Origin: Norana najaformis
Taxonomy: Eukaryota; Annelida; Clitellata; Crassiclitellata; Hormogastridae
NCBI GenBank assembly: GCA_964023275.1
Contig: OZ029920.1
Location: 4,149,012-4,213,011 of the forward strand
Length of the DNA: 64,000 nucleotides
Reading direction: 5' to 3'
Shown: positions 1-64,000 of the stretch, one piece after another
Numbering within the stretch: position 1 is the stretch's first letter
Layout of the letters: each line of letters opens with the position of its first letter
Made by a program: the position numbers and the translations under genes
Notes under the pieces: model-generated
The model's input: only the letters and a program-made list of their open reading frames with translations
Told to the model about the DNA's origin: nothing
Database searches by the model: none

Positions 1-546
1 CTGACAAGGAATGTTTTAGCCGTGTTTTAAACGTAACCAGTGAATAGGACTACTTGACGGACTTAGGCGTTCTCCGGATTTTATTACAGTTCTTGTAAAC
101 CTTGTAGCTTGCAGAATCTTTGGCGTTGATCTTACCTATACCTTCCCATGCATAAGCTTGACCCACAGAAGCCAAAAATGAAAGTCACAGCAAAATCTTT
201 AAGGAATAATCGATGTTAGTATAAGTTTCCTATGTTTAACGACATTTAATGGCCACTGGGACCATTAACTTCGACAATCGCTCACACATTTTAGATACAA
301 TCAATGCAAATAAGCGATTGAACGAATATGTGCCATAAAAACGCGTTGGAAAGGAATTTCAAAATCTCTCAGTGATCTGATATTATTCTATCCAATTTTT
401 TTAGACTGTCATTGGACTTTGTAACGAAACGAATTTTTATGGGGGTACTTCACGTAAACATTAATAAACTAAGATGTAGTAGTAGTTCCAATGTTCAACG
501 ACAGGCAGCGACGGAGTTCAAAATAAGATGTGTACAACTATTCTAC
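1..546 (+). repeat. K-type block, 3' part (window starts inside it)
   Basis: The order of landmarks matches the later part of the K block seen complete elsewhere: the CTTACCTA...CTTCCCATGCAT stretch (about 130-152), a core at 237-275 (TTAACGACATTTAATGGCC), the GGAATTTCAAA...TCTCAG stretch (350-372) and CGTAACGAAACGAATT (near 420-435). An open frame at 412-786 runs across this and the following SINE copies and has no gene-like features. Confidence 0.6.
474..523 (-). repeat. ACT-SINE internal-deletion derivative
   Basis: Both ends of the SINE are present (AGTAGTAGTTCC on the left, GACGGAGTT on the right), but the interior is reduced to about 15 bp. The copy is about 50 bp instead of 111. The strand follows the (ACT)n tail, which reads on the minus strand. 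Confidence 0.55.
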
Positions 547-550
547 CGAA

Positions 551-665
551 TAGTAGTAGCTCCAGTATTTAACGACATCTTATGGCACCAAAAGTCGTTG
601 CCGTCGCCCCCCTCCTTTATCCAGGCTTGGGACTGGCACTACCCCGGGAACAAGACACTAACGCA
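551..665 (-). repeat. ACT-SINE copy
   Basis: This is a near full-length copy in inverse orientation: TAGTAGTAGCTCC, then the TTTAACGACATCTTATGGC core, then CTCCTTTATCCAGGCTTGGG and GACTGGCACTACCCC. The distal end is diverged. No clear target-site duplication was seen. Confidence 0.7.
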
Positions 666-1089
666 TTTAAACGGAAATCGTGGATATATGACGTCGGAAA
701 AGCCATTGAAAGGTGTCTTACCAGAGCCGATATTATCAATGTTAATCGTAAAGTTAAAAATTTCTGAAGCGCTGCTTGAAAGCTAAGCTCATGGCACCAG
801 CTATTCACAAGAGCTGCGTCAAGTCAGAGGAGTGATCCAGATATAGCACGTGAAGAACAGAACTAGGAGGCAAGAAGAGCAGAGACAAAAGGAGACAGAG
901 GGTAAAGTGGGTTATGTTTAGCTTGATAGGAAGGGGAAGGCGGATGATTTAATGGATCAGTTTAGGATACCTTGAATAGGTAGGGTTTTAGTATCGAGTG
1001 TTCAGCTACATTTTATGGCTGTCAGAGCCTTATCCGCCGACCACACTAAAGTTTATATCATTAAACCCCAAGCCGGATTCAACGATTAT

Positions 1090-1168
1090 AGTTCCTCAGT
1101 TTAGCGACAGCTTATGGCATCAAAGGCCTTTGACGTCGCCCTCCTCCCTTATGCAGGCAGTTTCGGCG
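1090..1168 (-). repeat. ACT-SINE, truncated copy
   Basis: AGTTCCTCAGTTTAGCGACA through GACGTCGCCCTCCTCC is clear. The part distal to the ATCCAGG region is lost or diverged. The copy sits inside K block 1. Confidence 0.6.
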
Positions 1169-1892
1169 TTGGATTTAACGATGAAAAGTCGAAAATATTA
1201 TAACAATTGAGCGAAAGTAAGGTTTATATAAAGTCTGGAAACAACGATATGAAGGTGTCTAAGCGTCACATAATAGGTTTTATTAGTATTAGTGTTTAGC
1301 GACACCGAATGGCAGGCAGAGCCGTTGACGTCAACAGTTCATTAATTTACAATTACTTAACCATTTGCAGTATTGCCAAATATCAACGCTTTAACGAAGT
1401 CACCTGAAACTTGTTGAATAATAAAATCAAGTATTCAGCGACATCTTGCGGCTGCTGCTGATCTTACCTACCTTCCCAAACACAAGCTAACGTGGTTCAT
1501 TCTACACAAGTTATCCCGACCTACAAAAGCTGAAAATGAAACTTGTTGTTAAGTAAGACACGAAACACATTAAGAAACGATCGACATTAATAGAAGTATA
1601 CTGTATTTAATGACATATTATGGCCACTTGGGTCGTTACCGTCGAGCTTCCCTTGGATTTTTAATTGACACCGATATAACTAGCGATTCATTGAAAATGT
1701 ACAACATAAAACGTTTAGGAAAGGAATTTCAAAGTGTCTCAGCCTAGCCTTATATTATTCAACCGAGTTTCTTACGTCTTCTTATTCAACTTCGCAACGA
1801 AGCGAATTCGTTTGGCTGCTGAGGGCCGTTGACGTCAACCGTACCTCACAGCAACTAACGACTTCACGAAATAGATGAGTATATATGGTGAT

Positions 1893-2238
1893 TGTTCCAA
1901 TATTTCACGACATCCAATGGCATCAGTTGGACGCGATGGTGTAGTAGTATTGTCGGTGCCTCGTAACCGGAAGGTCGCGGGTTTGAATCTGCCTCAAACC
2001 ACTCTGTAGCGACCTTGTACAGTTGGCTCAACCGCAATCGTCTATGAAGAAGGCAGCGGGAAACCACCTCATTCATCACGTCCCCGGGTGGCATAAAGCC
2101 TATGCACCTGCCTTCGGTCAGATAAATCATTATCATCATCAATGACATTAAACGCCGTTGACGTCGCCCTCCTCCTTTCTCCAGGCTTGGGTCTGGCACT
2201 ACGGCACTACCCGAGTACGGCAGTGACAGGGTTTAACT
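1893..2238 (-). repeat. ACT-SINE copy split by SINE A
   Basis: The first part (TTGTTCCAATATTTCACGAC to ATGGCAT, 1893-1922) and the last part (AAACGCCGTTGACGTCGCCC to GGGTTT, 2149-2238) together make one ACT-SINE. The tRNA-derived SINE lies between them, in the middle of the hairpin core. This orders the two insertions: ACT-SINE first, SINE A second. Confidence 0.7.
1926..2140 (+). repeat. tRNA-derived SINE (SINE A)
   Basis: The 5' part looks like a tRNA head. An A-box-like stretch is GGTGTAGTAGTATTG (1938-1952) and a B-box-like stretch is GGGTTTGAATC (1979-1989). A non-tRNA body of about 130 bp follows, ending in an ATC-repeat tail near 2126-2141. Imperfect flanking copies AATGGCATCA (1916-1925) and AATGACATTA (2141-2150), 8 of 10 identical, look like a target-site duplication. 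The B box matches the pol III consensus; the family name is unknown to me. Confidence 0.65.
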
Positions 2239-2796
2239 GGTAGAACCAAAAGTTTAATGAGATCCTATGGCAGCATTGGCCGCTGACGGCAGTTGACAAT
2301 AAGTAAAGTCACAATTTGAACAAACCATTAAACTTTAAACTTAAACCGACAGTCGTCAATTATGATAAAAACCTGTGGAGAACAACGGTGCACTTGAATT
2401 CATCGATTGAATTACGCAGCACACTATGGAGATTAACATTATTTAATGGATGATCAATGCAAATAAATGCAGAGCCGATAACTTTGAACCCATTTAAGGC
2501 AGCTATTAACAGTGTTATTTGACATACATAAGCATCAGTTTTCATCAGCCAATCACTGAAATCAGAGTGGGGCAACCGAAACCATACCCAACCCCTCTGC
2601 TAGTCACGCGACTCAGTTTCATTGTGAATACATTCGTACTGAACCAAGCAAGCGAAAAAAGGAATTATATAACTCAGACAAACAACGATATAAAGGTGTC
2701 GAAGCTTAACCTAATAATACTTTAACGGTAGTAGTGTTAATCGACATTTAGAGACTATCATGATCATTGATGTTGATCTTAGCTACCTTCCCATGA

Positions 2797-3075
2797 TCTA
2801 GAGACGGCATGAGTTGAGGGGAATCTGCTCGAATTAACCAAAAAAGAGGCAGCTTCATAATTCGCCTATGTGCTACGAAAGAAGGGAGACTGCTTAAAGA
2901 AACGGATCATCCAAGGCACAATTTCTGGATCCCCAGCTCGAGAAGACCCAAGATGTCATGGGTAGACAACACCAAGTAGTGGACTGAATTAACGTTCGAC
3001 CAGTTATTACAAGAGACGAGGCTTAGAAGGAGATGGCACAAACTTCGCCGTGGAGCAAACAACCTCGGATAGAAA
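2797..3075 (+). mobile_element. LINE ORF2 3'-terminal fragment, decayed
   Basis: A degraded frame contains residues like RRPKMSWVDNTK and a terminal RRWHKLRRGANN, the pattern seen at the C-terminus of many non-LTR retrotransposon polyproteins (xGRPxxxWxDNIxxW...). It is homologous to the fragment at 30646-31100. It interrupts the K block between CTACCTTCCCATG (near 2790) and the core near 3125. Confidence 0.55.
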
Positions 3076-3540
3076 ACGGTTAAAGAAAAGACAATGTTTA
3101 GAGATATGTTATTGCCATGGAGCCGCTAACGTCGACCTTTCCTTATATTTATTATATTCGCCGATAAAATTAGCGATTCAATGAATGAATACAATATGAA
3201 ACGTTTGGAAATTGAATTTCAAAGTAACTCAGCGTAACGTAACATTACTACTCAACCGAATTTATTAAGATTTCTTATTCGACTTCCTAGCGAATCGAAT
3301 GCTTATGGCTACTAGAGCCGTTCACGTCCACCGTACCTGACACACGTCCAGTCAACCTGCACTTACCGATTTTACGAAACTGAAGAATATATAGGGTCCT
3401 TGACAGCGATTGAAAGGTGTCTAAAGACTGACTAACATTATTAATATATGTGAAGGTTTAACGACATCTTGTGGCTTCCGCGGCCGCCGACGTCGACCTA
3501 TAGCCTACATTTTACGATACAGAGGATCTCGTCGTCGAAA

Positions 3541-3630
3541 TATTCATCATCATCGTCGTCGTCGTCGTCATCATCATCAACAACAACAACAAGCACAACA
3601 ACATCACCATCATCATCATCTCATAAACAA
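3541..3630. repeat. Trinucleotide microsatellite (TCA/TCG/ACA)
   Basis: Imperfect trinucleotide run at the 3' end of K block 1. The equivalent positions in other K copies (8476-8545, 29262-29330, 32503-32570, 34920-35045) also carry TCA/TCG runs, so the microsatellite is an inherited part of the block. Confidence 0.8.
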
Positions 3631-4030
3631 CAAAGCCAGTGTTACCGTCATTGATGTCATCATATCCAATAAAGGAATCATGTTGTCTTCGATATCATCA
3701 GTGATGCTACTGTTCACCCCAATGTAAGTTTGAATACCGTTGTTAGAACAACCTTTCAATTAAATTCGCCTCATACTGTTACATACTCCTAATCTCGTAA
3801 ATGTAAATGAAAATGTACACGATTTTTATACAGCAACCGTAGGACCTTTACCCTCCTCATTTAGTCCATTATATTTGTTTGCATACATAATTATTCGGAG
3901 TCGTCTTAAAAAAACCCTTATGCCTTCTCTTCATTCAAGACTTCTCAGTATCTCTTAATGTGTCCGCACACACTTAACATAGCGCCTTTTCTATCTTAGA
4001 GAAGCGCTGAATATGGCCTTCATCGAACAT

Positions 4031-4243
4031 AGTAGTTCCAGTGTTTACCGACATCTTATGGCATCAAAGGCCGTTGACGTCACCCCCTCCTTTATCCAGG
4101 CTTGGCACTGGCATTACCCGAACGAAGTAACAGTATTTCCTCAGTTTAACGACAGATCATGACATCAATGGCCGTTGACGTTGCCCTCCTCCTATATCTA
4201 GTCTTGGGACTGGCTCTACCCCAAACAAGGCAGTGGCGGAGTT
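4031..4243 (-). repeat. Two adjacent ACT-SINE copies
   Basis: The first copy (4031-4127) runs from AGTAGTTCCAGTGTTTACC and is truncated at its distal end. The second (4134-4243) runs from TTTCCTCAGTTTAACGACAG to GGCAGTGGCGGAGTT. They are head-to-tail in the same orientation. Confidence 0.7.
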
Positions 4244-5093
4244 ATTTATATATAGTGACCGAAGTAAGCAATATAAAGGTATCTAAACTTAAACTAAAAT
4301 TTCATTAAAACATATTTAACTCTGTTTATTCACCTTTCAATCGCTTTTCTCGACGTTTTCGTTTAATCTCTCGAGAAACAACGGCACTACCATTAATTAG
4401 GTGGAGTCAGTTCCAAACCTGGACAAAGGAGGAGGGCGACGCAATTTATCTTCGTTGGGGAGGCAGCATAATTTAGAAGTCGACGTCATTGAAGTCCGAG
4501 TATAAAGCGTACAACTAAGATAAGGTCGACGTCACCGGCCCTGACCGTCGCAAGATGTCGTTAAACGCAGAATGCTAAAGATAAATTTGGAACAATAAGA
4601 TTAAAATACAATGAGGTAATAATATAAGTTGTATGCAGCTTCAGGATCTCCCAGCAAATAAGAATTAGGTTGATGTCAACGGCCCTGATCCCCACGAGCA
4701 ACTGATGTCTTATACACCAATTAACGTTATAGGCTTCGTTTCAACACCTTTAAATCGCTCTTACCGATGACATAAATAAGTAACTTGTTCCAAGAAATTT
4801 CTAAGTTACTAAAGTTATCGATGTAAATTGAGCTGTCAGTGACAAGTTGTCACTGAACACTCAATGCTATTTACCAAAATAAGTTTCAGGCTTTGTTAAA
4901 TGTTTTGGCGAATGTTACTGTAACGCTTGTTTATTGTTGAGTTGCAAAAACTATTCTCAAGTACCGGATAATCGACTCAGTGTTTGACTTTCTTCAGGAA
5001 GAGAAAGATCTGATGCCTGGCAAATTTTATTAATAGTGGTCTGTAGAAATGGTACGTCTATAAAAACCTCGGTAGGGTTTGCATAAAATGACC
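4244..5093 (-). repeat. P block, copy 1 (modules on minus strand)
   Basis: Cores appear in reverse sense (GCAAGATGTCGTTAAACGCA near 4549, CCCTGACCGTCG near 4536), and the reversed CAACACCTTTAAATCGC is near 4743. A TCAGGATCTCCCAGCAAATA stretch near 4640 and a GCTTTTCTCG...CGTTTAATCTCTCG stretch near 4340-4375 match P copies at 18781-19760 and 58320-58910. Around 5395-5465 there is also an old ACT-SINE-like remnant (GTGCCAGTCCAATGCATG) that matches the end of P copy 2. Confidence 0.6.
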
Positions 5094-5211
5094 AACTCCG
5101 CCACTGCCTTGTTTCGGGGTAGTGCCAGTGCCAAGCCTGGATAAAGGAGGAGGGCGACGTCAACGGGCTTTGATGCCATAAGATGTCGTTAAACTGTGGA
5201 ACTACTACTAC
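5094..5211 (+). repeat. ACT-SINE copy with target-site duplication
   Basis: Full-length copy from AACTCCGCCACTGCCTTG to GGAACTACTACTA. The flanks CATAAAATGACC (before) and CATAAAATGGCC (after) agree at 11 of 12 positions and are best read as a target-site duplication. The presence of both ends, the simple tail and the duplication supports a retroposition mechanism. Confidence 0.8.
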
Positions 5212-6084
5212 ATAAAATGGCCTGCTGAATCCTAGAGGTGTTTAGTGTCCATGTAAAAATATGTGTGGAAATATCTGCAGAAATAATAATTATGGAGATG
5301 AAGATGACAGTAATAATCATCAAATCAATTCGCTGGACAGGACAATGGCGTTTTCTGGTGTTATTATATTCAGTCACTTCATTCAAATCGTTGACGAAAC
5401 TCCTCCACTGCGTTTAGTCGATAGGTGCCAGTCCAATGCATGAATAAAGGAGGAGGCGGAAGATGCAATATTGACTTGAAGCTATCATTGACTGAACAAC
5501 TGTGCATTATGATAACTTCGCTATAGAAGCCTTTATATAATCAGTTATAGTATGTGTTTGAAGACATATATTTTGTCCTCCGTGACCTTGACGTCGACTT
5601 CGTCATATCAACAACACACACACGAATTTAAAAACACCGATTGACTGAACGAAATGAGGAATATATTGCATCAGTTATTTAAAGGTGTCTAAACACAACC
5701 ATTGTATTTGTTACATCGGCTAAATTAAATTTGTAGCAGCCAGGGCCGTTGATGTCGACTTCACCTTCAATAATATTTGAACTTAACTGCGCACTGTGTT
5801 GATTGAAATAAAATCGTTAGGAGCAATTTACATGTCTCTAAACAGAAGAAAAAACATCATCAAAGTTAGTCGTATTCAGTAATTGACGACAACTTTGTGG
5901 CTGCCAAACATCGAACTTAAGTAACGTATGAGGATCCTTGGTCTTTTAGCAATGACCATTGAACGACAATTAGACTTATATGAGTAGTAGTTCCAATGTC
6001 TAACGACATCTATGACATCAAATGTCTTCGACGTCACCCTCCTCCTTTTTCCAGGCTTGGGACTGACACAACGAAATTTAGCAA
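5212..6084 (+). repeat. Diverged modules linking P1 and K2
   Basis: No gene is visible. There is an old ACT-SINE-like remnant near 5395-5465, a module with AAAGGTGTCTAA at 5681, and cores near 5745 (CAGGGCCGTTGATGTCGACT) and 5890. Another SINE fragment lies near 5984-6065 (TAGTAGTTCCAATGTCTAAC through CAGGCTTGGGACTG). Confidence 0.5.
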
Positions 6085-6898
6085 ATGCGGATTTAGGCTT
6101 ATATAATGTCAACAGAAGCGATATAAAGGTGTCTAATCGTAACGAGATATTATCAGTGGTAATTGTAAATTGTAACATTGAGAATTTCTCAAGCGCTACT
6201 TAGAAGGTTAGCTTAGGGCACCAGTCTATTCACGGAAGCTGCCGAAAGTCAGATGAGGTGTCGAGAGATATTATTTGAAGAACAATATCAGGATGCTAGA
6301 AGTCAAAAGAGGAAAGGAAATAGAGGTGCTGTTACGGTGGATGTATGTTTAGCTTGGTAACGTATGAGTTTGACGGGCAGAGGTAGGATTTCTTGAATAT
6401 CTGGGACTCAGAAATTGAGTGTCTTATGGCTGACGTCGACCACACTATAGCTCCAGTGACAGAAAACATTACTAGCATTAAAAGAAAATCATGTTTATGT
6501 AATTTAGGAAAACAACGATATAAAGGTGTCTAAGCGTATTTTTTATTAGTAATAGTGCTTACGATGTCTTTTAACTGCCATAGCCGTTATCGCCGACCTT
6601 TCCTTAATTTACATTTATTTTACAATTTATACAATTCATTGCATTGCTTTACAGAAGCGCCTCTTGCGCTAGCTAACGGTGGATAGCTAGTTACTTATGT
6701 TTAACGACGTAGTGTCATCACAAAGATGATTAGCATCGTCCTCCTCTTTATCCGGGGTTCGAATTAGCACCACCCGACTAAATGCAGCGGCAGTATCGGT
6801 AGAGAATTAAGAAAATCGAGAGAATATAGCATCAAAATAGCGACTTAAAAGTATATAAACAGTGTTAAATATAGCATTCATACGAATTTTAAGGTTAC

Positions 6899-7011
6899 AA
6901 ACTCCGCCATTGCCTTGTTTGGGGTAGCGCCAGTCCCAAGCCTGGATAAAGGAGGAGGGCGACGGCAACGGCCTTTGATGCCATAATCTGTCGTTAAACT
7001 GAGGAACTACT
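6899..7011 (+). repeat. ACT-SINE copy with 8 bp target-site duplication
   Basis: Full-length 113 bp copy. The perfect flanking repeat AAGGTTAC (6891-6898 and 7012-7019) marks the target site. Removing the copy restores the ATTTTAAGGTTACGTTTAGA sequence found at paralogous positions. Confidence 0.85.
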
Positions 7012-7578
7012 AAGGTTACGTTTAGACACCGTTATATCGTTTCTTCCACAATTATATATATTGGTTTCTCGGCCGTTTTTAGATTATAATAATTGAGGGT
7101 AAAAAAAGAGATGTTGACGCCAACGGCCCTGGCAGCCACACGATGCCAGTAAGATTGGATACTAATATTTATCACTACTTTTGCTTCTTACAGGCCTACT
7201 AACATTGCATAGAAGTTGTTTTGGACTAGCGACGCTGAGTCATAACGAAGAGGATTAGAATCGTTTTCCCATTTATCCAGGCTTTGGACTGGCTCCATCC
7301 CAATAAAGGCAGCGCGGTGTTAACTAGTCTAAGCGGTGTTTAAGCTCATTATGCCCTAAGGTTTCATTAAACCAAAGGAACTAACGATTTTCTTTTTCCG
7401 TTCTAAAGCTAACGGTTGGACCCAACAGTCTAACGACATCTTATGGCATCAAAGGCCTTTGACGTCGTTTGGAAACAATTTTGTGCAGTTTTCATTGTTT
7501 TGTGTCATATTTATTATTCAGTTAACTATTGAATGTTGGTTCCTTTTAGGATGAAAGTTATAGCTAAGGGCTAGTAAT

Positions 7579-7692
7579 AGTAGTAGTTCCATTGTTTAAC
7601 GACACATTATGGCATCAAAGGCTGTTGACGTCTCCCGCCTCCTTTATCCAGGCTTGGGACTGGCACCACCCGATTAATGACAGTGGCAGAGT
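7579..7692 (-). repeat. ACT-SINE copy
   Basis: Inverse-oriented copy from AGTAGTAGTTCCATTG to GACAGTGGCAGAGT. Near full length. It is inserted between two K-block landmarks. A smaller core-only fragment lies at 7429-7468. Confidence 0.7.
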
Positions 7693-8800
7693 ATTAGTCT
7701 TTAACGACACCTTTCGGCTGCAAGAGCCGTTCTCGTCTACCTTTCTTAATTTACATTTCCTTAGCCTTTTGCACTATTCCCAAATTTCAGCGCTTAAACA
7801 GCACCATCTAAGAGTGGTTGAATATTAGTATCGATTGTTTAACTACATCTTGTGGCTGTAAGGCCATCTTACCTACCTTCCCATATATAAACTAAGCTGG
7901 TTTAATATTCTCTTATCGTTTAGAGCTACAAAGGCCGAAAATAAAAATATCAGTTTAGTCATACAGGAAATTTTTAAGCAGTAATCGGTATTAGTAGGAA
8001 TGCTATCTGTTAAAATACATTTCATTGTGGCTAATGGCGTTAGCATCGACCTTTACTTATAAACATTTATAATTACCGCCGAAACAATTAGCAATTTAAC
8101 GAAAATCTACAGTATAAAACGCGTGGAAATGCATTTCAATTTTCTACACCTAGCTGGTCATTATCCAACACAGTTTCTTACAACTTCTTATTCGACTTCG
8201 TAACGAAACGAATTCTTATGGCCATTCACGTCGTCCGTACCTCACGTATTGACATATGTTATAGATGATCAATTTACGAAAATGAGGAATATATAAAATC
8301 TGTGAAAGCGATTTAAAGGTGTCTCAATATTGCCTAGCACTATTAATAAATTTAAGTGTTAAACGACATCTTATGACTTCCAAAGCCGCCAAGTCGACCT
8401 GTATCATAAATTGGAAAATGCCTACGTCTTACTGCAGTAAGGTATTTGATACAATAATATACCATCTCGTCGTAGGAGTCATCATCATCGTCATCATCAT
8501 CTTTAAAACCATCATATCCACCATATCATTATTGTTATCATCAAAACCATGATCGGAATGATATCGTCTTCGTAATCATTAGTAATTCGATGCTACTTAT
8601 CACCCTGATCTCAATTTGAACGTCTTTGTTAGATAAAATATTTTCATCTAAATTCTCCTCATGGTGTCATGTGCTCCAAATATGGCAAACTTAAATGAAA
8701 TATACGGTTTTTAAATTAACGGTTTTTATACGGCGATCGTATAGCTGGGACCCTCTGCATTTATTCCATTTTGCACCGGAGTGGGGTGGGAAGAACCTTC

Positions 8801-9099
8801 TTCTTAAAACACGTTGCATCTACAACAGTGTATCAGTCGATGATTAAGTAAGTAAGTAAGTAAGTAAGTGAGACATATGTCAACACGCCATGTGTCCATC
8901 GGTTGAGGGATAAATCGTAGATAACGCCTTCTCGTGGCTTACAGGAACGCCGCTAATGCTAGTAAACGGTAGGTAGGCAGTTTTTGTCACCCACATTGTG
9001 TTATAACCGAGATGATTAGCGCCATCTTACACTTTAATCCGGGCTTCGGAATGGCACTATCCCACGAAAAACCGCCGAAATTTTTCACGAGAGAATAAG
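8801..9099. repeat. Linking sequence with (GTAA)n and an old module
   Basis: A (GTAA)n run at 8846-8871 has the same repeat type as the LINE tails at 12216-12278 and 49331-49345, so it may be a bare minus-strand LINE tail. The segment 8920-9090 (CTTACAGGAACGCCGCTAAT, then an old ACT-SINE-like remnant) is homologous to 6655-6800 and 41970-42120. No gene is seen. Confidence 0.5.
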
Positions 9100-9341
9100 G
9101 TTCCCACAGTTTAACGACATCTTATGGCAGCAAAGGTCGTTGACGTCGCCCTCCTCCTTTATCCAGGCTTGGGACTGCCACTACCCCCCAAACATGGCAG
9201 TCGCGGGTGTCAATGTAGTTCCTCAGTTTAACGACAGCTTATGGCATCAAAGGCCGTTGCCGTCGCCCTCCTCCTTTATCCAGGCTTGGGACTGGCACTG
9301 CCCCCCAAACAAGGCAGTGGCGGAGTTGCGGGTGTCAATGT
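9100..9341 (-). repeat. Nested ACT-SINEs with perfect 14 bp target-site duplication
   Basis: An inner copy (9217-9327, 111 bp) lies at the distal end of an outer copy (9100-9207). The inner copy is flanked by a perfect 14 bp direct repeat, GCGGGTGTCAATGT, at 9203-9216 and 9328-9341. This is the cleanest evidence in the window that the 111 bp unit is a discrete insertion with defined ends. In retroposon orientation it runs AACTCCGCCACTGCC to GAGGAACT. Confidence 0.9.
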
Positions 9342-10970
9342 TAGTTCAGTTAGACTTATATAACATCGGAAAAAACGATTTAAAGGTGTATAATCGTAGC
9401 ATGATAGTTTCAGTAGTAAATGTAAATGGTAAAACTGAGAATTTCTCAACCGCCAAGCACCACCCTATTAACGAGCGCTGTGTCAAATCATATGAGTTAT
9501 CCAGTTGTACTATGTGAAGAACAATATCAGAACGCTAGAAGACCAGAGGAACTTGTCACGTGAACTGTGTTACCTTGAAACAACTCGGAAGCCGGGGTAT
9601 TTGATGGAACAGGGTAGGATTTCTATAAAATGTGGGACCTTAGAGTCGAGTGTTTAAAGACGTCTTATGTATGGCTGCCAGAGCCGTTGACATCGACCAA
9701 ATACGCTGCGTTTTGTATAAATGTTACAATAGAGCGCTTGAAAATGATTAAATAATTACGAGGAAACGCGATATAAAGGTATGTAAGCGTAAACTAATAT
9801 AGAGAAGCCGAAAATAAAAATATCGGTTTACTTACGGAAGAAATATTCTAAGCAAAAATTAAAGACATTCCATGGCGGGTGACGCTTTTAACGTTGACTT
9901 TCGCTTGCATTTATAATTATCGCCGTAGCAATCAGCGATTTAATGAAAATTAACAATATATTACGGGTGGAAAGGCAATTTGAAAGTGTGTCACCGTAGC
10001 CTAATATTACTGTGCCTAGTTTCTTGCGACTTGTTTTTCGGGTTCGGTTCATAACGAAACGAATACTTTGGCTTCACGCCACGTCAGCTCAGGAAACAAT
10101 AAATTTACGAAAATGAGGAATATATAAAACCAATGAAAGCGATTTAAAGGTGTCTAAACAATGCCTAACATTATTAATAAATTCAAGTGTATAACGACAT
10201 CTTGTGACTTCCAACGGCGCCAACGTCGACCTTGTTCCTTACATCGGAATGTACCTACGTCGTACAGTTGTAAAGTATCCTTTTACAGTAATAGAGCACC
10301 TCATCGTCGGAGTCATCGTCGTCATCATTATCTTTAAAGCATCGTATCCACCTACAACAACAACAACACCTCGAGAACTACGTCGTAACTGTTATCATCG
10401 TTATTGTTATCATCAAAACCATGATCGGAATAATGTTGTCTTCGTGATCATTAGTTATGTAATGCGACTGTTAGCCTAAAGTCAATTTTAACCTCATTGT
10501 TTTAAAAAAAAATTCATTTAAGTTCGCCTCATGTTGCTATGTGCTCTCAACTGGCAAACGTAAATGTAAATGTACATGTAAACGGTTTTTACACAGTGAC
10601 CGTATTGCCCTGATCCTACGCATTCAACACACATTTTATCTGGTTTCATACGTAATTATACGAAGCAATATTATGCTTTATCTCAATTCAGTACCTATCA
10701 ATATCTGTTCATTTGTTCACACTTAATATAGCACTGTTTCTGACTTTCGGAATCGCCGACTATCCAAGTGTTTGTAGTGTTAAATTCATTAGAAGCATCA
10801 AGTTCGTTTGCAGATACCCCACTGGCGTGCAAAGCCCAGCCAACATATTCCCACGCATAGAATTGTGTATAGTGTTTACCGACATCTTTTGGCTGCTAAA
10901 AGCCGTTGACGCGGCAGTTACCCTGTCAATGGACAAAACACCTTTATTTTACGTAGCACATCGAATACTT
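9342..10970 (+). repeat. K block, copy 3
   Basis: A module at 9357-9390 is followed by GAGAATTTCTCAACCGCC (9436), a purine-rich stretch with GGAACAGGGTAGGATTT (about 9606-9622), a module near 9750-9785, the CGAAAATAAAAATATCGGTT stretch near 9808, a core near 9880, the CATAACGAAACGAATAC stretch near 10050, the module at 10121-10200, and then the trinucleotide-rich part near 10290-10440. It is internally shorter than K1. No gene is visible. Confidence 0.6.
10121..10200 (+). promoter_or_regulatory. Well-preserved example module
   Basis: TATATAA at 10121-10127 is followed by GCGATTTAAAGGTGTCTAA at 10139-10157 and by the AACGACATCTTGTGAC core from 10193. AGGTGT starts 27 nt after the TATA box and AACGAC starts 45 nt after AGGTGT. 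If the box acts as a metazoan TATA element, transcription would begin near the GTGTC of AGGTGTCTAA. Other clear examples start at 8290, 21608 and 52875. Confidence 0.5.
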
Positions 10971-11027
10971 TAATCACAAATCACTTAATGGTATAAATAT
11001 TGCGTTTTTCCACCCAAGATATAGTAA

Positions 11028-11146
11028 AACTCCGCCATTGCCTTGTTTCGGGGTAGTGCCAGTCCCAAGCCTGGATAAAGGAAGAGGGAGACGGCAACGG
11101 CCTTTGATGCCATAAGCTGTCGGTAAACTGCGGAACTACTACTACT
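11028..11146 (+). repeat. ACT-SINE copy with 12 bp target-site duplication
   Basis: Full-length 119 bp copy ending in a (ACT)4 tail. A perfect direct repeat AAGATATAGTAA flanks it at 11016-11027 and 11147-11158. Confidence 0.88.
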
Positions 11147-11339
11147 AAGATATAGTAAACGGTTGTAAACGGTTTTCATGCTGTGACCGTATGGCTCGAC
11201 AAACGGTTGACGTCAACATCAGTAATAGAAGCAGTAGTATCTAGTCTTTGAGGACACATAATTTGACCCCAAGGGCCTTTAACCCGACTTTACCTAACCT
11301 ATGAAAAAAGTGTATGAAAGTTGAAACTGATAGAACGAT

Positions 11340-11454
11340 GTAGTAGTAAGTCCAGTGTTTAACGACATCTTATAGCATCAAAAGCCTTTGACGTCGCCCT
11401 CCTCCTTTCTAGAGGCTTGGGACTGACACTCCCGACTTAACGCAGTGGCGGAGT
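11340..11454 (-). repeat. ACT-SINE copy, diverged
   Basis: Runs from GTAGTAGTAAGTCCAGTG through CTCCTTTCTAGAGGCTTGGG to GCAGTGGCGGAGTT. Complete but with substitutions, so it is probably older than the 9217 copy. Confidence 0.65.
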
Positions 11455-11914
11455 TTTACTAGCGAATCAGCGAAACGAAGAATTATATAAAGTCCCTGAT
11501 AGCGATTTAAATGTGTCTAAACTTTAACCAACAACTAATGTTGTTTTATGATTCTTAGCAATATCGAGTGTTTAACCCCATCGTCTGGCTCCCAGGGCCT
11601 TACAGTCGACTTTACCTATGACAAGAAGAACATAGGAAGCAACTGACTAAGAAGTAGCAGTAGTTCCAATGTTTAACGACTTCTTATGGCATTAAAGGCC
11701 GTGGAGAACACAAGTAGTTATGCAACAAAAAAGTAAATAGTAGTTCCTCAGTTTAACGACAGCTTATGACATCAAATTGATTTGAACGTAAAGGTCCACC
11801 TTATCCACGCTTTCTCAAGCCCCCCATACGTCGTTAAATTCCCAATCTTAATCTGGTTAATTTAACGTTTTATATGAGTTATACTATAAATACTTAACAA
11901 ACAGAAGACATGAT

Positions 11915-12216
11915 GCTTTTGAGTTATGGGTATGGTGCAAGATGGAAAAGATTAGCTGGATAGAGCATAAAACAAACGAAGAGACTCTTCAACAGGTGGA
12001 GAAGAAAATATCTCTGATGGCTACAATAAGAACGAGACAAAGGAAATGGAGTGGACACAATACTGAGAGGTGATTCCCTTCTGAGAAATATCATAGAGGG
12101 AAGAATGGAAGGGGGAAAAAGAAGAGGAAGACCTAGCCATATGCTACTTTTATAATTCTTGTGTTCTTAAATACTTATAAACCGATGTGCGATTAGCTAT
12201 TGGTTAATAAAGAATA

Positions 12217-12278
<62 letters not shown>

Positions 12279-12395
12279 ATAGACTGGATGATGGAGGACG
12301 GATACGGTAAACTGAAGGAGGCCCAACAAAGTCAGAAATGGCGCCATTGAACCTTCAAATCTAACCGGGGCATAAATCTTGAAGAAGAAGTGGTT
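11915..12395 (+). mobile_element. LINE ORF2 C-terminal fragment, interrupted
   Basis: A decayed frame contains a GRGKKKRKT-like basic run before 12145. It continues after 12279 with IDWMMEDGYGKLKE and then QKWRHW, a typical C-terminal pattern of non-LTR retrotransposon polyproteins. The homologous fragment at 21755-21905 has [14 protein letters not shown] without an interruption, which shows that 12146-12278 is a later insertion. Confidence 0.6.
12146..12278 (+). mobile_element. LINE 3' end with (ACTT)n tail, inserted in another LINE
   Basis: About 65 bp of 3' untranslated sequence (CTTGTGTTCTTAAATACTT, then GATGTGCGATTAGCTATTGG) leads into a (ACTT)n run at 12216-12278. The same sequence, reverse complemented, follows the LINE frame at 49386-49910, so both are 3' ends of one family. 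This copy is a short 5'-truncated insertion inside the LINE fragment at 11915-12395. Confidence 0.8.
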
Positions 12396-12649
12396 TGGAA
12401 AAATTGCTGACATCGACCTGAACTTAGCTGCCCATGCATGAACTAATCTAACTCGGTCGACTCATGTCGTTTAGACAGACGCCTAACATATAAACTTCTT
12501 TCAAGTAAAGCAACAGCTTTTACCAGCGAATGAATTATAGTAATAGTAATAGTAATAGTATTCTGTGTTTAATTACTTTTTTGGCCGCTTGAGCATGAAG
12601 GGTCGACATTTTCTTACATATGTAAGTCATTCAGAAAAACCTAAGGTAC

Positions 12650-12770
12650 AGTAGTAGTAGTTCCACAGTTTAACGACAGCTTATGGCATCAAAGGCCGTT
12701 ACCGTCGCCCTCCTCCTTTATCCAGGCTTGAGACTGGCACTACCTCCAAACAAGGAAATGGCGGAGTCAA
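12650..12770 (-). repeat. ACT-SINE copy with 9 bp target-site duplication
   Basis: 121 bp copy including a longer AGT-repeat end. A perfect flanking repeat CTAAGGTAC lies at 12641-12649 and 12771-12779. Confidence 0.85.
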
Positions 12771-13024
12771 CTAAGGTACCGATGGAAAATAAAGAATATA
12801 TATACTGTTGAGAAGCAATATAAAGGTGCTTAAGCATAACTTAATGTCACTGAGATCAGAATTAGCGATTAAACATATGTTGTTTCTGTTTAACGACTCT
12901 GTGCCATAACAAAAATGATTAGCGTCGCCCTCCTCCTTCGTCCGGGCTTTGGACTTGCATCAACCGCGCGTAGCAGGGTTTAGTTACATGACAAGAGGGG
13001 AATACTAAATGACACAGGAACATC

Positions 13025-13300
13025 CTACGGAGGAAATGAGTCCAGGAAGAGGTGAGTTTTTAGTCTGGTCGTGAACGCCAAAAAAGATTTTGCAGAGCGA
13101 ACATTTGCCTGAAGTGAGTTCCAAAGTCTAGTGCCAGGGACAGAAAAGGCAATCCTGAAGAGAGCTGTTCTGGTCCACGGAATAGTCAGATTTAGACAGC
13201 AAGAAGACCTGGTGGAGCAGAGACAATGTTGGGAGTCAGTACAGTGAAGAGAGAGAATTTGGCTGAAATGTAGAGTCCTATACACAATCAACCCAGACGT
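13025..13300 (-). pseudogene. LINE ORF2 C-terminal fragment
   Basis: An 88-residue minus-strand frame (13291 to 13025) contains VPGTRLWNSLQANVRSAKSF and ends TRLKTHLFLDSFPP. This resembles the extreme C-terminus of CR1/L2-like or Jockey-like LINE polyproteins (G.RLWNSLP..VR....SF...LKT.LF). The start is arbitrary because it is a 5'-truncated retrotransposon. A paralogous remnant without an intact frame is at 52190-52500, in the same block context. Confidence 0.65.
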
Positions 13301-14130
13301 TTAGACCTATTAACGCCTAAAATATAAATTTCTTATAAGAAATTCAATTAATATTTGAGCCACGAGTCAATATTGGTAGTATTATTCCGTGTTTATTACA
13401 TTATTTCGCTGTATGACTCTTTGCGGTCGACCTTGGTATATTTACATTTGAAACATTTTTACAACAGCCGTCACCATTTTTTGCGAAGAATATATAAAGT
13501 GTGCTAAATACATTTTAAAAGGTGTTTAAGCTTAGCTATAAGGAATAGTTATAATCAGTCATAATCTTAGAAAAACTGGTTAAATTGTCTAAAATTGGTT
13601 AACTAAGGCTTTATGTATACAAAATAAAAATGAGTTATGTTAAGTTGTGGTTAATTAAGTTACTTAGGGTAATTATCATTTTATAGCTAAGATAATAATT
13701 ATTTTCTTATTTCTGCATTTATTAAGCCCCACTGTCTAATTACAAAACGACAATCGATGGCGATGAGCATTTGTGAGTGAAGGACTTCCTCAATGCTAAA
13801 TACTAACTGTGCTGGCGTTGCATGACTCTATTGTGCTAACCAGCGTTGCCTCATCAGCACCAAGCCGCCTTTCGAAACCTCACACGAGTTTTATAGAGCA
13901 TCAATGTTGTGTGTTTAACGACGTCTTTGGGCTGTCTGACTGTTTACTTCTTTATTTCTCAAAATTCATTTATCATTTCTACAAAAAACAAAGCCGGGAA
14001 TTTATAGCTCTGGAGAAAGCGCTTTAAAGGTGTCTAAACATACCCTAAGATAAATAGCAGTGTCGGGTGTTTCACGACTTCTAACGTCAGCAAGAGTAGT
14101 TTTACGTGAAGCTTAATCTCCCAAAGCCGT

Positions 14131-14237
14131 TAGTAGTAGTAATTCCAATGTTCAACGATATCTTATGGCTGATATCGCCCTCCTCCTTTATACAGCTTTG
14201 AGACTGGCACTACCCGACTAAGGGCAGTGGCGGCATT
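14131..14237 (-). repeat. ACT-SINE copy
   Basis: TAGTAGTAGTAATTCCAATG through TTTATACAGCTTTGAGACTG to GGCAGTGGCGG. It has a small deletion in the core (ATGGCTGATATCGCC). Confidence 0.65.
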
Positions 14238-14631
14238 ACAAGTACGCTCTTTTATCTATACTCAGAAATTCTACATCATCTTCGTTATACAACACCAGTT
14301 ATAAATCGATGGCTCACCAATGCATATCTAAAAAAACAGTCCATTCGAAAGGGCGAGATAAATAGGATGAGAGTAACAGTCTAAGGCTTCTAGTTAACCC
14401 CCTCACCAAGTAATCAAAGCTGTCAAGTCTCGAGCTAAAATTTTAAAAATAATTTCGGAAATATTCGTCCAATTTATAATCATAACAATGATTAGCAAAA
14501 TACTTCGAATTTCTCTCGAAATGACCACTGATTCTGATGTCCTCGCTACTTTGCTAGCTACAATTTGCAACTTTACACACAAAATTAAATTAAACTCGAT
14601 CAGATAAGATCAGATTATGTTAGATTAGATT

Positions 14632-14693
14632 AAATAATAACTTTCACGCAGTTTGCTCTAATAATCACGTTCTCTGCGTGAAAGTTATTATTT
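14632..14693. other. Perfect 20 bp inverted repeat with 22 nt loop
   Basis: Arm AAATAATAACTTTCACGCAG (14632-14651) is exactly complementary to 14674-14693. Paralogous N blocks near 38100, 57055 and 59510 have only the right arm (GCATGAAAGTTATT-like). The left arm was therefore created in this copy, probably by template switching or inverted duplication. Confidence 0.85.
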
Positions 14694-15086
14694 CTATTAA
14701 CTAACTATAAGGTACGTTTAAATAAAAAGATGAAGTCAGCGTAAAACTGCCATGCCAACCACAAGATGTCGCTTAGCAATCGACGCCACTAATAATTAAG
14801 AAAACATTTAGAGACATTTAAATCGCTATTTCAGCCGTAATGAAATCTTCATTTTTTCGGATACTTACAAATTTGATTGTGAATGGAGTTAACGGTTATG
14901 GAAGCAACAAGAGGTCTTAACAAAATAGCTGCTTTTACAAAGTGCTCAGCTGTATTAGACACCTTAATAACGTAGTGCATTACTAATATATATTAGATCA
15001 CGCTTTCTATCGCCAAATCGGTGGTCTACCTCCGTGATCGCTATTAACAGTCGTCGCAACTGCAAATTGCTGATAAATTTTAGATA

Positions 15087-15145
15087 ATAATAATAATAAT
15101 AATAATAAATAATAATAATAATAATAATTATTATTATTATTATAA
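15087..15145. repeat. (AAT)n then (ATT)n microsatellite
   Basis: AAT repeats switch to ATT repeats, forming a self-complementary AT-rich stretch. It marks the left edge of the GC-richer insert that follows. Confidence 0.85.
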
Positions 15146-15937
15146 TTCAATTGTGGGATCGCCCTTCGTTCAAGATGGCGCCATTTTTCTTCTGCGAGGT
15201 CTTGATTTTATTCTAACATCCTTCTCGCTCGTTTTATCGCTGAAATTCTTGTTTTGAGTTGGTAAGAATTTTTCTTTCAACTCCCGCTATAGGTTTTGAG
15301 GTTTCTTTTTTGCACAATTGCCTAAAGTTATACTCACGCACGTTTTTCTACGCACGCGGTGACCTGCTCCGCCCCCTTGTTTACGTGCATTATACTCATA
15401 CCTTCTCGTCATGTTAGTCGGGTTTTGTACCCTGCTTTTTTGATGATGTCATGTCTTTATGACAGGGTCAGTCTTGACCACTATCACAGGCTTGTCAGAA
15501 GGCTAAGGGCATTTGTAGCCACTGCCATGCCAGTAGACAGGGGCACCGAGGCGACGGGTTGGTCCATAAGCACGGCCCTCGTAATAGTCCATGCCCGGGA
15601 TCTCATAAACCACCGCTGTCCGTCCTCCCTTCAGACACTCCAGGCGGGGAAGACGGGCTTGTTGCCTCGAGTCAGTCTTCGAGTGCGCAGGAATGAGGGT
15701 CCCTGCCAGACTCTTTGGGTCCTGCACAAACGGGGGAGCCCCCTCTCACTTCAGTGGAGAGTCCTTCCGTAGCTCACCCTAACCATGCATGCCGGCTGAT
15801 AAAACACATTCCCAAGGCCTCTCGCTCCTCTTTGGGCCATCTAGTGTCTCAGATTATAAACCGCATGCTGTCTGACCAGATACTTGCCATACTCTTCTTT
15901 TTTATACACTTCTATTTCATCGCGCGCATGTCATCTG
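15146..15937. other. GC-richer unrecognised insert
   Basis: This stretch is visibly richer in G and C than its surroundings and has none of the module, core or SINE landmarks, so it is a foreign insertion or a different element. It begins near GTGGGATCGCCCTTCGTTC, contains CAAGATGGCGCCATTTTTC (about 15171-15189), and ends before the ACT-SINE at 15938. I do not recognise it and found no terminal repeats by eye. The overlapping + frames (15359-15772, 15715-16023) have no recognisable domain. Confidence 0.5.
15503..15727 (-). pseudogene. Possible coding remnant in the GC-richer insert
   Basis: A 74-residue minus-strand frame ends with DYYEGRAYGPTRRLGAPVYW and HGSGYKCP, a non-repetitive, protein-like composition rich in G, Y, R and P. 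I do not recognise the family. It could be a piece of a retroelement polyprotein or a pseudogene fragment; no start codon context is informative. A protein search would decide. Confidence 0.3.
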
Positions 15938-16043
15938 AACTCCCCCAATACCGTATTCGGATAGTGCCAGTCCGAAGCCTGGATAGAGGAGGGGGCCGAT
16001 GTCCACGGTCTTTGATGCCATAAGACGTCGTTAAACAGTAAAA
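15938..16043 (+). repeat. ACT-SINE copy, diverged
   Basis: Starts GAACTCCCCCAATACC, then ATAGTGCCAGTCCGAAGCC and GATGCCATAAGACGTCGTT. The short GT/AGT-rich run at 16094-16186 lies 50 bp downstream and may be related to tail expansion. Confidence 0.65.
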
Positions 16044-16093
16044 AAATTGGGCATACAATCGTTGTCATGCGCATTGAGACACAAGAACATCGT

Positions 16094-16186
16094 TAGTAGT
16101 GGTAGTAGTAGTGGTAGTGGTGGTAGTGGTAGTGGTAGTAGTAGTAGTGGTAGTAGTAGTAGTAGTGGTGGTAGTATTGGTATCGT
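16094..16186. repeat. (GTA/GTG)n microsatellite
   Basis: Imperfect GTA/GTG trinucleotide run. It abuts the K landmark ATCGTAAATCATAAAGTTGA at 16184. Confidence 0.85.
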
Positions 16187-16664
16187 AAATCATAAAGTTG
16201 AGAATTTCTGAGGAGCTACTTTAGCGCTAAGCCGATTCACGAGTCAAGTGCGAGGATTTGTCCAGATTTACCCGTGTGAAGAACACAATTCGGGTGGGAG
16301 AAGACAAGAGAGAAATGGAGACAAAGGAACTGTTAAAGTGGGTCGTGCTTAGGCTGAGAGAAATGAGAAGGCGGGTGATTGGATGGATCAGGGTAGGATT
16401 TCTAGAATAGGTGGAACTTTAATTTCGAGTCTTTAACGACATTTTATGGCTGCCAGATTAACCGGTGAAATCAACCACACTTTACTTACGAAAAACCACT
16501 TGTGTCAAGTTATTCAATAAACGAAAACAATTATTATATAACCCTGAGGAACAGCGTTATAAAGGTGTCTAAGGGTGACCTAATATATTAGTTTTAGTGT
16601 TTAACGATATCATATGGCAATCCGAGCCGTTGAAGTCGACCTTTCTTAAATTTAAATTGTCTTA
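16187..16664 (+). repeat. K block, copy 4 (5' part)
   Basis: Landmarks: GAGAATTTCTGAGGAGCTAC (16200), the purine-rich stretch with GATGGATCAGGGTAGGATTT (16382), the core near 16440, TATATAA at 16535 with AGGTGT at 16563, and a core near 16600. It is interrupted at 16665 by SINE B. Core 3 resumes at 16916. Confidence 0.65.
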
Positions 16665-16915
16665 ATGATAATGCGGTCGCGGGTTCGACTCCGTGTAACG
16701 ACCCTGGGCAAGTTGTTTACTTACACCTTGCCTCTGTCACCAAGGAGTATACTTTGGTACCGCTGTAAACTGGGAAGTATGCGGTACTTTTACTTGGCTG
16801 GCCCCGTGTCCAGGACCCCCAGAACCGTCCATTGCCGGCTCAAGGGCGTGAAAGAAAGGGAAATGAGCGCCTCCCCTAGGTATCACTTGTGGAATATGAG
16901 ATACTCTACTTTATA
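16665..16915 (+). repeat. tRNA-derived SINE B, 5'-truncated copy
   Basis: The B box GGTTCGACTCC is at 16682-16692. The downstream body (CTGTCACCAAGGAGTA, GTCCATTGCCGGCTCAAGG) and the end (ATATGAGATACTCTACTTT) match the second copy at 63488-63736, which keeps the A-box region. The body is about 230 bp. Confidence 0.75.
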
Positions 16916-17552
16916 GCCCATGTTTATGACATTTTATGACCTCTGGTGTCGTTTACATCGACCTTCGTTTATATTTAGAGCCATCGCCGATAAAATTTGC
17001 GATTTAAAAAAAATAAATTAGCGAAGAAGACGAAGGAAGAGGGCGACGTCAGCGGCCTTTGATGCCATAAGATGTCTTGGTTTCTGGTTAGACATGTAAA
17101 GGTTAAGGTAAACCAATTGTTTATATGCCTCTATGGAAACTCCTCACCAGGGAGGTCTAGGGATCGTCCGGCTGAGGAGCTTACACGACCACAATAATCA
17201 CACGACAGTGCACACTTTAACTCCTAACTTAAGTAGACACTCACTGACCGACCACTGCAGTATGGAGGTCTGAGTGCGCGCCAGGTGGTGTGGTATTCCA
17301 CGGATGGTCACTCATGTTGCTTTAATTTGCTGCATGGTAAAAATAAGGCCAAGTGGTTAACGACTTGGATTTGGTTTTTCTGTAGCTCCATCGAAATTAG
17401 GATCAGACGATTGGTAAGTGAGAAGAATTGGGAGGATAAGCTGCTTCGGCGCCGTTGCTTAATCTGGAAGTAGAACCAATCACCATCGGCAGTTTACCTC
17501 TCAGTCTCTCTATTTCTGTCTCTGTATCTATCTTTGTCATTCCCATTCTAAT
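16916..17552. other. K core remnant, SINE fragment and unrecognised sequence
   Basis: 16916-17010 continues the K block (core GGTGTCGTTTACATCGACC). 17028-17078 is a + strand ACT-SINE fragment (GAAGAGGGCGACGTCAGCGG, TTTGATGCCATAAGATGTC). 17080-17552 has no module landmark and no gene I recognise; it includes a tRNA A-box-like GGCCAAGTGGTTAACG at 17347. Confidence 0.4.
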
Positions 17553-17640
17553 TCGCTTTCTCGCTTGTCTGTCTGTGTGTCTGTCTGTGTGTCTGTCTGT
17601 GTGTCTGTCTGTGTGTCTGTCTGTATGTCTGTTTGTCTGG
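17553..17640. repeat. (GTCTGTGT)n / GTCT microsatellite
   Basis: Short-period run of GTCT and GTGT. Cys/Val/Ser-rich open frames on both strands here are translations of the repeat. Confidence 0.85.
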
Positions 17641-17699
17641 GTATTCACCTTGTTAGATTCGCTTCATCAATACATAATACACCACCGCCAACAACAAAA

Positions 17700-18007
17700 A
17701 CAGATTTGGTCTCCTCGTTGTCGGGCCGTAGCACCCTTCGCCCGGCCACTCAAGATCTCCTGTTAGTCGCTCGCATGCGAACCGCTGCGGCCCAGTCCAG
17801 AAGCTTTGCCTGCGTTGGTCCCACTTGCTAGAATAGTCCCTCTCGAGAAGTGCGACTTGAGCTCCTTTCTCTCCCCCTCTCAGTGTTCCGCAGGCGCCTG
17901 AAGACTGTACTGTTAACAGTGGTTTTGCTTCTTCGAGTCGGAAGCACCTCTGTTGAGTGTATCCTCTAAGAGGCGCTTTATAAATCTCAAATTACAATTA
18001 CAATTAC
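17700..18007 (+). mobile_element. LINE 3' end with (ATTACA)n tail
   Basis: Remnant frame contains TAAAQSRSFACVGPTCWNS and then LELLSLPLSVFRRRLKTVLL, the LINE polyprotein C-terminal pattern. It is homologous to 32190-32443. The 3' end AGGCGCTTTATAAATCTCAA leads into ATTACA repeats (17988-18007), the same tail type as at 32415-32443. Confidence 0.7.
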
Positions 18008-18780
18008 AAACAACAACAACAACAACAGCGACAACATTGAAAACACCATCACAGCTATCACGATTGGCCTCATCCCAAACATTGTTATCATCATCGCCGT
18101 CGTCGTCGTCGTTGTAGTATAATGGGCGTCAAAAGCATTAAAACAATCACCGTCATCATCATCATCAACGCCATTATCAAATTCGTCGTCGTCATCATCG
18201 TCCTGTTTCTTGAACAATATAACGCGTCGTTATTTATCTATCGAATTATCGAACTATCGAACTATTTAACCCTTTGCACGTCTAAAAGAAGTGGTCTAGA
18301 TACCATTTGCTTCATCTACTTTCGACGCCCTTCTCCAAAACGCGCCATCGATGGTGACAATTCAAGACCAGGATATGGGAGAAGGAGGACTTTAATCATC
18401 TTCACTATGAGACAGCTAGACCGACACTAGTACAATACAACATAGTATTATTAGGCCTATGTTGAGGAGAAATGGCGATTATTTACTGTTTAATGGGTCG
18501 GCGATGTCGACATCTTAAGTTACACAGCTATCAGAAGATTCCAGCCATAGTGGTTCCCGTGTTTAACGACATCTTATGGCATCAAAGGCCGTTGACTTTC
18601 ATAGCGAAAAATTTCCTTACAATTAAATCTATGGACTTAAGCGAAAATGAACACTATATAGTAAAGGCAGGAAGGTATATAAAGGTGTCTAAGCGAAAAC
18701 AAAAATTCATCAAAAATTTTATAATTAACTATGTTTGTGCATCTTCAAATTGCTTTTTTTGACACTAAATAATCCTAATT
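18008..18780 (+). repeat. Trinucleotide-rich stretch and diverged modules
   Basis: AAC and TCA/TCG/GTC runs fill 18008-18215. A partial ACT-SINE is at 18546-18595 (GGTTCCCGTGTTTAACGAC). A module has TATAT near 18653 and AAAGGTGTCTAAGCG at 18681. No gene is seen. Confidence 0.5.
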
Positions 18781-19900
18781 TTCGTTTAATCTCTCGCGAA
18801 ACTCTGATACTGCCTTTAGGCTGTGGTTCCATACTTAAGCCTGGATAAAGGAGGACGAAGCCAATGACCTTCGTTATGACACCGCGTTGTTAAACAGAAG
18901 CTACCACCAAAGATTATATAAATTTTTAATTTATAAGATAACGCAAGGTAAGGTTGACGTCAACGGCCATGGCAGTCGCAAGATGTCGTTAAACAATAGA
19001 AACCCACTACTATACGACAGATGAGGTAAGGTAAAGTCGACATCAAGGACACTCCCATCCGCAAGATGTCGTTAAACGGGTCATACTAAAGATGAGTTTG
19101 GAAGAATAATATATAAAGACGGTAGAGTAATATATGTGTGCAGCTTCAGGCTCTTCCAAAAACTAAGAATGAGATCGTCGTCCACGGTCCGATTCTTCTC
19201 GAGAAACTGATGTCTTATACAGCACACTAAAGTTATAAGCTCCATTTCGACACCTTTAAATCGCTATTAGCGGCGGTATAAATTGAGGAACTACAAAGTG
19301 TATAATCATCATAAGCTGTCCGCGTACGATAAGGTCGAAATAAACCGAACTGGCATTGACAAGATGTCGCTAATGAGTCAATTTAATTGAACAGCATACG
19401 CTTCAGCCTTTAATGAGTGCATCGCGCGGATATTATTAAAACCCGCATTTAACAGATTAATTGCAAAACTGTTCTAGAATGCCCGAAAATCGATTCAGCT
19501 TTTCATTTTCTTCAGGAAGGGAAACAGCTGATGTTTGACAAAATTTTAGTAATTCGGGTGCAAGAAAATATTCCAGTTGGTCTATAAACACTTCGGAAAG
19601 CTGTGTATGAAATGATCTGCAGAAAGCTAACGGTTTTTAGTAGCCATGTAAAATTTTTATAATTTTTTTTGAGGATTAATAATGATGATGACAACAACAA
19701 CTATGATTATAAAAAAGCCGTAGATCTTCGCTGAACAGCGAAATCTGTTTTCTTTTTTTATTCAATTCGTACAGAACGTTTCTGAAACTCACTAAATGCC
19801 TATTATCTGGTGGTGCCAGTCAGAAGCCTGGATAAAGGAGGAGGATAGCGACGCTGACATCTTCAATACGACACTGCATCGCTAGAGACAAACTACTGTA
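18781..19900 (-). repeat. P block, copy 2
   Basis: Reversed cores: GCAAGATGTCGTTAAACAAT near 18977 and GCAAGATGTCGTTAAACGGG near 19061. TCAGGCTCTTCCAAAAACT lies near 19146 and the reversed element TTTCGACACCTTTAAATCGC near 19245. Old + strand ACT-SINE relatives are at 18799-18908 and 19785-19897. Colinear with 4330-5470 and 58320-58990. Confidence 0.65.
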
Positions 19901-20045
19901 ATGTCGTGTAGTATTAGTAGGCATATATTAATGAGAACTAGTGATTAATAATAGTATCCACTGTGAAATGAAACTGTGTGGCTGACGGGGATGTTACAGT
20001 CGACACCTTAACTTATATGCGAGGTTATACAGTACTGCAAGGGAT

Positions 20046-20162
20046 TGTAGTAAATCCAATGTTTAACAACATCTTATGGCATCAAAAGCCATTGACGTCG
20101 ACGTCTTCTTTTATCCAGGATTCGGACTGGCACTACCCCGAAACAAGGCAGTGGCGGAGTTT
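20046..20162 (-). repeat. ACT-SINE copy
   Basis: GTAGTAAATCCAATGTTTAA through CTTTTATCCAGGATTCGGAC to CAAGGCAGTGGCGGAGTTT. Full length, inserted just 5' of K block 5. Confidence 0.7.
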
Positions 20163-20589
20163 TGTGAAATTGTACGAGACTGAGATATATATGACATCGG
20201 GTTTAAAGTTGTCTAAGCGTAGCCTTGTATATTATCATAACCAATCGTAAATCGTAAAGTTGAGAATTTCTGAACAGCTATTTAAAAGCTACGCCCAAAG
20301 CATAAGCCGATTCACAAGCGCTAAGTCGACTAACTGGAATTGACCAGAGATACCACGTGAAGAACAAAATGAAAAATTACGATATTAGAAGACGAAAGCG
20401 GAAAGGAGACAGAGGAACTGATCTAGATGGTTGTGTTTAAGTTGAGACGAATGGGAAGGCGGAGGATTTTATTGTTCAGGGAAGGAATCCTTGAAAACTT
20501 GTGACTCTATTATTTAAAGACACATTATGACTGATAGAGCTATTGACGTCGAACTTTTTATTATTCCAAGGGAATTGACCGCCTTCTTC

Positions 20590-20955
20590 TTGTCCATGGG
20601 TTTAACGACATCTTATGGCATCTAAGGCCGTTGACGTCTTCGATATGAAAATGTTGTTGACGTTGTCCATAAGTTCATTTCTTTCTTCTTGTCGTTTCCT
20701 TTAAGATTTTGTTTCCGTAGGTAATGTATGTATTTCTTTAACTGATTGCACCACGACATGGCTGAGAGACCAAATGCAGGCAAAGGGGGTTCTGTTGACT
20801 GGTTGATGGCACCTTTGTCGACTTCTTGTTGGTTTTCTTCTTGTTGGAAGACTGTCCACTGTCCATTACGGCTCTTGTGTGTCCATTAAGGGTCTTCTCA
20901 GTTGCTATAAAGCCTTTTTTTCCAAATCTGATTTATATATATTTTCTGTAATTTT
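20590..20955 (+). repeat. Repeat Z, copy 1
   Basis: About 365 bp nearly identical to 62545-62925: TTCTTGTCCATGGGTTTAAC, GACATGGCTGAGAGACCAAA and TGACTGGTTGATGGCACC. It begins with a variant of the array core (TTTAACGACATCTTATGGC). A short third piece is at 60747-60785. It ends with two units of the CTCTTGTGTGTCCATTA-type repeat that is expanded in copy 2. Element type unknown. Confidence 0.7.
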
Positions 20956-21500
20956 TTTCATGGATTCCTAGCCACATTGGGCTTTCTGGTAATGAGGTGG
21001 CAGACTCACTGGCAAGGGAAGGCATAGAACTTTCACAAATCAGTTCAACTCAATATATAGAATTGAGTGAAGTTTTTGCTATAATTAAAAATCATATTTT
21101 AATTAAGTGGCAAAACGAATATGATAAAGACACTAGAGGGAGTTTTTATAAAACCATCCAGCCTCTGGTTTCCACTGACATTAAATATATGGACTGTCCT
21201 AGGAAACAGGAAGTTCACATTACTAGACTGCGTTTATGACATATCCTAACTAATACATGGCTTAAGAAAATTAAAAAGAGCCTAACAGACTTATGTATAC
21301 AATGTCAGGTACCTGATACAATTGAACATGTATTATTAAATTGTAAAAAACAGAATATTTCATATATACTAAAACAAAAATGCCAGGAAAAGAGACTAGA
21401 CTTTGCTGTAAAAAACATCATGTGTAACGGTTATCTTTATCTAGAGGTTTATAAAATCTTGATGAGCATCAACAAAGATAGAGTCATTTAAATAAAGGGG
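20955..21500 (+). pseudogene. Non-LTR retrotransposon RNase H and C-terminal region
   Basis: From 20961 one frame reads WIPSHIGLSGNEVADSLA, the C-terminal part of an RNase H domain as found in I/Jockey-type LINE polyproteins: a conserved WxPSHxGxxGNExAD motif with the last catalytic Asp. It runs about 175 codons to a stop at 21489 with one internal stop at 21237. A downstream CIQCQVPDTIEHVLLNC is the usual C-terminal Cys-rich motif (CxxC...EHxLxxC). AATAAA is at 21490. The 5' part of the element is missing. The start at repeat Z suggests 5' truncation. Confidence 0.8.
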
Positions 21501-21596
21501 ATTATTCCAATGTAAATATAATCTGTAAATATTTTTCGATTGTATGTGTGATATTCTCCCTGACAAACTTTCGTGATGTAAATTGACCGCTTTACG

Positions 21597-21704
21597 AAAA
21601 TGAGACTTATATAATACATGGAAATAACGATATAAAGGTGTCTAAGTGTAAACTGATATATTTTAATAGAATTGATCTTTAGCGACACGTCATGACTGCC
21701 AGAG
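21597..21704 (+). repeat. Recently duplicated module (copy a)
   Basis: About 107 bp containing the TATA box, AGGTGTCTAAGTG and the start of the core is nearly identical (a handful of differences) to 22911-23019. This is far closer than any other pair of modules, so it reflects a recent local duplication or gene conversion. Confidence 0.8.
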
Positions 21705-21754
21705 GTGTTCACTTCAACCTTCCTTAATTTAAATTGTCATAATAATTTTTATCA

Positions 21755-21905
21755 TCTGACGCGGAAGACCACGACAGATGATACTGGACTGGATGATGCT
21801 AGAAGATGGATATGAAGGGCTAAAGAGAAGAGCAAACAACAGAGAAGAGTGGCGTCATTGGACATGTGGACCTGCCTGACGGCAGAGCACTAAAAGAAGA
21901 AGAAT
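21755..21905 (+). mobile_element. LINE ORF2 C-terminal fragment
   Basis: A frame with [20 protein letters not shown] followed by REEWRHW matches the fragment at 11915-12395 without its interruption. It is inserted in the K block spacer between CATAATAATTTTTATCATC and TAATTTTTAATATTTCC. Confidence 0.6.
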
Positions 21906-22430
21906 AATTTTTAATATTTCCAATTTTAAGCGCTCAAACAAAGTCATCTAAACTGTTTTAATAATAATATCGAGTGTTTAACGACATCTTGTGGCTACCA
22001 GACTGTTCGTCTTATCTACCTTCCCTACGCTAAATTCCCTTAACTAAGCTGTTTCAATTTACATATGTCGCTTAAATGTAAATAAACAGAAAATTTAAAT
22101 TTCGGTTAAGTGCACGGGAAATATTTTAAGCAGTTATTTATACTAGCAGGAGAACGATCTGCTTAATCGCATCGCAACAGAGGCCGTTAACGTCGACCTT
22201 CGCGTACATTTATAGTTATCGCCGAAAACAATTAGCGATTTATCGAAAATGCACAAATATAAAACGTGTGGAGAAACAATTTGAAAGAGCATCAACGTAG
22301 CCTATTATTTTTCTCCCAGTTTCTTGCGACTTTTTGTTCGACTTCGTAACGAAACGAATTCTTACTGCTGCCAAGGTCGATGTCGAGGTCGACCTTTCGT
22401 TCTTGAAGGACGTGGAAAAATCAAGCAATG

Positions 22431-23297
22431 GGGTTTTACGAGAGAATTAATTAAATTTAGGAGTACATATCATCAAACCTGCGAGTTAAACGTTTATACA
22501 TAGAATTAAATATAATATTATTAGTAAATCATTAGGTTACGTTTAGACACCTTCATATTGCTTCTTAGGACTTTTATATAAAATGCGTAAATTTACGCAT
22601 TTTATCAAATGCGTAAATTGCTGCGTAATTTAAGACTTCAACGGGAAGCATATTACCGTTTCATACCCGGTAAATTTTAATTTTAATGAATTCAAGAAGC
22701 AAAACTGTAATTTCAATTACACAACATTATTTGCGATGCATTCATCTTCCTTTGGTCTGAAATCAAGAGCAATGACATTATTACCTATGAATATTATTAA
22801 CCGAAGCTAGCATTCAATCACCGGCAGGACGTCATTACTCATGAATATTCATATCTGAAATCGGGTACGAAATGGTTATATATTAACGGGAACGGGTTTC
22901 TCATACACATAAAAATGAGTCCTATATAATACATGGAAATAACGATATAAAGGTGTCTAAGCGTAAACTGATATATTTTAATAGAATTAATCTTTAGCGA
23001 CACGTCATGACTGCCAGAGTCACTAGTTCTCCTCAATAATACTACGCGAGAAGTTCTTTCGTTCTATAGTTACGCTGTGTCAAATCGAAGACGATTATCT
23101 TCTCCATCTACTTCCTTTATCCAGCCTTTGTACTGGTATCATCCGGCATAAAGGAGTGGCGGTGTTACTAGCCGAATTGGTGTTAAAGCTAATTAAGAAC
23201 AAGTCATTCTGTAAGCAGAATGTCACCAGTATCAGGCCCCGCACACACGCAGATTCAAACTAACGGACTCCTATCTATAGCGGTATAAATATATATT
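22431..23297. repeat. Linking sequence with duplicated module and palindrome
   Basis: A reversed element lies near 22545 (TTTAGACACCTTCATATTGC), the 28 bp palindrome at 22578-22605, and the duplicated module (copy b) at 22911-23019. An old ACT-SINE-like remnant is at 23065-23169. The ATGTCACCAGTATC / CACACACGC stretch near 23219 also occurs near 29418, 42556 and 51338. No gene is seen. Confidence 0.5.
22578..22605. other. Perfect 28 bp palindrome
   Basis: The half ATAAAATGCGTAAA (22578-22591) is followed immediately by its exact reverse complement (22592-22605). The motif ATGCGTAAAT occurs once more at 22609-22618. The palindrome lies directly downstream of a reversed AGGTGTCTAA element. Confidence 0.9.
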
Positions 23298-23310
23298 ACA
23301 CTGGCCAACA
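23298..23310 (+). repeat. Left terminal inverted repeat
   Basis: ACACTGGCCAACA, preceded by TATT. It matches the reverse complement of 25911-25923 exactly over 13 bp. Confidence 0.85.
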
Positions 23311-23614
23311 CATAATTTGTTGCCTCAAATGTTAGAACTGTTTCTGGGTATATTTGACCTGCTGATTCCAGAAAAGGCACCAGTTTTCTCCCAGCAGGTC
23401 TATTTTTCGAGATATAGAACATTATGCCATATACCAGTCCTTGCCTCTGCTCGCCCATAAAACATAAGGCTATAGCTATAATTATGTAGTGCTCAATTTA
23501 CTATGTGATACACTAAATAAACATAATAATACAAATACTTAAAAGAAAATGGTAGTACCTGAAACTGTACTTATATGATACCAAACAGAACAAGTTTGTT
23601 ATAAAAATTTCAAG

Positions 23615-25317
23615 TCATTCGACACCGAAGAAGCTCCTTTTGTACGATTTCCGAGTGTGGCATCTGCCGGAACAATCGCGCATAATATTCCAGCAATAGT
23701 CTGCCATCATGTGTGCATCCCATCTTCCTTGATATCGATTTTCCATTGTTTTGATGTCTTGGTGAAATCTTTCACCTTGCTCTTCGCTGAAGTCACCAAG
23801 ATTCTCTGGAAAGCGATCTAAGTGACTGTGGAGATAATGGACTTTAATGCTCATCTTGCAGCCAAGCTTGTTGAAATGAAGAAGCATATCCTCTACTAGT
23901 TGTGCATAATTGTCTGCCTTCTTGTTGCCAAGAAAATTTTTAGTTACAAGAACAAAGGAAGACCAGGCACAAGATTCGATTTCATTCACTGATGGTATGA
24001 AAAGTGGGTCATTCATAAGTTGCCTGATCTGTGGACCATCGAAGATTCCATCCTTCAATTTTTCCATTGTAATTCCTGGTAACTTGTGTACTATGTATTC
24101 GAAGCATGAACCTTTTTTATTCAAAGCCCTGACAAATTGTTTCATCAGGCCTAGCTTTATATGTAGTGGTGGGAGTTTGATCCTATCTCGTGCCACCAAA
24201 GATTCCTTGATTACATTTTGAGCTCCAACCACCATGTCTTTCCTCGAAGGCCAATCTTTTCTTGTCCAATGTTCATGCTTGGCTCTACTGTCCCAAAGAC
24301 ACAAAAAGCAGGGATACTTTGTGTAGCCACTTTGTTGACAAAGAGGAAATTTACCATCTTCAAGTCTACACAAATTACCCATTGATGTTCTTTGTATTTT
24401 ATCTTTTCCAGTACTAAAGAGATGGCATTGTACTCTTCATTCATCCTGGTGGAGTGACCGATTGGAATAGAACCAAATTTGTTGCCGTTATTTAAAAGCA
24501 CACATTTCAGACTACGTTTTGAACTGTCGATAAAAAGACTCCACTCATCTGGGCTGTAATCCGACAGACCAATTTTCTTCAATAAGTTGCTGATGTCATT
24601 ACAGAATACTAGGTTGTTGTCTTCGGTAAAGAATGGCAGCAAATCCTTTTCTCTGTTTCTATAAATTGTAATTTTCGTTCCAGGCTGAAGTGCATTTTTT
24701 TCCTTTAGTCTGGACGCAAGCAATTCAGAGGACTCTTTGGAAAGATTTAAGTCCCTGATCAGATCACTCAACTCTTTTTGGTCAAAACGTTCACTGTGTG
24801 AAGTTGATTGGAAATCACTGTCACTGCCCCCACTTTCTTCACTTTCGTCATCTTGTCCGATATTGGACATGCAAGTCTCATCGTCTGAGAGCTGAGGTAG
24901 TTCGCGAAAAGGTGGAACTGGTACAATATCCGAATGCGGAACAGGTCTCCTGGCTGAAGGTATATCAGGGTAAGACAACTTGTGATGATTATTTTGATTG
25001 ATGCCTATGATATTAACCATACAAAAGTAACAGTCGTCGAAGTGGTTTATCTGTTCCCTCCAAACCATCGGTACACCAAATTTCAGGCAGCTTCTCTTTC
25101 CAATTGTCCAGTGGCTCAATTGTTCAATACAAGTTTTGCATACTGTATGAGGAGCCCATTGCTTATCTTGATCTCCAAGTTTGACACCAAAATAACCTAC
25201 ATATGCTCTTTTTACAAACTCAGAAATCGGTTTCCTGTTTGCTTTTAGTGTGTATTCCCCACAAATGTAGCAGAATATGTCTGGATGGTTAATGCAGCTC
25301 CGTCTGGAAGTAGCCAT
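23615..25317 (-). pseudogene. Transposon-encoded protein, two frames joined at a slippery site
   Basis: The upstream frame (25317 to 24211, 368 aa) has three CxxC pairs near residues 16/19, 60/63 and 96/99, a possible zinc-binding N-terminus, then an acidic Ser-rich linker and a region ending ICVDLKMV. The downstream frame (24382 to 23615, 255 aa) continues with QSGYTKYPCFLCLWDSRA, PLHIKLGLMK, HSHLDRFPENLG, EEQGERFHQDI and ADYCWNI. I recall this conserved set from uncharacterised invertebrate proteins. The frames meet near 24346, where moving back one base keeps the family register. N- and C-termini look complete, giving about 570 residues. The acidic residues at VDLK, SHLD and EEQGE could be a DDE-type catalytic set, which is inference. 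Either one base is lost or a programmed -1 shift is used. Confidence 0.75.
24330..24352 (-). other. Candidate -1 frameshift signal
   Basis: On the minus strand the upstream frame reads GTA AAT TTC. The heptamer AAATTTC (24352-24346) is in the X XXY YYZ register. Two bases later CTTTG-TCAA-CAAAG (24343-24330) can form a 5 bp stem. The downstream frame is exactly the -1 frame. The stem is short and close for a typical stimulator, so a simple one-base deletion in an A/T run is an equally good explanation. Confidence 0.4.
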
Positions 25318-25910
25318 AACCTTAAGGATGTTCGCATCTGAGGAATTAAATGACTAACCTAAAAAATAGTAAGAACATGTAGTTATTTAATGTTCACATT
25401 CACATATTGTTCTTGCGACCAACTCTTAATATGCCCTAAGACGACTGCGGCTGCTCTAGCTTTCAGGAGGCGGTTTATATAGGCTATAAATGCTGACTTC
25501 AGCATAATCTATTTACATAGTTCGAAACCATGAAACGCTGTATAAGCACAAATAAATTCTAAATGAGGCCATGAATTTAGTGCTGAGTAAGCTGTAGGCT
25601 ACGGAATAGTTATTTCGTTGAATCAGCAATATCTCAGCACGCGGCAAGATATGCTGATTTTACATTATAAGGATGTAGGCATTATATGAATCAGCAAGAA
25701 TTATAATTAGCCATAAATAAAGCTTATTATGACATTTTAGTTTTGCCAAAGACATCGTTTAAAGAGTGGACTGGGTTTTCTTTACAAAATCGACGATATC
25801 TCAGAAACTAGACCTGATGCACTCAATCCAATGACATTTTCTGAATCAGCGCCCAAAATTACCCCAAGAACAGGTCTAAAACCGAAGGCAACAAGAAAAA
25901 AAAAATTTTC

Positions 25911-25923
25911 TGTTGGCCAGTGT
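25911..25923 (-). repeat. Right terminal inverted repeat
   Basis: TGTTGGCCAGTGT on the + strand, followed by TATT. It is the inverted counterpart of the left end. Confidence 0.85.
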
Positions 25924-25927
25924 TATT

Positions 25928-26375
25928 GGCTTAACAACAACGAGTGATTCGTTGGTTCCCATAATTTAACGACATCTTTTGGCATCAAAAGCCGTTGACG
26001 TTGCCCTCCCCTTTTATCCAGGCTTGGGACTAGCACTAGTCGAGTGGGAGAGTGGCATATTTAAATCAGTGGCAGTGTTGATAGGTATATAACGTCTGGA
26101 ACAGCAATTTTAAGGTGTGTGAACACAGCTTCACTAATTGTGTTATAAGGATTATAACAACGTTCTGCTGGCAGGAGCGTTGACTTCGATTTTGTTTAGC
26201 AAATAATGGTTTCTGTTTTATATCGGCTGGAGATTTAAACGAAAATCTGGCCTCTATGACGTCGGATAAACCTTTTACAAGTATCAGAAACACGCCAGTA
26301 GTTCCTCAGTTTAACAAGTTATGGCATCAAAGGCAGTTACCATCGCCACCTTTCTTAATACACGTCAGTTGAGCA
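25928..26375 (-). repeat. ACT-SINE copies and modules
   Basis: 25953-26060 is a diverged ACT-SINE (GGTTCCCATAATTTAACGAC to GGCTTGGGACTAGC). 26297-26352 is a truncated one (AGTAGTTCCTCAGTTTAAC). A module has TATATAA near 26085 and AAGGTGTGTGAAC at 26112. Confidence 0.6.
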
Positions 26376-27280
26376 AATAAGGTATATATCGTGCCGTGAA
26401 ACACCGATATAAAGGTGTCTAAGCGTACCCTAACCTATTTTATGATTTTTAACTGTTTATCGACATCTTGGGACTGCCAGAGCCTTTGACGTCGACCTAT
26501 CCATAACCTACATTTTATGAACCATCTGCAATAGATGTATTTCTAAATTTCGGGGCTGAAATGAAGTCGTCTAAAACTCGTCTTCAATCATCATCATCAG
26601 TGGCATGTTCCTCTCTGGAGCGTTGCAGTTTCCACAACCCGTGATCAGCATTTTCCCTTTCCGGGCTCTTTTCATGCCGTGTGTAGCCTGAAGTTTAGTG
26701 GGCGCAAGTCCGCTTTCACCTACTGAACCATCTACCACTGATTGAATATTAACATAGAGAAAAGTGGAACTTCGGTATTGAGTTTTGAAAGATATCTTAT
26801 GGCTTCATAGCCGTTGACGTCGACCAAACGTCACAATACCGGAAACACATGATTCCAGAAATTGAAAGAATTTAAGTTTTATATAGGGACAAGAAATATC
26901 GATATAAAGGTATCTAAGAATAACCTAATATATTTTACTAGTATTAGTGTTAAACGACATCTTTTAACTCGTTTAACTCGACCTTTTTCTGAATTTACAT
27001 TTATTTTACCATATCTGCCATTCCAAAGTTTCAACGCTTAAGCGAAGTCATCTAAAACTGGTTGCATATTAGCATCAAGTATTTTTACAACATCTTGTGG
27101 CTGCCAGAATCGTTGACGTCAATCTTACCTGCATGTCATACATAAAGTAACTTAGTTTAATTTACAGATGTGATTACAAAAGTCATACATAAAATCTCGG
27201 TTAAGTAGCCGAGGAAATATTTAAGGTAGCAATCGATCGAAATTTCAAATGTTTAACGACATTTTATGTCCACTAGGGCC

Positions 27281-28662
27281 GAATCAATAACTATTTAGCT
27301 TCTAACTCACTCATTAACCCACACCAGTCTGGTTTTACTAAACGCCACTCAACCGAAACTCTGCTGACATCTCTCTACAACAAGCTTGTTTCTGCCATTT
27401 CTCATCAACAGGTTTCTTGCCTCTGTCTCCTCGATATCTCTGCAGCCTTCGACACCATAGATCACAATATCTTACTCCACCGACTTTCAACCTGGTTTGG
27501 TTTTGCTGACACTGCTCTCCTATGGATACAGTCTTATCTCTCCTCCCGCTCTTTCTCTGTTAAAACTTCGGAAGCCTCTTCTAAGTCATGCCCTCTTACT
27601 TGCGGAGTTCCACAAGGCTCCGTTCTTGGACCTCTTCTGTTTATCCTCTACACTACCCCACTCAGTTCACTCATTAAAGCATCCTCCGTTGACCATCACC
27701 TCTATGCTGATGACACCCAACTATTCATCTCTTTCTCTCCAAATTGTTTCAATGAATCTACAGATCATCTTCTTTGTGTGGTTAAACAAATCTCCTCTTG
27801 GATGACATCTAATCTCTTATGCCTGAACCCATCTAAAACTGAATTCATACTTATAGGCCTACGTGACCAGCTGAAGAAAATTCCTGACCCCTCTATCTCC
27901 CTCAGCCTGGACTCTGCCTCCACCCACACCTTTAATACTAACTCCTCTGTCCGTAATTTAGGTGTTATTTTCGACCAGAACCTTACTTTTTCTGATCATA
28001 TCAGCCATCTTTCCCGCTCTTGCTTTATGCATATCCGCGACCTTCGCAGAATCCGTCCTATGCTTGACTTCAAAACCGCATCTACCATTGCCACATCCAT
28101 AGTCCATGCAAAACTTGACTACTGCAATTCACTTTTCCTCAATATTGACACAACCCAGATAAATCGCCTACAAGCTATCCAGAATGCTCTCGCACGTGCT
28201 GTCACCAAAACCCCCAAATACCATCACATCACCCCTGTTCTCAAATCACTGCACTGGCTTAAAATACCAGAACGAATAGAGTACAAAGTCTTATCCCTCA
28301 CCTACAACACACTTCAATCCTCCCAACCCTCCTATCTTCGTCAATTATTTACTATCCAACCACTCCGTTCAACCCGCTCCTCATCTGTCCTAACACTTCT
28401 TCGCCCTCCCGTCACCTCATCCTTAAAATTTGGAAATCGCTCCATAGTCATAGCTGCCCCACCCCTTTGGAATAAACTCCCGCCAGAATTGCGACAGTTG
28501 TCTGGTCAATCATACGAACTCACCAACACTTCACCTCTTTCAGTTTCTGCGCAGGTCTTTCACTCAAGACTGAAAACACTTCTTTTCCAGAAATCTTATC
28601 CTGATTCTTCCTCTTCCTCTTGTCTCTCTTCTCGCTTCAGTTTCAAACGGCATCCACCGTAG
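27281..28662 (+). pseudogene. LINE reverse transcriptase, C-terminal two thirds
   Basis: One uninterrupted frame of about 460 codons runs from the 5' truncation point to TAG at 28660. Reverse transcriptase motifs in order: HQSGFTKRHSTETLL, LLDISAAFDTIDHNILL, CGVPQGSVLGPLLF, LYADDTQLF (YADD at 27703-27714), then SVRNLGVIFD and the thumb region. The C-terminus has AAPPLWNKLPPELRQL. This fits a CR1/L2/Jockey-like LINE. The intact frame indicates a fairly young insertion, but it lacks the endonuclease and the promoter and cannot be autonomous. Confidence 0.88.
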
Positions 28663-28813
28663 CCGTCCGACTGTCTGAGTGCCTGACTCCTGGATCTTGA
28701 CCCTTTTGCCTATCGATTTTGTTTTGACTGAGCGCCTGTGAATAAGCTGGTTCCCGCGACTTAGCTTTCGTTGAGCGCTGTAGAAATTTCGAGATTACGA
28801 TTACGATTACGAT
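27281..28813 (+). mobile_element. 5'-truncated LINE insertion with (GATTAC)n tail
   Basis: The insertion begins inside the reverse transcriptase domain and ends in GATTAC repeats (28791-28813). It lies exactly within the hairpin core of a K module: the left flank is CACTAGGGCC and the right flank is AAACGTCGACC. Paralogous K copies read GGCCGTTAACGTCGACC at this place. No clear target-site duplication is visible. Confidence 0.88.
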
Positions 28814-29261
28814 AAACGTCGACCTTGGCTTAGGTTTAAATATCGTCAATACATTTCGCGATTTAACAGAAATTTACAATGTGAAGCGCGTGGTAAAACA
28901 ATTTCAAAGACTCTCAGCGTAGGCTAATATATTATTCTACCGAGTTTGAAACAATTTATTTGACCTCGTAACAAAACGAAGTCTTGTGGCTGCGAGAGCC
29001 GTTCACGTCAACCGTACCCAACGTTTAAAAGCACACGACTTACACATTGATTTCACGAAAATAAGGTGTAAATGAAGTTGGTAAAGGAGATTTAAAGGTG
29101 TCTAAACATTGTATAACGTTTCTAATAAATTTGAGTGTTCAACGATATCTTGTGGCTTCCAAAGCCGCCAACGTCGATCTGTACCTTGGATAGAAAGGTA
29201 CAAAAATTTCACACGAGTAAAAAACATCTTCTTATACTAATAGAGCAACTCGTCGTCATGG

Positions 29262-29296
<35 letters not shown>

Positions 29297-29350
29297 TTTG
29301 TCGTAGTCATAGTCATAGTCGTCGTCACCTCTACCGTGGAAACTACCGAA

Positions 29351-29845
29351 TAAAGGGATGGTGGAGTTAAATTCATATTAAAGCGAACCAAAAGAGCAAC
29401 AAGTTCCTATGTTAGCAAAATGTAACCAGTATCGAGCACTCGCACACACGTGGAGCCCAAAGCAAAGGATTCCCATCTGTAATATGGCCAGTTTTTGCGC
29501 ACTATGTAAAAATAGCGCAGATAACTAACGATTTTCTGACGTCGATGAAGACGACCCAAAGATTAAGCGAAAGTGAATTTTATATAATATTTTAAAAAGC
29601 GATATAAAGGTGTTTAAGCTGCCATGGCCGTTGATGTCGAACCCCGCTTTCATTATATTTAAACTCTGCGCTGTTTCCACTGAACGAAAATGGGGTATAC
29701 ATAACATTGTTGAAAGCAATTTATTAAGGAAATTAAGCAGGAGCCAATATAACGACCCGGGTAATTCACTGAAAAATTATAAACATACGATCTCTGTAGA
29801 AAAAAGCGTACATTTGCATTTACCTTTGAGAATGACACCATAGTA
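29351..29845. repeat. Linking modules
   Basis: 29395-29500 matches the ATGTCACC / CACACACG segment seen near 23219 and 42556. A module at 29581-29640 has TATATAA, then AAAGGTGTTTAAGC at 29607, and a core GCCATGGCCGTTGATGTCGA. No gene is seen. Confidence 0.5.
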
Positions 29846-29956
29846 GACCAAATGTTTAACGACATCTTATGGCATCAAAAGGCTGTTGACATCGCCCTCC
29901 TCCTTTAGATGACTCCTTCGGACTGGCACTACCCGCCATTATGCGGTAACAGAGTT
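29846..29956 (-). repeat. ACT-SINE copy, diverged
   Basis: CAAATGTTTAACGACATC through CATCGCCCTCCTCCTTTAGA to GGTAACAGAGTTATTA. It lacks the AGT-rich end. Confidence 0.55.
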
Positions 29957-30645
29957 ATTAATTTTAAACGACAGATATATTTATATATTACGTCGGAAAA
30001 AGCTATTTAAAGGTGTTTAAGCGCAGCCTGATATTATCAGTAGTAATCGTATATAGTGAGGTTGAGAAACATTGAAGCGCTACCCAAAAGCAACGCTTGG
30101 GGCATTCTGCGATTCACAAGCGCTGCGTCAAGTCAGAAAAAGTTGTTCAGAGATACAATGTGAACAGAGAGGAAAGTCGATTATGTTTAGATTGGGAGAA
30201 GTGGAGGTTTGTTTAAGTAAAGGAAAGTTTTTCTGCAGAGGAAGGATTTTAGTATTAAGTGTTTAACGACTTATTATGGACCGTTGACATCGATCACACG
30301 TTGCATAACTTTGGGACAGACGGGACAGGTAACGATGAAACTAAAATATGTTTTATTAAAGAAGTTAGAGAAACCACAATATAAAGGTGTCTAAGTATAA
30401 TCTTATAAATTTAATAATTAGGACTGTTTAGCAACATGTGACTAGCAGAGCTGTTGACGTCGACCTTTGCTTAATTTACATTTAATTTACCATTTGTGCA
30501 ATTCCCAAATTTCAGCGCCTAAATGAAGTCATCTAAAACAGGTAGAGTGTTTAGCGACATCTTGTGATGTTCGTCTTACCCTACCTTCCCATTCACACAC
30601 AAAGTTGGTTTAATCTACACTAAACGCTTTAAGTGCTATATTGCT

Positions 30646-31100
30646 TGCAACAAAGATACGACTTCTGAAAGCTGTCGTATGACCAGTGGCACAGAATGGA
30701 CGTAAGAGCTGGACCATAAAGAAAGATAAGAGTCAAGAATCAACACATTTGAAACGAAGTGTCTGCCGCAGATTTTTGGAGTACTGCTGACTGCCAAAAA
30801 GACAAATGAGTGGGTCTTAGAAGCAGCAGGAGTAGAGGTGAGTCTGCTCGGGTTATTCAAACAGATGAAGCTCTCGTACTTCGGGCTGCAAATGAGTGCA
30901 GACTGCTTAGAGAAAGAGGTCAACCAAGGCACAATTCGTGGATCTCGGGGAAGACCCAAGATGAAATGGATCGATAACATCAAGTCGTGGACTGAAGTAT
31001 CTATCGTTCGACCAGTTATTGAAAGAAAGGAGGGGCAGAAGGAGATGACACAAAATTGTGCGTTGTGCAATTAACGCTCGGCTCGAGAACGGGTGAAGAA
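30646..31100 (+). pseudogene. LINE ORF2 3'-terminal fragment
   Basis: The frame from 30838 has LFKQMKLSYFGLQMSADCLE, then RGSRGRPKMKWIDNIKSWT, the terminal pattern of many LINE polyproteins. The preceding part (30646-30838) is shifted in frame but similar. Homologous to 2797-3075. A GGCAAGGCAAGACAAGACAA tail precedes the resumed K block at about 31122. Confidence 0.65.
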
Positions 31101-31289
31101 TAGGCAAGGCAAGACAAGACAATCGTTAAGACGTAAAGAAACCGGAAATAGAAATTTTTCTTCAGTAGCACAGAAACTGCTTTCAGCAAAAATCGATGTT
31201 AGTATAAGTATCCTTTTTTGAAGACATTTTGTGGCCACTGAAACCGTTAGCTCACATTTATAGTTACAGTTGATACAGTAAAACATTTA

Positions 31290-31407
31290 AGTAGTAGTAG
31301 TTCCAATGTTTAACGACATCTTACGGCATCAAAGGCCGTAGACGTCGCCCTCCTCCTTTATCCAGGCTTGGGACTGGCACTAACCGAGTACGGCATTGGC
31401 GGAGTTT
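31290..31407 (-). repeat. ACT-SINE copy
   Basis: AGTAGTAGTAGTTCCAATG through CTCCTTTATCCAGGCTTGGG to GGCATTGGCGGAGTTTT. Full length and well preserved. Confidence 0.78.
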
Positions 31408-31750
31408 TAAGCGATTTAACGAAGTGTACACTATATGATGGGTTGAAAAGCTATTTCAAAGTGTCTCAGCTTTGCCTGGTGTTATTCTATCCGTTTTCTA
31501 ACCACATCGTAAAGAAGCGAATTTTTATGGCTGCCAGGGCCGTTCACGTCGACCGTTGCTCACTTACAGGATATCATAGAAGCAATCTAACAATTTAAGT
31601 ATGTGGCGAAATATATAACTTCTGCGAAATCAATTTAAAGGTATCTAAACACTAGATTACATTGTTAATGATTTTGATTGTTTAACGACATCTTATGACT
31701 TCCAAGGTCGCTGATATCGACCTGTATTTTACATCAGAAGGTATCTAAAC

Positions 31751-32443
31751 TTCAGTCCGTGACCTCGGAATCACCCTGGATCAAACTCTTTCTCTGACTG
31801 ACCATGTAAATAATATCTCCCGCTCTTGTCTTTACCACCTACGACAACTCCGCTCTATTCGTCACTCGCTTCCTCTTCATGCGATCACTACCTTGGTCCA
31901 TGCCCTGATTTGCACTAGGATTGACTTTGGCAATGCTGCCTATATTGGACTTTCTGCAATTAACACCTCCAAGCTTCAGTCTATACTGCTGCACGCCTTA
32001 TCGGTGGTCTTCCAAAGTCTGCCCATATATCTACTTTTATTCGTGATTCACTTCATTGGCTTCCTGTCAGTCAACGGATCCATTTTAAGATTCTTATCCT
32101 TATGCGCAACTGCCTTCTAGGCTCTGCTCCGTCCTACTTAACTTCTTTTTGTATTCGGGTTTCCTCGTTGCCTGCCTATGCCTCCCTTCGCTCAGTTACC
32201 CGTGGTCTTTTGGTAGTCCCTCGCGTCCGCACTACAACTGCCCAGTCCAGGAGCTTTGCCTCTGTTGGCCCTTCCAGCTGGAACTGCCTTCCTCTTGACC
32301 TGCGGCTTCAGTTACTTAGTCTCTCTCCTACCCAGTCTCGCAAACGCCTGAAATCCTTTTTGTTTGTTCAAGTCAGGAGCGCCACTGTTTCCTAAGTGGC
32401 GCTTTATAAATGTTCGTTTACAATTACAATAACAATTACAATT
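31751..32443 (+). pseudogene. LINE reverse transcriptase C-terminal fragment with (ATTACA)n tail
   Basis: Begins with SVRDLGITLDQTLSLTDHVN, the same motif as SVRNLGVIFDQNLTFSDH in the LINE at 27281. It continues SCLYHLRQLRSIRHSLP with at least one frameshift, and ends AQSRSFASVGPSSWNCLP and SRKRLKSFLF. The 3' end GCGCTTTATAAATGTTCG and ACAATT repeats match 17700-18007. The host K module resumes near 32444. Confidence 0.8.
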
Positions 32444-32501
32444 CACGCTTCAAAAGCATCTTCTACAGTAATAGAGCATATCGTATTCTGCTTCGTCGTG
32501 G

Positions 32502-32543
<42 letters not shown>

Positions 32544-32690
32544 CCACCACCACCACCATCACAACCGCCATCGTCATCAACATTTTCATATCCACTGCGA
32601 ACAACACCTTGACCACTGTAGTCTTCAATGTTTTGATCGTAACAATGACCAGAAGAACGGCTTTTGTCGTAATTAGTAGTTAAAGTGGAT

Positions 32691-33894
32691 TGAGTTTATA
32701 GGCTGGGAGAAATTGAGTGGAGGATTTGATGGATCAGGGTAGGATTTCTATGAAAGGTGAGACTTTAGTATTAAGTGTTTCAACACATCTTATGGCTGCC
32801 AGAGCCGTTGACGTCGACCACACATCACATATCGAAGTAAGAACGGGTCCATCAAATTTTTAAATTCATGTTTAACGACATCTCATGGCATCAGCGGCCG
32901 TTGATGTCATATAACAAATCAACAGTTTCACAAACAAACAATCTGCACATTAGACTATACAGCTAGTTAACACATTTGCTTTTTCAACTACACAAATAAC
33001 TAACATCAGTGGACTGCAGTTTCAACTAGTAGCTAAGTATATGTGAAGGAATTTTATACAGCATACAAACATAACATAACATAAATCGTAATTTGCCATA
33101 TTACTCCGTAGTTTCATACTGATATTCATTGAACAGGTTTTATATATCAGCAGGACATGAACAGAACGTAACGTATTCACATAAGGTATGGTTTATGTAT
33201 CGACGTATTATTCACAGCAATATCGGCATTTCTGGACAGTCTCACACAATTAAACGAAATGTCTTACATAAAGCCAGGAAACAATGATATAAAGGTGTTT
33301 AAGCTTAACTTAATATGTTTTACTAGTTTTAGTGTTTAACTGCATATGATGGCTTCCAGCGCAGTTGACATCGACATTCTCTTAACTTATATTTTCTGAA
33401 CAATTTGCGCTAATGGCAAATTTCAGTGCTTAAAGATAGTCGTTTGAATCTTCATGATTGAAGAATAGTTATTTATTCGACGGAAACTCCGGCTTATAAG
33501 ACTTCGTTAAAAGCGATTCAAAGGTGTCCAAGCATAGCCGGATATAAGAAGTAATCGTAAATCGTAAAGTTAAGAATTTCTGACGCGCTATTGAAAACTA
33601 AGCCCAAGGCACCTGTCCATTCATGATCGCTGAGTCAAGTCAAAGGAGTTGTTCAGCTAAACCACGATGACTAGCAAATTCAGGATGCGAGAAGACCACA
33701 GAGAAATGGAACAAGAACTGTTAAAAAGGGTAGTGTTTAGGCTGATGCAAACGGGAAGACGAAGGATTCGGTGGATCAATGTGGAAGTTTGTGCAAAGGT
33801 GGAACTTTAGTATCGATAATTATACACATACTATAGCTGCCTTGAGCCGTTCAGGTCCACCCCTTTAAAGAGGACCATCGCCTAACTATCCATT
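32691..33894 (+). repeat. K block, copy 8 (short)
   Basis: GGATTTGATGGATCAGGGTA near 32723, core near 32785 with GTTGACGTCGACCACACATC, a partial ACT-SINE core at 32870-32912, module AAAGGTGTTTAAGC near 33292, a second module near 33521 and a second K start (GTAAATCGTAAAGTTAAGA, 33556). 32915-33200 shows no module and no gene I recognise. Confidence 0.55.
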
Positions 33895-34116
33895 AGTTCC
33901 ACTGTTTAACGACAGCTTATGGCATCAAAGCCCGTTGCCGCCCCCCTCCTCCTTTATCCAGGCTTGGGACTGGCACTACCCCCAAACAAGGCAGTGGCGG
34001 ATTGTAGTTCTTCAGTTTAACGACAGCGTATGGCATCAAAGGCCGTTGCCGTCGCCCTCCTCCTTTATCCAGGCTTGGGACTGGCACTACCCCCAAACAA
34101 GGCTGTCGCGGAGTTT
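33895..34116 (-). repeat. Dimeric ACT-SINE with 9 bp target-site duplication
   Basis: Two head-to-tail units (33895-34004 and 34005-34116), both near consensus, are flanked by one perfect 9 bp repeat CTATCCATT (33886-33894 and 34117-34125). No duplication separates the two units, so the dimer probably inserted as one molecule or formed by unequal exchange after insertion. Confidence 0.85.
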
Positions 34117-34125
34117 CTATCCATT

Positions 34126-35330
34126 GAACTAAAATAAGCTTTATATAATCCTGCAAAACAACGATAGAAAGGTGTCGTAGCGTAATCTAATATATTTTAC
34201 CAGTACTAAGTGTCTAACGACTTCCGGTGTCTGCCAGTGCCATTGCCGTCGACCTTTCCTTAACCTACATTTCCTAACCAGTTCTACTCGATCTATTCCT
34301 AAATATCAGCCTCTAAATGAAGTGGTCACAAACTGGTTGAATATTAACTGGTTAAATCTCCGCTTATCGTTTTGACGTAAAGAAACCGAAAATAGACAGT
34401 TCGATTAAGTAACAAAGGAAATACTTTGGGCAATAATCGATATTGGTAGGAGTACAACATCTTTAAAGACATTTAATGGCTGACACAGTTAACGTTGATC
34501 TTCGCTTACATTTAAAGTTACCGTTGAAAAAATTAGCGATTTAACGAAAAATGTACAATACATCGAACATTATACAGCATATATACATCAGAAATGCAAT
34601 TTCAAAGTGTCTCAGTTTAGCCTAATATAATTCTACCCCGTTTCTCGTGATTTCTTATTCGGCCTCTTAACGAAATGAATTCTTAAGGCTTTCTTGACTA
34701 ATAGTAGCGATTTCACGAAAATTAGGAATAAATAATATCGGTAAAAGGGATTAAAAGGTGTCTAAACATTGTATAACGTTTCTAATAAATTTGACTGTTC
34801 AACGATATCTTGTGGCTTCCAAAGCAGACAACGTCAACTTTTACCTTACATCGAAAGGTACAAAATTTTAACACTAGGAAAGCATCGTCATTCACTAATA
34901 GAGCAGCTCGTCGTCGGCACCTTCATCATTATCGTCGTCGTTGTCGTCATCACTTCCACCATCATCACTGCTGCCGCCGCCTCAACACCATTACGACCAC
35001 CATTACCACCACCACCATCGCCACCGCCACCACCACCACCTCCATAACTGTTACCAGAACAATGTCGTCTTCGTAATCATTAGTGATGCTATGCTACTTT
35101 TCACCTTAACATCAGTGACGGAATTTGTAGCAACTTCTTATTCGAATTCTTATCTAATTCTTATGGCGGCCGAATCCGTTCAAGTTAACCGTAAATTACA
35201 TGAGCCTGTGGCTAGGTTAAATTAGCAGTTAGTAGAAGCAGTAGTTCCAATGCTGAGCCACATCTTATGGCAGCATAGGTCGTAGACGTCAACCTCCAGC
35301 AGTAGCAGACAGCATATAAAATCAGCCATT
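34126..35330 (+). repeat. K block, copy 9
   Basis: Module with TATATAA near 34141 and AAAGGTGTCGTAG (34168), cores near 34215, 34470 and 34800, module with AAAAGGTGTCTAAACATT (34754), then a TCG/CAC/CCA trinucleotide region (34920-35045). Four long open frames here come from the microsatellite. Confidence 0.65.
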
Positions 35331-35441
35331 AGTAGTAGTTCCTCAGTTTAACGACAGCTTATGGCATCAAAGGACGTTGCCGTCGCCCTCCTCCTTTATC
35401 CAGGCTTGGGACTGGCACTACTCCTAAACAGTGGCGGAGTT
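35331..35441 (-). repeat. ACT-SINE copy with 13 bp target-site duplication
   Basis: 111 bp copy. Flanks AAAATCAGCCATT (35318-35330) and AAAATTAGCCATT (35442-35454) agree at 12 of 13 positions. Confidence 0.85.
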
Positions 35442-35741
35442 AAAATTAGCCATTAAACAAAAATGAAAAATTTATAATAAAAGCGAGGGCAATTTAAAGG
35501 TGTCTAGAAAGAGTTGAATGCTATTAATAAATTCCAGCGTTCATAACTGAATTATACTTTAAATTTTATTGATATTCTTCATCTTAAGTCTCGCATTTCA
35601 TAAATTAATTTCATAAAACAAATGAAAGGAGACATTATTTTTACTTATTCTGGAAGGTTGTTGGTAATAATAATAATATTAATAATGATAATAATATTAA
35701 AATTAATAATATTATTATTATTATTAGTAGTAGTAGTAGTG

Positions 35742-35773
<32 letters not shown>

Positions 35774-36184
35774 GGGAGTAGTAGTAGTAGTAGTATATTT
35801 TTCAAAAAAAAATTGTAACGACGCATCATCATCATCATTATTATTATTACCATTATCACCACCACCATATCAGCCGCTTAATAGTTACTCAGTTTTAAGG
35901 ACAGCTTATAGTATCAAAGGCCGTTGCCGTTACTGTTTTTTGGTCATCAGCGGCTTGAGCGTTGATAACAATTATATAAAAACAAGAAACAGTGATATAA
36001 AGGTGTCTAAGCGTAACCAATTTTTGAAATTAACATTAGTATTTAATGACTTATTATGGCTGACAGAGCAGCTCACGTCGACTTTTCCTTAATTTGCATT
36101 TAAGTTACCATTTCTACAATGGCACATCTTCATCATCATCGACAACATCATCATCATCAACATCAACATCATCAACATCATCAA

Positions 36185-36229
<45 letters not shown>

Positions 36230-36250
36230 TATCATCATCACTTTCGGTAT
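35442..36250 (+). repeat. K block, copy 10 (partial) with microsatellites
   Basis: Modules near 35497 and 36001; an AAT/ATT then AGT/GGT run at 35664-35800; a partial ACT-SINE at 35881-35932; a long CAT/CAACAT run at 36124-36240. His-, Ser- and Asp-rich frames are repeat translations. Confidence 0.6.
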
Positions 36251-37440
36251 TTCCTAATGAGCATGTTAGCCTCGTGGCTGAATCAATTTGAATCAATTCC
36301 TGTTAGGCGCTCTATAAATACTCAAGTGTTGCTCCGAATTGTCGCGAAACGTCGTTAAGTGAAAGTCCACAGTGCAATTCAAACATTGAGAAGATTCCTT
36401 CAATGGACGCAGTATGAAGTCTACTATTACATTTACAAACATTCAGTGGGTGATTGGGTTAATGGCAGATGTAGAAAGACAGACAGACAGACAGACACAC
36501 AGACAGAAAAAGAGGGATCTTAACGACGGACGGACGGACGCACGGACGGACGCACGGACGGATCTAATTGATGTCGGAAAAATGGATGGATGGATGTATT
36601 CATGGAGGGGGGAGTGGGATTGGATGGATGGATGGATGGGCGGGCGGGCGGGATTTGCGTGTGTGGGTTTTTGGGTGGATGCGTTGGTGGGTAGATGGAT
36701 GGATACAGAGAGTCAGTGTTCAGCAGTGATGGAGAGAAGCACAAGAATAAGAGAAAGATATAGAGAGACAGAGAATCAGATAGACAGAGACAGAGACAGA
36801 GTGACAGAGACAAAGACAAATACAGAGAGAGAGACAGAGAGGAGAAAGAGTTGCAGGAAATGAGGAGGGGTAGGTAGTATCGTCATCAGGATTGAATTCG
36901 ATCTGCCATAGATGAAGACGTGTAACTGATATATCGACGCCCAGCAAACAATCGAACTACGCCGAGGCACACAGTTGAACAAGGGTGAAGAAGGGTTTAC
37001 AGGAGACAGACAGACATACAGACACACACACAGACAGACATACAGACACACACACAGACAGACACTCAAACACAGAAACACACACAGACAAACAGAAAGT
37101 GACAAACAGACACAGGCCAAATTATAGGCAATGGCAGAGACGCACATAACCTCATAGGAAGAAATGCAGACAGGTGGAGACTGACAAGGATACACATAGG
37201 CTGACAGACAGACAGACAAAAAGACAGAGTGTGGCAGGGAGTCACGCAGACATTCGAACAAACGTCACAGACATACACACACAGACATCCGAACAGAGAG
37301 GAAGACAGCACGTCTTTTCGCAGTAAAATTCCGAAGGATAAATATTCGTCCTTCGGCATTGGGGCGCTACATAATTTCAGAGGAACCAATGACGTCTGGC
37401 GCGAACAACTAATCGCCTAATAAGCCAGCTAATAAGCAAC
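36250..37440. repeat. D block, copy 1
   Basis: Non-module segment paralogous to 53135-54262. The left flank TTGTCGCGAAACGTCG and GAAAGTCCACAGTGCAA (36341-36380), a core of (GACA)n, (GGAC)n, (GGAT)n and (GAGA)n runs (36476-36842, 36999-37080), the stretch CAAACAATCGAACTACGCCG near 36945, and the right end GGGGCGCTACATAATTTCAG and GACGTCTGGCGCGAACAACT are all shared. No gene; the Cys/Leu/Ser-rich frames on the minus strand come from the tetranucleotide repeats. Confidence 0.75.
37331..37356. other. Hairpin in D block copy 1
   Basis: CCGAAGGA (37331-37338) and TCCTTCGG (37349-37356) are exact reverse complements with a 10 nt loop. They follow GTCTTTTCGCAGTAAAATT. The paralogue at 54171-54196 has different bases but still pairs. 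Confidence 0.75.
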
Positions 37441-37984
37441 TGTGCTCACCAGCATCGTCTCCTCAGCACCAAGCCGCCACACCCGTCAAATCAAATGACT
37501 TTTCGCAAAAATTGCATAACAATTAAAATGTAACCTAGAGTTCTTGAATACGTTGGCGGCTATTTAACTATACTAAACGAATGTGACTTACGACAAATGG
37601 GGTTACCTGTTGAGCCAAATGACTTCAGACAGTACATAATTTTAGACTGAAAATGGAAGATTTTTTCCATCAAGAAGTTTCAATGCTTCGTATTGATGTG
37701 CATTGGCGTTGAATGTTTAACGAGACCTTTTAGCCGCCAGAACCGTTAACGCCGAGTCTACAGCTGATAACATTGAGCGATGAATTTCAAAGGAAATCAC
37801 ATAAATCGACAATTTACAACGCTTTATTTATAATGCTGAAAAAAGCGATTTAAAGGTGTCTAAACCTAGTCTCAGAATAATAGCAGTCTCGTGTGTTTGA
37901 CATCTTACGTGTGTAAGTGCAGCTTTGCGTGAATCTTAATCTTTCGAGGCAGTTAGTAGTTCCAATGTTTAACGACATCACTGA
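37441..37984 (+). repeat. U block, copy 1
   Basis: Matches 55881-56450 (ACAATTAAAATGTAACCTAG, ACAGTACATAATTTTAGA, AAGAAGTTTCAATGC, then a core AACCGTTAACGCCGAGTCTA) and in part 60965-61140. A module with TAAAGGTGTCTAAACC is at 37851. A truncated ACT-SINE is at 37951-37985. Confidence 0.6.
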
Positions 37985-38682
37985 TGCAATCTGCACTTCG
38001 CTTAGAACAATTTACAAATTTCCAGAATCAGTTAAACTTTACTAGACACTATCTGATAAGATCAGACTATGACAAGCACCAATTAGCCATAAATTGTACG
38101 CGCTCTGCATGTAAATTTCTCTTTGCATTAACTAACAATGAGGTAAGTTTAAACACAAGTAAAATGAGTCGGCGTCAAACGGCCCTGGCAGCCACAAGAT
38201 GTCGTTAATCTCTTGATGAAAATAACAGATTGCTTGAACACCTTTAAATCAGCTCTTCAAGGCGCTATATATACCTCGTTTCCTAACATTCTATCATTTG
38301 GAAACAATTATTCAAAACTTTCGCAATCACTAATTGGTATATGTGATGTCCATGCAAATTTCTGACAGACGCAAGATGTCGTTAAGCACTCGAGACTACT
38401 ATTAGTTTGAAAAAAAATACAGACATTCAAATCGTATTTTAATCGAAAAATAATCCTCAATTTTCGTTCACCTTAATGTTTTATTGGTATATGGGACTTA
38501 ACGGTTATGGAAGCCACAAGATGTCTTCAAAAAGTAACTGCTAGTACAAAGTGCTCAGCTGTATTCGACACCTTAAAAATCAAAAAGTAACTGCTAGTAC
38601 AAAGTGGTCAGCTGTATTCGACACCTTTAAAACGTTGTGCTCTGTTGCTATATATTTAATTCACGCGGTCCCTTACATACAT
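37985..38682 (-). repeat. N block, copy 2
   Basis: Reversed modules: CACAAGATGTCGTTAATC near 38193 with ACACCTTTAAATCAGC at 38241 and TATATATA near 38267. Then GACGCAAGATGTCGTTAAGC near 38369. AAGTGCTCAGCTGTATTCGA occurs twice (38551 and a variant at 38602), a local tandem duplication of about 50 bp. Confidence 0.65.
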
Positions 38683-38946
38683 AACTCCGCCACTGCCTTG
38701 TTCGGGGGTAGTGCCAGTCCCAACCCTGGATAAAGGAGGAGGGCGACGGCAACGGCTTTTGATGCCATAAGCTGTCGTTACACTGAGGAACTACTACTAT
38801 TACTACTTCCATACATTAATTCCGCCACTGCCCTGTTTGGGGGTAGTGCCAGTCCCAATCCTGGATTAAGGAGGAGGGCGACGTCAACGACCTTTGATGT
38901 CATAAGATGTCGTTAAACTGAGGAACTACTACTACTTCCACACATT
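38683..38946 (+). repeat. Tandem pair of ACT-SINEs at one target
   Basis: Copy one is 38683-38805 and copy two 38818-38934. The sequences before, between and after are CTTACATACAT, CTTCCATACATT and CTTCCACACATT. This suggests the second copy inserted into or next to the target duplication of the first. Both end in (ACT)n. Confidence 0.82.
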
Positions 38947-39900
<954 letters not shown>

Positions 39901-40108
39901 TTACAATCATTAAGCAAAAAAATGTTCACATAACAGGAAATCTCATCGAAAGTCAGTGTTTAGGCTGAGAGAAAGGACAGGTGGAGGATAAAACGGATCA
40001 GGGCAGGATTTCTTGGAAATGTAGGTTTTATTATCAGGTGTTAAACGACATATAATGGCACCAGAGCCGTTGTCCTCGACAACACATTTTTTCAGTAGAC
40101 TAGCGATT

Positions 40109-40226
40109 AGTAGTTGTTCCAGTATTTTAGCGACATCTTATGGCATCAAAGACCGTTGACGTCGCCCTCCTCCTTTTATCCAGGCTTGGGACTGGCACTA
40201 CCCCCAAACAAGGCAGTGGCGGAGTT
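40109..40226 (-). repeat. ACT-SINE copy
   Basis: AGTAGTTGTTCCAGTATTTT through TTTTATCCAGGCTTGGGACT to CAAGGCAGTGGCGGAGTTA. It is absent from the paralogous R copy 2, whose array part starts at 46348. Confidence 0.8.
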
Positions 40227-41787
40227 ATGCTACCGAATGAACGTTAATATCGATTATATAACGTCAATAAAGACCGATATAGAGGTGTCTAAACGTAACC
40301 AAATATTTTTTATTTTTATTAGCATCCATGTTTAATGTCTTATAATGGCTGCCATAGCCACTCTCCACGACCTTTCCTTAATTTATATTCAATTTACCAT
40401 TTGTTTTTTTGCCAAACAATATTGATTAAACAAAGTTGTCTTAGACTGGTTGAATATTAATTACGAGTGTTCAACGACATCTTGTGACTGATCGGATCAT
40501 TTAAGTGGAGTGTACCTTCCTTCACATATTATAAGCTTAACTGATTCAATCTACACACGTTGTTTAGAAGCCAAAAATTTAAACAATCAGTTAAATTGCC
40601 CAGGAAATACCTTAAGCAATATTAGAAAATAATAGAATTAATTCATGTTTAAAGATATTTTATGGTCGCTAGGGCCGATAACGTCGTTTAAAATTACCGC
40701 CGATAGAATCAGTGATTTAACGAAAATTGACAATATAAAACGAGAGGTAAAGGAATTTCAAAGTCACTAGTAATCTACCCAGTTTCTTAGGATTATTTAT
40801 TCGACTTCGTAACAAAACGAATTCAACCGTACCCTACATGCTAATGAACTGTATTTTTTTAATTAAAGAAAAATTAACGAAAATTTAGAATAAATAAATT
40901 CGGTGAAAGTGATTTAAAGGTGTCTAAACTTAACCAAATGATGCCTTCATTATTAGTAGTTGTAATATCGAGTTTAATGACAGCTTGTGAGTTATTTGGC
41001 CCTAAAAGTCCACCTGATCAACGCGGTGCCGCGCCCTATAACTAATTTAAATTCACATTTCCCAATTTTAATCTGGTTAATTGAACGTTTTCTTGGTTAG
41101 ATTCTAAGTACTTAAGAATCGTGCTTACTGTACGAGAGAGAGACAGACAGACAGCAAGACAGACTACGTACTTAAGAATCGTGCTTACAGTACGAGAGAG
41201 GGAGAGCGAGACAGAGAGGAGAGAGAGGAGAGAGAGACAGAGAGAGAAATAGACAGACAGAGACAAACAGACAGAGAGAGAGAGGGAGACATGCAGATGA
41301 TGTCCAGGCTTTTGTTCAGGGACCTCAGTTTACGCTATAAAGACTGATGATGTGATGTGCATGCTTCGAGATTCAGCTCTTGTATTTGCAGTGGCCCGAG
41401 CCTTTCGGAATCTCCGAATTGCCAGATCGCCTTAACCAAACTCACTGCAGTGCTATTATATAAACTAACGGTTTCACCGAGTCATATAGGAACCTAGATT
41501 TTGTGGCAAAATTGTACCCATCCCTCATCCTACCTCAAATAACCCAACTTCGGTCTCAACCTCCAACCTGAACTAACCTCAATCAACCTCAACTTCAGTC
41601 TCAACCTAAACCTCAACTGACCTCAACCAACCTCGACCTCAATCTCAAACTCCAACCTCAACTTCAAGCAACCTCAACCTCCTCAACAACCAGCCTTTGA
41701 TAAAAGTATGAGATGATGCAGCAGTAGAGAGTACTTTAGCGACGAAGAGGCGAACCAGCAACAGATGCAATCGACGAGCGGGAACTA

Positions 41788-41947
<160 letters not shown>

Positions 41948-42940
41948 TGATATAAACAACGATATATAGCGCCTTTTCATGCCTTACAGGACGCCGCTAA
42001 CGGTTGGTAGGTTGTTTATGTTCACCGAAGTAGTTTCATATGAAGGTGGTTAACGAAGCACTGGTAACTTTATCCAGGCTTCGGACTGGTATTACTCCAC
42101 TAAAAACAGCCGCTCACTTTCGTGAGAGATTTTAGCGAAAACTAGGAGTATATTGTATCGACTAAAATGCGATTTAAAAGCATATGAACAGAGTTAAATC
42201 AAATATTTATGATTAATAATAAGGTTACTTTTAGACACCATTACATCGCTTCTTTCGTTACATATATCTCGAAATCGTTTCATCGCTGTCCGCCATCGCC
42301 ATCAAGCGTCAACGGTCGTGTCAACCACATAAATGTCATTAATTAACAGCGGACACTATTTATAATCGCTAGTTTTCCTCCTTATTAGCCGACTTATAAT
42401 ACCCGATACAGTAATGGTTTTGGTCTTTCTTTCCCCCGCTTTTATCCAGGTTTTGGACTGGCACCACCCCACCCGACTACAGGTATCGGCGGAGTTAACC
42501 TGCCTACGTGGTGTTAAAGGTAATTAAGAGCAACTAGTTCCTGTCTACGCAAAATGTCACCAGTTGCTGGCCCCCGCACACACGTAGAGCCCTTTTATGT
42601 ATAGTAGTGTCTAGTCTTTAGCCCCAACTGATGACTGCCAACTCCTTTTACGTCGACCATACTATACACAAAAACGCCAATACACTAATGATTGTGTCAG
42701 TACATATCTTAAAAGGTAGCAATTAGTAGTAGTTTCCAATGTTTAACGACAGCTTATGGCCGCCAAAGCTGTTTATGTCGACCTTCAATAGATCTGAACA
42801 GTTCAGAAAATCTAATTATTGAAAGAAATGAGGATTCATATAACGTCGGAAAGAGCGATTTAAAGGTGTCCAAGCGCAGCCACATTTCGTATTTTGTGCT
42901 ATATAAGTTATCAAATACAATACAATACAATTGTTTAATT

Positions 42941-43720
42941 CTGCACCAACTTCGTCATGCATCACCAGGCATAAATCGATGGCGCACCAATGCATATCTG
43001 AAAATCCAGTACATCGAATGGACGAAATATTCGCCCATTTTGATATAGATATAAATAAAACTGATAAAATATAACTCGGAATATTTTTCGAAGCGACCAC
43101 TGATTCGGATGCGATCTGTACTTAATTAACAATAACCTAAAAATTTCCAGAATCAGTAAAACTTGACTAGACTCTATCAGATAACAGCGTAATAAACAAC
43201 AATTTGCTGTTATATGCAGGTAAATTCCTCTTTGTATTAACTAACAGTGAGATAGGCCTACGTTTAAACACAAGTAAAATGAGTCGGCGTAAAACGGCCC
43301 TGGCAGCCACAAAATGTAGTTCATCTTTCGATACTAGTTAAAATAACGGATTATTTGAACACCTTTAAATCAGCTTTTCAAGGGGCTATATATTATTCAT
43401 TTCGTCCAATCCTTAGCTGCTTCGTCTCCTCAAGTATATATGTGAAGTTGATGTAAAATTTCTGAGCCAGAAGATGTCGTTAAACACTCGACAATACTAA
43501 TATTTAAGGAAACATTTGCAGACATTTAAATCACATTTCAGCCGTAAAATAATCCTCATTCTTTTCGTTGATTATTGATATTTTATTGCTTTATGGAAGC
43601 CACACGATGTCTTCAAAACGTAAGCGCTAGTACAAAGTGCACAGCTATACAGTATTCGACACCTTTAAAACGTTCTGTTCTACTGCTATATATTTAATTC
43701 ACGCGTTCAATCCGATATTT
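42941..43720 (-). repeat. N block, copy 3
   Basis: ATAAATCGATGGCGCACCAA near 42972, ACTAGACTCTATCAGATAA near 43167, reversed cores near 43300 and 43470, reversed element near 43355, AGTGCACAGCTATACAGTAT near 43636. Confidence 0.65.
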
Positions 43721-43828
43721 AACTCCGCCACTGCCTTATTGGGGGGTAGTGCCAATCCCAAGTCTGGATAAAAAGGAGGAGGGCGACGGCAACGGCCTTT
43801 GATGTCGTTAAACTGCGGAACTACTACT
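43721..43828 (+). repeat. ACT-SINE copy with 12 bp target-site duplication
   Basis: AACTCCGCCACTGCCTTATT to GGAACTACTACT. Flanks AATCCGATATTT (43709-43720) and AATCCGACATTT (43829-43840) differ once. The copy lacks the CCATAAGAT part of the core. Confidence 0.82.
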
Positions 43829-44264
43829 AATCCGACATTTAAATCGGAGTTCGGGCTAAGGGTGTGCATGGATTTACGGCGTTTAATCGTTGGATTAATT
43901 CGTTTAGTCGTTGGATTAAAACGTTGGATTCATTTCCGAGATATTCAGCATTTGAGGATTTTTTTCGATCGAGGATTTTATTCGCCGTCTGCGACTGGTT
44001 TTGAGTTTTGCTTTTTGACGATGTGATTGTTTGCGTTTTGAAGTCACTAGGTCGGCAGGACGCGGCTTTTCGCGCGATTTGGCGGAAAATTATTATTGTC
44101 GAAAAACAAAAATTAATATAAAAATCCATATCGAAATAAACTGATCGAACTGGACTAAAACAAAATCAGGTCGGTGTGTTTATCTCGCCCTGAAGGAGTA
44201 AAAATTCCTCGGACGAGGGGCAGAGGTCGAAAACAGGACATTTTGCACTGTCCTATCGCAGCAA

Positions 44265-45655
44265 ATGACTACAACTCAAACAAAGACACCCACGAAACAG
44301 AGGTTGACGAGGACACATCGTCCTCGGCTGACGAACACCTCTACTGAAATTATCACTAGTACTAAAAAGGAAGAAGTTGACGTTGCAGGAAATGCATCAT
44401 CCAGTAAAGACAGCGACAGCGAAGCAGACAGCATGAGCGACCAAAAGGAAGCCGTATTCGCTACAAAGACGAGGAAGGAAAAGGAGAGGTTGACGACAGA
44501 TGATTTCATGAAGCGACCAACCATAACAGAACTACAACCCATCGCCAGTAAGAGTCTGCAATCCAAAAATCGCACACATAAACGTTGTAAAGGAAAGAAC
44601 ATTCCTAATTTGTCTGTCAGTGAGGATACATTGTTATGTGAATTTGAAAACATATTTGAAAACTTTGCTAAAACCCAAGATATGGAAACGGTTGAAACAG
44701 CCCCCCATGTGGTGCAAGGGGTTGAGACCCCAAGTAATGAGACCGCACCTAAAATACGCAGACCTACTAACGTAAACAATACTAACGTAAACTATAGTAA
44801 CGTAAACAATGGGTCTATTAATATCGCCACGAGCCAGAAACGGAGTGTGTCAGATACTCGTCCTAATATCAAAACAAGACCGGCTCTAATAGCCGAGTAA
44901 CGACAAAAAATTATTGAAACCTTCTCTCGCACAGAATACATAGCTGGCTAGGGAGGTGAATTAGTGCAGTTATTCAAATCCAAGTCCCGACAGTTACAGA
45001 AAGAATTGGTTGAGAAAGCGGGAGGTTCGGTGAACAAAGTACACCAATGTGACGGGAGTTTAAAAGTCATAACATCAAATGAAAGCCAAAAGCAAAAACT
45101 AAGGGCTTTAAAAATGCTCAATGGGAAACGAGTTAAGGTTAGTTTACCATACGCTCTGACAAGACCACATCCAATACAGATGGATAAAAGACTCAATTTC
45201 CCAGTCAGGACATTGATTATTTTGTTAAAGGATTAATCTATGGCTTGCAGGAAACCCAAGAAAATCTAGATGAGATAGCTGGTAAAATAGGGGCGCATCA
45301 CACGAAAAGGATAGGAAACCCTGAAAGCAGCGAAACTACTGTCATCGCTTATTTCAAGGAAATATATCTTCCCTCGCATGTAGGCCTAACCACAGACGGT
45401 CAAAGATACAAAGTCCATCCGTTTATATCTAAGCCGCGACGATGCGACCAATATCAGAAATTTGGACATTCAAAAAATCAATGTCAAATAATTTTATCTA
45501 CAGCTCCTACAAAGATTGTCCAAATAAAGACCCCCCTAAATGCTCCAACTGTTTTCAAGATCATAGTGCAGCCCATAGGCAGTGTCCAGTGTATATCAAA
45601 ACTCAGGAAATTCTAAAAGTACGCCCTATAGAAAAACTCGATTATGCCTAAGCAC
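44265..45655 (+). pseudogene. LINE ORF1 (gag-like, zinc knuckle), broken
   Basis: From ATG at 44265 the frame encodes a Lys/Thr-rich N-terminus (211 aa) to a stop at 44898. The same frame resumes after a second stop near 44949 (LQKELVEKAGGSVNKVHQCD), then shifts twice (about 45236 and 45450). The later part has ETTVIAYFKEIYLPSHVGLT and a zinc-knuckle region: RRCDQYQKFGHSKNQCQ, in which the second Cys is Tyr, then CPNKDPPKCSNCFQDHSAAH and RQCPVYIK. This is the ORF1 type of Jockey/I-like LINEs, which package LINE RNA. Two stops and two frameshifts show it is dead. Confidence 0.8.
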
Positions 45656-46056
45656 TTACGAATCACTGGACACTCATATACCTATATGAAGTTTGCTTAC
45701 TGCCTCTGTTGCAAAACTCAATCCTCAGCCTTCCAATACTATCCTCGATTTTACACAACAGCCTATAAATGACTTCTTTAGCATAAACTCCAATAGGTAC
45801 AGAGCAGTAAGCAATACCACACCCCCAACAGACATAGCTAACGAAAGCCAGATTCAAATTGCCAGCATCATTATTTTTGTACTTGGGTGTCTAAGGATCA
45901 CAGACAAACACGATTCAAAGGCTGCAATGAAAAATATTTTTCCAAAGTTGCCTCGAAATTCTTATTTAACGGAGATATCAGGTTCTGCTGGAGGGATGAT
46001 CAGAAATATTTTTTTCAAAAAATACATCGACCTTTGCATTATGGGTTTAGTTATTT

Positions 46057-46347
46057 TTGCAGTGGAACGCGGGTGGCCTCACGGTGCAACGTACTTATCA
46101 GCTTAAGCACTTCTTGTCCTGTTCAACTAATTCTCCAGACATTATATGTATTGAGGAGACGTTCTTAAAGGACAAAAAGGATTCCCCAAGAATTGAAAGA
46201 TATATCATTGTCAGAAAAGATTGCATGGCCAATGCTAAAGGAGGCCTAGCTACGTCTATACGATTAGGGTTAAATTTCAAAGTATTAGATAGGCCTACAC
46301 AAGAAATACCCCATATAGAAATGCAAGGTATCACAAGCAATCATTCT
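46057..46347 (+). pseudogene. LINE ORF2 N-terminus (APE-type endonuclease), truncated
   Basis: MQWNAGGLTVQRTYQLKHFL followed by PDIICIEETFLKD matches the start of an apurinic-type endonuclease domain (QWNxxG and the xxQET motif, with IEET here). KGGLATSIRLGLNFKVL follows. Only about 97 residues remain before the junction with the array. 45656-46056 probably holds the rest of ORF1 in broken frames. Confidence 0.75.
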
Positions 46348-48074
46348 TTCAGTACAGGTGTCTAAATGTAACCAAATATTTTTATTATCATTAGGGTTTA
46401 ATGACTTATAATGGCTGCCAGAGACACTCGGTTCGATCTTTCCTTAATTTGCATTTAATTTACAATATGTGCTCTTGTCAAATTTTATTGTTTAAACGAA
46501 TTTGTATTCTTGTTGAATTTTAATGACGAATGTACAACGACAACTTATGACTGCTAGGATCATTTAAGATGATCTTACCCATCTTCGCATGTATTATAAA
46601 CTTAGCTGGTTCAATCTACACAAGTTGTTCAGAAACCGAAAATTAAAAAAAATCAGTTAAGTAGCCCAGGAAATACCTTAATAAGCAATATTGGTAATTA
46701 ATATAAATATTTCATGTTTAAAGATATTTTATGGCCGTTAACGTCGACCTTCGCTTACTTTCGAAATTACCGCCGATATGATCACGATTTAACCAAAATT
46801 TCCAATACGTAATCCGAGGAAAAGGAATTTCAAAGTCACTTGTATTCTATCCAGTTTCTTACGATTTCTTATTCGACTTCATAACAAAATGAATTCGACC
46901 GTACTGCGCATGCCAATAAGTGTCTTTACTGTACAACTGAAACCAAAAAATTTAACTAAAATGTAGAATAAATAATGTCTGTGAAAGTGATTTAGAGGTG
47001 TCTAAACTTAGCCAAGTAATGCTTTGATTATTATTAGTAGTAGTAATATCAAGTTTTTAGCGACATCTTGAGCCTGCGAGAGCCTTTACGTGAAAGTTAG
47101 TCGGACTTATATAGAGTCTGAGAAGCGATTTAAAAGTGTCTATAGTTAACCTAATAATATCAGTAATTTAATCATATCATTAATCATATTTCAGTAGTAG
47201 TAATTTTAACCACAGCTTGTGGCTTATTTGGTTGTAGAAGTCCATCTTATCCACGTGGTGTCACGACCTGTGAGTTCCTTAAACCCACATGACCCGATCT
47301 TAATCTGGTTAATTGGACGTTTTCTCGGTTAGGCTAAGTATTTAAGAAAACAGCGAACATCGTGAGAGAAACAGAAACGGGAAGAGCGAGAGAGAGAGAG
47401 AGAGAAAGAGAGAGAAAGAGAGAGAAAGAGAGAGACAGAAGGAGCGAGAGAAAGCGAGAGAGAGCGACAGAGATAGAGACAGAGACAGAGAGTGACAGAC
47501 AGACAGACAGAGAGGCATTAGTGTATTCCATTTGCCATTTGTCAATAATGCCTGAGTTCATCGCTATGGAAACTTCTAAAATTCATAGTAAAGTTGATAT
47601 GGCTGAGGTTGGGTTTGTATTGATATGACTAGGTATCCAGGCTGAGGCCCTAGCAGAAGGGGGCAGCAGGGCCATGTGGCCGGGGCTTCACATGGTATGT
47701 GTCTTCATCTTAACATATTATTTTAGTCGACTTTAAACTAAGAAAGAAATATTCTTATTCCAACCAAACATTTCCTATTTATGATTCGGTAGCTAGCAAA
47801 AAATCTTAGGCATTCTTTTAATTTTTCTTATTAATTATAAATATTTATTTGTATTTTTTAATGATAATTAACTATTGCGATTTGATAGGCTTACGGTCTG
47901 CATGCTTCGAGATTGCGGCCTTATATCTCCAGTGGCCCAAGCCTCTGAATCTTTGAAGGGCCCTGGCTAGAACATCTCAACCGTACTCAATGCAATGTTA
48001 ATGTATCTACAGTACTAATGGTTTCGCCGAGTCATGCAGCAACCTATATCTTGTGGCAAAATTGTACCCCTCTC

Positions 48075-48320
48075 ACCGCCAACCTCAAAGAACCTCCCAT
48101 CGCCAACCTTAACCTTAGCCTCAGTCTCAACCTCCCATCGCCAACCTTAACCTCAACCTCAGTCTCAACCTCCCACCGCCAACCTTAACCTCAACCTCAG
48201 TCTCAACCTCCCACCGCCAACCTTAACCTCAACCTCAGTCTCAACCTCCCACCGCCAACCTTAACCTCAACCTCAGTCTCAACCTCCCACCGCCAACCTT
48301 AACCTCAACCTCAGTCTCAA
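48075..48320. repeat. 38 bp minisatellite
   Basis: About six units of roughly 38 bp, each containing AACCTCCCACCGCCAACC and TTAACCTCAACCTCAGTCTC. R copy 1 has only irregular AACCTC-rich sequence here, so the array expanded after the duplication. No spacers, so not a CRISPR. Confidence 0.88.
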
Positions 48321-49329
48321 ATTCCAAACTCAACCTCAACTAACTTCAACCAAACTCAGCCACAATCTGAACGGCCAACTTCAACCTCTACTAATCTCAA
48401 TCTCTTTATCAACCATCCTTCTGGACTGCCTGTAAAAGAAAGGATCAGATGATGCAGCAGTAGATGGTTGCGACAAAGAGGCAAAGCAGCAACAGATGTA
48501 GCCGACGAGCGGGAACTGTCGACGCTGATCTTCGTGTTCGAGCGCCTGATAAGTGCGCGATTGTAACCGCATGTTAGGAAATTAGATTAAGTGTTGTTTT
48601 ATACTGGGGTAATAAAAGTCGAAACGAAAAGACTACCGTGACCCTGCTTCTTGATAGACCACTGAACCTCACCGCGCGGACTGACATTTAGGAAGGCGCT
48701 GTTTAGGTCATCCTGGGGACTTTGGACCATGCGCCGAGAGGGCAAACACCCCGTGTTCCTTTCAATCTCAGCTGATTTCCTTTTAAATATATTTATTATG
48801 CTAAAGATTCGGTAAAATATGACGACGTTGTGACGGATTTCGCCTCAGTTTGAGCTATCCATCGGATATCTTTCTTTATCGCCATCAGTTCAACCGAGTA
48901 CAGACTGGAATACCAGCATATACACATTTTTTTGATACACTTATTGACTAGGTATAGCATAGTTCGCGGCAACTACATTGGCTTCTTTTAAAAACCGCTT
49001 CTATATATAAAGGTCGCCGTCGTCGTTCTACGATTCTGAAACTACTCGGTTCACGAACTCTGAACACGTGGTCATCAGTCAACTCGGGATGGAAGCCAGT
49101 TGGTTGGGTTCAGCGTGTGTGCGCGAGTCCGCAGCTGGTGACATTTCTAGTTATCTGAACACTGCTTGCTACATGACGGAATTTTTGTTGTTAATGACAC
49201 TTAACATCATTTAAGTTAGCGCAGGAAGCGCCTTTGTGAGGCACTTAAAAGGCGCTATACCAAGTTCCTACATGTATACATACATACATACATACAAAGG
49301 TGTGATGCTGGTAGTTTTCCATTACATTA
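48321..49329. other. Unrecognised sequence ending in a LINE-like 3' end
   Basis: After the R landmark near 48490-48530 the sequence is unlike other blocks. Near 49215-49290 GGCGCTATACCAAGTTCC followed by (CATA)n resembles the 3' end of a CR1/L2-like LINE with a simple tail. No coding frame was recognised. Confidence 0.35.
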
Positions 49330-49915
49330 AGTAAGTAAGAAAGTATGTATATTCTTCATTAACCAATAGCTAATCGCACATCGGTTTACAAGTATTTAAG
49401 AACACAAGAAAACTTAATATTCATACAACATCCTAAAAATAAAACACGCGTTAAATTGTCAGCAGGAGGAATAATAGGATCATGGGTGTGGGGCCGTAGG
49501 GAATAACTGAGGGTTTTAACTGGTGGGAGCAGCTGATGTAAGACACGATTTGAATTGTTCAAGATTGCTTTAAAGAGACGAGAATCGGCTATGCCATAGA
49601 GTTCATCGAACGTTGTGGTGTCCCCAGGAAGATAGCGGAGACGCACAAGTCTCCGCATCAAAGAATGGAGCCGAGCCCTGGCCTGTGCCCCAGCATAGCC
49701 CCACCACACGGGAGAGGCATACAGCATCCTGGCCAGTGTTGTGGCTCGGACGACGTCGTAGAGCCGAGGGCCAGTTAGGCCATGTGCTACAAGAATTCGT
49801 ATGGCATATAAAGACTGACTATGAATCCGATCAATATGAGAATCAAAATTTAACATACTAACCACCATTTGTTTAGTGTACCAGCTGTCTACTTTTTTCT
49901 CTGATAGCATTAAAG
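49330..49915 (-). pseudogene. LINE ORF2 C-terminal fragment with (ACTT)n tail
   Basis: An intact 174-residue minus-strand frame (49910 to 49386) contains FDSHIDRIHSQSLYAIRILV, LARMLYASPVWWGYAGAQAR and HSLMRRLVRLRYLPGDTTTF, then a typical C-terminus. This is the post-RT region of LINE polyproteins (YASPVWWG is common there). The 3' tail at 49331-49345 is a short GTAA/ACTT run. The 3' untranslated part matches 12150-12215. Confidence 0.8.
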
Positions 49916-50756
49916 GATGTTATTAACTATTGTGGTAGTTTCCAATGTTTAACGGCATCTTCACGTAACAATGGTCTTTGACGCCGATTGGAAAATTTTT
50001 CACTGTGTTAAGACTGTATCAATAAATAAGTTAGCAACTGGAATCAAAAAGAAGGCTATAATGTGTTCTAAAACGCGATTTAAAGGTGTCTAATGTTAGA
50101 TAAATATCAATACAAATTTATGTGTATTCACTCTTTACGACATGTAAGAACTTTACATTACCTTTCCATGCATAAACCTAGTTAATATAGTCTATTCATG
50201 TGGTTTAGTGACGCCCACTGACCCCGACAACAAAGGTTTCTTTCACGCACGCATGAAATATGTAGCCCTGTTTGCAAACAAGTGTATTAGTGAGAGTATC
50301 ACATGTTGAATGACGTCTTGTTCATGCAATTATCTCTTCCACGGTTCTCATATGGGCTCATAAAACAGATCATACAATACAGAGAATAATTCATATGATC
50401 CATATTAATTTAACGACATCTTACGGCAGCCAGCGCCGTCGATGTCGACCTTTCGTACCGTAGGGGCGAGGAAAGAAGCTAGCGATGGATAACAAGCGAT
50501 TTGTAGTTTCTGTTTAATGATGTTGCATTTTTAATAGTGCAGCAATATATAGCGCCTTTTCATGCGTTACAGGATGCCGCTTGCGCTAGCTGACGGTAGA
50601 TAGGTTGTTTATGTTTGCCGAAGTAGTGTGATATGAAAGGTGATTAGCGAAGCTCTAGTCCTTTATTCAGGCTTCGGACTGGCATCACTCCATTAGAAGC
50701 AACCGACGACTTTGCGAGAGATTTTAGCGAAAACTAGGAGTATATTGCATCGACAA

Positions 50757-51033
50757 AAAGGCGATTTAAAAGTATATAATCAGAGTAAAATCAAATATTC
50801 TTAATGAATTATAAGGTTAATTTTAGACACCTTTATATCGCTTCTTTCCATCGTTACATGTATTTCGAAATCGTTACAATATTTGATTTTACTCTGATTA
50901 TATGCTTTTAAATGGCCAGAACAGACAGCGATGAAAATAATGAATTATAAGGTTACTTTTAGACACCTTTATATCGCTTCTTTCCATCGTTACATGTATC
51001 TCGAAATCGTTTTCATCGCTGTATGTTCTGGCC
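50757..51033. other. Fold-back rearrangement (inverted and direct repeats)
   Basis: Segment A (50762-50800, AATCAGAGTAAAATCAAATA) returns inverted at 50882-50910. Segment B (GAATTATAAGGTTA...GTTACATGTAT, about 50806-50878) returns directly at 50940-51010. Segment C (GGCCAGAACAGACAGCGATG, 50914-50933) returns inverted at 51014-51033. The paralogous R copy 1 (42150-42300) has the simple order without the duplication. Confidence 0.8.
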
Positions 51034-51700
51034 ATCAAGAGTCTGAGATATTGACGTCAACGGTCGGGTCAACCACATAAATGTCATTAATTACCAGCGG
51101 ACACTGTTTATAATCGCCAGTTTTCCTCCTTATTAGCCGAGTAATAATACCTGGTATAGTAGAGGTTTTGGTCTAGAGATGCTGTGTCATTACAAAGATG
51201 ATTAGCGTCGCTTTCCTCCTCCTTTATCCAGACTTTGGACTGGCACCACCCCACCCGACTAAAGGCATCGGCGGAGGTAAACAGCCTATGTGGTGTTAAG
51301 GCTCATTAACAGCAACTAGTTCCTCTGTAAGCAAAACGTCACCAGTTACAGGTCCCAGTACACATGTTGAACCCATATAACGGCATCCCGTCTTTAGTAT
51401 TTTCCATTCTATAGCGACATCTGATGACTGCCAACGCCTTTTACGTGGACTATATTATATACACAAAAGCGCCAACACACTAATGATTGTAACATTACCG
51501 AACTTAAATGTAGCGATTAAACGAAAATTGGTTTTATATAACTTCCAGAAAAGCGATTTAAAGGTGTCTAAGTGCAACCTTGTATGTAGTACGCATTACT
51601 TTACGCCATATTATAAGCGCCCACAACGGCTGACATTGACCTCACCTCAATAATTAGCCAGAACCACCAGCGCATTTTTTCAAACTTTTACGACAACTTA

Positions 51701-53134
51701 TGATTTCTGTGGCTGTTGACTTCTTTAAATCTCCTATTTACCGATAAGTTGTTGTTCATGATTAACCGTGTCACTTGCGCCGGATCGATAAAAGGTGTAT
51801 AAAGTCCATAAAGTAATTCAAAGGTGTCTAAAGAGAGCAAATTTTTTCAGAGAAATCGCGTGTTTAACGAGGTCTTGGGGCTTTCAGTAGCAATGACTGC
51901 GACCTCTCTTTGCATTGCATTTTATTTACTAATCCCGAATTTCAGTACTTTCGTGAAGTCATACAGGAATTTGTTGAAAACCAGTAGCGTGTGTTTAGTG
52001 ACATCTTGTGGTTGAGATGACCGTTGACGTCGACTTAACCTCATCTTCCTATGCATGAACTTAGTTCAGTCTTCTCATATCGTTTATCTAAGAACTTCTA
52101 TAGCGCCACGGTAATAATGATCAAGGTATCAATCAATGGTCACTGCTAAGCAAAATCGTTGTTGAACCCAACTTCCATCTTAAGTCCGGTCGAAAGCCAA
52201 GGCGGAATTCAGAAGATATAGAGACATTCAACTGAGGAAATGAGTCAAGGAAGAGGTGAGTTTTTGGTCGAGATCTGAAGGCCAGCACAGACTTTGCCGA
52301 GTGAACATTAGCCGGAAGAGAGTTCCAGAGTCTAGGGCCAGCGACAGAAAAGGCAGACCTAAAGAGGGTTGTTTTTGTTGACGCAATAGTCAGATTAAGT
52401 CATCCAGACGGCCTGGCTGGGTAGAGACAAGTCTTGGGGGTCCATACAAAGTGAGGAAAGTGAGATTGGCTGAAGTTTAGAGTCTTGCATTGACTTAGCC
52501 AAGACGTTTAGACCTACTAACGCCTAATGCAAAAATTCTTTTAAATATGACAGTAATGTTTTTAGCCACGAGTCAACATTAGTAGTAGTATTTCCTATTA
52601 ATTAGATATACTGGCTGCATGGCCCTCTGCAGTCAACTTTCGGTTTCAATTATTCAGAACGGGGTTTGATCGCATTAGGATTGCACGCAAATGAACAATA
52701 TATAATATGTTGGAAAGACATTTAAAGGTGTCTACGCGTAGAATAATTATAATAATATTTTGCACTCTGTTTGAAACATTCCGTCTTTGGCTTCACAACA
52801 AATTCTTGTCTCCAGAGCCATTCACGCTAACCGCAGTACAGTTATTTTAATATAGCGATTAAACGAATTAGGAATATATAAAGTCAGAGGAAGCAATTCA
52901 AAGGTGTTTCAAAAGAGCCGACTGTTATTATTAAAATCAAGCGTTTGGAAAAGAATTATGGTTAAAAGTGGTTTTTAATGATCTGGTCCTTCATAAATCT
53001 CGAAATGCATAAATGATTTAATAATACAAATGATAGGTGACATCTTAATTATTAATTTTTAAGGCTATTATTATTATTATTATTATTTATTAAAATTACT
53101 ACTACTATTATCATCATCATTATCATTTTCGATA
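51701..53134 (+). repeat. Modules and S block, copy 2
   Basis: Modules at 51821 and cores near 51865 and 51995-52030. S landmarks match 12380-13560: the minus-strand LINE at 52190-52500, GACGTTTAGACCTACTAACG near 52504, TTTTTAGCCACGAGTCAACA near 52559. Modules follow at 52725 and 52875-52910, then ATT/CAT microsatellites 53066-53130. Confidence 0.6.
52190..52500 (-). mobile_element. LINE 3' fragment, decayed
   Basis: Reverse complement resembles the C-terminal coding sequence at 13025-13300 (for example AGAGTTCCAGAGTCTAGGGC and GAGGAAATGAGTCAAGGAAG on the + strand). The frame is broken. It has the same position within the S block as copy 1, so the LINE inserted before the block was duplicated. 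Confidence 0.65.
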
Positions 53135-53827
53135 TTTCCAGCTTGTGGCTGATTCAATGTGACGAAAAACTGCTGCTTTCTCCCGATAGGCGCTTTATAA
53201 ATAACGATCGTGTTGCTTCGAATTGTCGCGAAACGTCGCCAAGTGAAAGTCCACAATGCAACGCAAACATTGAGAAGATTCTTTTATCTGGGCGCTATAT
53301 GAAGTCAACTATTGCATTTGTAAACAGTCTAACCCGAGTCTCTAGGATATAGAGATAATGACAACGTTGGAGAGACAGACAGACAGACATACACACAGGA
53401 AAAGAGGGATGTGATGTTCGATGGATGAATGGATGGATTGATTGATTGATGGATGGATGGATGGATTGATGGATGGATGGATGGATGGATTGATGGATGG
53501 ATGGGTGGATGGCTGGATGAGCAGAGATGGGGAATCACAAGAATAAGAGACAAAACCAGAGATTAAGAAAGAGAGAGACAGAGGCAGAGAGACAGAGACA
53601 GACACAGACACAGACAGAGACACAGAGACACAGTGAGGAAGGTGGGGAGGCAGTGAGGGAGGGTGAGAGGCAGGGTGGTAGAGAGAGATACATAAATGAA
53701 ACGGAGCAAGTAGTGACGTCATCAAAAGTCCATTCGATCTGCCTTTGGACGGAGAAGAGCAACTGATATTTCGACGTCCAGCAAACAATCGACTTCCGCC
53801 AAGGCAAACAGACGAACAAGAGTGAGG

Positions 53828-53872
<45 letters not shown>

Positions 53873-54262
53873 GGCAGGCAGGCAGACACACAGACAGACA
53901 GACAGATACATACAGACACACCCAGGCACACACATGGAGTGACAAAAACGCAAACAGACAAATATAGCGAGTGAGAGGAACGCACACAAACACTCAAAAA
54001 GAAATACAGACAGATGGACAGTGACACAGACACATGTAGGCTGACAGACAGACAGACAAAAAGACAGAGTGTGACAGGAAGTCAAGCGGACATGCTAACA
54101 AACATCACAGACATACACACACAGATATCCGAACAGAGAGAAAGACAGTTTGTCTTTTCGCAGTAAAATTCCGACGAATAAAGAATTCGTCGTCGGTGGG
54201 GCGCTACATAATCTCACAGCAAGCGTTGACGTCTGGCGCGAACAACTAATCGTCTGCTTTTA
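53135..54262. repeat. D block, copy 2
   Basis: Paralogue of 36250-37440 with the same flanks (TTGTCGCGAAACGTCGCC near 53222, GGGGCGCTACATAATCTCAC near 54199, GACGTCTGGCGCGAACAACT near 54230). It contains (GGAT/GATT)n at 53413-53515, GACAGA-type runs at 53570-53690 and (GACA)n at 53829-53912. No gene. Confidence 0.75.
54171..54196. other. Hairpin in D block copy 2
   Basis: CCGACGA (54171-54177) pairs with TCGTCGG (54190-54196). An alternative 8 bp pairing is CGACGAAT (54172-54179) with ATTCGTCG (54185-54192). The bases differ from the copy-1 hairpin at 37331-37356 but the pairing is kept. Confidence 0.72.
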
Positions 54263-54514
54263 GTTCATTTCTGGTCTAACACGCACCGCGCCAAACTGCG
54301 GTGGCAACGGGACAATGGCACCAAGTGTGGTAAGATGAACGCTCAGGAGGTGAAACCGACGTATTTACATTAACTAGTGATATATTCTGTAAGAAAATGT
54401 AAAGTAAGGTAAAATAATAAAAATAATAATAATAATAGCAGTAGTGGTAGTAGTGGTAGCAGTAGAGGTAGTATGGTAGTAGTAGTAGTAGTAGCAGTAG
54501 TAGTGGTGGTAGTG

Positions 54515-54604
<90 letters not shown>

Positions 54605-54640
54605 ATGATAATAATAATAATAATAAATTTTAAAACAATT
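54263..54640. repeat. Short linker and (AGT)n microsatellite
   Basis: 54413-54640 is mostly AGT with GGT and AAT interruptions, including about 95 uninterrupted bp. AGT/ACT repeats recur near ACT-SINE tails across the window. Confidence 0.85.
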
Positions 54641-55220
54641 AAAAATAATAATAATAACGCATGAAAAGACAAGGCAAGACAGCCAAGAGAAGGCAATTTA
54701 ATTGACACATGTAAAACTCATTATACTTAATACATATCTCACCTTTTCTCAATTCACCTCAGCTGAACTCAAGTCACCTTCTCTTCTCACCGTAACTCAA
54801 ATTAACATCTCCATCGACACCTGCCTACACCCAATGCACTTTCCCCTCTGCCCGAGCTGTCAATATCGCCTGTAGACAGCTGCACCGCGCCAACTAATCC
54901 ATAGGGCGAAGCAGTCGGCGCCAGAAGCGCACGGTCTATAAAGACATGCGCAGAAACGCCTCAGGCATAGAGATCCAATTAGCAAGAGATAGGATCAATC
55001 TGTGCGCGGCATGCGTCACCTAGCGGTCGCCGGTAACCAGTTTACTGCGCGGACGACAAGGCGGTTGACATCGTCGCCTAAGACTCTGGTCGATGCGTTG
55101 GAAGGGACTTCGATTCCTGGTCTCGTCCGTAGACCATTTCTGCGAGGATAAGCGACGCAGACGTGTTGGAATATTCGCTTGAAGGAAAGTGTTTTAATGC
55201 AACAGACGCATAGATTCAGA
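54641..55220. other. Unrecognised GC-richer sequence
   Basis: No module landmarks. 55105-55125 carries GGGACTTCGATTCCTGG, similar to a tRNA B box, within a region that could be a decayed tRNA-derived SINE. No coding frame of note. Confidence 0.35.
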
Positions 55221-55560
55221 TGCAAGGTAAAGTTAAAATCTGTTGTAATCTTAGAAAAACTGGTTTAAATATCTTAAATTGGTTAGTTAAGGCTTGGTAA
55301 TGTAAAGTAATGTGATATAAATATATATAATATATATATAAGGCTTGGTAATGTAAAGTAATGTGATATACATATATATAATATACATATATATAATATA
55401 TATATTAAATATATATATTAGGCTTAAATTCTGTATGGTAGACAATGGTAAGGTTAGATAAGGTCATAATTATTTTATTATCTCTGCATTTATTAAGCGG
55501 CACTGTCTAATGACTTGGTATCAATCGATGGCGCCGAGCATTTGTGAGCAAAGGACTTGC
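55221..55560. repeat. T block, copy 2, with TATA-rich duplication
   Basis: Matches 13545-13800 (TAATCTTAGAAAAACTGG, GCATTTATTAAGC, CAATCGATGGCG). GGCTTGGTAATGTAAAGTAA occurs at 55291 and 55342, a tandem duplication with a 51 bp offset, each copy followed by TATATA-rich sequence to 55420. Confidence 0.65.
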
Positions 55561-55680
55561 TCAAGGTCTCCGTACAGTAACCGTCTCAGGAATGGAGGTT
55601 CGAACCCGTACTCTCCGCGTTACATGCCGATCGCTCTTATCAGTCGGCTGATGTGCCAAATGTTACGGCAAAGCAAGTCA
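55561..55680 (-). repeat. tRNA-like SINE head (SINE C)
   Basis: On the minus strand, GGCACATCAGCCGACTGATA (A-box region, from about 55657) leads through GCATGTAACGCGGAG to the B box GGGTTCGAACC (55590-55600). This is a tRNA-like 5' domain. It does not form a good functional tRNA end to end, so it is best read as a tRNA-derived SINE. Confidence 0.55.
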
Positions 55681-56690
55681 AGAGGATTTATATTGCGCCC
55701 TATCAGATATCTATTAAGATGCCGAATATGTAGGCAATATGTTTCTAATTACATTACTTTGCACCTGCAGTGTTCTTAGGTATTTATTTACCGAACCCAA
55801 AAGAAAGTAGGCCTGAGTTAGCAATTGCGCAATGCGCTCTGGTATTGCATTAATGGTTACCCGTACAAAATCTAACTGGACTGCCATTGCTTAAAGCCAC
55901 TTGGCTCACTTTTCACATAAATTTCATGGCAATTAAAATGTAATCTGGAGTTCGCGATTATTGTTATGTATATGCATGTAGCAAAGCATTTCTAACATGC
56001 CATTTAAAATTCTCAAAAGCGTTGCAAACACGGCTATTTAACTGCTGAAAAAGAATGTGGCTAAAGATAAACGGAGATTGAATGTCGAGATAAATCACTT
56101 TAAACAGTACGTAATTTAAAATTATGAATTCGAAGAATTTCCAGTAGGAAGTTTCGATGCATCAGAAATCCGATGTGCATGTATTGATGTGCTGCATAAA
56201 TTTACGCGAGTTTTAGTAACCATTAGTGTCGAGTGTTTAACGACATATTTTAGCCGCCAGAGGCGTTAACATCGAGTCTACATTTGCATACATTTAGCAC
56301 ATCCATCTACAACACATGAAAGATTAACGAACACGTTTAATTTATAACGCGGGGAAAACTGGTTTAAAGGTGTCTAAACGTAGCCTACTATTTAAAGCAG
56401 TTGCGTGTGCTTGGCGACATCTTACGTCAGCAAGAGTCGTTTTACGTGAAACTTGAAAGTTCCTGAGCGAACACGAGATATACATCTAGTTGGATAAAGC
56501 TACTTAAAGATGTCTAAGCAATATTAGTAATGATATCGAGTGTTGAGCGCCATCTTGCGACTGCCAAGGGTTTTGACATCGAACTTTCCTTCTGCAGTGT
56601 ATATGCAAAAGCCTTAGCAGCATCTTTTAAACCTATACGGGTATTGCAACATTACACTCTATTTATTTAGCGCTTGGTAGGATATCCAAC
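55681..56690 (+). repeat. U block, copy 2 and flanking modules
   Basis: 55681-55880 has no landmark. 55881-56450 matches 37441-37950 (GGCAATTAAAATGTAATCTG, AACAGTACGTAATTTAAAAT, AGGAAGTTTCGATGC, GAGGCGTTAACATCGAGTC). Modules are at 56367 and 56508, and a core is near 56550. Confidence 0.6.
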
Positions 56691-57394
56691 TACAAGCTCA
56701 TTTACTTATTCTCAAAAATTCCACACCGTCTTCGTCACACATCACCAGGCATAAATCGATGGCGCACCAGTGCATATCTGAAACTCCAGTCCATTCGAAT
56801 GGACGAGGCAAATGGGATGAGAGTCTAGCAGTTAAATAATTTAGGGAATATTCGTCCATTTTTAAAACTATTAAACTGACCAGAATATTATTAGGAATAG
56901 TTTTTAAGCGAACACTGATTCTGATGCACAATGTTCTTCAACAAAATGCAATTTTTAAAGATTATATTATATTAGATAACATTAAATTAACTTACATTAG
57001 ATCAGATTAAATAAAATTAAACGATATCTAGTCCTAATAAGTACGTTCTATGCATGAAAGTTATTCTTTGTATTAACCAACAATAAGGTTCGTTTGAATC
57101 CAATATAAGAGGAGGTCACCATCAAACGGCCCTGGCAGCCACAAGATATCGTTAAGCACTCGACAACACCAATAATTAAGAAAACATTTACAGGCATTTA
57201 ACTCACTTTTCAGCCAGAATATAATCTTTATTTTTTCGCTGAATTGCAAGTTTTATTGATCGATTGAATTTAACGGCTATGGAAGCCACAAGATGTCCTC
57301 AAAAAATTGCTGCTACAAATAAGTGCTCAGCTGTATTTGACACCTTAAAAACGTGCTGCTCTACCACTATAATTTATATAATGCACGTTCAATC
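56691..57394 (-). repeat. N block, copy 4
   Basis: ATAAATCGATGGCGCACCAG near 56751, CATGAAAGTTATTCTTTG near 57053, reversed core CAGCCACAAGATATCGTTAA near 57135, GAAGCCACAAGATGTCCTC near 57283, and AAGTGCTCAGCTGTATTTGA (57321). Confidence 0.65.
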
Positions 57395-57503
57395 GCCACT
57401 GCCTTGTTTGTGGGTAGTGCCAGTCCCAAGCCTGGATAAAGGAGGAGGGTGACGGCAACGGCCTTTGATGCCATAAGCTGTCGTTAAACTGCGGAACTAC
57501 TAC
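57395..57503 (+). repeat. ACT-SINE copy
   Basis: GCCACTGCCTTGTTTGTGGG to GCGGAACTACTAC. The 5' end lacks a few bases. AATC precedes and follows it (57391-57394, 57504-57507) and may be a short target-site duplication. Confidence 0.75.
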
Positions 57504-57592
57504 AATCACGAGCTATAACGGCAAGCAGTCCTGATGGAAGGTCCCTGTTAACAGCCGTGGCAGCAGGAAGTTGTTGAAGACTCCCAAATAAT

Positions 57593-57599
57593 ACTACTG

Positions 57600-57666
<67 letters not shown>

Positions 57667-57841
57667 CACTACCACTACCACTACTACCATTACCACTACT
57701 ACTACTACTACTACCACTACTACTACTACTACTACTAATACTAATACTACTACTACTAATAATAATAATTAAAGACTTCTCTCCTATTATTATTGTTGTA
57801 ATATTCATTCATTCATTCATTCATTCATTCATTCATTCATT
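57593..57841. repeat. (ACT)n and (TTCA)n microsatellites
   Basis: ACT/ACC/AAT repeats at 57593-57770 and (ATTC)n at 57806-57841. The (ACT)n run starts about 90 bp after the ACT-SINE at 57395. Confidence 0.88.
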
Positions 57842-58926
57842 ATGTCGGTTTGTGTTTCTGCGTGTCTGTCTGTCTATCTGTCAATGATATGACATGTGGT
57901 TATCTAAAGATCGAAAGCACCTAATTTCACATCTAAAAGATGTCGTCTTAATGCTTTATCTTCCTATCAACGCCATTCTCCAAAAACCGCCACTGCCTTT
58001 TATCGGTTGGTGCCAGCCAGAAGCCTGGATAATGGACGATTTTAGCGACCCGAATCATGTTTGACACAGCATCGTTAAGCAGAAACTATTATTAGGCCTA
58101 TTTGGAGAAATATCAATTAGTCATAGTATCTTCTTTTAAATGACATCGGGTGGCTTAAAGGTCCATTGATTCCGATTGCATTGAATTTCTTCACTCCTGG
58201 GGATTCTTGTAACGATTGAACGAAAACGGGAAAGATATGAAAATAGAAAGAAGCGATATAAAGGTGTCGAACTATAACCTAAAAATTCATTATAATTATT
58301 ATATTTAACTGTGTTTATGCACAATTAAAACGTTTTTTCGACGCTAAATACTCCTAGTTTTCGTTTAATCTCTCGTGAAACTCCACTACTGCCTTTAATC
58401 GGGTTGTGCCAGACCGAAGACTTGATAAAGGTGGCCGACGCTAACGATCTCTGCATGACACAGCGTAATTAAACAGAAAACTACCACCAAAGATCATAGT
58501 AAGTATCCATTTATAAGATAACGTAAGGTATGGTCGACGTCAACGGCCCTGACAGTCGCAAGATGTCGTTAAACAATGGAAACTTCTTCTAAAGTTTATA
58601 ATAGCAGTCTAAAACGACAGATGATGCGAGTTAACGTCGACGTCAATGACCCAACCATCCACAAGATGTCGTTAAACGTAGGATACAAGAGATGAATTTG
58701 AGACATTATTATAAAAATATGTTAGGGCAATAATGAAAGATGTATGCAGCTTCAGGCTCTTCCAAAAAGTAAAAATGAGACGTCAACGCCCCTGACCCTC
58801 TAAAAGATTGGTGTTTATATACCACCTAATTTTGTAAACACAGTTTAGACACCTTTTAATCGCTTCTCCTTACCTTATAAATTCCTCATTTTCGTTTATT
58901 GTTAGTAGTATCTTATTGTTAGTAGT
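57842..58926 (-). repeat. P block, copy 3
   Basis: Old ACT-SINE relatives on + at 57985-58098 and 58383-58492. A + module near 58230-58270. Reversed cores GCAAGATGTCGTTAAACAAT near 58557 and CACAAGATGTCGTTAAACGT near 58660, TTCAGGCTCTTCCAAAAAGT near 58750, reversed element TTTAGACACCTTTTAATCGC near 58844. Colinear with 4330-5470 and 18781-19900. Confidence 0.65.
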
Positions 58927-59038
58927 AACTCCGCCACTGTCTTGTTTTGGGTAGTGCCAGTCCCAAGCCTAGATAAAGGAGGAGGGCGACGGTAACGGCC
59001 TTTGATGCCATAAGATTTCGTTAAACACTGGAACTACT
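58927..59038 (+). repeat. ACT-SINE copy with 11 bp target-site duplication
   Basis: AACTCCGCCACTGTCTTG to GGAACTACT, 112 bp. ATTGTTAGTAG lies before (58915-58925) and after (59039-59049) and is perfect. Confidence 0.86.
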
Positions 59039-59049
59039 ATTGTTAGTAG

Positions 59050-60170
59050 CAGTAACATTAAGTTTTGAACAACATATCGTAGGTGCCAAGGTTATATAAA
59101 CCAGAATTACACAAAAGGTTCTTCAAAGTAACATCCAATTGTTTGGTAAAACTTTTCCATAAACTTTTTCTGTGCAAATTTGTTCTTTACAACAATGTAG
59201 CAGTAGATGTGAAATGGATTCCTGAACGTTGCACTTAGCGCATAGATCAGTGGGATGCAGTTCAGGATTGTAAAATCTGTTGTTTCAATTCAATCGACCC
59301 AGTCTTAATCGATTTAATTGTACATTTGAGTTTCGTTAAATAGAAGTTAGCAAAGAAGAGGGGGCATCAGAATTTCAAAATTTTCAAATTAAATTAACAA
59401 ATTTACAAATCTTCATGATAAATTAAACTACACTAGACGCTATCACATTAGGTCAGATTGTGTTAGAATAGATTTGGTTAAATCATAATTTGACCAAACA
59501 AGCACGTTCACTGCATGTAGATTATTCCTTGCATTAACGAACAGTAACGTACGTTGAAACAAAAAGTAAAATGAGGCCTGCGTGAAACTGGTCTGGCAGT
59601 TACAAGATGTCGTTAATCTCGCTATACTACAAATTATATCACATTGCTCGGACACCTTTAAATCAGTTGTTTTGGGCGCTATTTATGGCTCATTTTCGTT
59701 CTTTCGATAGCCTATTATATGATCATTCCATATATTGAGTGGGGGACGTTACCGCCCCTGTCAGTAACAAGACGTTGTTAAACACTCCATGCTACTTATA
59801 TAAATTAAGGACACATTTAAAAACATTTAAGTCGCTTTTCCGCCACTATCTTGTTTGGGGGTAGTGCCAGTCCCAAGCCTGGATAAAGGAGGAGGGCGAC
59901 GTCAACGACCTTTGATGCCATAAGATGTCGTTAAACAATGGAACTACTAAATCGCTTTCCACCGTAATACAATCCTCATTTTTTCATTGATTTGCAAGTT
60001 TGATTGATATGTGGGACTTAACAGCCCTGGCAGCCACAAGATGTCTTGAAACAATAGCTGCTACTAGTAAGTGCTCAGCTGTATTCGACACCTGAAAATC
60101 GTGTTGCTCCACGCTATAAATAGCGCGTTCACTCGCCAGTTCGGGTAACATAGAACTGTCCGAAATAAGG
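59050..60170 (-). repeat. N block, copy 5
   Basis: 59100-59390 is unrecognised. Then ACTAGACGCTATCACATTAG near 59433, GTTACAAGATGTCGTTAATC near 59598, ACACCTTTAAATCAG near 59661, a reversed core near 59765, GGCAGCCACAAGATGTCTTG near 60029 and AAGTGCTCAGCTGTATTCGA (60070). Confidence 0.62.
59839..59948 (+). repeat. ACT-SINE copy with about 10 bp target-site duplication
   Basis: TCCGCCACTATCTTG to GGAACTACT. Flanks AAGTCGCTTT (59829-59838) and AAATCGCTTT (59949-59958) differ once. Confidence 0.82.
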
Positions 60171-60468
<298 letters not shown>

Positions 60469-61145
60469 CCAGGACCGATTCTGATGTTGTTTTCACACGT
60501 GCCATAACTAATTATGTTAACAAGTTCAACTGGAGGCAGAAATTGTTCACAAAACAGGCAAAGTCATCAAAAGTCAGTATTTAGGCTGAGAGAAAGCACA
60601 GGTGGACGACTGGATGGATCAGGGAAGTAATTTCTACAAAATGTAGGCTTATTATCAGGTGTTCAACGACATACTACGGCTGCCATAACCGCTTATGTCG
60701 AACACACGTTGTTAATCTATATATTACATTAGAGACTAACAATTGTTGTTGTTGTCCATGGGTTTAACGGCATCTTATGGCAACTAAGAAAATTACTAAT
60801 AATTGTGCGAAAGGTATTCTTTATATAGCAACTTAAACAGCGATATAAAGGTGTCTAAGAGTAACAGAATATCATTTTAATAGCAATAGCATAACAGCGA
60901 TATAAAGGTGTCTAAGCGTAACCGAATATATTTTTATTAGCAATATTTTGTAACGACTTATTATGGCTGCCGGAATTTTGCAGTAGGAAGTTTCAATGCA
61001 ACAGAAAACTGAGGACCTCTTCATGATCTGCTAGATAAGTGTACGCGAGTTTTAGAAAGACTTTGCGTTGAGTGTTTAACGACACCCTGTACCTGCCAGG
61101 GCCGTTAACGTCGAGTCTACAATTGCATGCAGTCAGCGAGGCATT
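60469..61145 (+). repeat. R/U-type modules with a tandem module duplication
   Basis: TATTTAGGCTGAGAGAAAGC (60579) and the core near 60665 match R copy 1 at 39957. A piece of repeat Z is at 60747-60785. AACAGCGATATAAAGGTGTC occurs twice (about 60837 and 60893), a tandem duplication of about 60 bp. 60965-61140 matches part of the U block. Confidence 0.6.
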
Positions 61146-61232
61146 ATTAACTCTGAGAGGCTCACCTATAAAAAATCAAATATTGGGTAACTTGGGGTGA
61201 ATTTTACTTGTGATATCAGACATAAAATTACA

Positions 61233-62262
61233 CCACCTTCTTCAGCCAACAGCGGTAATTGCATTTATGACAGCGACCTTTGAAACGCCCCATCTGCTGT
61301 GTGTCGCCTGTTGCTATCTTTACCGTCTCTCCCTCCATATACTAAAGGGCTCTTTCACCGATGGCTGAAGAGCTATCGTCGGAGTTTCCTCGCGCGTTTC
61401 TATCCAAGGAATGCAAAGAGATTTCCCAAGCTCCAGAATGAAAATTCTGCACACATCATATCACGACTTCAGTCGGGATATTTGCCCAGCCAAACAACGG
61501 AACTGCTGTGCTCTGAAATGTCAAGCAGAGTAAAAAAACAGTTGACGGTGACCAGCGACGAATATTGGCAACAGAGTTTGTCCAGAATGTCCACTGTTCC
61601 CTGTGTCCTATTATAATCTATAATGATGTTCGGCTTGCTTTCCACCTCGGGATAAATGGTCTTGTATTTGATGTAGCGTTGAAAACATTACAAAGCATCG
61701 GTTTTTCTTCGGATTGACTGTGCTTCCCGTTTCCGATCAGCCAGCATCTGCCCAGGAATCACTCCGTTATTTTTGTGTAAAGTACCAATTATAGTAGTAA
61801 TTTCAGTGTTTAACGACATATTATACGGCAGTAAAGGCCGTTGACATCGCCCTCCTCCTTTATCCAGGCTTGGGACTGGCTCTACCCGACTAAAGGAAAT
61901 GGCGGAGTTATCATAGGAATTAGTAGTAGTTCCTCAGTTTAACGACATTTTATGGCATCAAACCATTAACGTCGCCCTCCTCCTCTTTCCGGGATTGGGA
62001 CTGACACTTACCCAAACAAGGCACTGGCGGAGTTTGAGTTAATTATGGTAAGCTTATTTTGTAGAAGTGGCTGTGTGTTTTGCGTGAAAAAGGTGTCCAT
62101 AGTAACATTGCGTCCTGATCCATATAACCGCTGACAAAGATTCTTTACAACACGCGCCCCTTGTAATTTCTCAGCTGTGGCTGTCAATTTTTCCAAGATA
62201 TGCTTGCATGTGGCCACAGTAAACGGTGGCGCAATCTGAACCCACCCAAATTTCTGTTCCAT
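61233..62262 (-). pseudogene. piggyBac-like transposase, fragmented
   Basis: From 62262: GSGRNVTMDTFFT and LLQNKLTII, then a break by two SINEs (61793-62040). The minus strand then reads GTLHKNNGVIPGQMLADRKR, a stop, and in another frame IIIDYNRTQGTVDILDKLC and FFTLLDISEHSS. In piggyBac transposases these are the RNxTxDNxFTS, KLTxxGTxRxNK and YNxxKGGVDxxD blocks in this order, the last with a catalytic Asp. A short Cys-rich end (GRCHKCNYRCW) precedes a stop near 61230. Stops and frameshifts make it non-functional. The N-terminal half is missing. The + frame 61299-61616 is antisense to it. Confidence 0.85.
61793..62040 (-). repeat. Pair of ACT-SINEs inserted in the piggyBac relic
   Basis: Copies at 61793-61909 and 61922-62035. 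AATTAT flanks the pair (61787-61792 and 62041-62046). Removing the pair joins KLTII to GTLHKNN of the transposase, so the SINEs are younger than the piggyBac insertion. Confidence 0.85.
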
Positions 62263-62540
62263 ATTTCGCAGGCTTAATTAACTTTCATTAGCGGCAGATA
62301 ACCGTCGGGACATCTTACACGCTAATTATCAACAAAAATGGCAAATGTATGACATCAATCACGTGACCATCAACCAAAATAAGTAAGACAAACATATGCA
62401 ATCAAGGAAAATTCATCTAGGAACAGATACAACAAAAGCGTAATGCATAGATCCATTGCTGTAGAACTATGCAGCACAGATACAGACAGTGGGGTGAAAA
62501 ATTCACCATATGTTGGCTTCTAAATGTTGAAAACATGATC

Positions 62541-62925
62541 GGTCTATTCTTCTTGTCCATGGGTTTAACGACACCTTATGGCAACTAAGGCCGTTGACGT
62601 CTTCGACATGCAAATGTTGTTGACGTTGTCCTTAAGTTCATTTCTTTCTTCTTATCGTTTCCTTTAAGATTTTTGTTTCCGTAGGTAATGTATGTATTTT
62701 TTTAAACTGATTGCAGCACGACATGGATGAGAGACCAAATGCAGGCGAAGGGGGTTTTGTTGACTGGTTGATGGCACCTTTGTCGACTTCTTGTTGGTTT
62801 TCTTCTTGTTAGAAGACTGTCCACTGTCCATTACGGCTCTTGTGTGTCCATTAAAGGTCTTCTCAGTTGCTATAAAGCCTTTTTTTCAATATCTGATTTA
62901 TATATTTTCTGTATTTTTTGTCTTT
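62541..62925 (+). repeat. Repeat Z, copy 2
   Basis: Near-identical to 20590-20955 (TTCTTGTCCATGGGTTTAAC, GCACGACATGGATGAGAGAC, GTTGACTGGTTGATGGCACC). It ends with a minisatellite much longer than in copy 1. Confidence 0.75.
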
Positions 62926-63170
62926 TCACTGGCCATTTCGGCTCTTTTGTAGCCTTCAGGCTCTTTTGTGGCCATTTAAGGCTCTTTTGTGGCCATCAGG
63001 CTCTTTTGTGGCCATCGGGTTCTTTTTTGCGATCAGGCTCTTTTGTGGCCATCGGGCTCTTTTTTGTCCATCAGGCTCTTTTGTGGCCATAAGGCCCTTT
63101 TGTGGCAGTCAAGGCTCTTTTGTGGCCGTCAGGGTTCTTTGTGGCCATTTAGGCACTTCTCAGTTGCCAT
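62926..63170 (+). repeat. Minisatellite, GGCTCTTTTGTGGCCATCA unit
   Basis: About a dozen units of 17-20 bp. Copy 1 of repeat Z has only two related units (GGCTCTTGTGTGTCCATTA type). Unit length varies and frames on all three + phases stay open over it, so the three overlapping frames are not evidence of a gene. Confidence 0.88.
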
Positions 63171-64000
63171 AAAGGTTTATATAAGTGCGATATCAAGGAC
63201 ATAAAGGCTACGGCAGCGTTTGAAATGAACTTCGATTAAGCGAACCAACTATTTATAACATAGGAAAATGCGATTTAAAGGTGACAAGAGGTTTAGTAGT
63301 GACCGTGTTTAACGACATCTTGCGTGAGCCTAAGCCGTTTTACGACAAACTCAAATTGTGAAACGAAAGTTAACCAAACCATCGATTTAGCGAACATGAG
63401 CTATAAAAATTTAAGTTTGGAGAACAAAATTTAAAGGATGTCTAAGCGTTGCTCTAATAATTAATTAATAATTAATATTAAGTAATCTAAGTGGCCCAGT
63501 GGTCCATTGGTAACTATTTTGTCAAATGTCATGTGGTTGCTGGTTCGACTCCTGGGAATGTTGTTCGCGCACACCGTGCCGCTGTCACCAAGCAGTAAAA
63601 TTTGATCCCAGTGTAAGCTGTGAATAAACGGCAAGTCCTGCGATGCACTGGTCCCGTTTCCAGGAACTTGGGATTCGTCCATTGCCGGATTAAGGCCTAG
63701 AAAGGGAGATGTGGGATATGGGATACTTTACTTTTTTCTACTAAGCATAGGCTAATTTTAGAAACAGTTTCGAGAGTTGAAAGCCATCTTACGACTGCCA
63801 AGACCATTAACGTCGAACTTCCATCGATCATGCGTAGGCAAGAGTTTTATAAACGACTTCAAATGGTCGAATAATAACGAGTGAATCATTGCTACAGATA
63901 TTTTAATATGGCACTTCATCGGATATCTCATTACAAGCTCTTTTATCTATTCTTACAAATTTCACATCCCTTTTTATACAATACCAAGAATAAATCGATT
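63171..64000 (+). repeat. Modules and start of another N block
   Basis: Modules with GCGATTTAAAGGTGAC (63269) and TTTAAAGGATGTCTAAGCG (63430), cores near 63310 (GTGTTTAACGACATCTTGCG) and 63785. The last 60 bp (ACAATACCAAGAATAAATCG) match the ATAAATCGATGG start of N blocks near 14300, 42972 and 56751. Confidence 0.58.
63488..63736 (+). repeat. tRNA-derived SINE B, longer copy
   Basis: A box GTGGCCCAGTGGT (63491-63503) and B box GGTTCGACTCC (63542-63552) in tRNA-like spacing, then the same body as 16665-16915 (CTGTCACCAAGCAGTA, GTCCATTGCCGGATTAAGG) and the end GGGATACTTTACTTTT. The two internal boxes are the pol III promoter type of tRNA SINEs. Confidence 0.78.

Follow-up and report, generated by a model that had tools for sequence, protein, structure and literature searches.

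A probable segment of a decayed subterminal satellite domain in Norana najaformis, with a core shared by two mobile elements

The 64,000-nucleotide window analysed here (C8:4149012-4213011, in the 608-Mb genome of the annelid Norana najaformis, 17 contigs) is probably part of an old satellite domain of the subterminal, subtelomere zone that has decayed, been rearranged and been invaded by transposons. The density of its recurrent core is high in eight of ten samples taken at C8 3.95-4.41 Mb and zero in eight of ten distant samples. A first-pass annotation knew of no described element with such an architecture, yet known subterminal satellites, with their higher-order repeats and inserted transposons, are built in the same way. 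The interesting part of the locus is the link between satellite and SINE, a 38-bp piece of the satellite being also the tail of two mobile elements.

1..64000, strand not assigned: segment of the probable decayed subterminal satellite domain (genome placement and core density samples)

That annotation took the whole window for a shuffled array of one module family, which is sustained for block K and the monomers M and fails for block R and most of block D. Its extent is also smaller, as the K and M profiles together cover 0.451 of the window. With the profiles of R, P, N and S the coverage is 0.658, a figure for which alone the less reliable P, N and S were used (P and S had drifted, with both-strand matches at the same places). 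The 14 uncovered stretches of at least 400 bp, 19.8 kb in total, include a LINE, a young 2.6-kb element, minisatellites and microsatellites.

Monomers, core and chromosomal placement

M is a family of satellite-like monomers, each about 155-190 bp long, that form strand-coherent runs and carry two conserved boxes. Box 1 is GATWTAAAGGTGTCTAAR and box 2 is the core. The 39-bp core has 124 profile matches in the window at E<=0.01 (95 on the plus and 29 on the minus strand) and none in each of 10 dinucleotide shuffles. Its strands fall into 19 runs where 45 are expected, and so few runs occurred in 0 of 100000 shuffles; the core thus recurs as had been claimed. Its spacing is irregular, ranging between 80 bp and 4.2 kb and clustering near 165 bp, rather than the 200-300 bp first proposed, and Tandem Repeats Finder at a score of at least 50 found no tandem array of 150-190-bp period in the window.

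Inside the array the core has only a small lead in conservation over the spacers, and the view that it was kept while they diverged was overstated. In 21 long K copies compared in matched register, identity is 0.618 for the core, 0.618 for box 1 and 0.564 for the spacers, and of 147 placements of the labels 5, counting the true one, gave as large a difference between core and spacer. A wider set (45 rows, 721 pairs) gives 0.617, 0.592 and 0.544, with the core ahead in 83% of pairs. Strong core conservation was rejected on the matched-register values (0.62 against 0.56), and unrelated spacers, hinted at by an ungapped profile, were rejected when gapped alignment of the monomers gave homology. 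The core has no Rfam match at gathering thresholds, and viral contigs gave 0 matches to a 19-mer. A literature search with core and SINE fragments recovered no named family, its one match being unrelated by title, and the portions of the literature on the termite SINE Talua and on a German cockroach SINE that were consulted offered no identification of core or SINE.

With at most one mismatch, box 1 has 3812 matches genome-wide (11 for a reversed-pattern control), of which 37 in the window amount to about 90 times the mean genome density. The complete list for an exact variant, CGATATAAAGGTGTCTAAG, holds 84 matches on 10 of the 17 contigs (control 0), the variant being missing from the other seven. 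From a contig end, 79 of the 84 lie within 5 Mb, 82 within 5.5 Mb and all 84 within 8 Mb, zones that make up 0.28, 0.31 and 0.45 of the genome; 38 are on C8, and outside C8 45 of 46 are within 5 Mb of an end. In the list of exact box-1 matches the first 100 (C1-C4) fall into 89 no more than 5 Mb from an end, a zone whose fraction is 0.18, and 11 beyond it, of which two are interior to C1. No p-value is attached to this bias because tandem copies are not independent. Box 1, rather than whole M monomers, was the measure here, and by it the concentration in a zone that characterizes satellite DNA is found.

Telomeric (TTAGGG)n is present at five of the 12 contig ends read (C1 right; C6, C7, C11 and C13 left) and absent at seven, both C8 ends among them, so that some contig ends could be centromeric or incomplete. 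On C1, box 1 occupies the last 2.2 Mb before the telomere with 30 of 32 exact matches, and it is found 1.6-4.5 Mb from the C11 and C13 telomeres; at these three telomere-bearing ends it lies 0.5-4.5 Mb inward, not directly at them. M-like repeats stand at the start of C8. The window is 4.2 Mb from that start, and ‘subtelomeric’ is a loose term. In 188-bp tandem units sampled on C1, box 1 is present and the core absent, which makes M a loose family. Genes separate pieces of the array: L010 has a frame with a Kelch domain and L015 one with leucine-rich repeats.

The subtelomeric satellite DNA of potato, in the part of its description drawn on here (PMC3276127), is similar in being a family that lies toward the ends of many chromosomes with chromosome-biased variants. 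In contrast to such satellites, the window is decayed and holds no homogeneous array, the zone is several Mb wide, and genes and many transposons lie between. Further subtelomeric satellites share the end concentration and chromosome-biased variants. The alpha satellite flanking human centromeres has monomeric and higher-order parts, with diverged monomers, inversions and transposon insertions. These same features are seen here, a likeness of architecture, but the present array lies toward chromosome ends.

Higher-order block K and the order of blocks

Four M monomers make up K, a higher-order unit of local distribution. Its consensus is internally repeated, with sub-unit identities of 78%, 73%, 64% and 60% (E 3e-19 to 8e-8), and in a leave-one-out test 71 of 89 monomers fit best with their own position class (m1 11/11, m2 24/24, m3 18/30, m4 18/24), a test in which only the scores are informative and pairwise identities are not (shuffled control 0.73). 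K is accordingly a higher-order repeat, several distinct monomers being repeated as a block with like positions closer than neighbours, and the higher-order structure first claimed, on both strands in runs, is upheld. A K-specific 35-mer with at most three mismatches has nine matches in the genome (control 0), seven at C8:3.99-4.33 Mb and two, in relatives, close to where C15 starts. SINE A copies are drawn into the K profile as well, at about positions 297-474 of the model. Copies and inverted stretches are as follows, with model positions in brackets.

2656..3719, plus: block K (2-927), iterated profile, E 7e-133
7823..8605, plus: block K (68-927), E 2e-150
9802..10475, plus: block K (236-925), E 4e-139
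21943..22527, plus: block K (52-652), E 6e-85
31274..31754, plus: block K (269-735), containing a SINE A copy, E 3e-94
34131..35105, plus: block K (1-926), seed copy, K profile
40455..41018, plus: block K (68-708), E 2e-87
46521..47087, plus: block K (71-693), E 1e-88
52455..52946, plus: block K (179-664), E 7e-59
57096..60171, minus: inverted stretch with a succession of 10 minus-strand cores from 57155 to 60052 together with inverted K pieces, core and K profiles
18720..19884, minus: inverted stretch with minus-strand cores, K pieces and A matches, profiles

Self-matches of at least 400 bp number 64 in the window, 63 of them in the same orientation, at 58.5-78% identity apart from the repeat X pair, which reaches 92%. 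The longest alignment has 1256 columns and the self-matching blocks are mostly 0.4-1.2 kb, not multi-kilobase as had been stated. Under another scoring scheme, chains that span at least 700 bp number 104 on the same strand and 27 on opposite strands, so orientation is mixed at the larger scale. That blocks recur and keep their internal order is right as to recurrence, of the order A-R-core-K, with the qualification that the order is imperfect: of seven R copies in the window, five directly follow a same-strand A copy and five run into a core match.

Mobile elements within the array

All blocks except D had been thought to be built from the same core. Block R departs from this, since, to judge from its homology, it is the 3′ end of an old LINE, inverted relative to its own sense and trapped in the repeated unit. 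The R profile had absorbed LINE copies and was rebuilt from 13 of 17 rows, dropping one window LINE copy, L019, L034 and L043. The resulting consensus matches the 3′ end of the window LINE at E 4e-15; of the 13 single copies eight match at E<=1e-3, two more weakly and three not at all. An R 32-mer has 891 genome matches (control 0), and the 100 listed fall on 12 of the 17 contigs. With 3′-end homology and genome-wide dispersal R qualifies as a LINE piece, and its candidacy as an array module was rejected on the same two grounds. D is the exception it was said to be for the most part: its first 300 bp, rejected as a module, are a dispersed repeat matching L021 (C8 6.0 Mb) and L028 (C14 10 Mb) at 65-71%, and its last part is found again in K regions. 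The R copies below rest on the profile and the LINE 3′-end match.

685..1042, plus: block R, inverted relative to its own sense
6100..6441, plus: block R
9357..9698, plus: block R
16182..16476, plus: block R
20188..20552, plus: block R
29984..30294, plus: block R
33495..33861, plus: block R, inside the seed
27277..28820, plus: LINE fragment, reverse transcriptase frame (Pfam RVT_1, E 2e-27) and 3′ end matching the R consensus
12998..13435, plus: block D, about 300 bp of dispersed repeat followed by about 160 bp of array sequence
52208..52645, plus: block D, second copy, self-match and profile
23284..25926, minus: young dispersed 2.6-kb element inserted in the array, 98.5-98.7% identical to a C2 copy

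A, in its full copies, is a genome-wide SINE with target-site duplications and a 3′ simple-repeat tail. The core is its 3′ end, followed by a (TAC)n-type tail, with thousands of matches on both strands. Duplications of at least 8 bp flank 15 of 77 near-full copies (after six trivial matches were dropped from 21) and 0 of 77 in a shuffled control. A 20-mer has 6745 genome matches (control 0), the first 100 listed being spread along C1, and A is about 30 times denser in the window than in the genome. Repeat X and SINE A both terminate in the core and a short trinucleotide tail, and M shares about 38-45 bp with each. SINEs with a LINE-derived 3′ end and a simple-repeat tail are described in the relevant part of PMC10702118. 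SINE A resembles them in being short, with the core at its 3′ end, its tail and its target-site duplications; it differs from those treated there in its 94-position profile, in which no tRNA head was recognised. ARAGORN found no tRNA gene in the window. The strands below are those of the SINE or repeat sense, the core being the 3′ end.

9111..9323, minus: tandem pair of SINE A copies, the second with a 14-bp flanking repeat
33906..34111, minus: two SINE A copies in tandem, tandem and core matches
38687..38916, plus: two SINE A copies in tandem, tandem and core matches
11032..11126, plus: SINE A copy, 13-bp target-site duplication
6904..6997, plus: SINE A copy, 9-bp target-site duplication
20583..20991, minus: dispersed repeat X, 3′ end the core, 96% identical to L044 over 322 bp
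62547..62951, minus: second copy of X, 92% identical to 20584-20991

Origin of the array and of the shared core

In the outer part of the chromosome, unequal exchange or segmental duplication would have multiplied M and, along with it, the trapped LINE fragment R. Homogenisation probably ended long ago; point changes and inversions would then have eroded the array, as would SINE A, X, LINEs and the young 2.6-kb element by inserting into it. That the core turns up in repeats which otherwise differ is probably due to its being common to the satellite monomer and the 3′ ends of SINE A and X, rather than to selection keeping it inside the array.

An array built mainly by retroposition instead of satellite amplification is unlikely. 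In that case SINEs that end in the core and a trinucleotide tail would have repeatedly entered older copies at their tails, always in one orientation, and the resulting head-to-tail runs would have decayed later. This would suit the core-plus-trinucleotide ends of A and X, the three same-strand tandem A pairs (period 111-135 bp), the target-site duplications, which support retroposition of A, and the excess of A in the window; but it leaves unexplained the ordered recurrence of blocks that include an old LINE 3′ end, the confinement of K to C8:3.99-4.33 Mb with relatives only on C15, and the preference of box 1 for contig ends where the listed A copies are spread along C1. Protein-binding boxes do occur in satellites, the CENP-B box of alpha satellite being an example, and by analogy the core could be a putative protein-bound site under selection, in chromosome-end or centromere chromatin, with the array as a functional platform. 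Its presence in M, A and X accords with this, as does its lead over the spacers (0.62 against 0.56 in the long copies, 0.62 against 0.54 and 83% of 721 pairs in the wider set). However, the excess is small and matched by the five label placements, box 1 equals the core in the long copies, and a common retroposon 3′ end fits the sharing with A and X, which leaves the idea improbable. Less probable still is a single-copy locus full of dispersed repeats and devoid of satellite ancestry that underwent ordinary segmental duplication: same-order blocks, trapped transposons and genes near by are what this would give, but not a K composed of homologous monomers, nor the recurrence of box 1 near chromosome ends and, on C1, in tandem every 188 bp.

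With the decayed satellite domain as the preferred reading, it is possible, though we hold it only tentatively, that a retroposon 3′-end signal, the core, passed between SINEs and a chromosome-end satellite, in either direction. By one route SINE insertions, targeted to tails and alike in orientation, would have founded the satellite, and its amplification with higher-order structure would have followed; by the other the SINEs would have acquired their 3′ end from the satellite. Satellites derived from SINEs in squamate reptiles, as far as the relevant part of PMC10702118 describes them, have 70-290-nt units cut from the SINE and are probably subtelomeric. They are alike in being tandem repeats that share a SINE segment, sometimes its 3′ part, and differ in that M shares only the 38-45 bp noted above, with the order of origin possible either way. 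If such an exchange took place, one 38-bp motif would tie retroposition to the growth of subterminal arrays.

The chromosome-scale assembly preserves a fossil subterminal satellite domain whose layers can be read: monomers, the local higher-order unit, a trapped old LINE, inversions and then younger SINEs. Direct evidence on SINEs and satellites giving rise to each other is stated to be scarce in the part of PMC10702118 that deals with it. Because the same core terminates two other repeat families, the locus could serve to test how SINEs and satellites generate each other.

The core motif in a monomer and in dispersed repeats

Within the 608-Mb genome assembly of 17 contigs the window is placed at C8:4149012-4213011, and is eukaryotic sequence of about 39% G+C with many microsatellites. 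A recurring 39-bp motif, the core, has 124 matches in it, 95 on the plus and 29 on the minus strand (iterated profile, E<=0.01), and none in any of ten dinucleotide-shuffled versions of the window. The recurrence reported in the first-pass annotation is real, and its shape was well described there. Distances between successive cores vary irregularly between 80 bp and 4.2 kb, and a group of them clusters around 165 bp. There are 19 strand runs against 45 expected, a result reached by 0 of 100,000 shuffles, and as copies duplicated together lengthen runs, this favours block amplification over independent insertions.

The satellite-like monomer carries two conserved boxes, box 1, GATWTAAAGGTGTCTAAR, which occurs 37 times in the window with at most one mismatch, and box 2, which is the core. 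A monomer profile of 169 columns, grown from the higher-order block K, matches the window over at least 110 columns 63 times (46 plus, 17 minus), with 78 further matches in 35 other loci of the genome (L009-L043). The initial description had the core kept while spacers diverge, which is overstated. Among 21 long K copies identity is 0.618 for the core, 0.618 for box 1 and 0.564 for spacers, and 5 of 147 label placements, counting the true one, give a core-spacer difference as large or larger; in a wider set (45 rows, 721 pairs) the values are 0.617, 0.592 and 0.544, and the core leads in 83% of pairs. The spacers are nevertheless homologous between monomers and the difference is small, so that the core is somewhat better kept within the array, yet far from being a conserved core amid free-running spacers.

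In element A, whose profile is 94 positions long, about 55 positions accompany the core; in the opposite reading direction the core forms the 3′ end of A and is followed by a (TAC)n-like tail. From the window and fetched loci 78 near-full copies were taken, 77 of them examinable for flanking repeats. Repeats of at least 8 bp flank 21 of the 77, 15 after six lying inside the element or its tail are dropped, and 0 of 77 in a shuffled control. A is a SINE. A 20-mer from it has 6745 genome matches (control 0), the first 100 exact ones being scattered along C1, and its 22 matches in the window amount to about 30 times the mean genome density. The core plus a short trinucleotide tail is also the 3′ terminus of a second dispersed repeat, X, present at:

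20583-20991: repeat X, matching two C1 copies at 91-96% identity
62547-62951: repeat X, matching two C1 copies at 91-96% identity

With at most one mismatch a core 19-mer has 8844 matches genome-wide (control 2), 34 of them in the window. The core is therefore a 3′ end common to dispersed repeats that is also part of the satellite monomer. Minisatellites are present at 62940-63148, bordering a copy of X, and at 48091-48320, with 19/56/77-bp and 38-bp units respectively. By eye, 1925-2150 is SINE-like and distinct from A, with 76-77% matches in two fetched loci.

Higher-order block K and blocks of other kinds

Compared with itself, the window has 64 matches that are 400 bp or longer; 63 are in the same orientation, and identity is 58.5-78% except for one pair at 92%. 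Self-matches at E<=1e-6 cover a 0.687 fraction of the window. Under a second scoring scheme, chains of 700 bp or more number 104 on the same strand and 27 on opposite strands. A 1.2-kb pair, 36186-37418 and 53070-54255, has 70% identity and is in part composed of the tetranucleotide repeats AGAC and GATG.

Block K, about 930 bp long, recurs in the window. Its consensus (45 rows) is internally repeated, with sub-units 78%, 73%, 64% and 60% identical to each other, and 71 of 89 monomers, scored leave-one-out, fit their own K position best (11/11, 24/24, 18/30 and 18/24 in the four classes). K is thus a higher-order unit built of related monomers. The scores stand apart from those of shuffled sequence (158 for one pair, where 200 shuffles gave at most 106.5); the percentage identities of this comparison are unusable, shuffled sequence having given 0.73 under those gap settings. 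With up to three mismatches a K-specific 35-mer has nine genome matches (control 0), seven at C8:3.99-4.33 Mb and two near the start of C15, so the higher-order unit is largely a local product.

Other blocks have other sources. The consensus of 13 copies of block R, which leaves out LINE copies, matches in inverted orientation the 3′ end of the window LINE (62% over 285 columns, E 4e-15). Taken singly, eight of the 13 match at E<=1e-3, two weakly (0.026, 0.083) and three have no match. An R 32-mer has 891 genome matches (443 + 448; control 0), and among 100 listed 12 of the 17 contigs are represented, contig interiors included. R is a transposon piece. Of the seven R copies present in the window, five come directly after an A copy on the same strand and five lead into a core match; a single old R insertion was probably duplicated together with the higher-order unit. 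The first ~300 bp of block D match samples at 6.0 Mb of C8 and 10 Mb of C14 and are dispersed, and its final 160 bp are found again in K regions. With R a LINE 3′ end and the beginning of D dispersed, the blocks are of several kinds, and the proposal of one module family holds for K and the monomers but not for R and most of D.

Open reading frames and a young element accompany the blocks:

27277-28662: LINE reverse-transcriptase reading frame (Pfam RVT_1, E 2e-27)
23284-25926: young element, about 2.6 kb long, in which two reading frames overlap; weak match to a zinc-finger-associated domain (E 0.004, below the Pfam cut-off); pieces 98-99% identical to it lie on C2, in other parts of C8 and at the beginning of C12
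43862-46353: reading frames (232, 142 and 138 aa) that match no Pfam family and lack relatives among the fetched loci

Chromosomal position

Eight of ten 10-kb samples from C8 3.95-4.41 Mb are rich in cores (9-25 each); the remaining two have gene frames and 2 and 0 cores. Ten distant 10-kb samples have no core in eight cases, two in one and one in another. At C8 3.1-5.0 Mb 12 of 15 2-kb samples lack the core, the others having 1, 2 and 5, and the satellite domain is accordingly patchy. Reading frames between array pieces include a Kelch frame (L010 688-1605, E 1.5e-20) and a leucine-rich-repeat frame (L015 1254-2744, E 7e-56).

Box 1 has 3812 genome matches with at most one mismatch (control 11). 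Among the first 100 exact matches listed (C1-C4), 89 are within 5 Mb of an end, a zone making up a 0.18 fraction of those contigs, and 11 lie farther inward, including two deep within C1. For one exact variant the list is complete, with 84 matches spread over 10 of 17 contigs (control 0). Of these, 79 are within 5 Mb of a contig end, 82 within 5.5 Mb and all 84 within 8 Mb, zones comprising 0.28, 0.31 and 0.45 of the genome; 38 are on C8, and without C8 45 of 46 are within 5 Mb. On C1 30 of 32 exact box-1 matches fall within the final 2.2 Mb, ahead of a pure (TTAGGG)n end. Telomere repeats are present at five of the 12 contig ends read, and on C11 and C13 box-1 matches are 1.6-2.8 and 2.8-4.5 Mb from the respective telomeres. 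The start of C8 (L053 1-1500) is inside M-like repeats, M being the monomer, without a telomere, so the assembly apparently lacks the chromosome end there; the opposite end of C8 has no telomere either. Tandem units of 187-188 bp at C1 62.83 and 62.96 Mb share box 1 with the window monomer, differ from it in the remainder and lack the core, so the family extends beyond what is seen in the window:

L048 142-609 and 3315-3760: tandem repeats with a unit of 187-188 bp, 1 Mb away from the telomere of C1
L049 223-674: tandem repeats with a unit of 187-188 bp, 1 Mb away from the telomere of C1

The best account of the window is an old subterminal satellite. A higher-order unit with the LINE 3′ end already inside it would have been amplified on C8, probably by unequal exchange; its homogenization would then have ceased, and the array would have decayed through inversion and transposon insertion, an order of events that is likewise inferred. 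The satellite is not claimed as new to print, the sequence search of papers having covered open-licence texts only. In the literature consulted, the closest published connection of a SINE with a satellite is that of the squamate SINE-derived satellites (PMC10702118); there the units are cut from a SINE, whereas the window monomer has only ~38-45 bp in common with SINE A and repeat X. The architecture of the window is known in kind.
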